The position numbers were made by a program, and so were the translations under genes. Under the pieces are notes generated by a model. The model made no database searches, had not been told where the DNA came from, and saw nothing but the letters and a program-made list of their open reading frames with translations. Shown in pieces: positions 1-64,000 of a DNA stretch of 64,000 nt (positions are counted from its first letter, which is position 1; each line of letters begins with the position of its first letter). This DNA is from Maritimibacter sp. DP1N21-5 (lineage in GTDB: Bacteria > Pseudomonadota > Alphaproteobacteria > Rhodobacterales > Rhodobacteraceae): NCBI RefSeq assembly GCF_019218295.1, contig NZ_JAHUZF010000006.1, forward strand, positions 620,001 to 684,000, in the 5' to 3' direction.

Positions 1-54
1 GCCGACCTTACGACGGAGGCGCGCGGGCCGGGTGGTGCAGTTAGGAGGACGGAC

Positions 55-1998
55 ATGTTCGACAAGATTCTGATCGCGAACCGGGGCGAGATCGCCTGCC
101 GGGTGATCGACACCTGCCGCCGGCTGGGCGTGGCGACCGTGGCGGTCTATTCGGATGCGGACCGGGACGCGCGCCATGTGGCGATGGCGGACGAGGCCGT
201 GCATATCGGCGGTTCGGCCCCGGCGGAGAGCTACCTGAAGGGCGACCGGATCATCGCGGCCGCGCAGGAAACCGGCGCGCAGGCAATCCATCCGGGCTAC
301 GGCTTCCTGTCCGAGAATCCGGATTTCGTGGAGGCGGTGGACGCCGCCGGGCTCGTCTTCATCGGACCCTCGGCCACGGCGATCCGGGCCATGGGGCTCA
401 AGGATGCGGCGAAGGCGCTGATGGAAGAGGCCGGGGTGCCCGTGGTGCCCGGCTATCACGGTGCCGACCAGTCCGACGACGTTCTGGCGCAGGCAGCCGG
501 GGAAGTCGGCTACCCGGTCCTGATCAAGGCGGTCGCCGGGGGCGGCGGGAAGGGGATGCGGCTGGTGGAACGGTCCGGCGACTTCGCCGATGCGCTGGCC
601 TCGGCCCGTTCCGAGGCGCACACCGCCTTCGGCAATCCCGATGTACTGATCGAGAAATACGTGACGGCGCCCCGCCATATCGAGGTGCAGGTCTTCGGTG
701 ACGGCAATTCCGCAGTTCATCTCAACGAACGGGACTGTTCGCTGCAACGCCGCCACCAGAAGGTCATCGAGGAGGCCCCCGCGCCCGGCATGACGCCCGA
801 GGTGCGCGCGGCCATGGGCAACGCCGCCGTGCGCGCTGCCGAGGCCATCGGATATGCCGGTGCGGGCACGGTCGAGTTCATCGTCGACGGTTCGGACGGC
901 CTGCGTCCGGACGGGTTCTGGTTCATGGAGATGAACACCAGGCTTCAGGTCGAGCATCCCGTGACCGAGGAAATCACCGGCATCGACCTTGTCGAATGGC
1001 AGCTGCGCGTCGCCGCGGGCGAAGGCCTGCCCATGGCGCAGGCGGATATTCCCCTGCGCGGTCATGCCTTCGAGGCGCGGCTTTACGCCGAGGATGTCCC
1101 GGCTGGGTTCCTTCCCGCCACGGGCCGGCTTGCCCATCTCGAATTCGCGCCGGGCTGCCGGGCGGAAACCGGGGTGCGCACGGGCGATGTGATCAGCCCG
1201 TTCTACGACCCGATGATCGCCAAGATCGTAACCCGCGGCGCGACCCGGGCCATCGCATTGTCGTCCATGCGCGCCGCGCTGCGGGACACCCGGGTGGCAG
1301 GAACGGTCACGAACCTTGGCTTCCTCGCCGCGCTTTGTGCCCACGATGGCTTCGTCGTGGGAGAGGTTGATACCGGTCTCATCGCGCGGGATCTCGAGGC
1401 GCTGGTCGCCGCGCCCCCGCCGAGCGCCGGCGCGGTCGCCATGGCGGCCATCGCGGCCGCGGGACTGCTGTCACCGGGGCCGGCAGCGGGCTTCACGCTC
1501 TGGGAGCCGTTGCGCCGCAGCGTGCCGCTGGAGCATGACGGCGCCCCCGTGACGCCAGTGCTGGAGGTGGCGGGCGAGCGGATCGTGATCCATGTGGACG
1601 AAGACTCCGTGACCGCTGAACGGACGTCGTCCGGCTGGCGAATCGCGGGTCGGGCGGCGCCTGCGGTCGTCGTTTCGGGCGAACTGGTGACGGTGTTCGA
1701 GGGCGCAGGCCACGGGTTCCGGGTCGTGGATCCCCTGTCCGTTGCGGCGGCAGGCGGTCCCGCTGGCGACGTGGTCGAAGCCCCGATGCCGGGACTGGTG
1801 AAGGCGCTCTTCGTCGCGCCCGGCGACCGGGTGGAAGCCGGCGCGAAAATGGCCATCATGGAGGCAATGAAAATGGAACATACCCTGACCGCCCCGCGCG
1901 ACGGGACCGTGGCCGAAGTGCTTGTATCCGAGGGCGCGCAGGTCGAAGCCCATGCCGCGCTGATCGCGCTCGAACCCGAAGAGGACGCAAACACATGA
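55..1998 (+). CDS. mccA: Methylcrotonyl-CoA carboxylase, biotin-containing alpha subunit
   Basis: Carries biotin and carboxylates it with ATP and bicarbonate, for carboxylation of 3-methylcrotonyl-CoA in leucine breakdown. The N-terminal biotin carboxylase region (about 1-450) has the ATP-grasp loop GGGGKGM at 162-168 and the ERDCSLQRRHQK segment. The C-terminal biotinyl domain has EAMKMEH with the biotin lysine at about 606. At 647 aa it has the usual length for the family. AGGAGG at 43-48 supports the ATG. The acetyl/propionyl-CoA carboxylase alpha subunits are close relatives; the HMG-CoA lyase and methylglutaconyl-CoA hydratase downstream are what point to leucine degradation. The carboxyltransferase partner mccB should lie upstream of the window. 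Confidence 0.88.
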   Translation: MFDKILIANRGEIACRVIDTCRRLGVATVAVYSDADRDARHVAMADEAVHIGGSAPAESYLKGDRIIAAAQETGAQAIHPGYGFLSENPDFVEAVDAAGLVFIGPSATAIRAMGLKDAAKALMEEAGVPVVPGYHGADQSDDVLAQAAGEVGYPVLIKAVAGGGGKGMRLVERSGDFADALASARSEAHTAFGNPDVLIEKYVTAPRHIEVQVFGDGNSAVHLNERDCSLQRRHQKVIEEAPAPGMTPEVRAAMGNAAVRAAEAIGYAGAGTVEFIVDGSDGLRPDGFWFMEMNTRLQVEHPVTEEITGIDLVEWQLRVAAGEGLPMAQADIPLRGHAFEARLYAEDVPAGFLPATGRLAHLEFAPGCRAETGVRTGDVISPFYDPMIAKIVTRGATRAIALSSMRAALRDTRVAGTVTNLGFLAALCAHDGFVVGEVDTGLIARDLEALVAAPPPSAGAVAMAAIAAAGLLSPGPAAGFTLWEPLRRSVPLEHDGAPVTPVLEVAGERIVIHVDEDSVTAERTSSGWRIAGRAAPAVVVSGELVTVFEGAGHGFRVVDPLSVAAAGGPAGDVVEAPMPGLVKALFVAPGDRVEAGAKMAIMEAMKMEHTLTAPRDGTVAEVLVSEGAQVEAHAALIALEPEEDANT

Positions 1999-2654
1999 TC
2001 CGACTTCACGCTGTTCCAGGTTCGCGATCCTTCCGGGTGCATTGGCTTCTGGCCGAGATGGGGATCGAGCCCGAGGTGGAAAACTACCGCATCGCCGACG
2101 GGAGCCTCGATACGGAAGGTTACCGCGCCCTGAACCCGGCGGGGCGGGTTCCCGCACTCGAAATCGACGGGATCACGATGATCGAAAGCGGTGCCATCGT
2201 GGAATACCTTTGCGAAACCCGGCCCGAGCATGGGCTGGGCCGCCTGCCGGGCGATCCCGAGCGGGCCGAGTTTCTCGTCTGGCTCCATTATGCCGAGACG
2301 GTGGCGACGGCGATCCAGAACCTCAACCTGCAACAGGTCTTCCTGCCAGATCCGGCCATGCGCTCGCCCACGGTCATTGCGCTCGAAGTGCGGCGTCTGG
2401 CGACGGCACTGAAGCCGCTCGAGAAGCGGTTGAGCGGTCAGGACTACCTGCTGGCCTCCGGATTTTCGGCAGCGGACGTGATGTTCGGCTTTGGCGTCGA
2501 GGCGGCGTTTCATTATGTCTACAAGGAGAAGTTCCCGGCGCTCGTTGCCTATCACGCGCGGCTCGCGGCGCGGCCGGCCTATCAGGCGGCCATGGCGGAA
2601 CAGGGGCCGGACTCGATCTACACGCAGGACTTCTACGAGGTGCCACGTGGCTGA
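1995..2654 (+). CDS. Glutathione S-transferase family protein
   Basis: A 219-aa protein with an N-terminal thioredoxin-like GST domain (LNPAGRVPAL cis-proline region and IESGAIVEYL glutathione-contact region) and an all-helical C-terminal domain. The start ATG overlaps the mccA stop by 4 bases and the end overlaps the HMG-CoA lyase start by 8 bases, so it is translated as part of the leucine-degradation operon. Its substrate cannot be read from sequence. A role in the same pathway, such as detoxifying a reactive unsaturated acyl intermediate, is only inference from position. Confidence 0.85.
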   Translation: MIRLHAVPGSRSFRVHWLLAEMGIEPEVENYRIADGSLDTEGYRALNPAGRVPALEIDGITMIESGAIVEYLCETRPEHGLGRLPGDPERAEFLVWLHYAETVATAIQNLNLQQVFLPDPAMRSPTVIALEVRRLATALKPLEKRLSGQDYLLASGFSAADVMFGFGVEAAFHYVYKEKFPALVAYHARLAARPAYQAAMAEQGPDSIYTQDFYEVPRG

Positions 2655-3498
2655 TACGGTCGAGCTTGTCGAAGTCGGTCCACGCGACGGGCTTCAGAAC
2701 GAGGCGCGGCTCATCCCGGCGGCCGAGAAGATCGCCCTTGTCGATGCGCTGTCCGAGACCGGGTTCCGCCGGATCGAGGTGGCGAGCTTCGTGAGCCCGA
2801 AATGGGTGCCCCAGATGGCCGACGGGGCCGAGGTGCTGGCCGGGATCAGCCGGCGCGCGGGCGTGACCTACATGGCGCTGGCCCCGAACATGAAGGGCTT
2901 CGAGCGGGCGATGGCGGCGAAGGCCGACGAGGTCGCGATCTTCGCGAGCGCGAGCGAAGGGTTCAGCCGCGCCAATATCAACTGCACCATCGCCGAAAGC
3001 CTCGAGCGGTTCCTGCCGGTGGCCGCGGCGGCGCGCGACCGGGGGGTGCGGGTGCGGGGCTATATCTCCTGCGTGATCGACTGTCCCTATGACGGACGCG
3101 TCGCCCCCGAAGCCGTGGCGCGGGTCGCGGCCGAGCTTGTGGCCATGGGCTGCTACGAGGTGTCTTTGGGCGACACCATTGGGAAAGGCACGCCCGAGAC
3201 GATCCGCGACATGCTGATCGCGGTGACGGAACATGTGCCCGCGGATCAGCTTGCCGGTCATTACCATGACACGGGCGGCCGGGCGCTCGACAATATAGAG
3301 ATGTCGGTGGAGCTGGGGCTCAGGGTCTTCGACGGCGCGGTCGGCGGGCTCGGCGGCTGCCCTTACGCGCCCGGCGCCAAAGGCAATGTCGCGACCGAGC
3401 GGATGCACGACCGGCTTTCCGCGCTTGGGTTTCAGACCGGGCTCGATCGTGACAGGCTGGTCGCGGCGGCGGAGATGGCAAGGAACATGCGAACATGA
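2647..3498 (+). CDS. mvaB: Hydroxymethylglutaryl-CoA lyase
   Basis: Cleaves 3-hydroxy-3-methylglutaryl-CoA to acetoacetate and acetyl-CoA, the last step of leucine degradation. The 283-aa TIM-barrel protein shows the N-terminal motif VEVGPRDGLQNE, and the HMG-CoA lyase signature GGCPYAPGAKGN with the catalytic Cys at about 238. The frame stays open upstream inside the GST gene, but the family N-terminus begins at the GTG at 2647, which I take as the start. The reading frame overlaps the GST stop by 8 bases and the next gene by 4 bases. The gene is sometimes called hmgL or liuE. Confidence 0.9.
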   Translation: MADTVELVEVGPRDGLQNEARLIPAAEKIALVDALSETGFRRIEVASFVSPKWVPQMADGAEVLAGISRRAGVTYMALAPNMKGFERAMAAKADEVAIFASASEGFSRANINCTIAESLERFLPVAAAARDRGVRVRGYISCVIDCPYDGRVAPEAVARVAAELVAMGCYEVSLGDTIGKGTPETIRDMLIAVTEHVPADQLAGHYHDTGGRALDNIEMSVELGLRVFDGAVGGLGGCPYAPGAKGNVATERMHDRLSALGFQTGLDRDRLVAAAEMARNMRT

Positions 3499-4280
3499 GC
3501 TACGAGACGCTTTCGGTCCAGACCGACCGGCGCGGTGTTGCGACGCTGAGCCTCAATCGACCGGAGAAACACAACAGCCTCTCGGCGCGGATGATCGAGG
3601 ACCTCACGCAGGCGGCGCAGGCGCTGGGCGATGACCCGGCAGTGCGGGTCGTGGTGCTGACCGGTGCGGGCGAAAGTTTCTGCGCGGGGGGCGACCTGGG
3701 CTGGATGCGCGACCAGATGCAGGCCGATGCCGAGACCCGGTTTCGCGAAGCGCGCAAGCTTGCGATGATGCTGAAGGCGCTGAACGAGATGCCGAAGCCG
3801 CTGGTCGGACGCGTTCAGGGGCAGGCCTTCGGCGGCGGGATCGGCATGTGCGCGGTTTGCGATATCGCCATCGCGGCGGACCACGCGATGTTCGGCCTGA
3901 CCGAGACGCGGCTGGGGCTGATCCCGGCGACCATCGGGCCTTATGTGCTCGCGCGCATGGGCGAGGCGATGACACGGCGGGTGTTCATGAATGGACGCCG
4001 GTTCGGAGCGTTCGAGGCGCAGAGGCTGGGCATCGTGGCCGAGGTCGCGGCTGAGGGCACGCTCGATGAGATTGTCGAGGCACAGGTCGTGCCCTATCTC
4101 GCCTGCGCGCCCGAAGCGGTGGCACGGGCCAAGCGGCTTGCCCGGCGGCTGGGTCCGCCGATCACCGAGGAGGTCATCGACGAGACCATCGGCGAATTGG
4201 TCGCCTGCTGGGAAGGGCAGGAGGCGCGGGACGGCATCGCGGCCTTCTTCGACCGGCGGCGTCCGGACTGGGTGCAATGA
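3495..4280 (+). CDS. liuC: Enoyl-CoA hydratase family protein, probable 3-methylglutaconyl-CoA hydratase
   Basis: A crotonase-fold protein of 261 aa. The N-terminal part has LNRPEKHNSLS and GAGESFCAGGDL, the oxyanion-hole segments, followed by AFGGGIGMCAVCDIAIA. Between an HMG-CoA lyase and a methylcrotonyl-CoA carboxylase, the expected role is hydration of 3-methylglutaconyl-CoA to HMG-CoA. The fold alone does not separate this from other crotonases, so the substrate is inferred from context. It overlaps both neighbours by 4 bases (ATGA). Confidence 0.85.
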   Translation: MSYETLSVQTDRRGVATLSLNRPEKHNSLSARMIEDLTQAAQALGDDPAVRVVVLTGAGESFCAGGDLGWMRDQMQADAETRFREARKLAMMLKALNEMPKPLVGRVQGQAFGGGIGMCAVCDIAIAADHAMFGLTETRLGLIPATIGPYVLARMGEAMTRRVFMNGRRFGAFEAQRLGIVAEVAAEGTLDEIVEAQVVPYLACAPEAVARAKRLARRLGPPITEEVIDETIGELVACWEGQEARDGIAAFFDRRRPDWVQ

Positions 4281-4648
4281 TCTACTGGGCGGGCATCCTC
4301 TACGGGGTTCTCGCGCTGATTGCGGCTGCGTTCCAGCTCGCCGTGGCGCTGGGTATGCCTTGGGGACAACTGACCATGGGCGGGCGCTGGCCGGGGCGAT
4401 TGCCGGGGGTGATGCGCGCGCTCGCCGTGGTGCAGGCCGGACTGCTTGTCCTTCTGGCGCGGATCGTGGCGGGGGCTTCGGGGCTCTTTGTGCCGCTGGG
4501 GCCATCCTGGCTCATTTGGATCGCTGTGGCCTTCACGGGGCTCTCCACCTTGGCAAATGGCGCGACTCCTTCGCGGCCTGAGCGCAGGCTCTGGGGCCCC
4601 GTGACCACGATCATGTTTCTTTCCGCGATTTACGTCGCAGTAGCCTGA
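4277..4648 (+). CDS. Small integral membrane protein of unknown function
   Basis: A 123-aa hydrophobic protein with about four membrane segments (roughly 1-25, 45-70, 73-95 and 103-123). I do not recognise the family. The ATG overlaps the hydratase stop by 4 bases, so it is the last gene of the leucine-degradation operon. Nothing in the sequence gives a function. After it comes a 272-base gap before nuoA that holds a promoter candidate and a strong hairpin. Confidence 0.7.
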   Translation: MIYWAGILYGVLALIAAAFQLAVALGMPWGQLTMGGRWPGRLPGVMRALAVVQAGLLVLLARIVAGASGLFVPLGPSWLIWIAVAFTGLSTLANGATPSRPERRLWGPVTTIMFLSAIYVAVA

Positions 4649-4744
4649 ACACGATGAGTGAGTCGCCAAGCGTCTGAACAATTGCCCAAGACAACGGCAC
4701 TCATCGGTCAGCGCGGGAGCCGAGGAATGCGCGTCTGGATCGGG

Positions 4745-4773
4745 TTGGAACCCGGAATGCCGTAGTCTACATT
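4745..4773 (+). promoter_or_regulatory. Candidate housekeeping promoter for the nuo operon
   Basis: TTGGAA, 17 bases, TACATT (4 of 6 matches in each box). A start near 4780 would give a leader of about 140 bases before nuoA that contains the hairpin at 4815-4840. A second candidate, TTGACC at 4843-4848 with TAGACC 17 bases later, lies beyond the hairpin. Both were found by eye only. Confidence 0.4.
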
Positions 4774-4814
4774 GAATGAAACAACCCGTTTCAATCGCTT
4801 GCAAAGCCTGCCTG

Positions 4815-4840
4815 AAACCGCCCGAAAAAAGGGGCGGTTT
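4815..4840 (+). terminator. Nine-base-pair hairpin between the liu and nuo operons
   Basis: AAACCGCCC at 4815-4823 pairs perfectly with GGGCGGTTT at 4832-4840 around an A-rich eight-base loop. It could end the upstream operon or act as an attenuator in the nuo leader. There is no long T tract after it. A weaker inverted repeat, TGAAAC/GTTTCA, lies just upstream at 4777-4793. Confidence 0.5.
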
Positions 4841-4920
4841 GGTTGACCATGCCACGAGACGGGAGTAGACCCCCGATTGAGCCAAACTGTCGCGGGCGCA
4901 AGCCCCACAAAGGAGCCACC

Positions 4921-5286
4921 GTGGAAGACATCCTCCGTGAATACCTCCCCATCGTCATATTCCTCGCCGTTGCCATCGGGCTTGGCCTCGTCCTGATCAT
5001 CGCCGCCGCCGTCCTTGCCGTCCGCCACCCGGACCCGGAAAAGGTGTCGGCCTATGAGTGCGGGTTCAACGCTTTCGACGACGCGCGGATGAAGTTCGAT
5101 GTGAGGTTCTATCTCGTCTCGATCCTCTTCATCATCTTCGACCTCGAAATCGCGTTCCTCTTCCCGTGGGCCGTGGCGTTCAAGGACATCGGGCTTGTCG
5201 GGTTCTGGTCGATGATGGTGTTCCTTGCGGTGCTGACCATCGGCTTCGCTTACGAATGGAAGAAGGGGGCGCTCGAATGGGAGTGA
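4921..5286 (+). CDS. nuoA: NADH-quinone oxidoreductase subunit A
   Basis: A small complex I membrane-arm subunit that helps shape the junction with the quinone site. It is 121 aa with three membrane helices and the family segment [20 protein letters not shown]. An open frame extends to 4843, but AAAGGAG just upstream and the family N-terminus support the GTG at 4921. It overlaps nuoB by 10 bases. It is the first of the 14 nuo subunit genes, which appear in the standard A-to-N order. Confidence 0.93.
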
Positions 5287-5810
5287 TTACCGGAGCCAAT
5301 ACCGCCGGCGGTGATCGCGAAGTCGCGACGCGGCATCTGAACGACCAGCTGGCCGACAAGGGCTTTCTGCTGACCACGACGGACGACATCATCAACTGGG
5401 CGCGCACCGGGTCGCTGCACTGGATGACATTCGGTCTGGCCTGCTGCGCGGTCGAGATGATGCAATCGTCGATGCCACGCTACGACCTCGAACGCTACGG
5501 CACCGCGCCGCGCGCCTCGCCGCGTCAGTCGGACCTGATGATCGTGGCGGGCACGCTCACGAACAAGATGGCCCCTGCGCTGCGCAAGGTCTATGACCAG
5601 ATGCCCGAGCCGCGCTACGTGATCTCGATGGGCTCCTGCGCGAATGGCGGCGGTTATTACCATTATTCCTATTCGGTGGTGCGGGGCTGTGACCGTGTGG
5701 TGCCCGTGGATGTCTATGTGCCGGGCTGCCCGCCTTCGGCTGAGGCGCTGGTCTACGGTATCCTTCAGCTGCAACGCAAAATCCGCCGCACCGGCACCAT
5801 TGTGAGGTAA
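5277..5810 (+). CDS. nuoB: NADH-quinone oxidoreductase subunit B
   Basis: Carries iron-sulfur cluster N2, which passes electrons to quinone. It is 177 aa with the adjacent cysteines CCAVEMM (about 56-57), then [15 protein letters not shown] and [11 protein letters not shown], giving the four N2 ligands. The start at 5277 lies inside the end of nuoA, so translation is probably coupled. The longer open frame upstream is not family sequence. Confidence 0.95.
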
Positions 5811-5815
5811 GGCGC

Positions 5816-6427
5816 ATGACCGAAGCTCTGAACGAACTCGGCGCTCTCATCGAGGCGAAACGTCCTGATCAGGTCGTGTCCTGGGACGTGGCCTTCGACG
5901 AGTTGACCATGACCGTGCAGCCTGAGGCGCTGCCCGGCTTCATCGAGTTCCTGAAAGGGGATGGGAATTGCAAGTTCTCGTCGCTAGTGGACATCACCGC
6001 CGTGGATTATCCCGAGCGTGAGGCGCGTTTCGACGTCGTCTACCATTTCCTGTCGATGTATCGGAACCACCGCATCCGCGTGAAGGCCGCCGTCGCAGAA
6101 GGCGACATGGTGCCCTCGATCGTCGAGGTCCATCCATCTGCCAACTGGTTCGAGCGCGAGATCTTCGACATGTTCGGGATCATCTTCAAGGGTCACCCGG
6201 ACCTGCGGCGCATCCTCACCGACTACGGCTTCCGGGGCTATCCGCTGCGCAAGGACTTCCCGACCACGGGCTACACCGAAGTCCGCTATGACGAGGTCGA
6301 GAAGCGGGTGGTCTATGAGCCGGTGAAGCTCGTGCAGGATTATCGTCAGTTCGATTTCATGAGCCCGTGGGAGGGTGCCAACTACATCCTTCCGGGCGAC
6401 GAGAAGAGTGGAGAGGCCAAGGGCTGA
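5816..6427 (+). CDS. nuoC: NADH-quinone oxidoreductase subunit C
   Basis: The 30-kDa peripheral-arm subunit of complex I, which contacts NuoD and NuoB. It is 203 aa and contains the family signature around [13 protein letters not shown] and the GYPLRKDFP segment. NuoC and NuoD are separate proteins here, unlike the fused NuoCD of E. coli. A sulfotransferase gene stands between them. Confidence 0.94.
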
Positions 6428-6430
6428 TCC

Positions 6431-7294
6431 ATGATCCCCCAGACGCTCATATACTGCGTGGGAGCAGCGAAGGCCGGTACGAGCTGGCTCTTCGACTATC
6501 TGTTCGGCCATCCGGAGTGTTACTTTCCCACGGTGAAGGAGCTTCACTACTGGGACGGTATCCGCGCCGGGCATGGCGGTATGTTCCGCGACCAGCTTCC
6601 GGGCCGGATCGCGGACATTCGCGCGCGCCATGAGGTCACGCAGGACGAGCGTCAGCGCGCCTACCAGGAAAGAAACATGGCCGATCTGACGGCCTGGCAC
6701 GACCGGTTCGACGGGGTGACCCGTGACGACGCGATGTATCGCGATTTCATCGGGATCGGCAGCCGGGACGCCCGCGTGGTGGGCGATTTCACTCCGGCCT
6801 ATGCGACCATGCCCAAACCCTGGATGGCCGAGATGGTCGCGGTCCATGACGACGTGAAGGCGATCTACCTTCTGCGCGAACCCGTGGACCGGCTGTGGTC
6901 GCATTTCCGCATGGACGCGGGCGCGGGCGGCGAGGTCGCGGCGCGCGCGAAGATGGACGATTTCCTCTCGGGCGGCGAAGAGATCGTCGCGCAACGGTCG
7001 AACTATCGTCAGGCGATCAACCGGCTGACCGAGGTCCTGCCCCGCGAGCGGGTGCTGGTGGAATTCTACGAGCGGCTCTTCTCGCAGGCGACGCTCGACC
7101 GGATCTGCGATTTCATCGGGATCGCGCGGCGCGAGGGCGCCGTTGACAAACAGGTGCATGGCTCGGCGCCGGCGTCGCTCGACGCGGAGCGCAGGGCGCG
7201 GGCGCAGGTGGCGCTCAAGCAGCAATACAACTTCATCGAACGCTTCATGGGCGGCCTGCCCGCGGAGTGGACCAGCAAGATGGTGACGGCATGA
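6431..7294 (+). CDS. Sulfotransferase domain protein embedded in the nuo operon
   Basis: A 287-aa PAPS-dependent sulfotransferase-like protein. The 5'-phosphosulfate loop is [10 protein letters not shown] at 11-20, and the 3'-phosphate-binding region is [11 protein letters not shown] at about 148-158, as in heparan-sulfate-type sulfotransferases. There is no signal peptide or membrane helix, so it is probably cytoplasmic. It starts 3 bases after nuoC and its TGA overlaps the nuoD ATG, so it is co-translated with complex I genes. The acceptor is unknown. No PAPS synthesis genes are visible nearby. Confidence 0.82.
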
Positions 7295-8514
7295 TGGATG
7301 GCAGCAAGGGTTTCGAGGACGCTCTGACGGGCGAACAGCAGATCCGCAACTTCAACATCAACTTCGGTCCCCAGCACCCGGCGGCGCACGGCGTGCTGCG
7401 TCTCGTGCTGGAGCTGGACGGCGAGATCGTGGAGCGCTGCGACCCGCACATCGGGCTCTTGCATCGGGGCACCGAGAAGCTGATGGAGAGCCGCACCTAT
7501 CTCCAGAACCTGCCCTATTTCGACCGGCTCGACTATGTCGGCACGATGAACCAGGAACACGCCTGGTGCCTTGTGATCGAAAAGCTCTGCGGTGTGGAAG
7601 TGCCGCGCCGTGGCTCGCTCATCCGCGTGCTCTATTCCGAGATCGGCCGCATCCTGAACCACCTTCTCAATGTCACGACACAGGCGATGGACGTGGGCGC
7701 GCTGACGCCGCCTCTCTGGGGTTTCGAAGAGCGTGAAAAGCTCATGGTCTTCTATGAGCGGGCTTCGGGTGCGCGGCTCCATGCCGCCTATTTCCGTCCC
7801 GGGGGCGTCCATCAGGACCTGCCGCCCGCGCTTCTCGACGATATCGAGGAATGGTGCCATGAGTTCCCCGCGAAGCTTCAGGACATCGACGACCTTCTGA
7901 CGGAAAACCGTGTGTTCAAGCAGCGCAACGTGGACATCGGCATCGTCACCGAAGAGGACATCCTCAATTGGGGCTATTCCGGGGTCATGGTGCGCGGGTC
8001 GGGCTTTGCCTGGGACCTGCGCCGCTCGCAGCCCTATGAATGCTACGACGAGTTCGATTTCAAAGTGGCCGTCGGCAAGAATGGCGACTGCTACGACCGC
8101 TACCTCGTCCGCATGGCCGAGATGCGCGAGAGCGTGAAGATCATGCTTCAGGCGATCGAGAAACTCCGCGCGCCCGAGGGGCAGGGTGACGTGCTCGCCA
8201 GGGGCAAGCTGTCGCCGCCGAAACGCGCCGACATGAAGACCTCGATGGAAGCGCTCATCCACCACTTCAAGCTCTATACCGAGGGCTTCCACGTTCCGGC
8301 GGGCGAGGTTTACTGCTCGGTCGAAGCGCCAAAAGGCGAGTTCGGCGTCTATCTCGTGTCGGACGGCACCAATAAACCCTACCGCGCCAAGCTGCGCGCG
8401 CCGGGCTACCTTCACCTTCAGTCGATGGACCATGTCGCGTCCGGCCACCAGCTGGCCGACGTCGCCGCGATCATCGGCACCATGGACATCGTTTTCGGAG
8501 AGGTTGACCGCTAA
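7291..8514 (+). CDS. nuoD: NADH-quinone oxidoreductase subunit D
   Basis: The 49-kDa subunit that forms much of the quinone-binding pocket with NuoB. It is 407 aa and related to the large subunit of NiFe hydrogenases. It has [19 protein letters not shown] near the N-terminus and [14 protein letters not shown]. ATGs lie at 7291 and 7294. The first gives an ATGA overlap with the sulfotransferase stop, and I chose it. An in-frame GTG at 7267 is less likely. The stop shares one base with the nuoE start. Confidence 0.94.
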
Positions 8515-9791
8515 TGCTGCGCCGTCTGCACCACGAACAACCGGCTTCTTTCGCCTTCACCCCGGACAACCTCGCCTGGGCCGAAGCGCAGATCACCAAG
8601 TATCCCGAGGGGCGACAGGCCTCCGCAATCATCCCGCTCCTGTGGCGGGCGCAGGAACAAGAAGGCTGGCTGACGCGACCCGCGATCGAGAGCATCGCGG
8701 ACATGCTTGGGATGCAGTATATCCGGGCGCTGGAAGTGGCGACATTCTACTTCATGTTTCAACTGCAACCCGTTGGCTCTGTTGCGCATTTCCAGATATG
8801 CGGCACGACATCCTGCATGATCATGGGGTCCGAGGACCTCATCGCGGTCTGCAAGGAGCGCATCGCGCCCAAGGCGCATCAGCTTTCGGCGGACGGCAAG
8901 TTTTCTTGGGAAGAGGTCGAATGCCTCGGGTCCTGCGCCAACGCGCCCATGGCCCAGATCGGCAAGGATTACTATGAGGACCTCACGACCGAGAGCTTCG
9001 GCGCGCTCATCGACAAGATGGCGGCGGGCGAGGTGCCGGTCCCCGGTCCGCAAAACGGCCGTTACACCTCGGAGCCCGCGCATGGGCTGACGAGCCTCAA
9101 GGACCACGAGGCAGGCAAGCCCAAGTATAACGCTTCGGTCGAACTCGCGACCGACATCGGCGATACGCTCAAGCGCATCGACGGCACCGAAGTGCCGCTG
9201 CGTGCACCCTGGCAGGGGTCCCAGACGGGCAAGAAAGTGGCCGTGAAGCCGCGCAAGGCCGTGACCAAGCCCGGCGACGCCGAAGCCGCGATGAGCGATG
9301 CGAACGAACCGGGCCATCCCGAGCCGAAGGCGAACGCGAAACCCGCGGCGACGACCTCTGCCGGCGCTGCCAAGACGACGACCGGCGCCGCCGAAGCCGC
9401 AAAAGCCAAGTCCGGCGGCGATGCTCCCGCGATGACCGATGCGCCCGTGAACATTGCGGGGGGCGACGCGCCGCAGGCCTCGGGCACCCCCGCAGCCGAA
9501 GTGGGAACGAAACCCGCAGCCCTCGACGCCCCGCGTGAGGGCAAGGCCGACGATCTCAAGGCCATCAAAGGTGTCGGCCCGAAGCTCGAAACCATGCTGC
9601 ATGGCATGGGGTTCTATCACTTCGACCAGATAGCTGCCTGGAGCGCCGACGAACTCGCCTGGGTCGACCAGAACCTCGAAGGGTTCAAAGGCCGGGCTTC
9701 GCGAGACAACTGGACCGAACAAGCCAAAACGCTCGCCTCTGGCGGGGAAACCGAATTCTCGAAGAAAGTGAAAAAGGGCGACGTCTACTGA
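8514..9791 (+). CDS. nuoE: NADH-quinone oxidoreductase subunit E with a long C-terminal HhH-like extension
   Basis: The 24-kDa thioredoxin-fold subunit holding [2Fe-2S] cluster N1a. Residues 1-200 are normal NuoE with ligands in CGTTSC and ECLGSC. At 425 aa it is nearly twice the family length. From about 230 to 338 there is an Ala/Lys/Thr/Pro-rich, probably disordered linker. Residues 339-425 form a compact domain beginning [11 protein letters not shown], with [11 protein letters not shown], a helix-hairpin-helix-like motif. The same domain ends the next gene product. The extension does not carry cluster ligands, and its role is unknown. Confidence 0.93.
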
Positions 9792-9809
9792 CGTGCGACC
9801 AATGTGGTA

Positions 9810-9914
9810 ATGAAGAAGATGGCGAAGGACAGGAAAGATAAGACAGCGGCGCGAGACCGTCTGTCCACCGCCGTATTTGGACCTCACAACAGGGAATCGG
9901 GGGAATGGCTATGA
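9810..9914 (+). CDS. Possible 34-aa basic micro-ORF between nuoE and the HhH protein gene
   Basis: An ATG at 9810 opens a 34-codon frame starting MKKMAKDRKDK, rich in Lys, Arg and Asp. It ends in TGA at 9912-9914 and overlaps the ATG at 9911 of the next gene as ATGA. That is the same coupling seen at most junctions of this operon, and it is the main argument that the frame is translated. The upstream Shine-Dalgarno is weak and the frame may be chance. Confidence 0.3.
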   Translation: MKKMAKDRKDKTAARDRLSTAVFGPHNRESGEWL

Positions 9915-10954
9915 ATGACAACGGAAAATGCAGGAACACCTGCTGGGTCGCGGGGGGGCTTCTCGGCCTCGTCGTGGCACTGCTCATGAACGATCCGTGG
10001 CTTTGGGCGATCATCGTCGGGATCGTGGTCGCCGTGGTGGCGGCACTGGTGCTGCAACGGGTGTTCTGCACAGGCGTAGCGGCCAACGCCGGGTCGACCG
10101 CGACCAAACCGGCATCGGCCAGCACCGCGGCCGCCAAGACTGCGCCCGCGACAACGGCGCCTGCTACGGCGAGCGAAACCCCGAAAGCCGAGATGAGCAC
10201 GGGCGAAGCGGCGGCGGAAGCGGCCTCCTCCGCCGGGATGGGCAATCCGGACGCGGCAGCGGTGAAACCGGCGGCGGCACTCGATGCCTCGGCGCAGGAG
10301 CAGACGTCGGACGCGAACGCATCCGTGGTGAAGCCGTCCAAGGAGCTTCCGGGCACGGCCGAACTGGCCGCGAAGAAGGGCGACTACAAATATGTGAAGC
10401 CTGCCGCCGAAGCCGCTCCGACCGCGAAGGACACAGCGACCAAGGCGCCGGCTGCCAAGAAGGCACCTGCCGCCAAGACCGCCGTGAAACCGTCGAAAGA
10501 GCTTCCCGGCACCGCAGAGCTCGCCGAAAAGAAGGGCAACTACAAGTATGAGGCCGGTGCGGCCGCCCCGAAGAAAGCGGCAACCAAGTCCTCGGCGACC
10601 AAGGCCGCCGGAACGGGCGGATTGTCGGCCGCGGCACGCAAGGTCGGGGAAGCCGGCGGCGTATCGGTCCGGCTTGCCGCACCGCGCGAGGGGGGGCCCG
10701 ACGATCTCAAGATGCTGAAGGGCGTGGGACCGAAGATCGAGGCCCAGCTCCATGCGCAGGGGATCTATCATTTCGATCAGGTCGGCCAGCTCAAGAAGGC
10801 CGAGATCGAATGGCTCGACGACATCATGGTGGGCACCTCGGCCCGCCAGATCGCCGGATGGCAACCGGACGCAAAGGTGCTCGCCAAGGGTGGCACAACC
10901 GAATTTTCCACAAAGGCCAAGAAGACCGGCCTTTATGGCGACAACACGAAGTAA
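9911..10954 (+). CDS. Two-TM protein with internal repeats and a C-terminal HhH-like domain shared with NuoE
   Basis: 347 aa. Two N-terminal hydrophobic segments (about 10-28 and 31-52) would anchor it in the membrane. A long Ala/Lys/Pro/Thr-rich linker follows, containing two copies of a 22-residue repeat (VKPSKELPGTAELA...KKG.YKY). Residues 257-347 match the NuoE tail: APREG, DDLK, KGVGPK, YHFDQ and a final GGTTEFS segment. GGGGGA six bases upstream supports the ATG at 9911 rather than the one at 9905. No function is known to me. A membrane-tethered partner of the NuoE tail or of complex I is one hypothesis. Confidence 0.78.
   Translation: MNDNGKCRNTCWVAGGLLGLVVALLMNDPWLWAIIVGIVVAVVAALVLQRVFCTGVAANAGSTATKPASASTAAAKTAPATTAPATASETPKAEMSTGEAAAEAASSAGMGNPDAAAVKPAAALDASAQEQTSDANASVVKPSKELPGTAELAAKKGDYKYVKPAAEAAPTAKDTATKAPAAKKAPAAKTAVKPSKELPGTAELAEKKGNYKYEAGAAAPKKAATKSSATKAAGTGGLSAAARKVGEAGGVSVRLAAPREGGPDDLKMLKGVGPKIEAQLHAQGIYHFDQVGQLKKAEIEWLDDIMVGTSARQIAGWQPDAKVLAKGGTTEFSTKAKKTGLYGDNTK
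10328..10549 (+). repeat. Two copies of a 66-base in-frame repeat within the HhH protein gene
   Basis: Copy one is at 10328-10393 and copy two at 10484-10549. Each encodes 22 residues beginning VKPSKELPGTAELA and ending in a Tyr-Lys-Tyr. The two peptides differ at only two positions (Ala/Glu and Asp/Asn), while the DNA copies differ at several third positions. That suggests the peptide is selected and the copies are not a recent slippage product. Confidence 0.85.
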
Positions 10955-10969
10955 GGCACGACCAAGAGA

Positions 10970-11188
10970 ATGACCGACGACCGGGATCAGACAAGGGCGC
11001 GACAGGGCAGGACAGCTGCCGTGGTCATCGCCCTGTCGGGTCTGGTTTCGATCGTCGGCACCGGCTTCGGCGCGCAGTTGGGATTGTCCAACCGCGCGAT
11101 GGGGCTCATCGGACTGGCTGCGATGGGGGGCTTTGCCTTTGGCCTCATCCTCGCAGTTCGCATCTGGCTCGCCGGGCGCAAGGCCTGA
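10970..11188 (+). CDS. Small two-TM membrane protein, DUF5337-like
   Basis: A 72-aa protein with a charged N-terminus ([14 protein letters not shown]) and two hydrophobic segments at about 15-38 and 43-66. From memory it resembles the DUF5337 family of Rhodobacteraceae, found next to nuoF. It lies 15 bases after the HhH gene and 28 bases before nuoF, inside the operon. It may be an accessory or assembly protein for complex I, but that is inference from position only. Confidence 0.7.
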
Positions 11189-11216
11189 CGGACAGGATAA
11201 CGAAGGAAGAACGGGC

Positions 11217-12518
11217 ATGTTGAAAGATCAGGATCGGATCTTCACCAATATCTACGGGATGCACGACCGCACGCTCGCGGGCGCGCGCGCCCGTGGCCAC
11301 TGGGACGGAACCGCCGGGATCATCCAGAAGGGCCGCAACTGGATCATCGACACGATGAAGGCCTCGGGTCTGCGTGGTCGGGGCGGCGCGGGCTTTCCCA
11401 CAGGGTTGAAATGGTCGTTCATGCCGAAGGAATCGGACGGTCGACCTGCCTATCTGGTGGTCAATGCCGACGAATCCGAACCGGGCACCTGCAAGGACCG
11501 GGAAATCATGCGCCACGATCCGCATACGCTGATCGAGGGCTGCCTGATCGCCTCCTTCGCGATGAACGCGCATGCCTGCTACATCTACATCCGCGGCGAA
11601 TATATCCGCGAGCGGGAAGCGCTGCAGGCCGCGATCGACGAATGTTACGATGCCGGGCTTCTGGGCAAGAACGCCGCCGGATCGGGCTGGGACTTTGACC
11701 TCTACCTGCACCACGGCGCGGGCGCCTATATCTGCGGCGAGGAAACTGCGCTTCTGGAAAGCCTCGAGGGCAAGAAGGGCATGCCGCGCATGAAGCCTCC
11801 GTTCCCGGCCGGGGCGGGCCTTTACGGCTGCCCGACCACGGTGAACAACGTTGAATCCATTGCCGTTGCGCCGACTATCCTGCGCCGTGGAGCGGAATGG
11901 TTCGCAGGCTTCGGTCGCGCCAACAACGCGGGCACCAAGCTCTTCGCGATCTCGGGCCATGTGAACAACCCCTGCGTCGTGGAAGAGGCGATGTCGATTT
12001 CCTTCGAGGAACTGATCGACAAGCATTGTGGCGGTATCCGCGGCGGCTGGAACAACCTTCTTGCCGTCATCCCCGGTGGTTCGTCCGTGCCCTGCGTGCG
12101 CGGCGAGAAGATGAAGGACGCCATCATGGACTTCGACTACCTCAGGAGCGAGCTTGGCTCGGGCCTCGGGACAGCCGCGGTCATCGTGATGGACAAGCAG
12201 ACTGACATCGTGAAGGCGATCTGGCGGCTGTCGAAGTTCTACAAACACGAAAGCTGCGGCCAGTGCACGCCCTGCCGCGAAGGCACCGGATGGATGATGC
12301 GGGTGATGGACCGTCTGGTGCGGGGCGAGGCGGAGGTCGAGGAAATCGACATGCTCTTCGACGTGACGAAACAGGTCGAAGGTCACACCATTTGCGCCCT
12401 CGGCGATGCGGCCGCCTGGCCGATCCAAGGCCTGATCCGCAACTTCCGCGAGGAAATCGAGGACCGGATCAAGGCCCAGAAGTCGGGCCGTATCTCTGCG
12501 GCGGTGGCAGCGGAGTAA
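11217..12518 (+). CDS. nuoF: NADH-quinone oxidoreductase subunit F
   Basis: The 51-kDa subunit that binds NADH and FMN and carries [4Fe-4S] cluster N3. It is 433 aa with the FMN loop GRGGAGF at 54-60, the NADH-binding stretch [19 protein letters not shown], and N3 ligands in [12 protein letters not shown] (Cys at about 347, 350 and 353) plus a fourth Cys in TICALGD. I place the start at the ATG at 11217, after GAAGGAAGA; the open frame upstream is not family sequence. The next subunit gene, nuoG, is 476 bases away, the longest gap in the operon. Confidence 0.95.
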
Positions 12519-12579
12519 GCGGTGACGGTGGCACGCCATATCCCGGCGCATCAGGCGCAGCGGGGTGATGCGACGCACG

Positions 12580-12602
12580 CACGCGCGGCCGGACCGCGCG
12601 TG
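12580..12602. terminator. Perfect nine-base-pair GC hairpin after nuoF
   Basis: CACGCGCGG at 12580-12588 pairs with CCGCGCGTG at 12594-12602 around a five-base loop. It lies between the ends of nuoF (plus) and the 64-aa gene (minus), so it could limit read-through from either side. There is no T tract on either strand. Confidence 0.4.
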
Positions 12603-12631
12603 GGCTTCGCCGTGGCGCCCCGTGACGCAGG

Positions 12632-12826
12632 TCAGTCGGTCTTGGTGACCTTGTCGAGGTTGTCGCGGTCTTTCTCGGGCATGCCTTCGGATATGTCGTC
12701 CGAGGTTTCGCGCGACTTCTCGCGCCCCGCGGCGTCGGTGTCCTTGAAGCGTTCGGTCTGTTCGCGGGCTTCTTCCTCGCGGGCTTTCAGATCGTCGTGC
12801 TTCACGGGTTTGGATGATGTGGACAT
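12632..12826 (-). CDS. 64-aa highly charged protein, antisense within the nuo operon
   Basis: Starts MSTSSKPVKHDD and is very rich in Asp, Glu, Lys and Arg with no hydrophobic core, so it is probably disordered or forms helices only on binding. AAAGGAGGAG lies eight to nine bases before the ATG, the best ribosome site in this part of the window. A GGAAC-N17-CGTT promoter candidate lies 23 bases upstream. It is transcribed against nuoF and nuoG. I do not recognise the family. The promoter suggests a stress-induced hydrophilic protein. Confidence 0.72.
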   Translation of the reverse strand: MSTSSKPVKHDDLKAREEEAREQTERFKDTDAAGREKSRETSDDISEGMPEKDRDNLDKVTKTD

Positions 12827-12849
12827 GGGGGTCTCCTCCTTTCGGACTG

Positions 12850-12875
12850 AACGCGGGACTATCGGTCCCGGTTCC
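12850..12875 (-). promoter_or_regulatory. GGAAC-N17-CGTT promoter candidate for the 64-aa gene
   Basis: On the minus strand GGAAC (12875-12871) is followed by 17 bases and CGTT (12853-12850). This is the consensus of EcfG-type general stress sigma factors in alphaproteobacteria. The 17-base spacer contains a CGGGAC/GTCCCG inverted repeat. The predicted start near 12844 leaves a leader of roughly 18 bases carrying the Shine-Dalgarno. Confidence 0.55.
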
Positions 12876-12994
12876 GGGCGGGCGATCCGCCGGGCGCGGG
12901 CCCGGCACTGAAAACGGCGGGCGGGATCTTCGGACCCGACCGTTCAAGCGTAAGGCCGGCGAGATCCGGCGTAGACAAAGAACTGGGTAAGCAG

Positions 12995-15013
12995 ATGGCA
13001 GACCTGAAGAAAATCATGATCGACGGGACCGAGGTCGAGGTGGATGGCGCGATGACCATCCTTCAGGCCTGCGAAGTGGCGGGCATCGAGGTTCCGCGCT
13101 TTTGCTACCACGAACGGCTGTCCATCGCCGGCAACTGCCGCATGTGTCTGGTCGAGGTCGTGGGCGGTCCGCCGAAACCCGCCGCCTCCTGCGCGATGCA
13201 GGTCCGCGACCTGCGTCCGGGGCCGGAAGGCCAGGCGCCCGTCGTGAAGACCAACTCGCCCATGGTGAAGAAGGCCCGCGAAGGGGTGATGGAGTTCCTG
13301 CTCATCAACCACCCGCTCGATTGCCCGATCTGCGACCAGGGCGGCGAATGCGACCTGCAGGATCAGGCCATGGCCTATGGCGTGGACTTCTCGCGCTACC
13401 GCGAACCGAAGCGGGCGTCCGAAGACCTGGACCTTGGCCCGCTGGTGTCGACCCAGATGACGCGCTGCATTTCCTGCACCCGCTGCGTGCGCTTCACGAC
13501 CGAGGTCGCGGGCATCCACCAGATGGGCCAGACGGGCCGGGGTGAGGATGCGGAGATCACCTCCTACCTCAACACCACGCTCGACTCGAACCTTCAGGGC
13601 AACATCATCGACCTGTGCCCGGTGGGCGCGCTTACCTCGAAGCCCTATGCCTATACCGCGCGGCCATGGGAACTGACCAAGACCGAAACCATCGACGTGA
13701 TGGACGCGCTCGGCTCGAACATCCGCGTGGACACGAAGGGGCGCGAAGTCATGCGTATCCTGCCGCGCAACCATGACGGCGTGAACGAGGAATGGATTTC
13801 CGACAAGACGCGCTTTGTCTGGGATGGGCTGCGCCGCCAGCGGCTCGACCGCCCCTACGTCCGCGTCGACGGCAAGCTGAAACCCGTGAGCTGGGGCGAG
13901 GCTCTTGCCGCCGCCGCCACGGCGATGAAGGGTCGCAAGGTCGCGGGACTGGTCGGCGATCTGGCCTCGGTGGAGATGGCCTGGTCGCTGAAGACCCTGA
14001 TCGAGGGGCAGGGCGGTTCGGTGGAATGTCGCACGGACGGGTCGAAACTCCCGGCCGGCAACCGCTCGGCCTATGTCGGCACGGCCCGGATCGAACACAT
14101 CGACAGCGCGCAGAACATGATCCTCATCGGCACCAACCCGCGCGACGAAGCGCCGGTTCTGAATGCCCGCATCCGCAAGGCATGGCTGCGCGGGGCCAAG
14201 ATCGCAGGCATCGGCCCGGTCGCGGACCTGACCTATGACGTCATCACGATCGGGAACGACCGCAAGGCGCTCGTCGACCTCGCCGGGATGGACCATTCCG
14301 ACAAGGAGGGTGTCGCCGGCGTGATGGTCGTCGGGCAAGGCGCGATCAGCGAGGCGGACGGCGAGGCTGTTCTGAGCCAGGCGATGAAGGCCGCCGAAGC
14401 TGCGGGCTCCAAGCTACTCATCCTCCACACTGCCGCCTCGCGCGTCGGTGCGATGGACGTCGGCGCGGTGACCGAAGGCGGGCTCGACGCCGCGCTCGAC
14501 GGCGCCGAGGTCGTGTTCAACATGGGTGCGGACGAGGTCGAGATCGGCGCCGGTCCGACGGTCATTTACATGGGCAGTCACGGCGACCGGGGTGCGCATC
14601 GCGCCGACATCATTCTGCCGGGCGCGGCCTATGTCGAGGAAAACGGGCTCTTCGTGAACACCGAGGGCCGTCCGCAGCTCGCCCTGCGTGCCGCCTTCCC
14701 GCCGGGAGAGGCCAAGGAAAACTGGGCCATCCTGCGCGCCTTGTCGGCCGAACTCGGTGCGACGCTCCCTTGGGACAGCCTCGCCGCGCTTCGCCGGGCC
14801 CTCGTCGCCGAAGTGCCGCACCTCGCCAGGATCGACGAGGTGCCGGAGAACGAGTGGCAGGCACTTCCGGTCGCGAAGCCGGGTGACGCGACTTTCCGCA
14901 CCGCGGTGCGCGACCATTACCTCACGAACCCCATCACGCGGGCGTCGCAGGTGATGGCCGAGCTCTCGGCTCAGGCCAAGGCGCGCGCGACCACGGCGGT
15001 CGCCGCAGAGTGA
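12995..15013 (+). CDS. nuoG: NADH-quinone oxidoreductase subunit G
   Basis: The 75-kDa subunit, which carries most of the iron-sulfur wire of the peripheral arm. It is 672 aa. The N-terminal [2Fe-2S] N1b domain has [15 protein letters not shown]. Next comes the N5 motif [14 protein letters not shown] (H-x3-C-x2-C-x5-C), then the N4 ligands in CISCTRC and a later CPVGAL. The C-terminal half is the molybdopterin-oxidoreductase-like domain that has lost its cofactor. It overlaps the lipoprotein gene by 4 bases. Confidence 0.94.
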
Positions 15014-15432
15014 TCCGGCAGGCCGCATATCTGGGCGCCACCGCGCTAGTCCTCATGTCCTGCGGTGAGCAGGCCGAGGTGACGCGCGCGGTGAAAAGCG
15101 CCGAGGCGGCCGTCGCGCCTTTTGATCCCCGCTATCTGGGGATCGGGACGCGGCTGTTGGATGGCGACCTCGTGGCCTTCGACGTGCGCATGACCGGCGC
15201 GCGCAACAATCAGGACGTGGCGGACTATGGCCAGTGTGCGGCGGCGCAATATGCGTTGATCCGCGGCTACGGTTTCGCCCGTCACGTGAGAACGGCTGTG
15301 GACACCCGCGGCGATGTCTGGGAAGGAGACGCCACTTATGTGATCTCCGACGCAATCCCGGACGGTGTGGCCAAGATCGACGCGGAAGTGGCGGTCGCGG
15401 CCTGCAAGGAAAACGGTATACCGACGATCTGA
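15010..15432 (+). CDS. Small lipoprotein of unknown function between nuoG and nuoH
   Basis: 140 aa from a GTG start that overlaps the nuoG stop as GTGA. The N-terminus is a lipoprotein signal with lipobox LMSC (Cys18), so the mature protein should be lipid-anchored in the periplasm or outer membrane. The mature part has two more cysteines (in YGQCAAAQ and AACKENG) that could pair. I do not recognise the family. Unidentified frames between complex I genes are also described in Paracoccus, but homology is not tested here. Confidence 0.72.
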
Positions 15433-15444
15433 GGCAAGACTCTG

Positions 15445-16482
15445 ATGTATGAATTCTTCACGACGACGAACACGGGGATCGCGCTGACGATCGTGGGGCA
15501 GGTGCTCCTGATCGTGGTGCCGCTTCTCGTCGCGCTGGCATTTCTGCTCTACTTCGACCGCAAGGTCTGGGCGGCGGTGCAGCTGCGTCGCGGCCCCAAC
15601 GTGGTGGGCGCCTTTGGTCTGCTGCAATCCTTCGCCGACTTCCTGAAGTATGTGCTGAAGGAAATCGTGGTGCCGGCGGGCGCGGACAAGTTCGTCTTCT
15701 TCCTCGCGCCCATGCTGTCCTTCGTCCTCGCCATGATCGCCTGGTCCGTGATCCCCTTCTCGGACACGGCGGTTCTGGCCGACATCAACGTGGCGATCCT
15801 CTTCGTCTTCGCGGTTTCCTCGCTCGAGGTCTACGGCGTCATCATGGGCGGCTGGGCGTCGAACTCGAAATACCCCTTTCTCGGTTCGCTCCGCTCGGCG
15901 GCGCAGATGATCTCCTACGAGGTCTCGATCGGCCTCATCATCATCGGGGTCGTGCTTTCGACCGGGTCGCTCAACTTCGGTGACATCGTGCGCGCGCAGG
16001 AGGGGGCGGGGATCTTCTCGTGGTACTGGCTCCCGCATTTCCCGATGGTGTTCCTCTTCCTCATCTCGGCCATGGCGGAAACCAACCGCCCGCCCTTCGA
16101 CTTGCCGGAGGCGGAATCCGAACTCGTCGCGGGCTATCAGGTGGAATACTCGTCCACCCCGTTCCTGCTGTTCATGATCGGGGAATACGTAGCCATCGTG
16201 CTCATGTGCGCGCTCGTCTCGATCCTCTTCTTCGGGGGCTGGCTGTCGCCCATTCCGGGCCTGCCCGACGGGATGCTCTGGCTCTTCCTGAAGATCTTCT
16301 TCTTCTTCTTCGTCTTCGCGATGGTGAAGGCGATCACCCCCCGCTACCGCTACGACCAACTGATGCGGATCGGCTGGAAAGTCTTCCTGCCGCTCTCCCT
16401 GATCTGGGTGGTTCTGGTGGCGTTCTTTGCACAATACGGCGCGTTCTGGGGAACCTACGCCCGCTGGACCGTGGGAGGCTGA
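15445..16482 (+). CDS. nuoH: NADH-quinone oxidoreductase subunit H
   Basis: The membrane-arm subunit that seals the quinone chamber against NuoB and NuoD. It is 345 aa with about eight membrane helices and the conserved segments [36 protein letters not shown] and the C-terminal PRYRYDQLM. It starts 12 bases after the lipoprotein gene and is followed at once by nuoI. Confidence 0.95.
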
Positions 16483-16483
16483 C

Positions 16484-16978
16484 ATGGCCAACATCGACTA
16501 CACCCGCGCGGTAAAATACTTCCTGCTGGCTGACTGGATCACCGGCTTCAAGCTGGGTCTGAAGTATTTCTTCAAACCGAAGGCCACGCTGAACTATCCG
16601 CATCAAAAGGGGCCGCTTTCGCCGCGCTTCCGGGGCGAACACGCGCTGCGCCGCTATCCCAACGGGGAAGAGCGCTGCATCGCCTGCAAGCTTTGCGAGG
16701 CGATCTGCCCGGCGCAGGCCATCACCATCGACGCGGAACCCCGTGACGACGGCTCGCGCCGCACCACGCGCTACGACATCGACATGACGAAGTGCATCTA
16801 CTGCGGTTTCTGCCAGGAAGCCTGCCCGGTGGATGCCATCGTCGAGGGCCCGAACTTCGAGTTTGCGACCGAAACCCGCGAGGAGCTGTTCTACGACAAG
16901 CAGAAACTCCTCGACAACGGCGAGCGTTGGGAAGCCGAGATTGCGCGCAATCTCGAGCTTGACGCGCCGTATCGGTAA
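16484..16978 (+). CDS. nuoI: NADH-quinone oxidoreductase subunit I
   Basis: The 23-kDa ferredoxin-like subunit carrying [4Fe-4S] clusters N6a and N6b. It is 164 aa with two CxxCxxCxxxCP motifs, [12 protein letters not shown] and [12 protein letters not shown]. The ATG at 16484 is one base past the nuoH stop region, with GGGAGG just upstream. An open frame starting earlier inside nuoH is not family sequence. Confidence 0.95.
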
Positions 16979-16988
16979 GGGGGCTTCG

Positions 16989-17396
16989 TTGGGCGCATCC
17001 GGCATCTCCGTGTTTCAGGACGACGCATCCCTGGACTGGCTCGACGACTACGTGTCGTCGGGGGCCGGTGCTGTTGCGTCGGCTCTGGACGGGGCGGCGG
17101 CCGTGCCCGTGACCGAATACCTCGACCATCATCAGGGCGCGGCGGCGCGGACGGCGGCGGAAGTCGTGGCCACCGCCAACGGCGACCTGCCCGACGAGAT
17201 CACCCAGGATCAGCTCGCGACCCTCAACACCCATGGGTCCGACGTTCGGGCCATGGCAGGTCTGAAGTCCCGGGCCAAGGCGGCGCTCGACCGGCTGATT
17301 TCAGAAAACTCCGAGCTTCATGAGCTGTGGATGGAAAGCGATGACCAGGCTCGATGGGTCGCCGCGATGAACGACCTGCGCAGGAGGCTTGGATGA
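16989..17396 (+). CDS. DUF4259-like protein
   Basis: 135 aa beginning LGASGISVFQDDASLDWLDDY, which resembles the MGAWG..FENDDALDW start typical of DUF4259 proteins. This match, plus AAGGGGG five bases before it, supports the TTG at 16989. The family has no assigned function. It follows nuoI by 10 bases and overlaps the next gene by 4, so it belongs to the operon. The longer open frame that begins inside nuoI is discarded. Confidence 0.72.
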   Translation: MGASGISVFQDDASLDWLDDYVSSGAGAVASALDGAAAVPVTEYLDHHQGAAARTAAEVVATANGDLPDEITQDQLATLNTHGSDVRAMAGLKSRAKAALDRLISENSELHELWMESDDQARWVAAMNDLRRRLG

Positions 17397-17806
17397 ACGA
17401 TTTCGCCAGAATGTATGCCCAGATGATGGAGCAGGGTGCGGCGATGGTGAAAGCCTTCAACCCGGCGCTCGAGGATTACGTGCCCGAGGGCTTCGACAAG
17501 CTGATGCCGACGATGCCCAAGGACTGGATGGAGGCGATGTTCGGCAACTCCTTCAACAAGGACGGGCTCGACGCGAAGACGCGCCTGATGCTGACGCTTG
17601 GCGGGCTGGTCGCCGTGGGGGCCACCGCCGGTCCCCAGATCAAATACACCGTGCGCCATCTGCTCGAGATGGGAGCCACGCAAAAGGAAGTCGCCGAAGT
17701 CATCTACCAGATGTCGATGCTGGGTGGCATTCCGGCCATGAACAGGGCAATGGAGCTCGCGCAGAGCGTCTTTGCCGAGAAGTCCAATGAGGAGGGGAGC
17801 GCATGA
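17393..17806 (+). CDS. Carboxymuconolactone decarboxylase (AhpD-like) family protein
   Basis: 137 aa, mostly helical, with the CMD-type core around [21 protein letters not shown] and [15 protein letters not shown]. It lacks any CxxC pair, so it is not a peroxidase-type AhpD. AGGAGG at 17382-17387 supports the ATG. It overlaps the DUF4259 gene and nuoJ by 4 bases each (ATGA). The substrate is unknown. Its place between nuoI and nuoJ suggests co-expression with complex I but not a specific task. Confidence 0.78.
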
Positions 17807-18417
17807 GCGTTGCCGATTTCGCATTCTACGCCTTTGGCCTGACCACGCTGGTCGGCGGGCTCTTCACCGTGGTGGCGCGCAACCCGGTCCATTCGGTCCT
17901 CTGGCTGATCACTGCCTTCATCGGCGCGACGGGGCTCTTCGTTCTGCTCGGCGCCGAGTTCGTGGCGATGCTTCTCATGATCGTCTACGTGGGCGCGGTC
18001 GCGGTGCTTTTCCTCTTCGTCGTCATGATGCTCGACGTGGACTTCGCCGAGCTGAAGGCGGGTATGGCAAAATACATGCCGATCGCGCTTCTGATCGGGG
18101 TGATCCTGCTTTTGCAACTCGGGATGATCTTCGGCACCTGGACCATGTCTGACGGCGTCGATGCGGCCCGGCAGGCGGTGACCCCCGCCGTGACCGAGGT
18201 CGAGAACACCGCGGCACTCGGGATGCTCATCTATGACGACTACATCCTGCTGTTCCAACTCGCAGGCCTGATCCTGCTGGTCGCGATGATCGGGGCGATC
18301 ACGCTCACCCTGCGTCACCGCAAGAACATCAAGCGTCAGGACGTGCTCGCGCAGATGTACCGCGACCCGGCCAAGGCGCTGGAGATGGTCGACGTGAAAC
18401 CGGGGCAGGGTCTGTGA
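17803..18417 (+). CDS. nuoJ: NADH-quinone oxidoreductase subunit J
   Basis: A membrane-arm subunit of 204 aa with five predicted helices. It shows the family segments [13 protein letters not shown] and [27 protein letters not shown], the latter containing the flexible pi-bulge helix. It overlaps the CMD-family gene before it and the secreted-protein gene after it by 4 bases each. Confidence 0.95.
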
Positions 18418-18800
18418 TCCGCGTCGCCGCCATATCCCTTGCCCTTGCGGTCCTGCCGCAGGCAACGCTGGCAGAGGCCCCGCCGCTGCCAAGCTGTCAG
18501 GAAGGCGGCTTCGAATGGCTCTTGGGTTCCACTTACCCCAACGGCATGGTTTCGGCCGAGCGGATTTCCCGAAACGGGGCGTCCACCGCCTATCTCCTGT
18601 CGTGTCAGGCAGGCAGGGCGGTAGAGGCGCAACAGAACGGTGGTCAGGCTTATGCCTTCTGGGACCTCATGGATGGCATGATGCAATCGAGCGAAACCTA
18701 CAGCTTCGCTGACCTCGCCAAGCTGTCGCGCGAAGCGGGCTGGTCCGCCAACGTCGTGAATTTAGACAAGGGGACCTGCATCTGCGGGCTGTCGTACTGA
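18414..18800 (+). CDS. Secreted four-cysteine protein, copy 1
   Basis: 128 aa from a GTG that overlaps the nuoJ stop. It has a signal peptide (residues 1-20, ending ATLA) and then a mature domain of about 108 residues with four cysteines: one near the new N-terminus, one in [11 protein letters not shown], and two in the terminal GTCICGL. It is a paralogue of the next gene, with the same cysteine layout and the shared DLA/ELA-helix-KG.C.C ending. It is probably periplasmic. The family is unknown to me. Confidence 0.72.
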
Positions 18801-19159
18801 TGATGAAACCGGGACACCTCCTGATCGCTGCTGCACTCGTCGTCGCACCCGTCACGGTGCAGGCCGCCAACTGCACCGATGGGACGAACAGCTACACCGC
18901 CATCGAGCGCGTGAACCCGAATGTGGTCTACGCGGAAAACGGCGGCACCGCGATCATCGCGGTCTGTTCGATGGATATGGCGGTCGAGGCGACAGATCCC
19001 GGTGGGGCCGAATACCCGGCGCGGGACTTCGCAGCGGGTCTCAATCCGAACAACGCGCAATACGATCTGACCGAACTCGCCAGCCTCATGCGCAGCATGG
19101 GACTGGCCGCACAGACGACACCTTTCTCGAGCAAGGGCTGCGTCTGCGCAACGAACTGA
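18800..19159 (+). CDS. Secreted four-cysteine protein, copy 2
   Basis: 119 aa, starting at the ATG that shares one base with the previous stop (a second ATG follows at once). Signal peptide about 1-22 (VTVQA), then a mature domain with cysteines in ANCTDG, in AVCSMDMAVEA, and in the terminal KGCVCATN. The layout matches copy 1. The CxC at the C-terminus could form disulfides or bind metal. No function can be read. It lies 88 bases before nuoK. Confidence 0.72.
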   Translation: MMKPGHLLIAAALVVAPVTVQAANCTDGTNSYTAIERVNPNVVYAENGGTAIIAVCSMDMAVEATDPGGAEYPARDFAAGLNPNNAQYDLTELASLMRSMGLAAQTTPFSSKGCVCATN

Positions 19160-19160
19160 C

Positions 19161-19207
19161 GGGCGCACGCGCCCGAATGACATGGCCCCGGCACACGCCA
19201 TGGGGCC
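19161..19207 (+). promoter_or_regulatory. Two tandem hairpins upstream of nuoK
   Basis: GGGCGC/GCGCCC (19161-19174, two-base loop) is followed by GGCCCC/GGGGCC (19184-19207, twelve-base loop). They sit in the longest non-coding gap between nuoJ and nuoK. They could slow read-through, set an RNA processing site, or be incidental to the high GC content. Confidence 0.35.
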
Positions 19208-19247
19208 GAACAAAGACTAACCAAGGGCAAAGGCCCAGAGGGACACG

Positions 19248-19553
19248 ATGGTAGGACTTGAACATTACCTAGGGCTGGCGGGGGCACTCTTCGTCATCGG
19301 CATCTTCGGTCTTTTCCTGAACCGCAAGAACGTCATCATCCTGCTCATGTCGATCGAACTGATGCTTCTGTCGGTCAACATCAACTTCGTGGCCTTCTCG
19401 TCCTATCTCGGCGATCTGGTCGGGCAGGTCTTCACCCTTTTCGTGCTCACCGTGGCCGCAGCCGAGGCCGCCATCGGCCTCGCCATCCTGGTGAGCTTCT
19501 TCCGCAACCGCGGCACCATCGCGGTCGAAGACGTCAACGTGATGAAAGGCTGA
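19248..19553 (+). CDS. nuoK: NADH-quinone oxidoreductase subunit K
   Basis: A 101-aa membrane-arm subunit with three helices. The conserved acidic residues of the proton path are in [15 protein letters not shown] and in [14 protein letters not shown]. It has the usual length for the family. The upstream region has GGGCAAAGG and GAGGGACACG, weak ribosome-site-like sequences. It is followed by nuoL after 6 bases. Confidence 0.95.
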
Positions 19554-19559
19554 TCAGAG

Positions 19560-21656
19560 ATGCTGACCATCATCCTCTTCGCCCCGCTGGTGGGCGCCAT
19601 CATCGCGGGCTTCGGCCATCGGATCATCGGCGACAAGGGCGCGCAGGTCACGACGACCGCGCTTCTGTTCCTCGCCGCGGCCCTGTCCTGGATCGTCTTC
19701 CTGACGCATGACCCGGCGGTCGTTCAGCACGTTCCGGTGCTGCGCTGGGTGGAAAGCGGGAGCCTCTCGACCGACTGGTCGATCCGGCTCGACCGTCTGA
19801 CCTCGATCATGCTGATCGTGGTGACGACGGTGTCGTCGCTCGTGCACCTCTACTCCATGGGCTACATGGCCCATGACCCCGAGTTCGAGGGTGTGAGCTA
19901 TCGTCCCCGGTTCTTCGCCTACCTCAGCTTCTTCACCTTCGCGATGCTGATGCTGGTGACATCGGACAACCTGCTTCAGATGTTCTTCGGCTGGGAAGGG
20001 GTGGGGGTCGCTTCCTATCTGCTGATCGGCTTCTACTACAAGAAGCCCTCGGCCAATGCCGCCGCGATCAAGGCTTTCGTGGTCAACCGCGTCGGTGACT
20101 TCGGCTTTGCGCTGGGGATCTTCGGCCTGTTCCTCCTGACGGACTCGATCCGTTTCGACGATGTGTTCGCCGAAACCGCGCGCCTTGCGGAAACCGATAT
20201 CCATTTCCTCTGGCAGAACTGGAACGCGGCGAACCTGCTGGCCTTCCTGCTCTTCATCGGGGCTATGGGGAAATCGGCGCAGCTCTTCCTGCACACATGG
20301 CTTCCCGACGCGATGGAAGGCCCGACCCCGGTCTCCGCGCTCATCCACGCGGCGACCATGGTGACGGCGGGGGTCTTCCTCGTCTGCCGCATGTCGCCGC
20401 TGATAGAATATGCGCCCCAAGCCCAGACGATCATCGTCGCCATCGGCGCGGCCACCGCCTTCTTCGCGGCGACCGTCGGTCTCGTGCAGAACGACATCAA
20501 GCGCGTCATCGCCTATTCGACCTGTTCGCAGCTCGGCTACATGTTCGTGGCCGCCGGTGTGGGCGCCTATCCGGTCGCCATGTTCCACCTGCTGACCCAC
20601 GCCTTCTTCAAGGCGATGCTCTTCCTCGGGGCCGGTTCCGTGATCCACGGGATGCACCACGAACAGGACATGCGGAACTATGGCGGGCTGCGCAAGAAAC
20701 TCCCGCTGACCTTCTGGGCCATGCTGATCGGCACGCTCGCCATCACCGGCGTCGGGATCCCGCTGACCGCCATCGGGTTCGCCGGCTTCCTGTCCAAGGA
20801 TGCGATCATCGAGGTTGCCTATGCCGGGACCAACGGCGGTGTCGCCTTCTGGCTTCTCGTTGTGGCGGCGCTCTTCACGAGCTTTTACTCCTGGCGGCTC
20901 ATGTTCCTGACTTTCTGGGGCAAGCCGCGTGGCGACAAGCACACCCACGAACATGCCCATGAAAGCCCCGCCGTCATGACGATCCCGCTCGGCGTTCTCG
21001 CCGTGGGCGCGATCTTCTCGGGCATGGTGTTCTACAACCAGTTCTTCTACGACCACGACCGGATGAATGCCTTCTTCGGGCTTCCGGAACATCACGTGTC
21101 GGCCGAGGAAAGCCACGGCGAAGAAGCCGCTGCCGCCGAGGTGGACGCGGCCGGAGCGGGCGAAGAGGCTGCGGACACCCATGCGGTGGCCGAGGACCAC
21201 GCGCCGCAGGGGGCCGTGTTCTTCGCACCGGACAACACGGTCATCGACGACGCGCACCACGCGCCGGTGTGGGTGAAGCTCTCGCCCTTCATCGCGATGT
21301 TGCTCGGGCTCGGAACGGCCTATCTGTTCTACATCGTGAACCCGACGCTGCCCAAGCGTCTGGCCGCGACGCAGCCGCATCTCTACCAGTTCCTGCTCAA
21401 CAAGTGGTACTTCGACGAGATCTACGACTTCCTCTTCGTCCGGTCCGCCAAGGCCTTCGGCCGCTTCCTGTGGAAGCGGGGTGACGGGGCGACCATCGAC
21501 GGGGCGATCAACGGGCTCTCCATGGGCGTCGTCCCGTGGTTCACCCGCCTCGCGGGCCGCTGGCAGTCCGGCTACCTCTTCACCTACGCCTTCGCGATGG
21601 TGCTCGGCATCGTCGTCTTCGTGACCATCATGACCCTGACCGGCGGTGCGAACTAA
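19560..21656 (+). CDS. nuoL: NADH-quinone oxidoreductase subunit L
   Basis: The distal antiporter-like proton-pumping subunit, 698 aa, with about 16 helices plus the long lateral helix. The core is typical ([62 protein letters not shown]). Between about residues 460 and 570 there is a long insert rich in His, Glu and Ala, including HTHEHAHE and a run of acidic residues, placed before the final helices. It overlaps nuoM by one base. Confidence 0.94.
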
Positions 21657-23203
21657 TGAACAACCTGCTTTCGATCATCACCTTCCTGCCGGCGGTCGCG
21701 GCGCTCATCCTCGCGCTCTTCCTGCGCGGCGACGACGTGGCGGCGCAAAGGAACGCCAAATGGCTCGCGCTCGCGGCGACGACGGCGACCTTCCTGATCT
21801 CGCTCGGGGTGCTCTTCAACTTCGACCCCTCCGACACCGGCTTCCAGATGGTGGAAGAGACCGAGTGGCTCATGGGGCTCACCTACAAGATGGGCGTCGA
21901 CGGGATCTCGGTGCTCTTCGTGATGTTGACCACCGCGCTGATGCCGATCACCATCGCGGCCTGCTGGAACGTGACCACCCGGGTCAAGGAATACATGATC
22001 GCCTTCCTGCTTCTGGAAACGCTCATGCTGGGCGTGTTCATGGCGCTCGATCTGGTGCTCTTCTACCTCTTCTTCGAGGCGGGGCTCATCCCGATGTTCC
22101 TGATCATCGGGATCTGGGGCGGTAAGGACCGGATCTATGCCGCGTTCAAGTTCTTCCTCTACACCTTCCTGGGCTCTGTCCTGATGCTCGTCGCGATGGT
22201 CTTCATGTATCAGGAGGCCGGCACGACGGACATTCCGACGCTGATGAACCACGCCTTCGGGTCCGAGACCTTCAGCCTGCTCGGGATCCAGATCGTGGGT
22301 GGCGCGCAGACGCTTCTGTTCCTCGCCTTCTTCGCATCCTTCGCGGTGAAGATGCCGATGTGGCCGGTGCACACCTGGCTTCCCGACGCCCACGTGCAGG
22401 CGCCGACGGCGGGTTCGGTGGTGCTGGCGGCGATCCTTCTGAAGATGGGCGGCTACGGGTTCCTGCGTTTCTCGCTTCCGATGTTTCCCGTGGGCTCGGA
22501 CGTCATGGCGACCTTCGTTCTCTGGCTCTCGGCCATCGCGATCGTCTGGGCCTCGCTCGTGGCGCTCGTGCAGGACGACATGAAGAAGCTCATCGCCTAT
22601 TCGTCGGTGGCCCACATGGGCTATGTCACCGCCGGGATCTTCGCGGCCAACCAGCAGGGGCTGGACGGGGCGATCTTCCAGATGATCAGCCACGGCTTCG
22701 TTTCCGGCGCGCTCTTTCTTTGCGTGGGCGTGATCTATGACCGGATGCACACCCGCGAGATCGACGCCTACGGCGGCCTCGTGAACCGGATGCCGGCCTA
22801 TGCGATGATCTTCATGTTCTTCACGATGGCGAACGTCGGCCTGCCTGGCACCTCGGGCTTCGTCGGCGAGTTCCTGACGCTCGTCGGCATGTTCCAGGCC
22901 AACACCTGGGTCGCCGCCGTGGCCACGACGGGCGTGATCCTCTCGGCGGCCTATGCGCTCTGGCTCTATCGTCGGGTGGTCATGGGCGATCTGATCAAGG
23001 AAAGCCTGAAGGCGATCACCGACATGACCGCGCGCGAGAAATGGATCTTCGCGCCGCTCGTCGCCATGACCCTGATCCTCGGCGTCTATCCGGCGCTGGT
23101 GACCGATATCATCGGCCCGTCCGTCGAGGTGCTTCTGGACAATTACCATGCCGCGATCCCGGCCGAGGCCGGGACCGAAGTGGCCGCCGCAGCCGCGCAT
23201 TGA
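21656..23203 (+). CDS. nuoM: NADH-quinone oxidoreductase subunit M
   Basis: The central antiporter-like subunit of the membrane arm, 515 aa, with about 14 helices. It has the conserved segments [18 protein letters not shown] (key Glu), [19 protein letters not shown] and [12 protein letters not shown]. The ATG at 21656 shares its A with the nuoL stop (TAATG). The open frame extending into nuoL is discarded. Confidence 0.95.
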
Positions 23204-23213
23204 GGACAGAGAG

Positions 23214-24650
23214 ATGATTTCGAACGACCTTCAATCCATCTTCCCGGAACTGGTGCTGGCGATCTATGCCATGCTGGCGCTGGTCGGCGCGGTCTATACC
23301 GGCAAGGACAAGCTCACGGGGCTGATCACCTATGTGACCGCAGCCGTCATGGTCGTGCTCGCGATCTGGATCGGTTCGGGCACCTATGGGCCGGACACGG
23401 CCTTCGGAGGCATGTTCCTCAACGACGCCTTCGCGCGGTTCGCCAAGGTGGCGATCCTGCTCGCGGGGGCTGCGGTGCTGGTGGCCGGGCATGAGGCCAT
23501 GGTGAAGCGGGGGCTCGACCGGTTCGAGTATCCGGTCCTGATCGCGCTCGCCACCGTCGGCATGATGGTCATGGTGTCGGCCGGCGATCTCATGGCGCTC
23601 TACATGGGTCTGGAACTGCAATCGCTCGCGCTCTACGTCGTGGCCGCGATGAACCGCGACAGCGTGAAGTCGACCGAAGCAGGCATGAAATACTTCGTGC
23701 TGGGCGCGCTCTCTTCGGGGCTTCTGCTCTATGGGTCGTCGCTCGTTTATGGCTACGCCGGCACGACGATGTTCTCGGGCATCATTGATGCGGTGCAGGG
23801 CGAGCCCTCTGTCGGGCTTCTCGTCGGGCTGGTCTTCGTGATCTCGGCGCTCGCGTTCAAGGTCTCGGCCGTGCCCTTCCACATGTGGACGCCCGACGTC
23901 TATGAAGGCGCGCCGACCCCGGTCACCGCCTTCTTCGCGACGGCACCGAAACTGGCCGCCATGGGGCTCTTCGCCCGTGTGCTGCACGACGCCTTTGGCG
24001 GTGTAGTAGCCGACTGGCGGCAGATCATCGCGCTGATCGCGGTGCTGTCGATGTTCCTGGGCGCGATCGCCGCGATCGGGCAGACCAACATCAAGCGCCT
24101 GATGGCCTATTCCTCGATCGCCCATATGGGCTTCGCGCTCATGGGGCTGGCTTCGGGCAGCGCTTATGGCGTGCAGGCGATGCTCGTCTACATGGCGATC
24201 TACCTCACCATGAACGTCGGCACCTTCGCCTTCATCATGTCGATGGAGCGGGGCGGCAAGCCGGTCACGGAAATCGCCGCGCTGAACCAGTTCGCCAAGG
24301 CCGAACCGCTGAAGGCGCTGGCGATGCTGGTCCTGCTCTTCTCACTCGCGGGCGTGCCGCCGATGGTAGGCTTCTTCGGCAAGCTTTATGTCCTGAACGC
24401 CGCCGTTCAGGGTGGGCTGACCTGGCTCGCCGTCGCGGGTGTGATCGCCTCGGTGATCGGGGCCTTCTATTACCTCCGCATCGTCTACTACATGTACTTT
24501 GGCACGACCGAAGGCGATGTGCAGACGCCGATGTCGCCCGCCGCCTGGGTCATGCTCATGGCCTCTGCGGCGATCATGCTGGTGGGTGTGATCAACCTCT
24601 TCGGGATCGAAGGGGCGGCCGCGGCGGCGGCGCAGGCTCTGGTCAACTGA
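23214..24650 (+). CDS. nuoN: NADH-quinone oxidoreductase subunit N
   Basis: The proximal antiporter-like subunit, 478 aa, with about 14 helices, including [38 protein letters not shown] and [19 protein letters not shown]. The start at 23214 follows GAGGACAGAG. It is the last complex I gene. A GC hairpin at 24675-24700 separates it from birA. Confidence 0.95.
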
Positions 24651-24674
24651 TCCGGTCAGGAACACCTCATGCGG

Positions 24675-24700
24675 CACCCGGTCCCCACTTGGGCCGGGTG
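24675..24700 (+). terminator. Hairpin between nuoN and birA
   Basis: CACCCGG at 24675-24681 pairs with CCGGGTG at 24694-24700, with an inner CCC/GGG pairing. It is followed by TCGGCGTTT. It could partly terminate the nuo transcript, leaving birA-coaX-RNase J expressed by read-through or from an unseen promoter. Confidence 0.45.
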
Positions 24701-24722
24701 TCGGCGTTTCACGGAGGCTGAG

Positions 24723-25481
24723 ATGGCAAACGACTGGCCGCAGGGATACGGGTATCTGCCGCTCGACACCGTGGATTCGACGCTGGACGAGGCCGCCCGG
24801 CGGTTCGACGGCCTCGCGGGGCCGACCTGGATCACCGCGAGACGTCAGACCAAGGCGCGCGGACGGCGGGGCCGGGCCTGGGCCAACCCCGAAGGCAATT
24901 TCGCCGGAACCTTGGTCCTGCCGAAAGTGGCCGATCCGGCCATGGCGGCGCTTCGCAGCTTCGTGACCGCCGTGGCCTTGGACGAAGCCTTCGTGGCACT
25001 CACCGGACGGAGCGAGGCCTTCGCGCTCAAATGGCCCAACGACGTGCTCCTGAACGGCGGCAAGGTCGCGGGGATCCTGCTGGAGAGCGTCACCCGGCAG
25101 GGCCGCCTCGCGGGTCTTTCCATCGGGATCGGGGTCAACCTCGCCCATGCGCCCGCACCGGCGTCGCTCGAACCCGGCGCGGTCGCTCCCGTGTCGCTGG
25201 GAGAGGCGACGGGTATCACCGTCACGCCCGAGGATTTCCTCGAAGCGCTGGCGCCGGCCTTCGCGCGGCGCGAGCACCAGTTCGTCACCTATGGCTTCGC
25301 GCCAATCCGCGAGGCGTGGCTCGCCCGTGCGGCCCGCATCGGCGAGGTCGTGACGGCGCGGCTTCCGGCTGAGGAGATCACCGGGACCTTCCGGACGGTG
25401 GACGAGGCCGGTCAACTTGTCCTATCAACGGCCGGCGGGGATCGCCGCATCGCGGCCGGCGACGTGTTCTTTCAGGGCTGA
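24723..25481 (+). CDS. birA: Biotin--[acetyl-CoA-carboxylase] ligase, monofunctional
   Basis: Attaches biotin to carboxylase biotinyl domains, such as the one in MccA at the start of this window. It is 252 aa. It lacks the N-terminal DNA-binding domain of bifunctional BirA and starts directly at the catalytic fold. Motifs are GRRGRAWANPEGNF and KWPNDVLLNGGKVAGILLE, and a short C-terminal SH3-like domain follows. The ATG at 24723 is chosen; the frame is open to 24669. Confidence 0.9.
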   Translation: MANDWPQGYGYLPLDTVDSTLDEAARRFDGLAGPTWITARRQTKARGRRGRAWANPEGNFAGTLVLPKVADPAMAALRSFVTAVALDEAFVALTGRSEAFALKWPNDVLLNGGKVAGILLESVTRQGRLAGLSIGIGVNLAHAPAPASLEPGAVAPVSLGEATGITVTPEDFLEALAPAFARREHQFVTYGFAPIREAWLARAARIGEVVTARLPAEEITGTFRTVDEAGQLVLSTAGGDRRIAAGDVFFQG

Positions 25482-25492
25482 GCGGGGACCAC

Positions 25493-26272
25493 ATGCTTCT
25501 GACCATCGACTGCGGCAACACCAATACCGTCTTCACGCTCTGGGATGGCGAGACGAACGTCTGCACGCTGCGCACCTCGACCGCGCATCAGCGGACGGCG
25601 GACAGCTATTGGGTCTGGTTCTCGACGCTGATCAAGCATCACGGCATCACGCCCGACGTGTCGGGCGTCATCATCTCGTCCACGGTGCCGCGCGTCGTCT
25701 TCAACCTTCGTGTCTTTACCGACCGCTATTTCAATCTGCGTCCGCTGGTGGTGGGCAAGCCCGAATGCCTGCTCCCCGTCGACGTGCGGGTCGACGCGGG
25801 CACGGCGGTGGGGCCGGACAGGCTCGTCAACACCGTGGCGGGCTTCAACCTCTGCGGGGGCGACCTGATCATCGTGGATTTCGGCACCGCGACGACCTTC
25901 GACGTGGCCGACAGCGACGGGGCCTATATCGGGGGCGTAATCGCTCCCGGCGTGAACCTGTCGCTCGAAGCGCTGCACATGGCTGCCGCCGCCTTGCCTC
26001 ATGTGGACATCACGCATCCAGACAAGGTGATCGGGACGAACACCATCGCCTGCATGCAATCGGGGATTTTCTGGGGCTATGTGGGCCTCATCAAGGAAAT
26101 CTCCTCTCGCATCATGGAAGAACATGGGCGCAAGATGAAAGTGATCGGAACCGGGGGCCTCGCCCCCTTGTTCCAGTTGCACGCACCGGTCTTCGACCAC
26201 TTCGAGGACAGCCTCACCATGCAGGGGCTCAAGATCATATACGAATACAACAAGGCACAGGGTAACGTATGA
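25493..26272 (+). CDS. coaX: Type III pantothenate kinase
   Basis: Phosphorylates pantothenate in the first step of coenzyme A synthesis. It is 259 aa with the ASKHA-fold phosphate loop DCGNTNT at 6-12, the VDAGTAVGPDRLVN segment, and DFGTATTFDV. It lies 11 bases after birA and overlaps the RNase J start by 4 bases. The birA-coaX-rnj order behind nuoN is, as I recall, common in Rhodobacterales. Confidence 0.92.
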   Translation: MLLTIDCGNTNTVFTLWDGETNVCTLRTSTAHQRTADSYWVWFSTLIKHHGITPDVSGVIISSTVPRVVFNLRVFTDRYFNLRPLVVGKPECLLPVDVRVDAGTAVGPDRLVNTVAGFNLCGGDLIIVDFGTATTFDVADSDGAYIGGVIAPGVNLSLEALHMAAAALPHVDITHPDKVIGTNTIACMQSGIFWGYVGLIKEISSRIMEEHGRKMKVIGTGGLAPLFQLHAPVFDHFEDSLTMQGLKIIYEYNKAQGNV

Positions 26273-27933
26273 GCAAGGACCGACTGATCTATCTCCCCTT
26301 GGGTGGCGCCGGGGAGATCGGGATGAACGCCTATGTCTACGGCTACGGTGCGCCGGGGAAGGAGCGCCTCATCCTCGTCGATCTGGGCGTGACCTTTCCG
26401 GACATGGAAACGACGCCGGGTGTCGACCTGATCATGCCCGACGTGGCCTGGCTCGTGGAGAACCGGGACCGGCTGGAGGCGATCTTTATCACGCATGCGC
26501 ATGAGGATCACGTGGGCGCCATCGGGCGGCTGTGGGAGCACCTTCGGGTGCCGGTCTATGCCCGTGTGTTCACCGCCCATCACGCCGCGCGGAAGATGGA
26601 AGAGGCCGGCCAGAACCCGGACGAGGTCCAGGTCGTCGGGAGCTGGCCCGAGGTCGTGACGGCAGGACCCTTCAAGGTGTCCTTCGTCCCGATTTCCCAT
26701 TCCATCCCCGAAAGCGCCGGGCTGGTCATCGACACGCCGGCTGGCCGGGTCGCTCATACCGGCGACTTCAAGATCGACCCCGAACCGGGAGTGGGCGAGG
26801 CCTTCGACGAGGAGCTCTGGAAGCAGGCAACGCAGGGTCGGGTTAAGGCGCTCATGTGCGATTCCACCAACGTCTTCTCCATGAAGCCGGGGCGGAGCGA
26901 GGCGGGCCTCGTGTCCGAGATCACCAAGCTCGTGGAAAACGCGCCGCATATGGTTGTGGCGACGACCTTCGCTTCGAACGTCGCACGGGTCCGCACGCTG
27001 GCCGAGGCGGGGCGGGCCGCTGGCCGCTCGGTCTGTCTTCTGGGGCGGGCGATGCGCCGGATGATCGAGGCTTCGGTCGAAACCGGCGTGCTCACCGACT
27101 TCCCCAAGACGATCACGCCCGAGGATGCGCGCGACATCCCGCGCGAGAACCTGATGCTGATTGTCACCGGGTCGCAGGGCGAACGCCGCGCTGCCACGGC
27201 GCAGCTGTCGCGGGGCAAATACCTTGGCCTCGAGATGGCCGAGGGCGACACCTTCCTCTTTTCCTCCAAGGTCATTCCGGGAAACGAGCGCGGCGTGATC
27301 CGGATCATGAACGCCTTCTCGGAAATGGGTGTCGATCTGGTCGCGGACGATGACCGCTATCACGTCTCGGGCCACGCGAACCGCCCGGACCTTGAACGGA
27401 TGCATCGCATCGTGAACCCCGAGGTCGTTGTGCCGATGCACGGCGAGCACCGTCACCTGCGTGAACATGCCAAGGTCGCCAAGGAGAACGGCTTCCAGTC
27501 CATCGTCGTCGTGAACGGTGCGGTCGTGGACCTGACGGGCTCCGCGCCGCATGTGGTCGAACATGTGGAAACGGATCGCACGTATCTGGACGGCTCCAAA
27601 CTGATCGGGGCGCTGGACGGGATCGTGCGCGACCGTATCCGCATGGCGCTTAACGGCCATGTGCTGGTGAACGTCATCATGGAGGACGACGCGCCTCTTG
27701 GAGAACCCTGGGTCGAGCTGATGGGGCTGGCCGAGATCGGCAACTCCAAGGCGCCGCTGGTCGATGTTCTGGAGGAGGACCTCAATCAGTTCCTCATGCG
27801 GGCCAAGGATCGCACCCTCGCCGATGACGACGCGCTGGAAGAGGAGCTGCGCCGGATCGTGCGCAAGTCGGCGCAGGACGAGATCGGCAAGAAGCCCGAG
27901 GTTACGGTCGTCATCTCCCGGCTGGAGGCCTGA
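26269..27933 (+). CDS. rnj: Ribonuclease J
   Basis: A metallo-beta-lactamase/beta-CASP ribonuclease with endo- and 5'-exonuclease activity in RNA maturation and decay. It is 554 aa. The metal-binding motif HAHEDH is at 76-81, with later SHSIPES and HTGDFKIDPEP, the beta-CASP region, and HVSGHANRPDL near the end of the core. It is translated from an ATGA overlap with coaX. A convergent HD-domain gene ends only 6 bases downstream with no clear terminator. Confidence 0.93.
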   Translation: MSKDRLIYLPLGGAGEIGMNAYVYGYGAPGKERLILVDLGVTFPDMETTPGVDLIMPDVAWLVENRDRLEAIFITHAHEDHVGAIGRLWEHLRVPVYARVFTAHHAARKMEEAGQNPDEVQVVGSWPEVVTAGPFKVSFVPISHSIPESAGLVIDTPAGRVAHTGDFKIDPEPGVGEAFDEELWKQATQGRVKALMCDSTNVFSMKPGRSEAGLVSEITKLVENAPHMVVATTFASNVARVRTLAEAGRAAGRSVCLLGRAMRRMIEASVETGVLTDFPKTITPEDARDIPRENLMLIVTGSQGERRAATAQLSRGKYLGLEMAEGDTFLFSSKVIPGNERGVIRIMNAFSEMGVDLVADDDRYHVSGHANRPDLERMHRIVNPEVVVPMHGEHRHLREHAKVAKENGFQSIVVVNGAVVDLTGSAPHVVEHVETDRTYLDGSKLIGALDGIVRDRIRMALNGHVLVNVIMEDDAPLGEPWVELMGLAEIGNSKAPLVDVLEEDLNQFLMRAKDRTLADDDALEEELRRIVRKSAQDEIGKKPEVTVVISRLEA

Positions 27934-27939
27934 CGTGGA

Positions 27940-28500
27940 TCAGGCGCGGGCTTCGATCCGCGCCACCACCTCGGCGATCCGGTCCGAGAGTGGGCCTGGG
28001 CGCAGCGCGCAAAGCCGGTCGGCAAGCGCGCGGTAATACCAGAGTGTGCCGTCCCGGCCGGTCGTGAAACGGTCGAACACTGCGGGTCCGCAAGCCAGCA
28101 AGTCGACGTAGATCGTCGTGGCATTGTGCAGTTTGTCGCAAGAGGTGACGAGCAGCGCGTCCTCGCCCTTGGTGGCGAGGCTCGCGAGATAGCCGTCCTT
28201 GCGCGCCTGCCACGGCACGCTGGACTGGTCCACGGCATCCGAACAGGCGAGCACGATGTCGGCCACGCGGTCGCCAAACGCGGCGCGGATCAGGTCGGCG
28301 GTCGCCTGTCCACCTTGATCCTCGACCGCGTCGTGAAGCAGGCCCGCGATGGCCTGATCCTCGTCGCCGCCGTTTTCGAGGACGAGGGCGGAAACCGCCA
28401 TGAGGTGAGAGAGATAGGGCACGTTCGAAACCTTGCGCTGGTGGCTCCGATGGAGCCGCGCGGCAAGGGCGAACGCATCGTCAAAACGATGTGTCAGCAT
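27940..28500 (-). CDS. HD-domain hydrolase, SpoT/MESH1-like
   Basis: 186 aa with the HD-superfamily metal residues His32, His56-Asp57 and the Glu60-Asp61 pair (HLMAVSALV, LLHDAVEDQ), then a helical tail with CDKLHN. It resembles the hydrolase domain of SpoT and small ppGpp hydrolases but has no synthetase, TGS or ACT domain. Action on ppGpp is plausible, and other phosphohydrolase substrates are equally possible. It runs convergently to RNase J. Confidence 0.78.
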   Translation of the reverse strand: MLTHRFDDAFALAARLHRSHQRKVSNVPYLSHLMAVSALVLENGGDEDQAIAGLLHDAVEDQGGQATADLIRAAFGDRVADIVLACSDAVDQSSVPWQARKDGYLASLATKGEDALLVTSCDKLHNATTIYVDLLACGPAVFDRFTTGRDGTLWYYRALADRLCALRPGPLSDRIAEVVARIEARA

Positions 28501-28573
28501 GGGTTATCCAGTCATGTTGGGAGATGAGCGAAACGCTCACTCGAATGATGGAAGCACCCCGCACAAACGTCAA

Positions 28574-28591
28574 CCCCGCCTTTCGGCGGGG
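28574..28591 (-). terminator. Terminator of the DEAD-box helicase gene
   Basis: CCCCGCC at 28574-28580 pairs with GGCGGGG at 28585-28591 around a TTTC loop. It lies 30 bases past the helicase stop on the minus strand, before the HD-domain gene. Confidence 0.65.
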
Positions 28592-28620
28592 CTTTGTCGT
28601 GTCGCACCCGTAGGTTTGGC

Positions 28621-30111
28621 TCAGTCCGACATCCGCTCTTCAAAGCTCTTGGCGATGAAGCCGGGCAGGTGATCGCCCATGCCGGTGGGGGTATTGCCGC
28701 CCCGGTCGCCACCACGGCTTCCGCGATCCCGGCGGTCGTTCCGGTCGCCGCGGTCGCCCCGGTCACTGCGCGACCGGCTGCTGCGCTCTTCGCGCGGCTG
28801 ATCGGCAACCTCGTCCTTCGGTGCCTTCGGCGCTTCGGCTTTCGTCTCTGCCTTGGCCTCGAGCTTGTCGCTGCGCTCGGACGACTTGCGCGAGCGCGAG
28901 GGCTTCTTGTCGCTCCGCTCGGATTTGCTGCCCCGGTCGCCATCGTCCGAGGCGGGTGCATCGCCCAGCGGGTTCGCAAGCAGGGGGATCTCCTTCTCGA
29001 TCAGCCGGAGCACGGCCTCGAGGTTCTTCTCGTCGCGCGGTTCGCAGATCATTACCGCATGGCCCTTGCGCCCGGCGCGGCCCGTGCGCCCGATCCGGTG
29101 GACGTAGTCCTCGGCATGGCTGGGCACGTCATAGTTGAATACATGGCTCACATTGGGAATGTCGAGCCCGCGCGCGGCCACGTCCGAGGCGCAGAGGAAG
29201 CGGATCGTGCCGTCGCGGAAGCCCTGAAGAACTTCCATCCGCTTGGACTGGTCCAGATCGCCGTGGATCGGCTGCGCGTTGTAGCCGTATTTCTGCAAGG
29301 ACTTCGCGGTGATATCCACGTCGGTCTTGCGGTTGCAGAAGATGATCGCGTTGGTGCAAGCCTCGCCCTCGGCGTCGATCATCGCGCGCAGAAGGGCGCG
29401 TTTCTCGGTCGCGGCGCTGTCGCGGCGCTTGGGTTTGAACTTGACCATGCCCTGCGTGATCGTGTCCGAGGTCGTCGCCTGCCGCGAAACCTCGATGCGG
29501 GCGGGATTGGACAGGAAGGTGTTGGTGATCCGCTCGATCTCGGGCGCCATCGTGGCCGAGAAGAAAAGCGTCTGCCGCGTGAAAGGCACAAGCCCGAAGA
29601 TACGTTCGATGTCCGGGATGAAGCCCATGTCGAGCATGCGGTCGGCTTCGTCCACCACCATGATCTGCACGCCGGTGAGGAGCAGTTTGCCGCGTTCGAA
29701 ATGGTCCAGAAGCCGGCCCGGCGTCGCGATCAGCACGTCGACACCCCGATCGATCAGCGCGTCCTGCTCCTTGAAGCTCACGCCGCCGATGAGGAGCGCC
29801 TTGGTCAGCTTCACGTTCTTGGCGTAGACATCGAAGTTCTCGGCCACCTGCGCGGCAAGCTCCCGCGTCGGGCAAAGCACGAGCGAGCGCGGCATGCGTG
29901 CACGGGCGCGGCCACGCGCGAGCGCCGTGATCATGGGAAGCGTGAAGGAAGCGGTCTTGCCGGTCCCGGTCTGGGCGATGCCCAGCACGTCGCGGCCCTC
30001 GAGCGCGGGAGGAATGGCGCCGGCCTGGATCGGGGTCGGGGTTTCGTATCCCGCTTCCTCGACGGCTTTGAGGACTTTGGGGTTCAGGGACAGGTCGGAG
30101 AATTTGGTCAA
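28621..30111 (-). CDS. rhlE: DEAD-box ATP-dependent RNA helicase, RhlE-like
   Basis: 496 aa. The helicase core carries AQTGTGKT (motif I), PTRELA (Ia), VDEADRMLDMGF (II, DEAD), FFSATM (III), and HRIGRTGRAGRKG (VI). Residues from about 390 on form a low-complexity tail rich in Arg, Asp, Ser and Gly. The start is read as TTG at 30111, with AAAGG six bases before it; the family begins (M)TKFSDL. An in-frame ATG at 30153 is the alternative. A likely role is RNA remodelling in ribosome assembly or decay. Confidence 0.88.
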   Translation of the reverse strand: MTKFSDLSLNPKVLKAVEEAGYETPTPIQAGAIPPALEGRDVLGIAQTGTGKTASFTLPMITALARGRARARMPRSLVLCPTRELAAQVAENFDVYAKNVKLTKALLIGGVSFKEQDALIDRGVDVLIATPGRLLDHFERGKLLLTGVQIMVVDEADRMLDMGFIPDIERIFGLVPFTRQTLFFSATMAPEIERITNTFLSNPARIEVSRQATTSDTITQGMVKFKPKRRDSAATEKRALLRAMIDAEGEACTNAIIFCNRKTDVDITAKSLQKYGYNAQPIHGDLDQSKRMEVLQGFRDGTIRFLCASDVAARGLDIPNVSHVFNYDVPSHAEDYVHRIGRTGRAGRKGHAVMICEPRDEKNLEAVLRLIEKEIPLLANPLGDAPASDDGDRGSKSERSDKKPSRSRKSSERSDKLEAKAETKAEAPKAPKDEVADQPREERSSRSRSDRGDRGDRNDRRDRGSRGGDRGGNTPTGMGDHLPGFIAKSFEERMSD

Positions 30112-30204
30112 TGGATGCCTTTCGCGTGACAGTTGCGGCGCTTGTGGCCGCATTGTCCAGCGCGGCCCCGTTCGACCGGATTGCCGAACACCTTGTGGGC
30201 AAAG

Positions 30205-30233
30205 GCCATACGCTCCCTTGCGGAAAAGGTCAA
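30205..30233 (-). promoter_or_regulatory. Housekeeping promoter candidate for the DEAD-box helicase
   Basis: On the minus strand TTGACC (30233-30228), 17 bases, TATGGC (30210-30205). This is a good sigma-70-type match and gives a leader of about 87 bases before the TTG start. Long leaders are common for RNA helicases with cold or auto-regulation, but no conserved element was identified. Confidence 0.5.
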
Positions 30234-30242
30234 GAAAACAGG

Positions 30243-30267
30243 GGAACAGCCGGGACCGGCCCGCGTT
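30243..30267 (+). promoter_or_regulatory. GGAAC-N16-CGTT promoter candidate for the OsmC gene
   Basis: GGAAC at 30243-30247, 16 bases, CGTT at 30264-30267, ending 32 bases before the OsmC ATG with AAAGGAG in between. This matches the EcfG general-stress promoter. It lies back to back with the helicase promoter. Confidence 0.6.
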
Positions 30268-30299
30268 GGATGGGAGAAACCAGGACAAAGGAGTGCACA

Positions 30300-30719
30300 A
30301 TGATCCGCAAACATGGGTCTGCCGTCTGGCAGGGTGGCCTGCAGGACGGCACCGGAACCGTATCGACACAGTCGGGCGTTCTGGACGCCGTGCAATATGG
30401 CTTCAACAAGCGGTTCGAGGACGAACCGGGGTCGAATCCCGAGGAACTCATCGGCGCGGCGCATGCGGCCTGCTTCTCGATGGCGCTCTCCAACATCCTG
30501 GGCGACGACGACATCGTGCCCGAACGGATCGAGACCCGCTCGACCATCTCGCTCGACATGTCGGACGGGCCCAAGATCGTGAAGGCGCATCTCGACGTGA
30601 CCATCAAGGCGCCCGGCGACGAGGACAAGATCATGGAAGCGGCGAAGAAGGCCGAGCAGGGATGCCCGGTCAGCCAGCTCCTGAACTGCGAGATCACGAT
30701 GGACGCGAAAGTGCTCTAG
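30300..30719 (+). CDS. osmC: OsmC-family peroxiredoxin
   Basis: 139 aa. Members of this family reduce organic hydroperoxides with a cysteine pair. Here the pair is in HAACFSMAL and GCPVSQLLN. The N-terminal beta region reads IRKHGSAVWQGG. AAAGGAG at 30287-30293 supports the ATG at 30300. The open frame upstream back to 30111 is discarded. Osmotic or oxidative stress induction would agree with the promoter in front of it. Confidence 0.9.
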   Translation: MIRKHGSAVWQGGLQDGTGTVSTQSGVLDAVQYGFNKRFEDEPGSNPEELIGAAHAACFSMALSNILGDDDIVPERIETRSTISLDMSDGPKIVKAHLDVTIKAPGDEDKIMEAAKKAEQGCPVSQLLNCEITMDAKVL

Positions 30720-30756
30720 GCATTTGAAGCGATGCGATCCTGCCTGAAAACCCGAT

Positions 30757-30780
30757 CCCCGCCGGTGCTGCCGAGCGGGG
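30757..30780. terminator. Hairpin after the OsmC gene
   Basis: CCCCGCCGG pairs with CCGAGCGGGG with one bulged A, around a TGCTG loop. It sits between two convergent genes and could serve both. Confidence 0.5.
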
Positions 30781-30805
30781 CTCCCTCGGTTGGGAGAAGA
30801 GGGCT

Positions 30806-31282
30806 TCAGCTTTCGGGCAGGTCGTCGATCATGTCGGGGTGGCCCTTGGCCATCGCCTGCACGCGCGCCCAGAAAAGCGAATTTCCATGACCCTCGGGCG
30901 CCAGCGCGCCAAGGGCCATCGCGAAGCGCGGGGACGTGGTGGCCGCCTCGATCCTTTCGAGGAGGTCGGGCCCATGTGTCGCAAACAACTCGGTCATCGG
31001 TCCGGCGGCGATGAGCGACAGGTCTTGCGGTGCCTGCGCCTCGGCCACGAGCGCCTCCTGCACCGCGAAGGACAGGTCCGGGTTTTCAGACGCAAGGGAC
31101 GAGGCGAGCACCGCTGTCCAGACCTCCGGATGCCCTTCGAAGTCCTCGTCCTCGTCCGTGTCGCGCAGAAACATGAGGAAACGCTGGGCGAGGCGGTCGA
31201 TGGGCAGGTCGCCCGAAGGCAAGGCGTCCTCAGGCTGGTCCAAAGCCTTGGCGACGAGCGGGCGGGGAATGGCTTGGGTCAT
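30806..31282 (-). CDS. Conserved hypothetical protein, possibly DUF6869-like
   Basis: 158 aa, acidic and mostly helical, with no membrane segment or signal. The pattern of short helices with SLIAAGPMTELFATHGP recalls the DUF6869 family from memory, but I cannot verify it. It lies 43 bases beyond the prfC start-to-stop arrangement on the same strand, so the two could share a transcript. No function can be given. Confidence 0.65.
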   Translation of the reverse strand: MTQAIPRPLVAKALDQPEDALPSGDLPIDRLAQRFLMFLRDTDEDEDFEGHPEVWTAVLASSLASENPDLSFAVQEALVAEAQAPQDLSLIAAGPMTELFATHGPDLLERIEAATTSPRFAMALGALAPEGHGNSLFWARVQAMAKGHPDMIDDLPES

Positions 31283-31325
31283 GCGGGCCTGCCTACCATG
31301 GCTCGCCCGGGCCGCAAAGTGCCGC

Positions 31326-32939
31326 TCACTCCCCGTGGAGTTCCTTGGTCGCCGTGAGCTTCAGCGAGGGGTAATCGCGCTCCACTCGGTCAATGTCCCA
31401 CTGAAGGCGCGTGAGGAACACCGGGTCGCCGTCGTTGTCGTGGCCGATGTGCTGCTTGTTGGCGTTGATCAGCTTTTCGAGGTCCGCCTTGGGTCCCGAA
31501 ATCCAGCGGGCCGAAGTGAACTGCGACGCCTCGAAGCGCACCGGGATCCCGTATTCCAGCTCGATCCGGGAGGCCAGAACCTCGAACTGAAGCTGGCCGA
31601 CGACGCCCACGATAAAGCCCGACCCGATGTTCGGCTTGAACACCTTGGCCGCGCCTTCCTCGGCGAATTGCATGAGCGCCTTTTCCAGATGCTTGGCCTT
31701 CATCGGATCGGTTGCGCGCACGCCTTGCAGCAATTCCGGCGCAAACGACGGGATGCCGGTCACACGTAGTGCTTCGCCTTCGGTCAGCGTGTCGCCGATG
31801 CGCAACTGCCCGTGGTTCGGGATGCCGATGATGTCACCCGCCCAGGCCTCTTCCGCGAGTTCCCGGTCCGAAGCGAGGAACATCACCGGGTTGGTAATCG
31901 CCATCGGCTTTTTCGACCGCACGTGAAGCAGCTTCATTCCGCGTTCGAAATGGCCAGATGCCAGACGCACGAAGGCCACGCGGTCGCGGTGTTTCGGGTC
32001 CATGTTGGCCTGCACCTTGAAGACGAAGCCGGCCACCTTGGTCTCGTCCGGCGCGATCTGTCGCGGCTCGGCGCTCTGCGGCTGCGGCTCGGGACCATAG
32101 GTCGCGATGCCGTTCATCAGTTCCTTCACGCCGAAGGAGTTGATCGCGGAGCCGAACCAGATCGGCGTCATTTGCCCGTTCATTACTTCTTCGGGGTCAA
32201 GCGCGGGCAGCAGCTCACGCGCCATCTCGATCTCTTCGCGGAGTTTCTCCAGCAGATGCGGGGGGACATGCTGGGCCAGCTTCGGGTCGTCCAGCCCCTC
32301 GATGGAGATTGACTCGGCGACCCGGTTGCGGTCCGCTCGGTCCATGAGTTCGAGCCGGTCGCGCAAGAGGTCGTAACAGCCGAGAAACTCGCTCCCCACC
32401 CCGATGGGCCAGCTTGCCGGCGTGACGTGGATCGCGAGCATCTCCTGGATTTCGTCGATGATCTCGAAGGTGTCGCGGCTCTCGCGGTCCATCTTGTTGC
32501 AGAAGGTCAGGATCGGCAGGTCCCGCATCCGGCAGACCTCGAAGAGTTTCTGGGTCTGGCTCTCCACGCCTTTGGCCCCGTCGATCACCATGACGGCCGC
32601 GTCGACGGCAGTGAGCGTCCGGTAGGTGTCTTCCGAAAAGTCCGAGTGGCCGGGCGTGTCGACGAGGTTGAAGCGGAACTTGCCGAAGTCGAAGGACATG
32701 GCCGAGGCCGAAACCGAGATGCCCCGGTCCTTTTCCATCTGCATGAAGTCCGACCGCGTGCGCCGCGCTTCGCCCTTCGCGCGCACCTGTCCCGCCATCT
32801 GGATTGCGCCGCCGAACAGCAGGAACTTTTCCGTCAGCGTCGTCTTGCCCGCGTCCGGGTGCGAAATGATCGCAAAGGTTCGGCGCCGGGCGATTTCCGG
32901 GGGCAGGGCGGGGCGGTTCGTGGCGGCTTGATCGAGCAT
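31326..32939 (-). CDS. prfC: Peptide chain release factor 3
   Basis: A GTPase that removes RF1 and RF2 from the ribosome after termination. It is 537 aa with the G1 motif HPDAGKTTLTEKFL, the G3 motif DTPGHSDFSEDT and the G4 motif NKMDRE. It then has the EF-G-like domains II and III. It has the usual length for RF3. The divergent 90-aa gene upstream has its own promoter candidate in the 98-base spacer. Confidence 0.93.
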   Translation of the reverse strand: MLDQAATNRPALPPEIARRRTFAIISHPDAGKTTLTEKFLLFGGAIQMAGQVRAKGEARRTRSDFMQMEKDRGISVSASAMSFDFGKFRFNLVDTPGHSDFSEDTYRTLTAVDAAVMVIDGAKGVESQTQKLFEVCRMRDLPILTFCNKMDRESRDTFEIIDEIQEMLAIHVTPASWPIGVGSEFLGCYDLLRDRLELMDRADRNRVAESISIEGLDDPKLAQHVPPHLLEKLREEIEMARELLPALDPEEVMNGQMTPIWFGSAINSFGVKELMNGIATYGPEPQPQSAEPRQIAPDETKVAGFVFKVQANMDPKHRDRVAFVRLASGHFERGMKLLHVRSKKPMAITNPVMFLASDRELAEEAWAGDIIGIPNHGQLRIGDTLTEGEALRVTGIPSFAPELLQGVRATDPMKAKHLEKALMQFAEEGAAKVFKPNIGSGFIVGVVGQLQFEVLASRIELEYGIPVRFEASQFTSARWISGPKADLEKLINANKQHIGHDNDGDPVFLTRLQWDIDRVERDYPSLKLTATKELHGE

Positions 32940-32988
32940 GGCGGGGATATATGGCGGGGACGGGGCATCGTCCAGCGGGACTTGACGC

Positions 32989-33014
32989 GGAACGCGGCGA
33001 CAGTGCCGGGCGTT
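32989..33014 (+). promoter_or_regulatory. GGAAC-N17-CGTT promoter candidate for the 90-aa gene
   Basis: GGAAC at 32989-32993, 17 bases, CGTT at 33011-33014, ending 23 bases before the ATG at 33038. AAAGGAG follows at 33024-33030. The geometry is the same as in front of the 64-aa gene at 12826. Confidence 0.6.
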
Positions 33015-33037
33015 ATGGCCGCGAAAGGAGACAACCC

Positions 33038-33310
33038 ATGGCCAAGAGCGACAAGGACCCCGGACCTTCGGTGAAAGATGACGAAACCTACGAGGCCCTG
33101 CGCGAGGACGGAGCCTCGAAGGAAAAGGCGGCGCGGATCGCGAATGCCCGCGCCAACCCGGACCAGCGCCCGTCGAAGAAAGGCGGACAGGCCTCGCCTT
33201 ACGAAGACTGGACCCGCGACGAACTTTACGACCGCGCGCAGGAGATCGGCATCGACGGGCGCTCCGACATGAATAAGGATGAGCTTATCCGAGCGTTGAG
33301 GTCTCATTGA
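33038..33310 (+). CDS. 90-aa hydrophilic protein with a Rho N-terminal/SAP-like C-terminus
   Basis: Starts MAKSDKDPGPSVKDDETYE. The first half is charged and resembles small stress proteins (KEKAARIANARAN). The last 35 residues (WTRDELYDRAQEIGI, then MNKDELIRALR) fit a helix-extended-helix of the Rho-N/SAP type, which binds nucleic acids. The ATG is supported by AAAGGAG. The promoter candidate in front suggests general-stress control. I infer a stress-induced nucleic-acid-binding protein. Confidence 0.75.
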   Translation: MAKSDKDPGPSVKDDETYEALREDGASKEKAARIANARANPDQRPSKKGGQASPYEDWTRDELYDRAQEIGIDGRSDMNKDELIRALRSH

Positions 33311-33415
33311 CGGGGTAGGGTGTTTCAGGGCAGGTTAAGGCAACTCTGCGGCGTGGCTCGTGACCACCACGGCCCCGCGCGTGGGGAGAGGCAGCCTATC
33401 GAGGAGGGGGTTCCC

Positions 33416-34021
33416 ATGGCTATCAAGACAATTCTGGTGCTCGGAGTTGGCGCGCTCGCGCTTTCGGGCTGCGCGGCGACGAAATTCGCGACCAAGCTCA
33501 ACGACTTCGACAAGCTCGAAACCGAAGTGAACGGCATGAGCGCGACCACGACCATGCCTACCACGGGCTCGGCAACCTATACCGGGACCTCGGCCATTGC
33601 CGGGAGCTGGGAAGATTCGAACATCGTCGTTCTGGGCGATACAACGATGACCGCGAACTTCGCGACGGCGCGGGTCACTGGCACCATCGACGATCTGGTG
33701 GGCGCCGATCTGAACGACCGCCAGAAGGAGCGCTATGACAACGGCGATCTCGGCGTGCTGGCCATCGTGCGCACGTCGGAGCGGGCGGACGGCACCATCG
33801 CGATCCGTGACGGGGTGATCGCCGGCAACACCTTCGCCGCCACGGCGGACGGCGATTTCACCATGGACGGCTACAATTATGTCGTCGGCGGTGGCGTCGA
33901 CGGCGAGTTCCGGGGCACCGGTGCCACGGCCATCGCGGCGGAAGACGGCGCGACCTTCAGTTTCACCCGCAACGGCACCGCAGGCACCGGCACCAGCGCC
34001 GAGATCTACGCGACCCGGTAG
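33416..34021 (+). CDS. Lipoprotein with a beta-rich, TbpB/Slam-substrate-like domain
   Basis: 201 aa with lipobox LSGC (Cys19) after a short signal, so lipid-anchored. The mature region is beta-rich with many Gly, Thr and Ala and ends in FSFTRNGTAGTGTSAEIYATR-type strands. It recalls the C-terminal eight-stranded barrel of TbpB or factor-H-binding-protein-like surface lipoproteins. That resemblance is from pattern only. GAGGAGGGGG before the ATG at 33416 supports the start. It lies between a stress gene and a convergent Hint-domain gene. Confidence 0.68.
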   Translation: MAIKTILVLGVGALALSGCAATKFATKLNDFDKLETEVNGMSATTTMPTTGSATYTGTSAIAGSWEDSNIVVLGDTTMTANFATARVTGTIDDLVGADLNDRQKERYDNGDLGVLAIVRTSERADGTIAIRDGVIAGNTFAATADGDFTMDGYNYVVGGGVDGEFRGTGATAIAAEDGATFSFTRNGTAGTGTSAEIYATR

Positions 34022-34047
34022 GCCCGGCGTCATCTGATCCAGGAAAA

Positions 34048-34075
34048 CAGGTCGGGCGTTCAGGTGCCCGACCTG
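34048..34075. terminator. Bidirectional terminator between the lipoprotein and Hint genes
   Basis: CAGGTCGGGC at 34048-34057 pairs perfectly with GCCCGACCTG at 34066-34075 (ten base pairs, eight-base loop). On the minus strand the stem is followed by TTTTCC. Confidence 0.7.
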
Positions 34076-34078
34076 ACG

Positions 34079-35101
34079 CTACATCGCCGACACGCGTTTG
34101 AGCATGGCGACGGCATCGGCGCGTCGCGTGAAATCGCCTTCCAGAAGTTCCACCGCGCCAAGCGGAAACGCCGTGTCCGAGGACAGTTGCAAACGCCGTG
34201 TGACTTCGTCCGGGATAGCCTTGCGCGTCGCGGTGTCGAGAAACAGGCTCTCGGCCGCGATGCCTTCGGCATAAATGATCTCATGCGCGTCGAAGAGGAC
34301 CTGGACGTAATCGACGAAGCCGCCGTCGAGGCGCGTCACCGTCGTCCCGTTCACCAGAAGCCCCGCCTTCACGAGAAGCTCGCGTTGTCCCGCCCCGAGC
34401 GCATCGAGGCGCTGATAGATGAAGAGCCGATGGTTCGGGCTCACCACCAGGGGACCCTCGTTATTGAGCGCCCCGGCCGCGATATGGATCGGCGCGAAAT
34501 CGCCCTCGGCACGGACGGTCTGGACGCCGACCCAGCGGACCTCCTGCGCGCCGGAGTCGCGGGTGAGCACCCGGTCGCCGGGCCTGAGGTCTTCGACCGG
34601 GACCTGAAGCCCGTTCGCCATGGTGATCCGCGTGCCGCGCGTGAAATTCACACTCGCGCTTTCAGCCAGCTTGCGGCCCGCGCCTTCGCGGTCGAGCGAC
34701 ACGAGCGTGTAGGGCATGCGGTGAATGATCGGGGAGAGCGGATAAAGATGCACCCGGTCGACCACTCCGGTCGTCGCATCGACTTCGACCAGCAGGATCG
34801 TTTCGAGCGTCTCGCCATCCGGCGACATGAAGGTCACGAGGCTGTCGAGAAAGACGGGCGCGGCGGGCTGACCGACCTCGGAATCGACCGAGACGAAGAA
34901 CGTTCCCTCGCCGGACATGGCGAGACCGAGACGCCGGGGCCGGGCGTTCTTGCCGAGTTCATAAATGTCATCGGGCAGAAGATCGGTGGCATCCGCGAGC
35001 GCGTCCCCTTCGTTCACGCCATGGCTGACGCGGAAATCCTCGGCCGAATAGACCGACATATGACGGACGGGCAGATGACCCCTCGCATCCGTATCCTTCA
35101 T
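34079..35101 (-). CDS. Hint-domain (hedgehog/intein-type) protein
   Basis: 340 aa. Residues 1-145 are an uncharacterised beta-rich region; from about 150 there is a Hint-type domain (GTRITMANGLQVPVEDL, GDRVLTRD, VSPNHRLF). The residue before the domain, where self-processing Hint proteins have Cys, is Asn152, so autocleavage is unlikely by the usual route. GAGGGGA eight bases upstream supports the ATG at 35101; an in-frame start lies at 35197. Related Rhodobacteraceae proteins are often secreted or linked to calcium-binding repeat proteins, which is not visible here. Confidence 0.8.
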   Translation of the reverse strand: MKDTDARGHLPVRHMSVYSAEDFRVSHGVNEGDALADATDLLPDDIYELGKNARPRRLGLAMSGEGTFFVSVDSEVGQPAAPVFLDSLVTFMSPDGETLETILLVEVDATTGVVDRVHLYPLSPIIHRMPYTLVSLDREGAGRKLAESASVNFTRGTRITMANGLQVPVEDLRPGDRVLTRDSGAQEVRWVGVQTVRAEGDFAPIHIAAGALNNEGPLVVSPNHRLFIYQRLDALGAGQRELLVKAGLLVNGTTVTRLDGGFVDYVQVLFDAHEIIYAEGIAAESLFLDTATRKAIPDEVTRRLQLSSDTAFPLGAVELLEGDFTRRADAVAMLKRVSAM

Positions 35102-35357
35102 GGCAGCATCCCCTCGCGGCGCATCCCCCACCGCAGAAGGCAAAAGTAGGACAGCCTGCCGCGGATGGTCAACAACGGGGCGCCGGATCGGGGCCAAAGG
35201 CGGGTCGGAACGGGGTCACCGTTGGGCAGACGCGAACAGAACCGCCTGTTCCGATGAATTGGTGGCCGATTGGTGACGGAACGTGGCGGGGCCGGGCGGC
35301 ATGGGCGAATCATTGGCCGGGTGCTAGCCACGGTCTGAACGACAGATGGAGGATATG

Positions 35358-36137
35358 ATGGACTTCGGGCTGAAAGGAAAACGCGCGCTGGTCTGCGCCT
35401 CGTCCAAGGGATTGGGCCGGGGCTGCGCCGAGGCGCTCGCGGGCGAGGGTGTGAACCTCGTGATCAACGCGCGCACCAAGGCGGATGTCGAGAAGACCGC
35501 GCAGGACATCCGCGACACCCATGGGGTCGAGGTCGTGGCCGTGGCCGCCGACGTGACCACCGAAGAGGGGCGCGCCGCGCTTCTCGAGGCCTGCGGCGAG
35601 ATCGACATTCTGGTCAACAACGCCGGTGGCCCGCCGCCCGGCGTCTGGACCGACTGGGACCGCGAGGACTTCATCAAGGCGCTGGACGCGAACATGCTCA
35701 CCCCCATTGCGCTCATCAAGGCACTGGTGCCGGGGATGATGGACCGGGGTTGGGGCCGGGTGGTCAACATCACGTCGCGGTCGGTGAAGTCGCCGCTCTC
35801 GGCGCTTGGTCTGTCGAACTCGGCGCGCGCCGGGCTGACGGGCTATGTCGCGGGCACCAGTCGCCAGATCGCCGACAAGGGCGTGACGATGAACAACCTC
35901 TTGCCGGGCAGCCATTCGACGGATCGGATCGACAGTCTCGATGCGAACAACGCCAAGTCATGGGGCGTGAGCGTCGAGGAAGCGGCAGCGCGGCGCAAGG
36001 CCGGCAACCCGATGAAGCGCGACGGCACCGCCGAAGAATTCGGCGCCGCCTGTGCCTTCCTCTGCTCGCAGCAGGCTGCCTTCATGACCGGGCAGAACAT
36101 CCTGCTCGACGGGGGCGAGTTCAACTCGACGCTGTAA
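35358..36137 (+). CDS. SDR-family oxidoreductase lacking the catalytic Tyr-Lys pair
   Basis: 259 aa Rossmann-fold protein with the cofactor loop ASSKGLGRG, NNAG at 87-90 and Ser140 of the active site. The usual YxxxK is replaced by Ser153-x3-Arg157. Divergent SDRs of this kind are known, and activity is uncertain. Of three in-frame ATGs (35346, 35355, 35358), the last has GGAGG at the right distance. It stands alone and faces the universal stress protein gene. Confidence 0.83.
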   Translation: MDFGLKGKRALVCASSKGLGRGCAEALAGEGVNLVINARTKADVEKTAQDIRDTHGVEVVAVAADVTTEEGRAALLEACGEIDILVNNAGGPPPGVWTDWDREDFIKALDANMLTPIALIKALVPGMMDRGWGRVVNITSRSVKSPLSALGLSNSARAGLTGYVAGTSRQIADKGVTMNNLLPGSHSTDRIDSLDANNAKSWGVSVEEAAARRKAGNPMKRDGTAEEFGAACAFLCSQQAAFMTGQNILLDGGEFNSTL

Positions 36138-36157
36138 ACACGACCTGCCCGCGCGGG

Positions 36158-36979
36158 TCAGACCGGGCGGGCAATCAAGAGGTCGGTGGGCGCATTGCGG
36201 ATCAGATGCGCCGCGAAACTGCCCAGCGTGAACACCGACGCGACGCTGCGCGTATGGGCGCCAAGCGCGATCAGGGTCGGCTTCTGCGTCTCGACGAAGC
36301 CGAAGAGCGTTTCGCGCAGACCGCCGGTGACCATACGCACCTCCTCGTCGCCGATGTCCTCCTTTCGGATCCACTCCTCCTTGGCGACCTCGGCCTCCCG
36401 CGTGAGATACCTGTCCATCTGGCCCCCATGCTTTTCGCCGGTGAGACCCGGAAAGGGCAGGTGAATCGCGTGATAGGTCAGGCGCTCCGCCTTTGGGGCG
36501 ATGGTGCGGGCGGCGCGGATGGCCGCCGCACAGGCGGGCGAAAAGCTGACCGGCACCAGCACCGGGCCATAGTCATGATCGGCGGGATCCTTCACCACCA
36601 GAACCGGGGCCGCGACCGTGCGAACGAGCGCCTCCATGGTGGTCTCGCGCAGGGCGTCCAGGAGGAACCGGGGCCGGTGCATGCCGAGCACGACGAGCTT
36701 TGCGCCGACCTGAGCGGCGGTTTCCGGGATCGCTTGGCGGGGGTCTCCGTGGATGACATGCACCTCGACGGTGCCGCCTTCTCCATACTCGGCAGTGAAC
36801 AGGCGCAGACGCTCCCTGGCTCCCGACAGGACCGGATCGGCGAGCACTTCGGGGATCGCGTCATCGACGACATGGACGATGTGGCAGGTGGCCTTGTTGT
36901 CGCGGGCAAGCGACAACGCTCTCAGAACCGCGCGGTCCGAACGCGGCGAAAGGTCGGTTGCTACGAGGATGTTGTCCAT
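36158..36979 (-). CDS. Universal stress protein with tandem Usp domains
   Basis: 273 aa with two Usp repeats. The first begins MDNILVATDLSPRSDRAVLRAL and ends near VAAPVLVVKDP. The second ends APTDLLIARPV. The second domain keeps a GAHTRS...LGSFA nucleotide-loop pattern; the first has GMHRP in the same place. The ATG at 36979 has GAAGGA at eight bases; an ATG two codons upstream is possible. No neighbour indicates the stress it answers to. Confidence 0.85.
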   Translation of the reverse strand: MDNILVATDLSPRSDRAVLRALSLARDNKATCHIVHVVDDAIPEVLADPVLSGARERLRLFTAEYGEGGTVEVHVIHGDPRQAIPETAAQVGAKLVVLGMHRPRFLLDALRETTMEALVRTVAAPVLVVKDPADHDYGPVLVPVSFSPACAAAIRAARTIAPKAERLTYHAIHLPFPGLTGEKHGGQMDRYLTREAEVAKEEWIRKEDIGDEEVRMVTGGLRETLFGFVETQKPTLIALGAHTRSVASVFTLGSFAAHLIRNAPTDLLIARPV

Positions 36980-37176
36980 TTTCATCGTCCTTCTTCGGCT
37001 GCCATCGGGTGAAGTTTGGCTTGGACCTTGGCGGCAGGTCAAATCCTTCTGACCGCATGAGGCATTGCGACGCGGTTGCCCCTTGCGGGCCGTGGGGGCA
37101 GGTTGCTTGCCCGCCATGGGAGGGGCTGCTACATCGCCCTGAAAGCCCGAGGGTTTTCATCGGGTAGGAGAGGTAC

Positions 37177-38283
37177 GTGGCAACACCCCGGCTGGAAATC
37201 CGCAGTATCACGCGCTCGTTCGGGGGACGGGCGGTCGTGAACGACGTCTCGCTCTCGGTCATGCCGGGGCAGGTGACCTGCCTCCTGGGGCCTTCGGGTT
37301 GCGGCAAGTCGACGACGCTGCGGATCATCGCGGGGGTCGAGACGGCTGATGCGGGCGAGATCTTCATCGACGGCAAGCCGATCGTCGCACCGGGGCATGT
37401 GACACCGCCGGAACATCGGCAGACCGGGCTCATGTTTCAGGATTTCGCGCTTTTTCCGCACCTTTCCGTGAGCGACAACGTGGCCTTCGGGCTCAAGGGC
37501 ACCCGGACGGAGAAGCGCCTGAGGGTGCGGGAGCTTCTGGAAAAGGTCGGCCTCACACGTTTTCTCGACTCCTATCCGCATGAGCTTTCCGGGGGCGAGC
37601 AACAGCGCGTGGCACTGGCTCGGGCGCTCGCGCCGCGCCCCAAGATCATGCTCATGGACGAACCTTTCTCGGGCCTCGACAACCGGCTGCGCGACGGCAT
37701 CCGGGACGAAACCCTCGCGGTGCTGAAAGACGAAGGCGCCGCGGTGCTACTGGTCACGCACGAACCCGAGGAAGCGATGCGCATGGCCGACGAGATCGCG
37801 CTCATGCGGCGCGGGCGGATTGTCCAGCGCGGCGCGCCCTACAATATATACAATGCGCCCGTGGACCGGGAAGCCGCCGGTTTCTTCTCGGATATCAACA
37901 TCATACCGGGCCGGGTCAAAGGCGCGCTCGTAGACACCGCCTTTGGGCAGTTCCTGGCGCCCGGGCATCCGGACGGGGCCGAGGTGGAAATCGTGATCCG
38001 GCCTCAGCACCTCAAGATCGACTTCGACCGTGCGGGCGTTGGCCCTTCGCCGACGCCGGATCACGGCGTCTGGGCACGGGCTACGGTCGAACGCGCGCGC
38101 TTCGTCGGGTCGGAAAGCATCGTGGAGTTTCGCATGGAGGCGGACGGCACGCCGCTGCGTGCGACTATCCCGAATGTCTTCCTGCCGAACCGCGGAACCC
38201 CGCTCTGGATCGCGATCCGGCGAGACCGCTGTTTCGTCTTTCCGGCGGATGCGGTAAAGTCCAAGGGAACCGCGACCGTATGA
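37177..38283 (+). CDS. Orphan ABC transporter ATP-binding protein, PotA/FbpC-like
   Basis: 368 aa from GTG, with TAGGAGAGG upstream. It has Walker A GPSGCGKST (38-46), Q-loop FQDFALFPH, signature LSGGEQQR and Walker B IMLMDEPFSGLD. A C-terminal TOBE-type regulatory domain runs from about 240 to 360. This is the layout of ATPases for iron(III), sugar or polyamine importers. No permease or binding-protein gene is adjacent, so the substrate is unknown. Confidence 0.85.
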   Translation: MATPRLEIRSITRSFGGRAVVNDVSLSVMPGQVTCLLGPSGCGKSTTLRIIAGVETADAGEIFIDGKPIVAPGHVTPPEHRQTGLMFQDFALFPHLSVSDNVAFGLKGTRTEKRLRVRELLEKVGLTRFLDSYPHELSGGEQQRVALARALAPRPKIMLMDEPFSGLDNRLRDGIRDETLAVLKDEGAAVLLVTHEPEEAMRMADEIALMRRGRIVQRGAPYNIYNAPVDREAAGFFSDINIIPGRVKGALVDTAFGQFLAPGHPDGAEVEIVIRPQHLKIDFDRAGVGPSPTPDHGVWARATVERARFVGSESIVEFRMEADGTPLRATIPNVFLPNRGTPLWIAIRRDRCFVFPADAVKSKGTATV

Positions 38284-38368
38284 CACAGCTCCCCGCAGGG
38301 GCCCGTGCCGTTCATGAGCCTGTCTGTGCCGAGGCGCGTTTTTATGCCGCGGCATCCGCTTTGAGGGT

Positions 38369-38397
38369 TTGATCTTTGCGGGGGTAGTCAATAAATA
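38369..38397 (+). promoter_or_regulatory. Housekeeping promoter candidate for tatABC
   Basis: TTGATC at 38369-38374, 17 bases, TAAATA at 38392-38397. It is in the 168-base gap after the ABC gene and gives a leader of about 50 bases before tatA. Confidence 0.55.
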
Positions 38398-38451
38398 CGG
38401 TTTGCGAAAACGCGAGGGCGGCCGAGGTGTCGCCCGGTAGGGAGACTTCCA

Positions 38452-38667
38452 ATGCTGAACAATATCGGCCTTCCGGGCCTTATCCTGATCGCCGTGGTGG
38501 TGCTGGTGCTTTTCGGGCGCGGCAAGATCTCGTCGCTCATGGGCGAAGTGGGCAAAGGCATCACGTCGTTCAAGAAGGGCATCAGTGACGGCACCGCCGA
38601 GATCGAGAACGAGAAAGCGGCGAGCGCCAAGGATGTGACGCCCGAGGGCGAGAAAGACAAGGCGTAA
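38452..38667 (+). CDS. tatA: Sec-independent protein translocase subunit TatA
   Basis: 71 aa with one N-terminal membrane helix (about 5-21), FGRGK at the hinge, an amphipathic helix, and an acidic tail. TatA forms the pore for folded proteins recruited by TatBC. It is first in the tatABC-DUF815 cluster, with GTAGGGAG ahead of the ATG. Confidence 0.92.
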
Positions 38668-38697
38668 GCCTGAAACGCCTGACGAGGCACGCCACTC

Positions 38698-39378
38698 ATG
38701 TTCGATATCGGTATGAGCGAGCTTCTCCTGATCGGCATCGTTGCGCTGATCGTGGTGGGGCCCAAGGACCTGCCCGGCATGTTCCGCACGCTGGGCCGTT
38801 TCACCGCCAAGGCACGGGCTTTGGGGCGCGAATTCACGCGCGCCATGAACGATGCAGCGGATGAGAGCGGCCTGAAGGGTGCTGCGGACGGGCTGAAGGC
38901 GGTCTCGAACCCGAAGAAATTCGGTCTGGATGCGCTGAACGACGCGGCCAGCAAGTTCGAGAAGTGGGATCCGACGAAGCCCTCCGGCAAGGCCAAGACG
39001 GACGATCCGAAGATCGCCGAGCCGAAGCCTGTCGATCCGGAACGCGCATCGGACACCGCCAAGATCCGGGAAGCCACGGAACGCGCGGGCCGCACCCGGC
39101 TCGAGCGCGAGAAGGCGGAGAAAGCCGCCGCCGAGGCCGCGCCCGAGGCGAAGACGCCTGCGAAATCCGCGCCGAAACCCGCGGCCAAGCGGACGACAAA
39201 GTCGAGTGGGGCGACGGGCGCGACCAAGCCGGCGGCCAAGGCCCCCGCCAAACCGGCGACGAAGGCCCCGGCGAAAGCGACGGCGAAGAAAGCCGCCAAG
39301 CCGGCCGCCACCAAGCCGACCGCCGCCAAACCTGCACCGAAGAAAAAAACGCCCGCCAAGAAGGCCGCCTCTGAATGA
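38698..39378 (+). CDS. tatB: Sec-independent protein translocase subunit TatB
   Basis: 226 aa. The N-terminus MFDIGMSELLLIGIVALIVVGPKDLP is the TatB helix, with Glu8 and the GPK hinge, and an amphipathic helix to about 60 follows. From about 100 on the protein is a Lys/Ala/Pro-rich low-complexity tail, longer than in enterobacteria. It overlaps tatC by 4 bases. Confidence 0.9.
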   Translation: MFDIGMSELLLIGIVALIVVGPKDLPGMFRTLGRFTAKARALGREFTRAMNDAADESGLKGAADGLKAVSNPKKFGLDALNDAASKFEKWDPTKPSGKAKTDDPKIAEPKPVDPERASDTAKIREATERAGRTRLEREKAEKAAAEAAPEAKTPAKSAPKPAAKRTTKSSGATGATKPAAKAPAKPATKAPAKATAKKAAKPAATKPTAAKPAPKKKTPAKKAASE

Positions 39379-40355
39379 GCGACACGAATGAGATCGAGGA
39401 CAGCTCGGCCCCGCTGATCGAACACCTGGCCGAACTGCGGTCGCGGCTGATCTACTCGGTCATCGCTTTCCTCGTCGCGATGGTGATCGTCTTCACCGTG
39501 GGCGGGCAGGTGCTCGATTTCCTGCTGGTTCCCATCGAAAAGACCATGCGCGACCTGGGCAACCCGAACCCGGTGATGCAATACACCGCGCCGCAGGAAT
39601 ATTTCTTCACCCTCATCCGCATTTCCATGGTCGGGGGCTTCTGCCTCGCCTTTCCCGTGATCGCCTTCCAGATGTGGCGCTTCGTGGCGCCGGGGCTTTA
39701 CAAGAACGAAAAGCAGGCCTTCCTGCCGTTCCTCGTGGCCTCGCCCGTGCTCTTCCTTCTGGGCGCGTCCTTTGCGCATTTCGTCGTCGTGCCACTCGCG
39801 ATGAACTTCTTCCTCGGCTTTGCGGACCTGCCGTCGGTCGTCGCCGCCTATTTCTCGGGCGAGGAGGCGGTCAATTCGTCCGGCCGCGGGATCGAGATCG
39901 TCTTTCAGGGCAAGGTGAACGAGAGCCTCGACATCACGCTCAAGATGATCGTCGCCTTTGGCCTGTGCTTTCAGCTTCCCGTGCTGCTCACGCTCATGGG
40001 CATGGCGGGTCTGGCCACCGCGCCGGGGCTTCGATCCATGCGCAAGTACGCCATCGTCGGCATTCTTGTCGTGGCCGCACTGGTGACGCCGCCCGACGTG
40101 ACGACGCAGGTGATCCTCTTCGTCGTGGTCTATGGCCTTTACGAAGTGTCGATCTTCCTCGTCGCCCATGTGGAAAAACGCCGCGAGGAAAAACTCCGCG
40201 CCGAGGGGTTGTGGTTCGAGGACGACGATGAGTCCGCGCCGGCCAGAACGCCCGCCGCATCCGAGGAAGAGGACCCGCTGCTCAGGGAATTCGACGACGA
40301 GGAAGCGGGCGACATCGCTGACGCGGAAGACGACGATCCGAAGAAGGACAGCTGA
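39375..40355 (+). CDS. tatC: Sec-independent protein translocase subunit TatC
   Basis: 326 aa with six membrane helices and the family segments APLIEHLAELRSRLIYS, FFTLIRISMVGGFCLAFPVIAFQMWRFVAPGLY and FGLCFQLPVLLT. It recognises the twin-arginine signal together with TatB. The C-terminal 60 residues form an acidic cytoplasmic tail (EEEDPLLREFDDEEAGD) beyond the usual family end. It shares one base with the next gene. Confidence 0.93.
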   Translation: MSDTNEIEDSSAPLIEHLAELRSRLIYSVIAFLVAMVIVFTVGGQVLDFLLVPIEKTMRDLGNPNPVMQYTAPQEYFFTLIRISMVGGFCLAFPVIAFQMWRFVAPGLYKNEKQAFLPFLVASPVLFLLGASFAHFVVVPLAMNFFLGFADLPSVVAAYFSGEEAVNSSGRGIEIVFQGKVNESLDITLKMIVAFGLCFQLPVLLTLMGMAGLATAPGLRSMRKYAIVGILVVAALVTPPDVTTQVILFVVVYGLYEVSIFLVAHVEKRREEKLRAEGLWFEDDDESAPARTPAASEEEDPLLREFDDEEAGDIADAEDDDPKKDS

Positions 40356-41194
40356 TGTCCGACGACATGCTGAAACGTATCGCCGAGGCGTTGGAGCGGA
40401 TCGCGCCCGCTCCCCTCACCGTGCCGGATTTCGACGCGGCCGATGCCTTCGTCTGGCATGTCGATCCCGACCGGCTCGTACCCGTGACGCGCATTTCGCG
40501 GGTCGACCTGTCGCTCCTCGTGGGCGTCGACCGCTCGCGCGACACGCTGCTTGCCAATACCCGCCAGTTTGCGCGCGGGCTTCCTGCCAACAACGCGCTC
40601 CTCTGGGGTGCGCGGGGGATGGGAAAGTCCTCTCTGGTCAAGGCGATACATGGCGCGGTCAATGCGGAGCATCCGGTCAAGATCGTCGAGTTGCAGCGCG
40701 AAGACCTGCCAAGCGTGGGCCGGCTTCTGGGTCTTTTGCGAGGCGCCGACCATCGCTTCATCCTGTTCTGCGACGACCTGTCGTTCTCGCACGATGACCA
40801 GCATTACAAATCGCTCAAGGCCGTGCTCGACGGCGGCATCGAAGGCCGGCCCGACAACGTGGTGCTCTACGCCACCTCGAACCGCCGCCACCTGATGCCG
40901 CGCGACATGATCGAGAACGAGCGCTCCACCGCGATCAGCCCCTCGGAAGCGACCGAGGAAAAGGTCTCGCTCTCGGATCGTTTCGGGCTCTGGCTTGGGT
41001 TCCATCCCTGTTCGCAGGACGACTATCTCACAATGATCCGAGGTTATTGCGATGCCTATGGCGTGTCGGTGGAGGAAGAGACCCTGTGTGCCGAAGCCAT
41101 CGAGTGGCAGGCGACGCGCGGGGGACGGTCGGGTCGCGTGGCCTGGCAGTTCTTCCTCGACCTTGCCGGTCGGCAGGGCGTTTCGCTCGGCTGA
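40355..41194 (+). CDS. DUF815-type P-loop ATPase
   Basis: 279 aa with the Walker A motif GARGMGKSS at 85-93, an acidic Walker B-like FILFCDDLSF, and a sensor-like YATSNRRHLMPR. It belongs to the DUF815 AAA-related ATPases, whose role is not established. The TGATG junction with tatC makes co-translation with the Tat system likely. Its function in export, such as quality control of folded substrates, is not shown. Confidence 0.85.
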   Translation: MSDDMLKRIAEALERIAPAPLTVPDFDAADAFVWHVDPDRLVPVTRISRVDLSLLVGVDRSRDTLLANTRQFARGLPANNALLWGARGMGKSSLVKAIHGAVNAEHPVKIVELQREDLPSVGRLLGLLRGADHRFILFCDDLSFSHDDQHYKSLKAVLDGGIEGRPDNVVLYATSNRRHLMPRDMIENERSTAISPSEATEEKVSLSDRFGLWLGFHPCSQDDYLTMIRGYCDAYGVSVEEETLCAEAIEWQATRGGRSGRVAWQFFLDLAGRQGVSLG

Positions 41195-41347
41195 ACGCCG
41201 CCGAAATGAGCAAAGGTCGTCCCCGGCGTGCGGGCTAAATGCCGCGCCGGGTTGAAAAATCTGATCCCGTGCATAATCTCGGGCGTAATGTCGCTAACGA
41301 CAAAGCCGCACGCCTTCGCCAGCGGCCATCTCACGTGGGGGACTTCC

Positions 41348-42346
41348 ATGAGCGTCCGTTCGGCGTCTCGTGCATATAACGAGAAAGACAACCTGCTGGC
41401 CCTGGTCAGCCTCTTCGGCAATTTCGCCGTCTATTTCCTTGCACTCTATCTCGCCGTTCAGGCGGCCTATGCCGGCTGGTGGCTGGCCTATGCGCCGCTC
41501 GTTGTGGTGCTGGCCGTGGCGGCGGGGCGGCTTTACGTGCTCGAGCATGACTTTGGCCATCTGAGCTTCTTCAAGAAGAAGGAACACAACATCCTTGCCG
41601 GCCATGCGGTCTCGCCCTTCACCTTGGCCGAATTCTACACGATGCAATACAATCACGACGAGCATCATCGGCAGATCGGGAACCTTGAGCACCGCGAGGC
41701 GGGCGAAATCTTCACGATGACTCTCGCGGAGTGGGAGGCGGCCGGGTTCTGGAAGCGGCTGCACTACCGGCTCTACCGCAACCCCTTCGTGCTGATTCCC
41801 CTGGGCGCGATATGGACCTATTTCTTCGTCTGGCGCTTCCCCAAGAACACGCTGAAGGTTGCGCCCTGGTCGGTCCTGTTCCACAACATCGCGCTGATCG
41901 CCTGGTGGGCGCTCGTCTGGTATCTTGCCGGGCCGATCGGGGTGGTGACGCTCGCGCTCTCCATCTTCGTGGCCGGCATGCTTGGGGTGTTCCTAGTCTA
42001 TCTGCAGCACAACTTCGAGGACACCTATTGGGACAAGCGTCCTGACCTGTCCTTCGATCAGGCCGCGCTTCAGGGGGCGTCCTGCCTCAGCTTCGGCTGG
42101 TGGTTCGACGAGGCCGTGGCGAATATTACCAAGCACGACATTCACCACCTGAACGCCTCGATCCCCTGCTACAAGCTCCGGCAGGCGCATCGCGATCTGG
42201 AGGACGAGTTCCCGCTGCGTCTTATTGGTTTCCGCGAGGCGCTCCACGCCTTCACGCTCAAGCTCTGGGACGAAGAGACCGGGCAACTCGTGCCGTTCCC
42301 GCCTAGGAGGACTCCGGCGCTCACCGGCGTCGCTCCGGCGGAATAG
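41348..42346 (+). CDS. Membrane fatty acid desaturase
   Basis: 332 aa with about four to six membrane segments and three histidine boxes: HDFGH (67-71), HDEHH (103-107) and HDIHH (263-267). These bind the di-iron centre. It inserts a double bond in a fatty acyl or related chain; the substrate and position are not readable. The ATG at 41348 fits GGGGG upstream. ATG 41288 is an alternative. It is single, with a terminator after it. Confidence 0.85.
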   Translation: MSVRSASRAYNEKDNLLALVSLFGNFAVYFLALYLAVQAAYAGWWLAYAPLVVVLAVAAGRLYVLEHDFGHLSFFKKKEHNILAGHAVSPFTLAEFYTMQYNHDEHHRQIGNLEHREAGEIFTMTLAEWEAAGFWKRLHYRLYRNPFVLIPLGAIWTYFFVWRFPKNTLKVAPWSVLFHNIALIAWWALVWYLAGPIGVVTLALSIFVAGMLGVFLVYLQHNFEDTYWDKRPDLSFDQAALQGASCLSFGWWFDEAVANITKHDIHHLNASIPCYKLRQAHRDLEDEFPLRLIGFREALHAFTLKLWDEETGQLVPFPPRRTPALTGVAPAE

Positions 42347-42354
42347 GGGGTTTT

Positions 42355-42376
42355 CGCCGCGTCCTGAGGCGCGGCG
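42355..42376. terminator. Bidirectional terminator between desaturase and serS
   Basis: CGCCGCG at 42355-42361 pairs with CGCGGCG at 42370-42376 around eight bases. T-rich stretches (TTTT) flank both sides, fitting termination of both convergent genes. Confidence 0.65.
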
Positions 42377-42385
42377 AGCCTTTTC

Positions 42386-43678
42386 CTAGACCAGTTCGCC
42401 CTCGGCGGTCAGACGCGACTTCCCCTTGAGATAGGGACGAATGGCCTCGGGCAGGGTCACCGATCCGTCGGCCTCCTGTCCGTTCTCGAGCACGGCGATG
42501 AGGCAGCGGCCCACAGCGAGGCCCGATCCGTTCAGCGTATGGACGAACTCCGGCTTGGCGCCCGCTTCGGCCCGGAAACGGGCGTTCATGCGACGTGCCT
42601 GAAAGTCGCCGGTGGTCGAAACCGAGGAAATCTCGCGGTAGGTGTCCTGTCCCGGCAGCCAGACCTCGATGTCATGGGTCCGGCGCGCGCCGAAGCCGAT
42701 GTCGCCCGAGCAGAGCTTGACCGTGCGATAGGGCAGGCCCAGACGTTCGAGGATATCCTCGGCGCAGCGGGTCATGCGGTCGTGTTCCGCCTCGCTGTCC
42801 TCGGGCCGGGTGATCGAGACCATCTCGACCTTCTCGAACTGGTGTTGACGCAGCATCCCCGCCGTGTCCTTGCCCGCGCTGCCCGCTTCCGATCGGAAGC
42901 ATTGGGTATGGGCGACATAACGTTGGGGCAGGGTTGCCCCGTCCACGACCTCGCCGTTGACGAAGTTGGTCAGCGTGACCTCGGCTGTCGGGATGAGCCA
43001 CCAGCCGTTCGTGGTCTGATAGCTGTCCTCGCCGAACTTCGGCAGTTGTCCGGTGCCCATCATCATGTCCTCGCGCACGAGGACAGGCGTGATCGCTTCC
43101 GTCAGTCCGTTCTCGTCCACATGGGTGTCGATCATGAACTGTGCCAGAGCCCGGTGGACCCGGGCGAGCGCGCCGCGCAGGACGACGAAGCGCGAGCCGG
43201 AGAGCTTGGCGGCCGTCTCGAAATCGAGGCCCGGTTTCACACCGGCGATGTCATAATGCTCCGCCGGCTTGAAATCGAAGGTCCGGGGCGTGCCCCAGCA
43301 GCGCAGCTCCTCGTTGTCGTTCTCGTCGGCCCCCTCGGGCACGTCTTCGGCCATGACGTTGGGCAGCGTCATGAGAAGCTTTGCCAAGGCCTCGTCCTTC
43401 GCCTTCGCTTCGTCGCTCATCCGGGCGATTTCAGCCTTCTTGTCGGCCACTTCGGCACGCAGGCGTTCGAACTCGGCCTCGTCACCGGCGGCTTTCGCCG
43501 CGCCGATGGCCTTGGCGGCCTTGTTGGCATCTGCCTGCGCCGTCTCGGAGGCAAGGATCGCCGCGCGACGGGCTTCGTCCAAGGCCAGAACTTCGGTCGA
43601 CACGCCCGAAAGTCCCCGCCGTGCCATCGCGGCGTCAAAGGCGTCGGGGTTGTCGCGGATCGTGCGGATGTCGTGCAT
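42386..43678 (-). CDS. serS: Serine--tRNA ligase
   Basis: Charges tRNA-Ser with serine. It is 430 aa. The N-terminal antiparallel coiled-coil arm (about 30-110) grips the tRNA long arm. Class II motif 2 is in [12 protein letters not shown] and motif 3 in [16 protein letters not shown]. It has the usual length for the family. The 287-base gap between serS and yajC has no clear promoter by eye. Confidence 0.95.
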
Positions 43679-43965
43679 GGTCAGGGTCCTTCTGGCGCCG
43701 ATGCTTCGGTGTCTCGCCGGGGCTTATGCCCGATAAGTTTCTGGTGCGTAAAGGGGCGGCGTAACGGGGGCTGGGGCGGTACCTGCCGGCGACAATATCT
43801 CTGTCGTGCCTGTGACCGCCCATTGCTTGTCATCCCACCGAGCCACATATAGGGTGCGCGCCAACGAACGAGGGCGCTCTGGCGTCGCTCTGAGAGGGCT
43901 CGCGCCCAAGAAACGCAAGACAAACGCCAAGGGCCGTCCGGCCCTCACAGACAAGGGACCACCAT

Positions 43966-44295
43966 ATGTTTGTATCGCCCGCTTTCGCGCAGGCCGCAGG
44001 CGCCCCCGCCGGGGGCCTTCTCAATTCCATGCTCATCCCGATGCTCCTGGTCTTCGGGATCATGTATTTCTTCCTCATCCGTCCGCAGCAGAAGAAGCTC
44101 AAGGACGATGCGAAGATGCGGGATGCGCTGCGCCGGGGTGACCAGATCATCACGCAGGGCGGCATCATCGGCAAGGTGTCCAAGGTGAAGGAAGGCGGCG
44201 AGATCGAGGTCGAGATCGCGGATGGCGTGAAGGTCCGCATGACCCGCGCCGCCGTGCTTCAGGTCGTGTCCAAGACCGAACCCGCCGAGGCTTGA
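43966..44295 (+). CDS. yajC: Preprotein translocase subunit YajC
   Basis: 109 aa with an N-terminal membrane helix (about 20-40) and LIRPQQKKLK after it. YajC associates with SecDF at the Sec translocon. It has the usual length for the family. A short hairpin (GGGCC/GGCCC, 43931-43944) lies in its leader. secD follows after 40 bases. Confidence 0.93.
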   Translation: MFVSPAFAQAAGAPAGGLLNSMLIPMLLVFGIMYFFLIRPQQKKLKDDAKMRDALRRGDQIITQGGIIGKVSKVKEGGEIEVEIADGVKVRMTRAAVLQVVSKTEPAEA

Positions 44296-44335
44296 GCCGG
44301 ACCGCACCAAAACCAAGAAGGCAGGGCAGGGCCAC

Positions 44336-46003
44336 ATGCTTCATATCTCGCTATTCAGACGGATCGTGATCATCGGTCTTGTCGTGCTGGGGCTGGTCTA
44401 TGCCACGCCCAACCTGTTTTACCCACGGGTCGAAACGCACAACGATGCGGTCAAGGCCATCGAGCTTTCGGGAGGGACGGCGACAGACGAACAGTCGGCG
44501 GACCGCTCGGCCTGGCCGGACTGGCTCCCTTCGCGGCTCGTGAACCTTGGGCTCGATCTGCGTGGCGGTGCCCATCTTCTGGCCGAGGTGCAGGTCGAGC
44601 AGGTCTATGACCAGCGGATGGATTCGATCTGGGCCGAGGTCTTTCCGATCCTGCGCGAAAGCCGCGCGGTGGTGGGCACCATCCGCAAGATGCCGACCGA
44701 GGACGGGACCCTGCGCATCCAGGTGGGCAACACCGACAACATCGACGATGCCGCCGAACTGGTTCGGCAACTGGCGCAACCCGTGATCTCGATCACCGGC
44801 ACCGGATCGACGGACTTTGTGGTTTCGGTCGAAGGCGACCAGATCGTCGTGGAACTGTCCGATGCCGAGAAGCTCGCCACCGACGACCGCACGATCCAGC
44901 AATCGCTGGAGATCATCCGCCGCCGGGTGGACGAGGTCGGCACCCGCGAGCCGACGATCCAGCGTCAGGGCGAGGATCGTATCCTGATCCAGGTTCCGGG
45001 TCTCGGGTCGGCGGACGAGTTGAAGGCGCTGATCGGCACGACCGCGCAGCTTACCTTCCAGCCGGTCCTGAGCCGCACGGGCGACGCGAACGCGAACCCC
45101 GGCCCGAACAACGTGCTGCTGCCTTCGACCGACGAGGAGGGCGTCTACTACGTGCTCGAGGATCGCCCGGTCGTGACCGGCGAGGATCTTGTCGACGCGC
45201 AGCCCGCCTTTGACCGCAACGGACAACCGGCGGTGAACTTCCGCTTCAACCCGCATGGCGCGCGTCTTTTTGGCGACTATACCGCCGAGAATGTGGGCTC
45301 GCCCTTCGCCATCGTTCTGGATAACGAGGTCATCTCGGCGCCCCGGATCAACGAGGCGATCACGGGTGGCTCGGGCATCATCACGGGGAACTTCAACGTC
45401 GAGGAATCGACCAATCTCGCCGTGCTCCTGCGCGCGGGTGCGCTGCCAGCCGAGATGACGTTCCTCGAGGAACGCACCATCGGCCCGGAACTGGGGGCGG
45501 ACAGCATTCAGGCGGGCAAGATCGCGGCCATCGTCGGCTTTGTCGGCGTGATCCTGATGATGTTCGCCTCCTACGGGCTCTTCGGCGTCTTTGCCAACAT
45601 CGCCCTCATGATCAACGTGGGGATGCTCTTTGGCCTTCTCTCGGCCATCGGCGCGACGCTCACGCTGCCCGGTATCGCGGGGATCGTGCTGACGATCGGT
45701 ATGGCGGTCGACGCGAACGTGCTGATCTTTGAACGTATCCGGGAAGAAATTCGCAACGGGCGCGGACCGGCGCGGGCCATCGACCTGGGCTATGAAAAGG
45801 CGATGAGCGCCATTCTCGACGCCAACATCACCACGGTGCTGACTGCCGGTATCCTGTTCTTCATGGGGTCCGGTCCGGTCAAGGGCTTTGCCGTCACGCT
45901 TCTCTTCGGGATCGTGACCTCGGTCTTCACCGCCATCTTCGTGACGCGCCTGCTTGTCGTCATCTGGTTCGAACGCCGCCGTCCGAAAACGATCGAGGTC
46001 TGA
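44336..46003 (+). CDS. secD: Protein translocase subunit SecD
   Basis: 555 aa with an N-terminal helix, a large periplasmic domain that starts with LGLDLRGGAHLL, and five C-terminal helices. Signature segments are GTREPTIQRQGEDRILIQVPG and the helix ending TIGMAVDANVLIFERIREE. SecDF uses the proton motive force to pull exported proteins through SecYEG. It ends just before secF. Confidence 0.95.
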   Translation: MLHISLFRRIVIIGLVVLGLVYATPNLFYPRVETHNDAVKAIELSGGTATDEQSADRSAWPDWLPSRLVNLGLDLRGGAHLLAEVQVEQVYDQRMDSIWAEVFPILRESRAVVGTIRKMPTEDGTLRIQVGNTDNIDDAAELVRQLAQPVISITGTGSTDFVVSVEGDQIVVELSDAEKLATDDRTIQQSLEIIRRRVDEVGTREPTIQRQGEDRILIQVPGLGSADELKALIGTTAQLTFQPVLSRTGDANANPGPNNVLLPSTDEEGVYYVLEDRPVVTGEDLVDAQPAFDRNGQPAVNFRFNPHGARLFGDYTAENVGSPFAIVLDNEVISAPRINEAITGGSGIITGNFNVEESTNLAVLLRAGALPAEMTFLEERTIGPELGADSIQAGKIAAIVGFVGVILMMFASYGLFGVFANIALMINVGMLFGLLSAIGATLTLPGIAGIVLTIGMAVDANVLIFERIREEIRNGRGPARAIDLGYEKAMSAILDANITTVLTAGILFFMGSGPVKGFAVTLLFGIVTSVFTAIFVTRLLVVIWFERRRPKTIEV

Positions 46004-46004
46004 C

Positions 46005-46970
46005 ATGCGTCTCAAAATCATACCCGATGTGACCAACATCGATTTCTTCGGTCGCTCCCGCTACACACTGGGCCTGTCCGGCGTGCTCTTTGTCCTGTCC
46101 ATCGTCGCCTTCTTCGCCTTCGGGCTGAACTTCGGCGTCGATTTCAAAGGCGGCACCTCGATCCGGACTGAAAGCCCGGCGGCGGTGGACGTGGGTGCCT
46201 ACCGCGACGCGCTGACGCCGCTCGATCTGGGTGACGTGTCGATCACGGAGGTTTTCGATTCGACCTTCGGCGCAGACCGCAACGTGGCCTCGATCCGTAT
46301 CGGCGCACAGAACGCGGACGAGGCGATCACGCCCGAGCAGATTGCCGAGGTGCGCACCGCCTTGAACGCCGTCGACCCCGAGCTGACCTTTGCCGCCGTG
46401 GAAAGCGTCGGGCCCAAAGTGTCGGGCGAGTTGATCTGGACGGCGGTCGAGGCGGTTCTGGCCGCCATCGGCACCGTCCTCGTCTATATTTGGCTGCGCT
46501 TCGAATGGCAGTTCTCGGTCGGCGCCGTGCTTGCGCTCGTCCATGACATCACGCTGACCATCGGCATCTTCGCCGCGCTTCAGATCCGCTTTGACCTGGC
46601 CATCATCGCGGCGCTCCTGACCATCGTGGGGTATTCGCTGAACGACACCGTGGTCGTCTTTGACCGTGTGCGCGAGAACCTGCGCCGCTACAAGAAAATG
46701 GACCTGAAGGAGCTTCTGAACCTCTCGATCAACGAGACGCTCGCGCGCTCCTTCATGACGTCTTTCACCACGCTGATCGCGCTTATCTCGCTCTTCGTGC
46801 TGGGCGGCGACGTGATCCGTGGCTTCGTCTTTGCGATGATCTGGGGCATCGTGGTCGGGACATATTCCTCGACCTTCGTGGCCTCGGAGCTCGTGCTCCG
46901 GCTCGGGGTAAAGCGCGACTGGACCAAGGCGGATGCAGAGGCGGGAACGCAGTTCACGACGGACCCGTGA
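46005..46970 (+). CDS. secF: Protein translocase subunit SecF
   Basis: 321 aa partner of SecD with the segments LNFGVDFKGGTSI and YSLNDTVVVFDRVRENLR and six helices. It starts one base past the secD stop. The open frame reaching into secD is discarded. A bidirectional terminator at 47001-47034 follows. Confidence 0.95.
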   Translation: MRLKIIPDVTNIDFFGRSRYTLGLSGVLFVLSIVAFFAFGLNFGVDFKGGTSIRTESPAAVDVGAYRDALTPLDLGDVSITEVFDSTFGADRNVASIRIGAQNADEAITPEQIAEVRTALNAVDPELTFAAVESVGPKVSGELIWTAVEAVLAAIGTVLVYIWLRFEWQFSVGAVLALVHDITLTIGIFAALQIRFDLAIIAALLTIVGYSLNDTVVVFDRVRENLRRYKKMDLKELLNLSINETLARSFMTSFTTLIALISLFVLGGDVIRGFVFAMIWGIVVGTYSSTFVASELVLRLGVKRDWTKADAEAGTQFTTDP

Positions 46971-47000
46971 GGGGCGGTTCACTCGCAACAGGAAACTCCT

Positions 47001-47034
47001 GAACGACCTCCGAGCCAAGGTTCGGGGGTCGTTC
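47001..47034. terminator. Bidirectional terminator between secF and the DUF4180 gene
   Basis: GAACGACCTCCGA at 47001-47013 pairs with TCGGGGGTCGTTC at 47022-47034, with one G-T pair, around an eight-base loop. GCGTTTC follows. It lies between two convergent genes. Confidence 0.7.
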
Positions 47035-47039
47035 GCGTT

Positions 47040-47330
47040 TCAGGGCTCGCGCGGACTGTCGTCCTCTGCGAGGCTGATCGGCCCGGATACCGCGCTCTCG
47101 CGGATGAAGTCGCGGAATGCGCGCGACGCGGCCAGTTCCTGCGAGAAGTCGCCGGTCAGGGTCAGGGTGAGTCTGTAGTTGACGAGTTTCTGCGCGAGTT
47201 CACCCAGAAGCCCGCTCCGGAGGTCCCAGAACGCGGGCGCGAAGTCGGACTTGTCCATGGCGAGCGCGGCTACCTCCGAGAAAGCAGCGTTTCCGACAAG
47301 GTCTGCGATATCGTTCTTCGTCTCGATCAT
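47040..47330 (-). CDS. DUF4180 protein, N-terminally short
   Basis: 96 aa. The core AFWDLRSGLLGELAQKLVNY, LTLTGDFSQ and FRDFIRES fits DUF4180, a family of unknown function. Family members are about 110-120 aa and begin with a further beta strand, so this one is short at the N-terminus, or the true start is the ATG at 47366 inside the enolase terminator. No convincing ribosome site is seen for either start. It lies behind enolase on the same strand. Confidence 0.68.
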   Translation of the reverse strand: MIETKNDIADLVGNAAFSEVAALAMDKSDFAPAFWDLRSGLLGELAQKLVNYRLTLTLTGDFSQELAASRAFRDFIRESAVSGPISLAEDDSPREP

Positions 47331-47370
47331 CTTTGCAGATTGAGCAATGGCGCGGCCAGAAGCCATAGAA

Positions 47371-47396
47371 AAAGGCCCGCGCGGGGGCGGGCCTTT
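47371..47396 (-). terminator. Enolase terminator
   Basis: A perfect ten-base-pair stem (AAAGGCCCGC at 47371-47380, GCGGGCCTTT at 47387-47396) with a six-base loop. On the minus strand it is followed by TTTTTCTATGG. It lies 20 bases past the enolase stop and overlaps the start region of the DUF4180 gene. Confidence 0.8.
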
Positions 47397-47415
47397 GGTC
47401 CGTTTGCGGCTCGGA

Positions 47416-48745
<1,330 letters not shown>

Positions 48746-48781
48746 CGCCCAATGCAGGTTGATGGCGCAAACGAATTGCGC

Positions 48782-49690
48782 TCAGGTCCCGACGCGGCTG
48801 GGCGAGGCGACCGGGGTCACGCGGCGCAGCCGGCGGGCGGTCTGTGCCTCGCGGATGAGGGTATAGAGCCCGGCCCCGATGATCATGACCGACCCCACAA
48901 TGGTGAGCCTGTCGGGCACTTCACGGAAGATGAAGAAGGCGAAGAGGATTGCGAAGATGAGGCGCGTGTAGCGAAACGGCGTCACGGCCGGCACGTCGCC
49001 GGTCTGCATCGCGCGGGTGAGAAGGTAATAACCGACCATGCCAAGGCAGGTCGCGGCCAGGATCATCGCGGTGTCGCTGGCGAGCGGCACGATGGGGCCC
49101 TGATCGAAGGCGAGAAGCAGGATCCCCGCCGGGACCCCCATGAAAAACCCCCAGCTCGATGTCTGGAGCGCGTGGACATGGGCCGGCTGCATCCGCGTGG
49201 CCACATCGCGGGCGGCAAGTCCGATGGCTGTGCCAAGCCCGAGGAGCGCCTCGGGACGGAAGCTCTCCATCCCCGGCCGCAGGATCACGAGGACGCCCGC
49301 GAGCCCCACGCCGATGGCGAGCCAGCGACGCCAGCCGACGCTCATCCCCAGAAAGACAATCGCGCCGAGGTTCACGAAGAGCGGGTTGGCCTGAAGCATT
49401 GCCGAGATCAGGCCAAGTGGGAGCACCATCAGGCCGACCACGAAGCAGGTCGTGCCGAAGACCTCGCCAAGGTTCCGCACGATGATGACGGGGTGGAAGA
49501 ACGACGATGCAAAGGGCGAATAGCCCCGCCGCCACGCCATGAGGCCGAAGGCGACCGCGCCCACCGCGCCGAGCATGATCATAACCTGACCCAAAGGCAC
49601 GCGCGCCGTCACGGTTTTGACCAGCACGTCTTCAGACGCGAAGAGCGCCATCGCAAGGGTCATCAGAAGGGCGCCGCGCAGGTTGTCCAA
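48782..49690 (-). CDS. EamA/DMT-family transporter
   Basis: 302 aa with ten predicted membrane helices in two EamA repeats (about 1-135 and 148-285). It begins MDNLRGALLMTLAMALFASEDVLVK. The family exports or imports small metabolites; the substrate is unknown. It is divergent from the acetyltransferase gene by 69 bases. Confidence 0.85.
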   Translation of the reverse strand: MDNLRGALLMTLAMALFASEDVLVKTVTARVPLGQVMIMLGAVGAVAFGLMAWRRGYSPFASSFFHPVIIVRNLGEVFGTTCFVVGLMVLPLGLISAMLQANPLFVNLGAIVFLGMSVGWRRWLAIGVGLAGVLVILRPGMESFRPEALLGLGTAIGLAARDVATRMQPAHVHALQTSSWGFFMGVPAGILLLAFDQGPIVPLASDTAMILAATCLGMVGYYLLTRAMQTGDVPAVTPFRYTRLIFAILFAFFIFREVPDRLTIVGSVMIIGAGLYTLIREAQTARRLRRVTPVASPSRVGT

Positions 49691-49759
49691 GGCGTGTCTC
49701 CAAGGCAGAGTGTCCCACGCCCTTAACCCGGATCACGCAGTCAGGAAAAGAGACGTTCG

Positions 49760-50218
49760 GTGATGGATGACATTGTCTTTCGTGATTACGTCACCGCGGA
49801 TTTCGAGGCGCTTGCGGTCCTGTGGCGCGACAGCGTGCGCGTCATGGGCGTGGACGAGATCGACTGGCCGGGCATGGAGTTCTTTCGCGAGAAGCTCGCC
49901 GAGATCCTGGAAGGCGGCGAGGTGACGGTGGCGGATCAGGACGGCCGGATCCTCGGGTTTCTGAACCTGAAACCGGACGAAGGGGTGCTCGACCAGCTTT
50001 TCCTCGACCCGCGCGTGTTGCGCAGCGGACTTGGCACGGCGTTCTTCGCCCGTGCCTGTGCGCGGATGCCAGAGGGGTTCACGCTCTACAAGCCCTCGGC
50101 GAACCAGCGGGCGCGGGCGTTCTATCTGCGCATGGGCATGGTCGAAACCCACGAGGCCGCGCATCACGTCTGGGGGCACCCGATCACCTTCTATGCCTGG
50201 CAGCCGGCGGCGACCTAG
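49760..50218 (+). CDS. GNAT-family N-acetyltransferase
   Basis: 152 aa with the GNAT core: a beta strand GRILGFLNLKPDEGVLDQLFLDPRVLRSGLG..., the acetyl-CoA loop around RSGLGTAFFARA, and the tail NQRARAFYLRMGM. The acceptor is not readable. The stop overlaps the convergent DUF1697 stop in a shared CTAG. Confidence 0.87.
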   Translation: MMDDIVFRDYVTADFEALAVLWRDSVRVMGVDEIDWPGMEFFREKLAEILEGGEVTVADQDGRILGFLNLKPDEGVLDQLFLDPRVLRSGLGTAFFARACARMPEGFTLYKPSANQRARAFYLRMGMVETHEAAHHVWGHPITFYAWQPAAT

Positions 50219-50754
50219 CCGCGGGCGCGGATCATTTCGTCCAGCTTCGCCACCGTCTTGAGGTTGCGCGCGGTCGCGGGGACACCCAGGACGCGCTCGA
50301 CCTTGGCCGCGAGTTTCGACCTGCCGATACCCTCGGGTGCGCGCAGGAAAAAGAACCGACCTTCGAGCGCATATTCCTCGCTCGTGAGCGCCACCGCGTC
50401 GAGTTTCGGGAGGTGGGGAGAGACGGGTTCCCGCGAACAGAACCAGATATGCGCGGGCTTGTCGCCTTCGGCGTCGGGGGCGAAGGGGTAGGCGGCCTTG
50501 GCCGTCGCGATGACGTCCGCGGGCAGGACCATGACTTCGGGTGCGAACCCATGGGTGCCCTCGACCGCCGCCGCCAAAGCCTTGGAAAAACGTGCCGCGT
50601 CGATGTCGCCCTCGAAGACCACGTTGCCCGACTGGATGTAGGTTTCGATCGCCTCGGCCCCGAGCGCCGCCATATGGGCCTTCAGGTCCTTCATGGGAAG
50701 CTTCCGGTCCGCACCGACGTTGATCCCGCGCAGAAGACAGACCCAGAGTGTCAC
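50215..50754 (-). CDS. DUF1697 protein
   Basis: 179 aa beginning VTLWVCLLRGINVGADRKLPM, as is typical of DUF1697, with YIQSGNVVFEGD further on. The family function is unknown. I place the start at the GTG at 50754, overlapping the PhzF stop as GTGA. The longer open frame upstream lies in the PhzF gene and is discarded. Confidence 0.82.
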   Translation of the reverse strand: MTLWVCLLRGINVGADRKLPMKDLKAHMAALGAEAIETYIQSGNVVFEGDIDAARFSKALAAAVEGTHGFAPEVMVLPADVIATAKAAYPFAPDAEGDKPAHIWFCSREPVSPHLPKLDAVALTSEEYALEGRFFFLRAPEGIGRSKLAAKVERVLGVPATARNLKTVAKLDEMIRARG

Positions 50755-51578
50755 GACACCAGCTTGCCTTCCATGACGCGCACGGCCTGTCCCGCGACGG
50801 TCACGGCGCCGGGTTTTGCCCGCACCCCGATCACCGAGGGACGGCCCATGTCTTCGCCCTGATGAATGGTCAGATCGAGCGGACCCTCCGCCTCGCACAG
50901 AAGCGCTCCGAGGGCGGCGGCGGCCGATCCAGTGGCCGGGTCCTCCGGGATGTTGTCGAGGGGCGCGAACATGCGCATGTGAACAAGGTCGCCGTCGCGG
51001 ACATAGGCGGCCTGCGCGAAATCGAGCCCGTTCGGGTGGCGCGCGTGCCCTTCGCGAAAGGCCGCAACATCGCAGACGATATCGGAGAGCGCATCCCGGT
51101 CGGCCAGTTCCGTGAAGGTGAAGGCAAGACCCAGTCCCGCCATCACCGGTTGGCCAAGGATCACGCTTTCGGGCAGGCCGAGCGCACGGGCGACGAGGGC
51201 GCGGTCCGGTTCCGCGACCCGCGTCAGGGGCACCCGCGTCGTGAAGGATGCGCGGCCATGGGCGACGGTGATCTCCATCGGCCCGACGCCCAGTTCCAGG
51301 ACGAAGTGGGGGCCAAGTCCCGCCTCGCCCAGAAAGATCGCCGTTCCGATGGTCGGATGGCCAGCGAAGGGCACCTCCATCGTCGGGGTGAAAATGCGGA
51401 CCTTCGCGACGCCGTCCCCGTCCGGGGGGAACAGGAACACGGTCTCGGAAAAGTTGAACTCCCGCGCGATGCGTTGCAGATCGCCCTCGGCGACCTCGGT
51501 CCCGTTGGGGATGATCGCAAGTTGGTTGCCACCGAAGCGCCGGTTCGTGAAAACGTCGTAGACGAGGTAGTCGGTCAT
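50751..51578 (-). CDS. PhzF-family isomerase
   Basis: 275 aa with two related diaminopimelate-epimerase-like halves. The N-terminal catalytic Glu45 is in FNFSETVFLF, with GHPTIGTA and the later DPATGSAAAALG. PhzF is known from phenazine synthesis, but most members act on other small molecules. No phenazine genes are nearby. It is co-transcribed with the DUF1697 gene. Confidence 0.86.
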   Translation of the reverse strand: MTDYLVYDVFTNRRFGGNQLAIIPNGTEVAEGDLQRIAREFNFSETVFLFPPDGDGVAKVRIFTPTMEVPFAGHPTIGTAIFLGEAGLGPHFVLELGVGPMEITVAHGRASFTTRVPLTRVAEPDRALVARALGLPESVILGQPVMAGLGLAFTFTELADRDALSDIVCDVAAFREGHARHPNGLDFAQAAYVRDGDLVHMRMFAPLDNIPEDPATGSAAAALGALLCEAEGPLDLTIHQGEDMGRPSVIGVRAKPGAVTVAGQAVRVMEGKLVS

Positions 51579-51594
51579 GGGGTCTGCCGTCCGG

Positions 51595-52857
51595 TCATAC
51601 GAGTTCGGGTTCGCGCCCGACCCGGTTCGCGAGCCGCTTGATGGTCAGACCCTGAACGATGATCGAGAAGATGACCACCACGTAGGTCGCGGTCAGGATG
51701 ACTGTCTTCCACTCGCTCTCGGGGAGCGCGAGCGCAAGAGCGACCGAAATCCCGCCCTTGAGACCACCCCAGGTCATGATCGGGATCACGCCGGGCGAAC
51801 TGTCGGAAAAGGGCCGCAGGATGAGAAGCGGCACCGCAACCGCGACGAGCCGCGCGAGGAGCGCCAACACGATCGCTGCAAGGCCCGCGATGATGGTCGT
51901 GGCATCGAAGACGACGAGGAAGATCTCGAAGCCGATCATGAGGAAGAGAACCGCGTTCAGGATCTCGTCCACCAGTTTCCAGAAGGCATCGACATATTTG
52001 CGGGTCTCCTCGCTCATGCCGTGCTTCGCGCCGACCTCGCCGATCAACAGCCCGGCGCAAACTGCCATGATCGGGGCCGAGACATGCAGCGCGACGGCCA
52101 ACTCGTAGCCCCCGAAGGCGAGCCCGAGCGTGATGAGCACCTCTAGCGAATAGTCGTCGATGAGCCGCATCACGCGGAAGGTGAGCCAGCCCAAGACCAG
52201 CCCCAGAAGCGCGCCGCCGCCGGCTTCGAGCAGGAAAAGCCGCGCAGCATCGACAAGCCCGCCGCCACCATGCGCCTCTTCCCCATGTCCGGCAGCACCG
52301 AAGGCGATGCCCACGAGGACGAGGTAGACGACATAGCCGACCCCGTCGTTGAAAAGCGACTCGCCCGCGATCTTGGTCTCCAGCGACTTGGGCAGGGATG
52401 CCTCGCGCAGAACGCCCAGGACCGCGACCGGATCGGTGGGCGAAATGAGCGCGCCGAAGACCATCGCGATGAGAAGCGGCATGCCGGTGATCCAGGAGAA
52501 CCCGACGCCCACCACCACGGTGGACAGCCCTACGCCGATGGTCGCCATCAGGAACACCGGCAGCCATTGCGCCCTCAGGTCCTCGAGCTTCACATGCAGG
52601 GCGCCCGCAAAGAGCAGAAGTCCCAGCATGCCTTCCAGGAGGGCGTCCGAGAAATCGACCGAGCGGACCACGGCCTGCACCGTTTCCGACATGGAGGTGG
52701 AGGGCAGGAGCACTTCCAGAAGCAGGATCGACAGCGACGCGAGCAAGGACACCACAAGGATGCCGATGGAGCTGGGCAGCTTGAAGAAAAGGTAGTTGAT
52801 GGCCCCGAACACGCCGGCCAGCACGATCAGCAGCGAAGCGATCTGAAGAAATTCCAT
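51595..52857 (-). CDS. CPA1-family Na+(K+)/H+ antiporter
   Basis: 420 aa with about 12 membrane helices. The segment GALISPTDPVAVLGVLREASLPKSL and GESLFNDGVGYVVYLVLVG carries the CPA1 ion-site residues. It resembles NhaP-type antiporters that control pH and sodium. The ATG at 52857 has GGGACAGG upstream; a GTG five codons earlier is possible. It is divergent from a DMT transporter. Confidence 0.87.
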   Translation of the reverse strand: MEFLQIASLLIVLAGVFGAINYLFFKLPSSIGILVVSLLASLSILLLEVLLPSTSMSETVQAVVRSVDFSDALLEGMLGLLLFAGALHVKLEDLRAQWLPVFLMATIGVGLSTVVVGVGFSWITGMPLLIAMVFGALISPTDPVAVLGVLREASLPKSLETKIAGESLFNDGVGYVVYLVLVGIAFGAAGHGEEAHGGGGLVDAARLFLLEAGGGALLGLVLGWLTFRVMRLIDDYSLEVLITLGLAFGGYELAVALHVSAPIMAVCAGLLIGEVGAKHGMSEETRKYVDAFWKLVDEILNAVLFLMIGFEIFLVVFDATTIIAGLAAIVLALLARLVAVAVPLLILRPFSDSSPGVIPIMTWGGLKGGISVALALALPESEWKTVILTATYVVVIFSIIVQGLTIKRLANRVGREPELV

Positions 52858-52991
52858 AACCTGTCCCTGCACTTAATGCGCGTATTTGTGACTGGTTAGC
52901 ACGGTCTTGTGCGCAGGCAAACATGCCATGACGTGGCGCTGCGATTGACTTCGTCGCACTCGCAACGTCCTGTCGACCCCGAAGGAGGCGC

Positions 52992-53918
52992 ATGCCGATG
53001 GAAGAAAAACGCAATCTGGAAGGGCTCGGGGTCGCGATGCTCTTGTTGATCTCGGTCGGGCTCGGCCTCAACCACGTGATCATCAAGCTGGTGAACGACG
53101 GGCTTCAGCCGGTCTTCGCGGCCGGGCTTCGATCCGTGGGCGCGGCCTTCTGCGTCTGGCTCTGGATGCGGTTTCGTGGGCAGCGGCTCGATTTCCGGGC
53201 CGGCACGATCGGGGCGGGACTGGCGATTGGCGTCGTGTTCTCGATCGAGTTCCTCGGGCTCTTCATCGCGCTCGACCTGACCACGGTGACGCGGACCAGC
53301 GTGATCTTCTATTCGATGCCGGTCTGGACCGCGATCATGGCGCATTTCCTGCTTCCGGGGGAACGGCTGACGCCGGTCAAGCTTGCCGGGCTGGCGCTCG
53401 CCATGGGCGGTGTGGTCTGGGCGATCGCGGACCGCGACGCAGGTGTCCCCGGAACCGCGAACATCTGGGGTGACCTGGCCGCGCTCATGGGGGCGCTGGG
53501 CTGGATGGGAGTCGCGATCCTTGCACGGGTGACCTCGCTCAACCGGGTGTCGCCGGAGATGCAGATGTTCTGGCAGCTTTTCATCTCCGGCCCGATCCTG
53601 CTCTTTGCCGCGCTCTTCTTCGGACCCTTCATCCGGGACCTCGTGCCCCTGCACTGGGTCGGCCTTGGCTATCAGACGGTGGTGATCGCGGCGGCGGCCT
53701 TCCTTGCGTGGTTCTGGCTTCTCAATCGCTACAAGGCTTCGGCCATCGCGAGCTTCGCGTTCCTGACCCCGATCATTTCGGTCGGGCTGGGCTGGCTGGT
53801 GCTGGACGAACCGATGTCGGCTTCCATCGCGCTCAAGCTCGCTCTGGTCGCGGGCGGGATCGTCCTGATCAACCGACCGCCGAAACGGCAGGTCGCACGG
53901 CCCCATCCGGCAGAGTGA
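52992..53918 (+). CDS. EamA/DMT-family transporter
   Basis: 308 aa with ten predicted helices in two EamA repeats. It starts MPMEEKRNLEGLG. AAGGAGG at 52982-52988 is three bases from this ATG and nine from the ATG at 52998, so the latter may be the real start. The 3' end overlaps the end of a convergent nuclease gene by 50 bases. The substrate is unknown. Confidence 0.84.
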   Translation: MPMEEKRNLEGLGVAMLLLISVGLGLNHVIIKLVNDGLQPVFAAGLRSVGAAFCVWLWMRFRGQRLDFRAGTIGAGLAIGVVFSIEFLGLFIALDLTTVTRTSVIFYSMPVWTAIMAHFLLPGERLTPVKLAGLALAMGGVVWAIADRDAGVPGTANIWGDLAALMGALGWMGVAILARVTSLNRVSPEMQMFWQLFISGPILLFAALFFGPFIRDLVPLHWVGLGYQTVVIAAAAFLAWFWLLNRYKASAIASFAFLTPIISVGLGWLVLDEPMSASIALKLALVAGGIVLINRPPKRQVARPHPAE

Positions 53919-54594
53919 GCTTCACCCAGACCGGCAGGTGATCCGAGGCGATCCGCGTGAGTTCTGTCATGTGCACGCCCTTCTCGCGCACCTCGATGTC
54001 ATGGGTCAACGCCACCCGGTCCAGTGCGCCCGTCGGCCGAACCGTGGGATAGGAAGGGCCGGGCATGTGGAGGTGGAAATCCGAGCCAAGCTCCTCCATC
54101 CCTTCGAGCCGGGACCATTCGTTGAAATCGCCGAGGATCGCGGTGGGAATGTTGCGTTCGGTCAGGATGCTGCGCAACTGGCGGAGCTGACCATGGCGAT
54201 GGCGCCTGAGAAGCCCGAGATGGACCCCGACCACTCGGAAGCGGTCTTCGATCTCGACCGCCACCGCGCCGCGCGGTTCGAAGAAGGGCAGGTCGATCCG
54301 CGTGCAGCCGGTCACTTCGATCCCGCGTTTGACGAGCACAGCGTTTCCGTGCCAGCCGATCGACACGGCATTGGTGGCGAGAGGTGCCGGAACGAAGTCC
54401 GTGTGATCCGAGATCATCCGGGGCGGTAGGGCGGCGGGGCGCTGCCCCAGCCGCTTGTCGGCTTCTTGCAATACGACGACATCGGCATCGAGCGTGTTGA
54501 GCACGTCCAGAATACGGGCGGGGTCACGACGACGATCCCGACCGACAGCTTTGCGAATGTTATAGCTCGCGACTTTTATGGCACCTTCTGTCAT
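53869..54594 (-). CDS. Endonuclease/exonuclease/phosphatase (EEP) family protein
   Basis: 241 aa with the EEP fold: VASYNIRKAVGRD, VVLQEADKR (metal Glu), GDFNEW and SDHLPVWV. It belongs to the group of small EEP hydrolases of bacteria. The substrate may be nucleic acid or a phosphodiester. Its last 50 bases overlap the DMT gene on the opposite strand. Confidence 0.86.
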   Translation of the reverse strand: MTEGAIKVASYNIRKAVGRDRRRDPARILDVLNTLDADVVVLQEADKRLGQRPAALPPRMISDHTDFVPAPLATNAVSIGWHGNAVLVKRGIEVTGCTRIDLPFFEPRGAVAVEIEDRFRVVGVHLGLLRRHRHGQLRQLRSILTERNIPTAILGDFNEWSRLEGMEELGSDFHLHMPGPSYPTVRPTGALDRVALTHDIEVREKGVHMTELTRIASDHLPVWVKLTLPDGAVRPAVSAVG

Positions 54595-54643
54595 GATGTC
54601 ATAACGCCCGGAACCGAAACGAGTTGCCAGTCATTTTCGCACC

Positions 54644-55450
54644 ATGTTTCTGCGTCGTCACAGCTTTATCACTTATGCGGTCTGGATCGTGCTGCTCCTT
54701 GCCAGCATCGCGGCCTTTGCCCTGCGCGATTTCATGATCGGAGCCGTTGGTCTTGCCACCATCGCCCTGTCGATGGCTCCGGCCTATATGGCGGAGCGGT
54801 TCGACCTTCGTATTCCGGTCTATTTCTACACGGGGATCGTGCTGTTTCTCTTCGGGACGATCTTCCTGGGCGAGGCCTATGCCTTCTACGACCGGTTCTG
54901 GTGGTGGGATCTCGCACTTCACGGGGCGAGCGCGGTGGGCTTCGGCATCGTCGGATGCGTCCTCACGCTTCTCATGTTCGAGGGCGACCGCTATGCCGCG
55001 CCACCCTATGCGGTGGCAGGAATTTCGTTTTCCTTCGCCGTGACCATCGGCGTGATCTGGGAGATCTTCGAGTTCGGCATGGACCAGACCTTCGGCACCA
55101 ACATGCAAAAGTCCGGGCTCATGGATACGATGGGCGATCTGATCGTGGACTGCCTTGGCGCCGGCGTGGGTGCCGCGACAGGCTATGCCTTCTTGCGGTG
55201 GCGGATGCGCGCGGGCCCGATGGGGGTCATCGCAGAGTTCATTCTGCGGAATCGACGCTGGTTCCGGCGGGGCAGCGCGCAGCTCGCCCGGGAAGCCCGG
55301 CACGACGCGACCGTGGTGCAGGACGACCGCGCCGCAAGGATCCGTGCGCAGATCGCGGCGCTGGAGGCGGAACTGGACGCGTGCGAGGGTGTCGGCTCCG
55401 CGGGCGACGAAGGGTTCGTACAGCGGGATGCGGAGGGGGCACAGGTCTGA
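54644..55450 (+). CDS. DUF2238/YjdF-like inner membrane protein
   Basis: 268 aa with about six membrane helices. WWDLALHGASAVGFGIVG, EIFEFGMDQTFGTNMQ and the final MDTMGDLIVDCLGAGVGA match the HD...E..D..D pattern of the YjdF/DUF2238 family. A C-terminal cytoplasmic tail from about 200 on is rich in Arg and Glu. The function is unknown. It is divergent from the EEP gene by 49 bases. Confidence 0.78.
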   Translation: MFLRRHSFITYAVWIVLLLASIAAFALRDFMIGAVGLATIALSMAPAYMAERFDLRIPVYFYTGIVLFLFGTIFLGEAYAFYDRFWWWDLALHGASAVGFGIVGCVLTLLMFEGDRYAAPPYAVAGISFSFAVTIGVIWEIFEFGMDQTFGTNMQKSGLMDTMGDLIVDCLGAGVGAATGYAFLRWRMRAGPMGVIAEFILRNRRWFRRGSAQLAREARHDATVVQDDRAARIRAQIAALEAELDACEGVGSAGDEGFVQRDAEGAQV

Positions 55451-55463
55451 ATCGAGGGGTTCG

Positions 55464-56876
55464 TCAGGTGCCGCAGAAGGTCCGCAGGACACGCTCGGAC
55501 GGGAGCGGCGGCGTGGCGTAGTCGGCCGTGAGCGGACCCTCGTCGTAAGGATGGGCGAGCACCTCGTTCAGGCGTTCGAAGGGGGCGAAGTCGCCTTCGA
55601 CGGCCGACGTGATCATCTCTTCGACCCGATGATTGCGCGGGATAACCGCGGGGTTCGCGGCCCGCATGGTCGCTGCCGGATCGTCCGGCTCGCGGGCCAG
55701 ACGGGCCTGCCACTCGCCCTGCCAGCTGTCCCATGCGCCGGGGTCGGTCAACTGCTCCGAGGCGTCACCGGTCACGAGCGCCCGGAAGGTGTTCGTGAAA
55801 TCTGCCTGCGACGTGGCCATCCGGGAGAGCAGCCCCTGAATGAGCGCCCCGTCGCCGTCATCTTGCGTGACCAGACCGATCTTCGCCCGGAACAGGCGGA
55901 TCCATTCCGCGCCGAAGTGATCCGGGAAGGCGTGAAGCACCTCTTCCGCCTTGTCGATAGCCTCCTCGCGGTCGCTTTCGATCAGTGGAAGCAGGGAGGT
56001 CGCAAGCTGCGCGAGGTTCCAGATCCCGATATTGGGCTGGTTCTGATAGGCATAGCGCCCCTGGTGGTCGATGGACGAAAACACCGTCGCCGGGTGGTAG
56101 GCATCCATGAAGGCGCAGGGACCGTAGTCGATCGTTTCGCCCGAGATCGCCATGTTGTCCGTGTTCATGACCCCATGGATGAAGCCGACCGACATCCAGC
56201 CCGCAATAAGCCGTGCCTGAGCCTGGGTCACTGCCTTGAGGAGCCCAAGCGGGCCTTCGGCATCGGGGAAATGCCGGGCGATGGCATGTTCTGTCAAAAG
56301 CCTCAGCGCCTCGGTATCGCCACGGGCGGCAAAGGCCTGGAAGGTGCCCACACGCAGGTGCGAAGACGCAACACGGGTCAGCACGGCGCCCGGGAGCACC
56401 GCTTCACGGATCACGTTTTCGCCTGTGGCTACGGCAGCGAGTGCGCGAGTCGTGGGTATGCCGAGCGCATGCATCGCCTCGGACACGACATATTCACGCA
56501 GAACCGGGCCAAGCCAGGCGCGCCCGTCACCGCCCCGGGAATAGGGTGTCCGGCCCGCGCCCTTCAGCTGGATATCCCGGCGTTTGCCGTCCCGGTCGAT
56601 GACCTCGCCCAGAAGGATCGCCCGGCCGTCGCCAAGCTGTGGCACGAAGTTACCGAACTGATGGCCGGCATAGAGCTGTGCCAGCGGCTCGGCCCCGTCG
56701 GGCACCTGGTTCCCGGCAAGTTCTTCGGCGGTCAGGCTGTCCGGGTCGATCCCGAGGCTTTCGGCCAGACGCCGATTGACGGCGATCAGGCGCGGCGAGG
56801 CGACCGGGACGGGGATCTGCCGGGCATAGAACTGCTCGGGCAGGCGGGCATAAGAGTTATCGAATGAGGCACGCAT
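55464..56876 (-). CDS. selO: SelO/YdiU-family protein AMPylase
   Basis: 470 aa pseudokinase that transfers AMP to proteins, in other organisms under redox control. It has [38 protein letters not shown], and [23 protein letters not shown]. The C-terminus ends in CGT; the cysteine replaces the selenocysteine seen in some orthologues. It has the usual length for the family. It is convergent with the DUF2238 gene. Confidence 0.92.
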
Positions 56877-56894
56877 GGTCCTCAGGTAGGAACG

Positions 56895-57833
56895 CTAGGG
56901 AAGCCGCGCAAGCCGTTCGGTCAGCAGTTCGAAGAAACCCTCGGCGTCCAGATCGCTCATGAAGGTCGCGTTCGGCGCGCGGTCGGTCACGCCCCACCAG
57001 TCGACGACGGTCATACCGAGCGTGAGCTCGGACTGCACCTCGACCTCGACATTGACGAAGCGGCCGGAAAAAAGCTCTGGCCGCAGCAGATAGGCGATCA
57101 CCGTGGGATCGTGGAGAGGCGCGCCTTCGGAGCCGTATTTCGCCTTGTCGAACCGTTCGAAGAACTCGGTCATCTCGGCGGTGAAGGTGCCGGTGCGGTT
57201 CCCCAGCGCGCGGAAGCGGTCGTTGCGCGCCTTGGTGACCAGCGCCTTATGAGTCAGGTCGAGCGGCATGAGCGTGATAGGGAGCCCGGATTTCAGAACG
57301 ATTTCCGCCGCTTCCGGGTCGACATAGATGTTGAATTCGGCGGCGGGCGTGATGTTTCCCACCTCGAAATAGGCTCCGCCCATCGACACGATTTCGGCCA
57401 CGCGTGGGATGATGTCGGGGGCCTGTTGGAAGGCCTTTCCGACATTCGTCAGCGGCCCGAGCGAGGCGAGCGTTATGCTCCCCGGTTCTTCCACGCGCAG
57501 CGTGTCGATGATGAAGTCGACGGCATGCTCGCTGTGAAGCGCCATCTCCGGTTCCCAAAGCTCCGGTCCGTCGAGCCCGGTGCGGCCATGCACATGCTCC
57601 GCCGTCACGAGCTTGCGTTGTAGCGGTGCGTCGCAGCCTGCGAAGACCGGGGTTTCGGGCTTGCCCGCCACCTCGCAGATGATGCGGGCGTTCTTCTGAG
57701 TGAGCGGCAGCGGCACGTTTCCGGCCACCGCCGTGATCCCCAGAACCTCGAGCTCGGGCGAGGCGAGCGCCAGCAGGATGGCAACCGCGTCGTCCTGACC
57801 GGGGTCCGTGTCGATGATGATTTTTCGAGCCAA
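56895..57833 (-). CDS. Inosine-uridine-type nucleoside hydrolase
   Basis: 312 aa hydrolase that splits ribonucleosides to base and ribose. The calcium motif DTDPGQDDA is at 8-16 (Asp8, Asp10, Asp14, Asp15). The family pattern continues with GPLTNV and AEFNIYVDPEAA. Substrate preference is not readable. It lies 9 bases after the exonuclease III gene on the same strand. Confidence 0.9.
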   Translation of the reverse strand: MARKIIIDTDPGQDDAVAILLALASPELEVLGITAVAGNVPLPLTQKNARIICEVAGKPETPVFAGCDAPLQRKLVTAEHVHGRTGLDGPELWEPEMALHSEHAVDFIIDTLRVEEPGSITLASLGPLTNVGKAFQQAPDIIPRVAEIVSMGGAYFEVGNITPAAEFNIYVDPEAAEIVLKSGLPITLMPLDLTHKALVTKARNDRFRALGNRTGTFTAEMTEFFERFDKAKYGSEGAPLHDPTVIAYLLRPELFSGRFVNVEVEVQSELTLGMTVVDWWGVTDRAPNATFMSDLDAEGFFELLTERLARLP

Positions 57834-57842
57834 GGTAACCCC

Positions 57843-58646
57843 TTACGCGGCGAGATTGACCCATATCGGTACGTGGTCCGAGGGTTTGTCGCGGCCCCGC
57901 ACCGCCTTGTCGATCTGGCAGTCAGTCAGAAGATCGGCGCATTGCGGCGACAGCAGGAAATGGTCGATCCGGATACCGTCGTTTCGCTGCCAGGCACCAC
58001 GCTGGAAATCCCAGAAGGTGAACTGCTCGGCCGACTGATTGCGCGCGCGGAAGGCATCGGTGAGGCCCAGATTGCACAGCCGCCAGAACGCGCCCCGGCT
58101 TTCGGGCTGAAAGAGCGCGTCGTCGCGCCAGTTCTCGGGGTGGCGCGCGTCGATCCCCTGCGGGATGACGTTGTAGTCCCCGGCCATTAGAAAGGGCTGT
58201 TCGAGCGCGAGCAATTCCTTCGCGCGCGCCTCGAGCCGTTCCATCCACCGCAGCTTGTAGGCGAATTTCTCGTCGCCGACGGGATTGCCGTTGGGCAGGT
58301 AGAGCCCGCAGATGCGCACCGCCGCCGTGTCGCCCATCACGGTCGCCTCGATATAGCGCGCCTGTTCGTCGTCCTCGCCGTCGCGCCCGGTGCCCGTCCC
58401 ACCCGGCAGGCCCCGCGTGACGTCCTCGAGCGGGCGTTTCGACAGTAACGCCACGCCATTGAACGCCTTCTGGCCATGTGTCTCGACGTTGTAGCCTAGG
58501 TCTTCGAAGGCCTCTCTGGGGAAATTCTCGTCGACGGATTTGATTTCCTGAAAGATCACGACGTCCGGATCGGCCTCCTTGAGCCACTCGGTCACGGCGG
58601 GCAGGCGGGCCTTGACCCCGTTGATGTTGAAGCTCGCGATTTTCAT
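57843..58646 (-). CDS. xthA: Exodeoxyribonuclease III
   Basis: 267 aa AP endonuclease/3'-exonuclease of base excision repair. It has ASFNINGVKARL, VIFQEIKS, GDYNVIPQGIDA and DHFLLSP...SDHVPIW. AGGAG six bases ahead supports the ATG at 58646; the longer open frame is not family sequence. It is followed by the nucleoside hydrolase gene. Confidence 0.93.
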   Translation of the reverse strand: MKIASFNINGVKARLPAVTEWLKEADPDVVIFQEIKSVDENFPREAFEDLGYNVETHGQKAFNGVALLSKRPLEDVTRGLPGGTGTGRDGEDDEQARYIEATVMGDTAAVRICGLYLPNGNPVGDEKFAYKLRWMERLEARAKELLALEQPFLMAGDYNVIPQGIDARHPENWRDDALFQPESRGAFWRLCNLGLTDAFRARNQSAEQFTFWDFQRGAWQRNDGIRIDHFLLSPQCADLLTDCQIDKAVRGRDKPSDHVPIWVNLAA

Positions 58647-58692
58647 GGGTGCTCCTGTCGTTGAGGGCAGAGTAGCGGCGCGCGCAGCGGGG

Positions 58693-59877
58693 TTAAAGCG
58701 CCAAACCACGCGCGATGGTGGTCCCGGCGGCATGGGCCGACGACCACGCCCATTGAAAGTTGTAGCCACCGAGCCATCCAGTTACGTCGACCGCCTCACC
58801 GATCACGTAAAGGCCGGGCAGGTGCTTGGACATCATGGTCTTGGACGAGAGCCCCTCCGTGGAAATACCCCCCAACGTGACCTCTGCCGTGCGGTAGCCC
58901 TCGGACCCCGTGGGCGTCAGCACCCAGTCGCGCAGGGCGGCATCCAACGCCTTCAATCGCTCGTCCGATTGATCGGCAAGGTTGCCGGCCAGGCCAAGCT
59001 CCGGTGCGAGGTGTTCGACCAGCCGGGCCGGGAGGTGCCGCGCCAGTTCCGTTGTCAGCGCCCGGCGACCCTCGTGCTGCCGCTGATCGCGCAGGACTTC
59101 GTAGAGGTCGGTGTCGGGGATGAGGTCGATGTGCACCGCCTCGCCCTCGCGCCAGTAGGACGAGATCTGAAGGATCGCGGGACCGGACATGCCGCGATGC
59201 GTGAAGAGCACCGACTCGGCGAAGGACGCCGCTTCGTTCCACACGGTCGCGCGCGCCGCCGTGCCCGAGATCGGCGCGAAGCGGTCTCCGAAGGTGAAGG
59301 GCACGAGGGCAGGGCGCGTCTCGACAATCTCATGCCCGAACCTCGTGGCGAGGTCATAGGCAAGGCCCGTCGCGCCCATCTTGGGGATCGACTTGCCGCC
59401 GGTGGCGAGGACAAGGTTGTCGCAAGTGTAATCGCCGCGCGACGTCGCCACGGTGAAGCGGCCATCCGCATGGGTCACGCTTGTGATCTTTGTGTCCAGC
59501 TGGACCACGGCACCGGCCTTCGCCGCCTCGGTCATCAGCAAGTTGACGATCTGCGTGGACCTGTCGTCGCAGAAAAGCTGTCCCAGGGTTTTCTCGTGCC
59601 AGGCGATGCCATGACGTGCCACGAGGTCGATGAAATCCCATTGCGTGTAACGCGCCAGCGCGGATTTGTGGAAATGCTTGTTCTGGCTCAGGAAGTTGAA
59701 CGGGGTCACGTCCAGGTTCGTGAAATTGCACCGCCCGCCACCGGAAATCCGCACCTTCTCGGCGGGCTTCGCGGCATGGTCGATGACCAGCGTATCGCCC
59801 CCGGAATTGGCGGCACAGAACAGTCCCGCCGCGCCTGCGCCAAGGATGATCGTGCGGTGATGGTGCGGTTTCGCCAT
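58693..59877 (-). CDS. HI0933/YhiN-family FAD-dependent oxidoreductase
   Basis: 394 aa flavoprotein with the FAD motif GAGAAGLFCA near the N-terminus, GGGRCNFTN, and ATGGKSIPKMGATG. The C-terminal GLYVIGEAVDVTGWLGGYNFQWAWSS closes the FAD site. The family substrate is uncertain. It lies 46 bases upstream of exonuclease III on the same strand. Confidence 0.88.
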   Translation of the reverse strand: MAKPHHHRTIILGAGAAGLFCAANSGGDTLVIDHAAKPAEKVRISGGGRCNFTNLDVTPFNFLSQNKHFHKSALARYTQWDFIDLVARHGIAWHEKTLGQLFCDDRSTQIVNLLMTEAAKAGAVVQLDTKITSVTHADGRFTVATSRGDYTCDNLVLATGGKSIPKMGATGLAYDLATRFGHEIVETRPALVPFTFGDRFAPISGTAARATVWNEAASFAESVLFTHRGMSGPAILQISSYWREGEAVHIDLIPDTDLYEVLRDQRQHEGRRALTTELARHLPARLVEHLAPELGLAGNLADQSDERLKALDAALRDWVLTPTGSEGYRTAEVTLGGISTEGLSSKTMMSKHLPGLYVIGEAVDVTGWLGGYNFQWAWSSAHAAGTTIARGLAL

Positions 59878-59931
59878 CGCGTTCAGACCGGGGGAAGGGC
59901 GCGCTGGACCAATGCCATGCGCCCCATTCCC

Positions 59932-61182
59932 TTAGCCCAGCGTGACCAGCGCGTGACGCTTCTTGCCCGCCGACAGCTTGATCGGCTCCGCGAGATCCGC
60001 CTGCGTGATCATCAGCCCACCGTCGGTCACATCGGCGTCGTTCAGCTTGGCACCCTTGTCGGCGATGAGGCGTTTGGCCTCCTTGCCCGTAGCGGCAAGC
60101 CCCGAGCGCGTGATCAGCTGAACAATGGAAATCCCTTCGCCCACTTCCTCCGCCGTTATGACGAGCGTCGGCAGATCGTCCCCGACACCTCCCTTCTCGA
60201 ACACTTCGCGCGCGGTGGCCTCCGCCGCCTTGGCCGCCTCGGCCCCGTGGCAAAGCGTCGTCACTTCATTGGCCAGCACGATCTTGGCATCGTTGATCTG
60301 GTTGCCCGGCAGAGCCGCAAGCCGCTCGCATTCCTCGACCGGAAGCTCGGTGTAGAGTTTGAGGAACCGGCCCACGTCCGCATCCGTCGTGTTGCGCCAG
60401 AACTGCCAGAATTCGTAGGGCGACAACATATCGGCATTGAGCCACATGGCCCCGCCTTGGCTCTTGCCCATCTTCTTGCCATCCGACGTGGTCAGCAGCG
60501 GCGAGGTCAGGCCATAGATCTCGTGATCCAGCACCCGCCGCGTGAGGTCGATCCCGTTGACGATGTTGCCCCACTGGTCCGACCCGCCCATCTGCAAGAC
60601 GCAGCCGTAGCGGCGGTTCAGTTCAAGGAAGTCATAGGCCTGCAGGATCATGTAGTTGAATTCTAGGAACGACAGCGACTGCTCGCGGTCGAGGCGTGAT
60701 TTCACGCTCTCGAAGGACAGCATCCGGTTCACGCTGAAATGCCGCCCGATGTCGCGCAGGAACTCGAGGTAATTCAGGTCGTCGAGCCATTCGGCGTTGT
60801 TGAGCATCAAGGCGTCAGTCGGCGCTTCACCGTAAGTCAGGTATTTCGCAAACACCTGCTTCATCCCGGCGATATTCGCGTCGATCTGCTCCGGTCCCAG
60901 CAGGGGCCGCTCGTCCGACCGGAAACTCGGGTCGCCCACTTTCGTGGTGCCCCCGCCCATCAGGGTGATCGGCTTGTGCCCGGTTTTCTGCAACCAACGC
61001 AGCATCATGATGTTGAGCAGATGGCCCACGTGCAGCGACTTGGCCGTCGCGTCATAACCGATATAGGCGGTCACCACCCCGTTCACCAAAGCCTCGTCGA
61101 GCGCCTGATAATCGGTGCAGTCGGCCAGGTAGCCGCGCTCGATCATCACACGCATGAAGTCCGATTTCGGATGGTAGGTCAT
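59932..61182 (-). CDS. tyrS: Tyrosine--tRNA ligase
   Basis: 416 aa class I synthetase. The HIGH motif is HVGH in [15 protein letters not shown]; the KMSKS motif is KMGKS. A C-terminal S4-like domain begins around 350. The ATG at 61182 gives the family N-terminus MTYHPKSDF; an ATG five codons earlier exists. It is divergent from anmK by 67 bases. Confidence 0.94.
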
Positions 61183-61196
61183 GGGCAATCCGTCCA

Positions 61197-61225
61197 TTGT
61201 CTGGCGTTCGAGGGCTTTCTATAAG
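61197..61225 (+). promoter_or_regulatory. Housekeeping promoter candidate for anmK
   Basis: TTGTCT at 61197-61202, 17 bases, TATAAG at 61220-61225, ending 24 bases before the anmK ATG. Confidence 0.5.
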
Positions 61226-61249
61226 CCGCAAGAGGGCAGAGGAAAAGCC

Positions 61250-62350
61250 ATGAAGACAAAGGGTCCGATCTGGGCGCTGGGCGCAATGTCCGGCACGTCG
61301 CTCGACGGCGTCGATGCGGCGATGCTGCAGACCGATGGACAGCGGGTCTTCGCCTTCGGCGACAGCGTCTATCAGGCCTACTCCGACAACGAAGCCTCGG
61401 TGCTGCGCGCTGCCCTCGGCCACTGGCCCGGCGAAGAGGGCGTCGCGGCCGCAGCCGAGGTCACCCTGAGCGCCCACCGCAATCTCCTTGCACGCTTCGA
61501 CGGCGTCGACCTTGTGGGGTTCCACGGACAGACCCTCACCCATGATCCGCGCGGCAAAGGCACCCATCAGGCCGGCGACGGGCAGGCGCTCGCCGATGCC
61601 CTGAACCGACCCGTGGTCTGGGATTTCCGTTCCGCCGATGTGGCGCTCGGGGGCGAGGGCGCGCCGCTCGCCCCTTTCTACCACTTCGCCCTGGCCAAAT
61701 GGATCGGCGCGCGCGAACCGCTCGCTTTCCTGAACCTCGGCGGTGTGGGGAACATCACTTGGATCGAGCCGAAACATGAACGGCCCGAAGATGACGGGGC
61801 GCTCCTGGCCTTCGACACCGGTCCGGCCAATGCGCCGATCAACGACCTCCTCCAGACCCGCCTGCGCCAGCCCTTCGACAAGGATGGCGCTCTCGCGATC
61901 AGGGGCACATCTGACGAACGCATCGTCGCCCGGTTCCTCGACCATCCCTATTTCCTGCGCATACCGCCCAAGTCCCTCGACCGCGACACCTTCGTAGGCC
62001 TTCTGGCCTCCGTCGCGGATCTTCCGGATGCCGATGCGGCTGCAACGCTCACCGCCTGCGCCGCCGGGGCCGTCGCCCGTGGCATGGAGCATTGCCCAAG
62101 CCCGCCCGAGCGTGTGCTCGTCTGCGGAGGAGGGCGCCGGAACCCGGCGCTCATGGCGGAACTCACGAAGCGCCTCGACCGGCCCGTCGTGCCGGTTGAA
62201 ACGGTCGGCCTCGACGGTGACATGCTCGAAGCCCAGGCCTTTGCCTTCCTTGCCGTCCGCGTCGCGCGCGGCCTGCCGACCTCTTGCCCCGCGACAACCG
62301 GCGTCGCGGCTAATGTGGGCGGCGGCATCCTCAGCCAACCGCGTCCCTAG
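61250..62350 (+). CDS. anmK: Anhydro-N-acetylmuramic acid kinase
   Basis: 366 aa kinase that hydrolyses and phosphorylates anhydro-MurNAc from recycled peptidoglycan. It has the N-terminal [20 protein letters not shown]-like [11 protein letters not shown] and GGVGNITWI. The ATG at 61250 follows AGAGGAAAA. It is followed by the hairpin pair at 62381-62428 and convergent rsmA. Confidence 0.93.
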
Positions 62351-62380
62351 CTTCTCTGGTCCATAAGTATCCTGGGGGGT

Positions 62381-62428
62381 TTGGGGGGCTAGCCCCCCAA
62401 CACGGTCGGATTTCGGCGCAGCCGAAAT
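62381..62428. repeat. Two adjacent perfect inverted repeats, likely bidirectional terminator
   Basis: TTGGGGGG/CCCCCCAA at 62381-62400 is a 20-base palindrome with a CTAG centre. ATTTCGGC/GCCGAAAT at 62410-62428 has a three-base loop. The pair sits between convergent anmK and rsmA. It could be a terminator, or a member of a dispersed intergenic repeat family; the latter needs genome data. Confidence 0.65.
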
Positions 62429-62441
62429 TCGAAGCCGGACC

Positions 62442-63284
62442 TCAGCGCGCCGCCACCAACCGCGCCAAGGCACAGAACGGTTCCAGACCGATTTCCTCGG
62501 CCCGGGCCGTCGGCTTGATCCCGGCCTCTTCCAGAAGCCCCTCGACGTCACCGCCCAGCCCCTTCAACGACGCGCGCAGCATCTTGCGCCGTTGCTGAAA
62601 TGCCATCGCCGTCACGCGCGACAGAACACCCGCATCCGCCGGGAACCGTGGCTCGGGCAGGGCGACGAGGTGCACCACCGCCGAATGCACCTTGGGTGGT
62701 GGCGTGAAGGCCTCCGGCGGCAATTCCATCACGATCCGGGCGTCGGTGCGCCACTGCGACAGGATCGCCAGACGGCCGTAGGTCTTGGACCCCGGCGTGG
62801 CCACGATCCGGTTCGCGACCTCGCGCTGGAACATGAGCGTGAGGCTCTCCCAGGCAGGGGGCCAGACCTTGGGCGTGAGCCATCGGGTCAGAAGCTCGGT
62901 CCCCACGTTGTAGGGCAGGTTCGCCACGATCCGGATCGGTGGCGTGAGATGGGCCAGCGGGTCGATCTCGAGCGCGTCGGCGTTCACGACCTCGAGCCGG
63001 CCGGGGTAATGCGCGGCGATTTCTGCAAGTGCACCCATCGCGCGCGCGTCTTTCTCCACCGCGAGCACCTTGCGCGCCCCTTCCGCGAGCAGCCCGCGCG
63101 TGAGCCCGCCCGGCCCGGGGCCGACCTCCAGCACATCGCAGGCAGAGAGGTCTCCCGCCTGTCGCGCGATCTTGGCGGTCAGGTTCAGGTCGAGCAGGAA
63201 GTTCTGGCCGAGCGACTTCTTCGCGGTAAGCTCATGAGCCGCGATCACCTGCCTGAGCGGGGGCAGCCCGTCGAGCGCCGTCAT
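62442..63284 (-). CDS. rsmA: 16S rRNA (adenine-N6,N6)-dimethyltransferase RsmA
   Basis: 280 aa SAM-dependent enzyme that dimethylates two adjacent adenines near the 3' end of 16S rRNA, a ribosome-assembly step. It has [11 protein letters not shown], the SAM motif [16 protein letters not shown], and [14 protein letters not shown], the catalytic NLPY. It overlaps the pdxA stop by 4 bases (ATGA). The gene is also called ksgA. Confidence 0.95.
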
Positions 63285-64000
63285 GACGCGGCCTTGGCGG
63301 ACATGTCGCGCGCCATGCGCAACGCGGCCATGAAGCTCGTCGGGTCGGCGCGTCCGGTGCCCGCGATGTCGAAGGCCGTGCCATGATCGGGCGATGTGCG
63401 CACGAAGGGCAGTCCGAGCGTCACGTTGACCCCGCCCGCGAAGTCGATGGTCTTGATCGGCACGAGGGCCTGGTCGTGATACATGCAGATCGCCACGTCA
63501 TAGCCTTCCCGCGCCTTCGCGTGGAACATGGTGTCGGCGGGCAATGGGCCGACGAGCGCAAGCCCTTCGGCGCGAAGATCGGCGATGAGCGGCGCGATCA
63601 TCTCGATCTCCTCGCGTCCCATCGCCCCGCCTTCGCCGGCATGCGGGTTGAGCCCGGCAATCGCGATGCGGGGATTGCGGAAGCCCTGTTCGCGAAGCGC
63701 CGCATGCGTGATCCTGATCGTCGTGGCGAGGCCCTGCCGCGTCAACGCCGATGGCACTTCGGCCAGCGGGATGTGGATCGTCGCGGGCACCACGCGAAGC
63801 TCGGGACAGGCCAGCATCATCACCACGTCGTCGACCCCGGCGAGATGGGCGAGATATTCGGTATGGCCCGGAAAGGTGAAGCCGGCGCCGTCCTTCAGCG
63901 CCTTCTTGTGGATCGGGGCCGTGACGAGCGCTGAAGCCGCGCCCGACAAAGCGAGGGTCACGCCTTCGCGGATCGCGTCGATCACATGCCGGGCATGGGG
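63281..64000 (-). CDS. pdxA: 4-hydroxythreonine-4-phosphate dehydrogenase, 5' end missing
   Basis: The last 239 residues of PdxA, which oxidises 4-phosphohydroxythreonine in pyridoxal phosphate synthesis. The frame is open to the window edge; residues [29 protein letters not shown] and [12 protein letters not shown] are conserved. The GTG at 63985 is internal and not the start. It overlaps rsmA by 4 bases; the pdxA-rsmA order is common. Confidence 0.93.

Follow-up and report, generated by a model that had tools for sequence, protein, structure and literature searches.

Putative EcfG-type general-stress promoters upstream of three small genes in Maritimibacter sp. DP1N21-5

The window analysed here, a 64-kb stretch of DNA from Maritimibacter sp. 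DP1N21-5, contains three exact matches to GGAAC-N16/17-CGTT and no others, each located upstream of a small gene (Table 1). A scan of all 64 kb returned the sites at the positions given in a first-pass annotation of the same sequence, with the spacers of 17, 16 and 17 nucleotides that it had described. The distances from their 3′-ends to the ATGs at 12826 (minus strand), 30300 (plus strand) and 33038 (plus strand) are 23, 32 and 23 b, again in agreement with the annotation, and the strong Shine-Dalgarno sequences it had attributed to the three genes are present as an AAAGGAG that starts 13–16 b 5′ of each ATG. The first gene encodes a charged protein for which no Pfam or NCBIfam family was found at an E-value of 0.001. 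The second was rightly identified as an OsmC peroxiredoxin by the annotation, and the third encodes a member of the DUF7218 family.

Table 1. Features of the window and of the host phyR-nepR-ecfG locus on contig C3.
Feature	Position	Strand	Basis
64-aa charged protein	12632..12826	-	predicted ORF
Predicted EcfG-type promoter of 64-aa gene, GGAAC-N17-CGTT	12850..12875	-	motif scan; kept in same-genus genome G229
Predicted EcfG-type promoter of osmC, GGAAC-N16-CGTT	30243..30267	+	motif scan; kept in G229
OsmC-family peroxiredoxin, 139 aa	30300..30719	+	PF02566; TIGR03562 over cut-off
Predicted EcfG-type promoter of DUF7218 gene, GGAAC-N17-CGTT	32989..33014	+	motif scan; kept in G229
90-aa DUF7218 protein, C-terminal Rho_N-like helical stretch	33038..33310	+	profile search
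Candidate weaker divergent pair (speculative)	54603..54635	both	one mismatch each
EcfG sigma factor	C3:86448-86975		NF009198, 315 bits vs. cut-off 270
NepR anti-sigma factor, adjoining ecfG	C3:87013-87117		53.9 bits vs. cut-off 25.7

A nine-base gapped pattern can also arise by chance in a GC-rich genome. Shuffled versions of the window carried 1.14 matches on average, and 8 of 100 shuffles reached at least three, so the number of sites is by itself not significant and compatible with chance. The significance comes from the position of the sites and from their conservation. Genome-wide, after removal of a block of foreign DNA described below, 36 of 91 sites lie between genes and stop no more than 60 b short of a same-strand coding sequence (as called by our own gene finder), compared with 5 of 91 in the mirror orientation and 4 of 54 for a reversed control pattern (Fisher p about 1e-5). 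The enrichment just 5′ of genes that the annotation had proposed looking for is therefore found. The other 55 sites fall outside this 60-b range, as chance would allow, but all three sites in the window stand at promoter distance before genes. A spacer of 17 occurs in 27 of the 36 upstream sites and in 26 of the 55 remaining ones. The set of 91 was drawn from a raw total of 102 motif sites (two without listed places; nine of the other 100 on contig C6 below position 208,509), and the control set of 54 from a raw total of 71 (12 without a retrieved place; five of the other 59 in the same part of C6). The excess of 102 over 71 is modest. Raw counts of this kind are composition-bound and were rejected as proof; the reversed control outnumbers the motif in more than half of the genomes of the family, and the counts were kept solely for contrasting genomes with and without NepR.

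The sites and their genes are also conserved together. Genome G229, of the same genus, has a syntenic stretch of 70.8 kb, and the portion collinear with 6.8–47.0 kb of the window carries all three genes. The stretch contains five sites, two inside coding sequence; the only three that are intergenic precede the same three genes, at distances of 37, 23 and 23 b, and have been kept although their spacer bases differ from those in the window. Across the family, and counting the host's own, 22 of 40 DUF7218 loci are preceded by a strict site, as against four for the antisense and none for the reversed pattern; for the 52 OsmC loci the corresponding numbers are 16, one and one. The gene of the 64-aa protein occurs in three of 248 family genomes (the host, G229 and G002), all with NepR, and its promoter is strict at two of these loci, own included, and a GGTT variant at the third. 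Taken as a mere accident of base composition, the three sites in the window would be very hard to account for, and we regard this explanation as most improbable.

The homologues of phyR, nepR and ecfG that the annotation had suggested searching for are all present in the genome, with PhyR and EcfG over their NCBIfam cut-offs and NepR over its own. The host module lies on contig C3 at about 84.4–88.1 kb, where phyR (sigma-like domains plus receiver; NF006623, 360.5 bits vs. a cut-off of 240) is divergent from nepR, ecfG and a gene encoding an HWE/HisKA_2 kinase, followed by csbD. The kinase scores below the cut-off of the NCBIfam PhyK equivalog model. Overlapping divergent motif sites are found in the interval between phyR and nepR, and G229 has the same layout with one mismatch per site.

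The assembly as given contains two NepR, two PhyR and two EcfG proteins over cut-off, and was initially taken at face value as that of a host with two complete EcfG modules sharing one regulon. This was dropped once the second module, on contig C6 (ecfG at C6:192497), proved to lie in a block that matches Tateyamaria omphalii DP5N21-5 at 100.000% identity over 16,741 b. Four additional pieces in C6:45,200-139,790 are likewise 100% identical to this strain, and the identity stops at C6:208,508, in a run of 43 G. Two-colour sequencers are known to produce long G runs as an artefact. By comparison, prfC in the window is only 79% identical to that of T. omphalii, and G229, of the same genus, encodes one protein each over the NepR and EcfG cut-offs. 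The second phyR-nepR-ecfG set is thus very probably T. omphalii DNA and not the host's, judging from these identities; a recent transfer of the C6 block is conceivable in strict terms, and a host with two working modules seems highly unlikely. Counts of stress-response paralogues from assemblies like this one need checking.

Outside the foreign block, a single EcfG exceeds the NF009198 cut-off, and other sigma factors match the model below it. The sites could potentially be genuine promoters that are read mainly by another ECF or heat-shock-type sigma factor (RpoE/ChrR or RpoH). In Rhodobacter sphaeroides, the role of PhyR is described as specialised, with RpoE and RpoH serving singlet-oxygen and heat stress (PMC5830050). 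Against this, GGAAC-N16-CGTT is the published EcfG motif of Rhizobium etli and Sphingopyxis (PMC3892343; PMC7083833), which also agrees with the consensus given by the annotation. Motif sites are moreover found between phyR and nepR themselves, and those before osmC are absent from the nine loci scanned in genomes without NepR. We consider another sigma factor a very unlikely main reader of these promoters.

NepR was detected in 111 of the 248 genomes of the family (109 over the Pfam cut-off) and not in 137, which bears out the patchy distribution that the annotation had described. The median ratio of motif to reversed control is 0.80 in genomes with NepR (n = 111) and 0.52 in those without (n = 137; p about 5e-9, relatedness ignored). 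Sites are kept before orthologues, and the OsmC site was not found in the loci scanned from genomes without NepR, a small group of nine OsmC loci and one DUF7218 locus. The 52 OsmC loci scanned exclude matches weaker than an E-value of 1e-29 and second copies in G153 and G066. A strict site precedes 16 of 43 orthologues in genomes with NepR and 0 of 9 in those without (p = 0.026; 15/42 and p = 0.031 when the host's own locus is omitted), and when any base is allowed before GTT the counts become 23/43 and 0/9 (p = 0.003). One of the 16 strict sites is located 277 b upstream, and within the NepR-positive group 27 of 43 orthologues lack a strict site and 20 of 43 lack even the relaxed one. Both csbD and osmC are direct EcfG targets in Sphingopyxis (PMC7083833), and in Sphingomonas an OsmC peroxiredoxin depends on EcfG (PMC6599016).

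Because the module is present, the sites are placed before genes and conserved, the OsmC site is absent from the NepR-negative genomes scanned, and many of the downstream genes are stress genes, the EcfG-regulon reading of the first-pass annotation is supported. The three sites are very likely −35/−10 promoters recognised by RNA polymerase with the general-stress sigma factor EcfG (ECF15), whose binding we infer. We predict an EcfG regulon of about 36–40 units. The genes 3′ of its sites include those for CsbD, DUF883, Transgly_assoc, PLDc_N, YrhK, hemerythrin, YegS-like kinase, PhoH, pyridoxamine-oxidase-like, DJ-1/PfpI and aldehyde dehydrogenase proteins. The annotation's expectation of stress genes holds for many but not all of them: of 32 further genes downstream of sites, 10 match no Pfam family, and a few look metabolic. 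Three motifs spotted by eye have in this way led to a predicted stress regulon in a family in which the system is patchily distributed.

Following the standard model from other Alphaproteobacteria, stress would activate the HWE kinase, PhyR would become phosphorylated and draw NepR off EcfG, and the freed EcfG would then transcribe the regulon, with the three genes of the window among its members. Within this scheme, we infer the inducing stress and the roles of the 64-aa and DUF7218 proteins.

The predicted regulon is an ordinary EcfG regulon. In common with the alphaproteobacterial PhyR-NepR-EcfG (ECF15) systems, it has the divergent phyR and nepR-ecfG, an HWE kinase, motif sites within the module, promoters of the form GGAAC-N16/17-CGTT and a set of stress genes. 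The host's upstream sites mostly have N17 (27/36), whereas the R. etli and Sphingopyxis granuli papers give N16 (PMC3892343; PMC7083833). This prevalence is a shade and not a new motif, since the range given for Sphingomonas melonis is wider (GGAAC-N17-20-GTT; PMC6599016) and the OsmC and DUF7218 sites of other family members have N16 in 23 of 36 cases. Sphingopyxis granuli TFA is similar in its motif and in having csbD and osmC as direct targets, but has two EcfG paralogues (PMC7083833), unlike the single one over cut-off in the host. The R. sphaeroides locus (RSP_1274/RSP_1272) is likewise from Rhodobacterales, and its one PhyR has the customary gene neighbourhood but plays a specialised role in membrane stress (PMC5830050). 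The string GGAAC does not occur in the main text of that paper. A regulon in Rhodobacterales was called notable by the annotation; the R. sphaeroides PhyR-NepR-EcfG locus had already been studied (PMC5830050).

DUF7218 is found in 42 of the 248 family genomes, 41 of them with NepR (40 of 41 when only full-length matches are used; genomes are counted here, not independent events). For a family without a function in its name, presence almost implies a PhyR-NepR-EcfG system. In 18 of 80 loci it lies close to phyR. The 40 loci scanned for sites exclude partial C-terminal matches and one in G212 that lies at the edge of a contig; the 22 with a strict site comprise 16/30 and 6/10 (21/39 without the host's own), and 18 have none. 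Class-wide, DUF7218 occurs in two of 289 genomes, the host and one other that also has NepR, a sample too small to test beyond the family. Our search of 5.39 million papers did not find the name DUF7218, either alone or as an EcfG target, and "Rho termination factor" did not occur among the matches listed in a search of the EcfG/PhyR literature. The 90-aa protein is probably a dedicated effector of the stress response. That the whole family consists of dedicated PhyR-NepR-EcfG effectors, kept only with the response, under an EcfG promoter and often near phyR, is a proposal we hold in even balance. The C-terminal Rho_N-like part of the protein may bind nucleic acid, RNA or DNA, during stress. 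For the Rho-N/SAP-like resemblance noted by the annotation, the Rho_N profile scores 22.8 bits, below its cut-off of 24.9, and in a fold search with a modest-confidence AlphaFold model (pLDDT 62.6), Rho structures made up four of seven matches, three of them at an rmsd of 1.1 Å over 30–35 columns, with all E-values at least 4.

Inverted repeats in the spacers, with arms of 6, 5 and 4 at the three window sites, were considered as a promoter feature and rejected, their excess over shuffles being similar in upstream sites (3.06 vs. 2.74) and other sites (2.91 vs. 2.66).

The annotation had found no other upstream region with the motif, which is correct for exact matches but passes over one divergent pair with a mismatch in each site. 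GGAAC-N17-CATT (plus strand, 54610-54635) overlaps GCAAC-N16-CGTT (minus strand, 54603-54627) between an Exo_endo_phos gene on the minus strand and a 268-aa gene on the plus strand, just 8 b from the predicted starts. Variant boxes of both the CATT and GCAAC types have been reported at Sphingopyxis stress promoters (PMC7083833).

The three GGAAC-N16/17-CGTT sites of the window appear, judged from sequence, to be a good but ordinary instance of the known EcfG system, and the regulon reading given in the first-pass annotation holds. An exact-match scan of the window found these three sites and no others, with the positions and spacers first assigned to them; the gaps from site end to ATG and the Shine-Dalgarno sequences (AAAGGAG ahead of all three ATGs) were also as described. 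The site count is weak by itself, with three seen against 1.14 expected and at least three in 8 of 100 shuffles.

Coordinates of the sites, their downstream genes and neighbouring features (window positions unless stated otherwise)
Feature	Position	Strand	Details
Site 1	12850-12875	-	spacer 17; 23 b to ATG; inverted repeat in spacer, arm 6
64-aa charged protein gene	12632-12826	-	flanked by a nuoF-like and a nuoG-like gene, both on the other strand
nuoF-nuoG region	11217-15013		collinear in the same-genus genome G229
Site 2	30243-30267	+	spacer 16; 32 b to ATG; inverted repeat in spacer, arm 5
OsmC peroxiredoxin gene	30300-30719	+	
Site 3	32989-33014	+	spacer 17; 23 b to ATG; inverted repeat in spacer, arm 4
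DUF7218 gene (90 aa)	33038-33310	+	
Overlapping divergent pair of EcfG-like sites	54603-54635		one mismatch each; an Exo_endo_phos gene lies to one side, a gene of 268 aa with no Pfam hit to the other
Presumed ectoine-biosynthesis genes	10044-13787 of L033 (contig C3:80001-98000)		look-alikes by sequence (ectA, ectB, ectC, aspartokinase), ~2 kb past phyR

A profile search of the host genome (3.86 Mb, 7 contigs; the window is C6:620001-684000) found NepR above the Pfam cut-off at two places. The match on contig C3 is part of a complete module, in which phyR is divergent from nepR, ecfG, an HWE/HisKA_2 kinase gene and csbD. The phyR-nepR interval there contains two exact sites, overlapping and divergent. 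In G229, which has one EcfG over cut-off, the module has the same make-up and 75% identity across 3747 b, and its divergent, overlapping sites are one base off in each.

The second phyR-nepR-ecfG set, on contig C6, is very probably not the host's own. Its locus matches contig 3 of Tateyamaria omphalii DP5N21-5 (NZ_JAHVHT010000003.1) at 100.000% identity across 16,741 b, and two other Tateyamaria genomes hold collinear pieces of it at 75-91%. All four additional pieces compared between 45,200 and 139,790 are 100% identical to and collinear with T. omphalii DP5N21-5 (the comparison covered separate pieces within C6:45,200-208,508). The identity ends at 208,508 in a 43-G run, beyond which the sequence differs. 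C6 up to 208,508 is therefore probably foreign DNA joined in assembly, through a chimeric contig or cross-contamination, which the reported contamination of 4.41% fits. A very recent transfer of the block into the host is unlikely; the join at the 43-G run speaks against it. As an assembly warning, the apparent second stress module is very probably another species' DNA. The window itself is not T. omphalii DNA, because its prfC has 79% identity to that species and its 6.8-47.0 kb portion aligns with G229 in collinear pieces (72-85%).

Genome-wide, 100 of 102 sites were classified with a small gene finder written for the analysis and trained on the window; nine below C6:208,509 were left out of the counts, leaving 91. 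Intergenic positions account for 57 of the 91, and 36 have their end no more than 60 b ahead of a start on the same strand (mirror orientation, 5), compared with 12, 4 and 1 of 54 for the reversed-pattern control (p ~1e-5); the motif is enriched just upstream of genes. Spacers of 17 occur in 27/36 upstream and 26/55 other sites. The inverted-repeat arms in the window spacers are longer than the upstream-site average of 3.1; the inverted-repeat excess in spacers is general, with no specificity for upstream sites. A Pfam search on 32 of the 36 downstream genes (the other four, phyR and those of the window, were covered by a separate scan) returned, among others, CsbD, DUF883_C, Transgly_assoc, PLDc_N, YrhK, DUF4112, hemerythrin, DAGK/YegS, PhoH, pyridoxamine-oxidase-like, DJ-1/PfpI, YetF, Hva1_TUDOR and aldehyde dehydrogenase; at E 0.01 ten lacked any match, and an eleventh scored only below cut-off. 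A few do not look like stress genes (COX2, acyl-CoA dehydrogenase, phytanoyl-CoA dioxygenase), and their sites may be chance hits. Other EcfG regulons include csbD, osmC, ku-ligD and a general stress protein 26 (PMC7083833; PMC6599016).

A 70.8-kb stretch of G229 that includes the syntenic region has five exact sites, two in coding sequence and three intergenic; the latter lie 23 b ahead of the 64-aa gene, 37 b ahead of the OsmC gene and 23 b ahead of the DUF7218 gene, and their spacer bases have changed relative to the window. Across 248 Rhodobacteraceae genomes NepR occurs in 111, in agreement with the patchy distribution given in the first-pass annotation, and the median motif-to-control ratio is 0.80 with NepR versus 0.52 without, uncorrected for relatedness and subject to wide composition effects. 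Strict sites precede 16/43 OsmC loci in NepR-containing genomes (own included; one at 277 b upstream) versus 0/9 in those lacking it (p = 0.026; 0.031 without the own locus). Allowing any base before GTT gives 23/43 versus 0/9 (p = 0.003 either way). Since most OsmC loci of NepR-containing genomes are without a strict site, osmC membership in the regulon is not universal. The 64-aa protein is known from three of the 248; two of its loci have a strict site and the third a GGTT variant.

The EcfG system is known; the association with DUF7218 is new and testable. The 90-aa protein matches this Pfam family at 82.9 bits, Rho_N being weak and below cut-off; AlphaFold models it with modest confidence (pLDDT 62.6), and none of the fold hits to the N-terminal domain of Rho has a significant E-value. 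DUF7218 occurs in 42/248 family genomes, 41 of them with NepR (p ~1e-15, relatedness uncorrected). One match covers the C-terminal part only, full-length matches being 40/41 with NepR, and the sole exception is an 86% complete genome. Strict sites precede 22/40 loci scanned (16/30 + 6/10, own included; one at 257 b upstream), compared with 4/40 antisense and 0/40 reversed, and the protein may be a dedicated effector. DUF7218 also lies within about 10.6 kb in 18 of 80 named phyR loci, picked by similarity to T. omphalii PhyR, and 5 of these 18 genes have a strict site directly upstream. At several Marivita-type loci the gene appears close behind another reading frame, and the promoter may therefore be further upstream.
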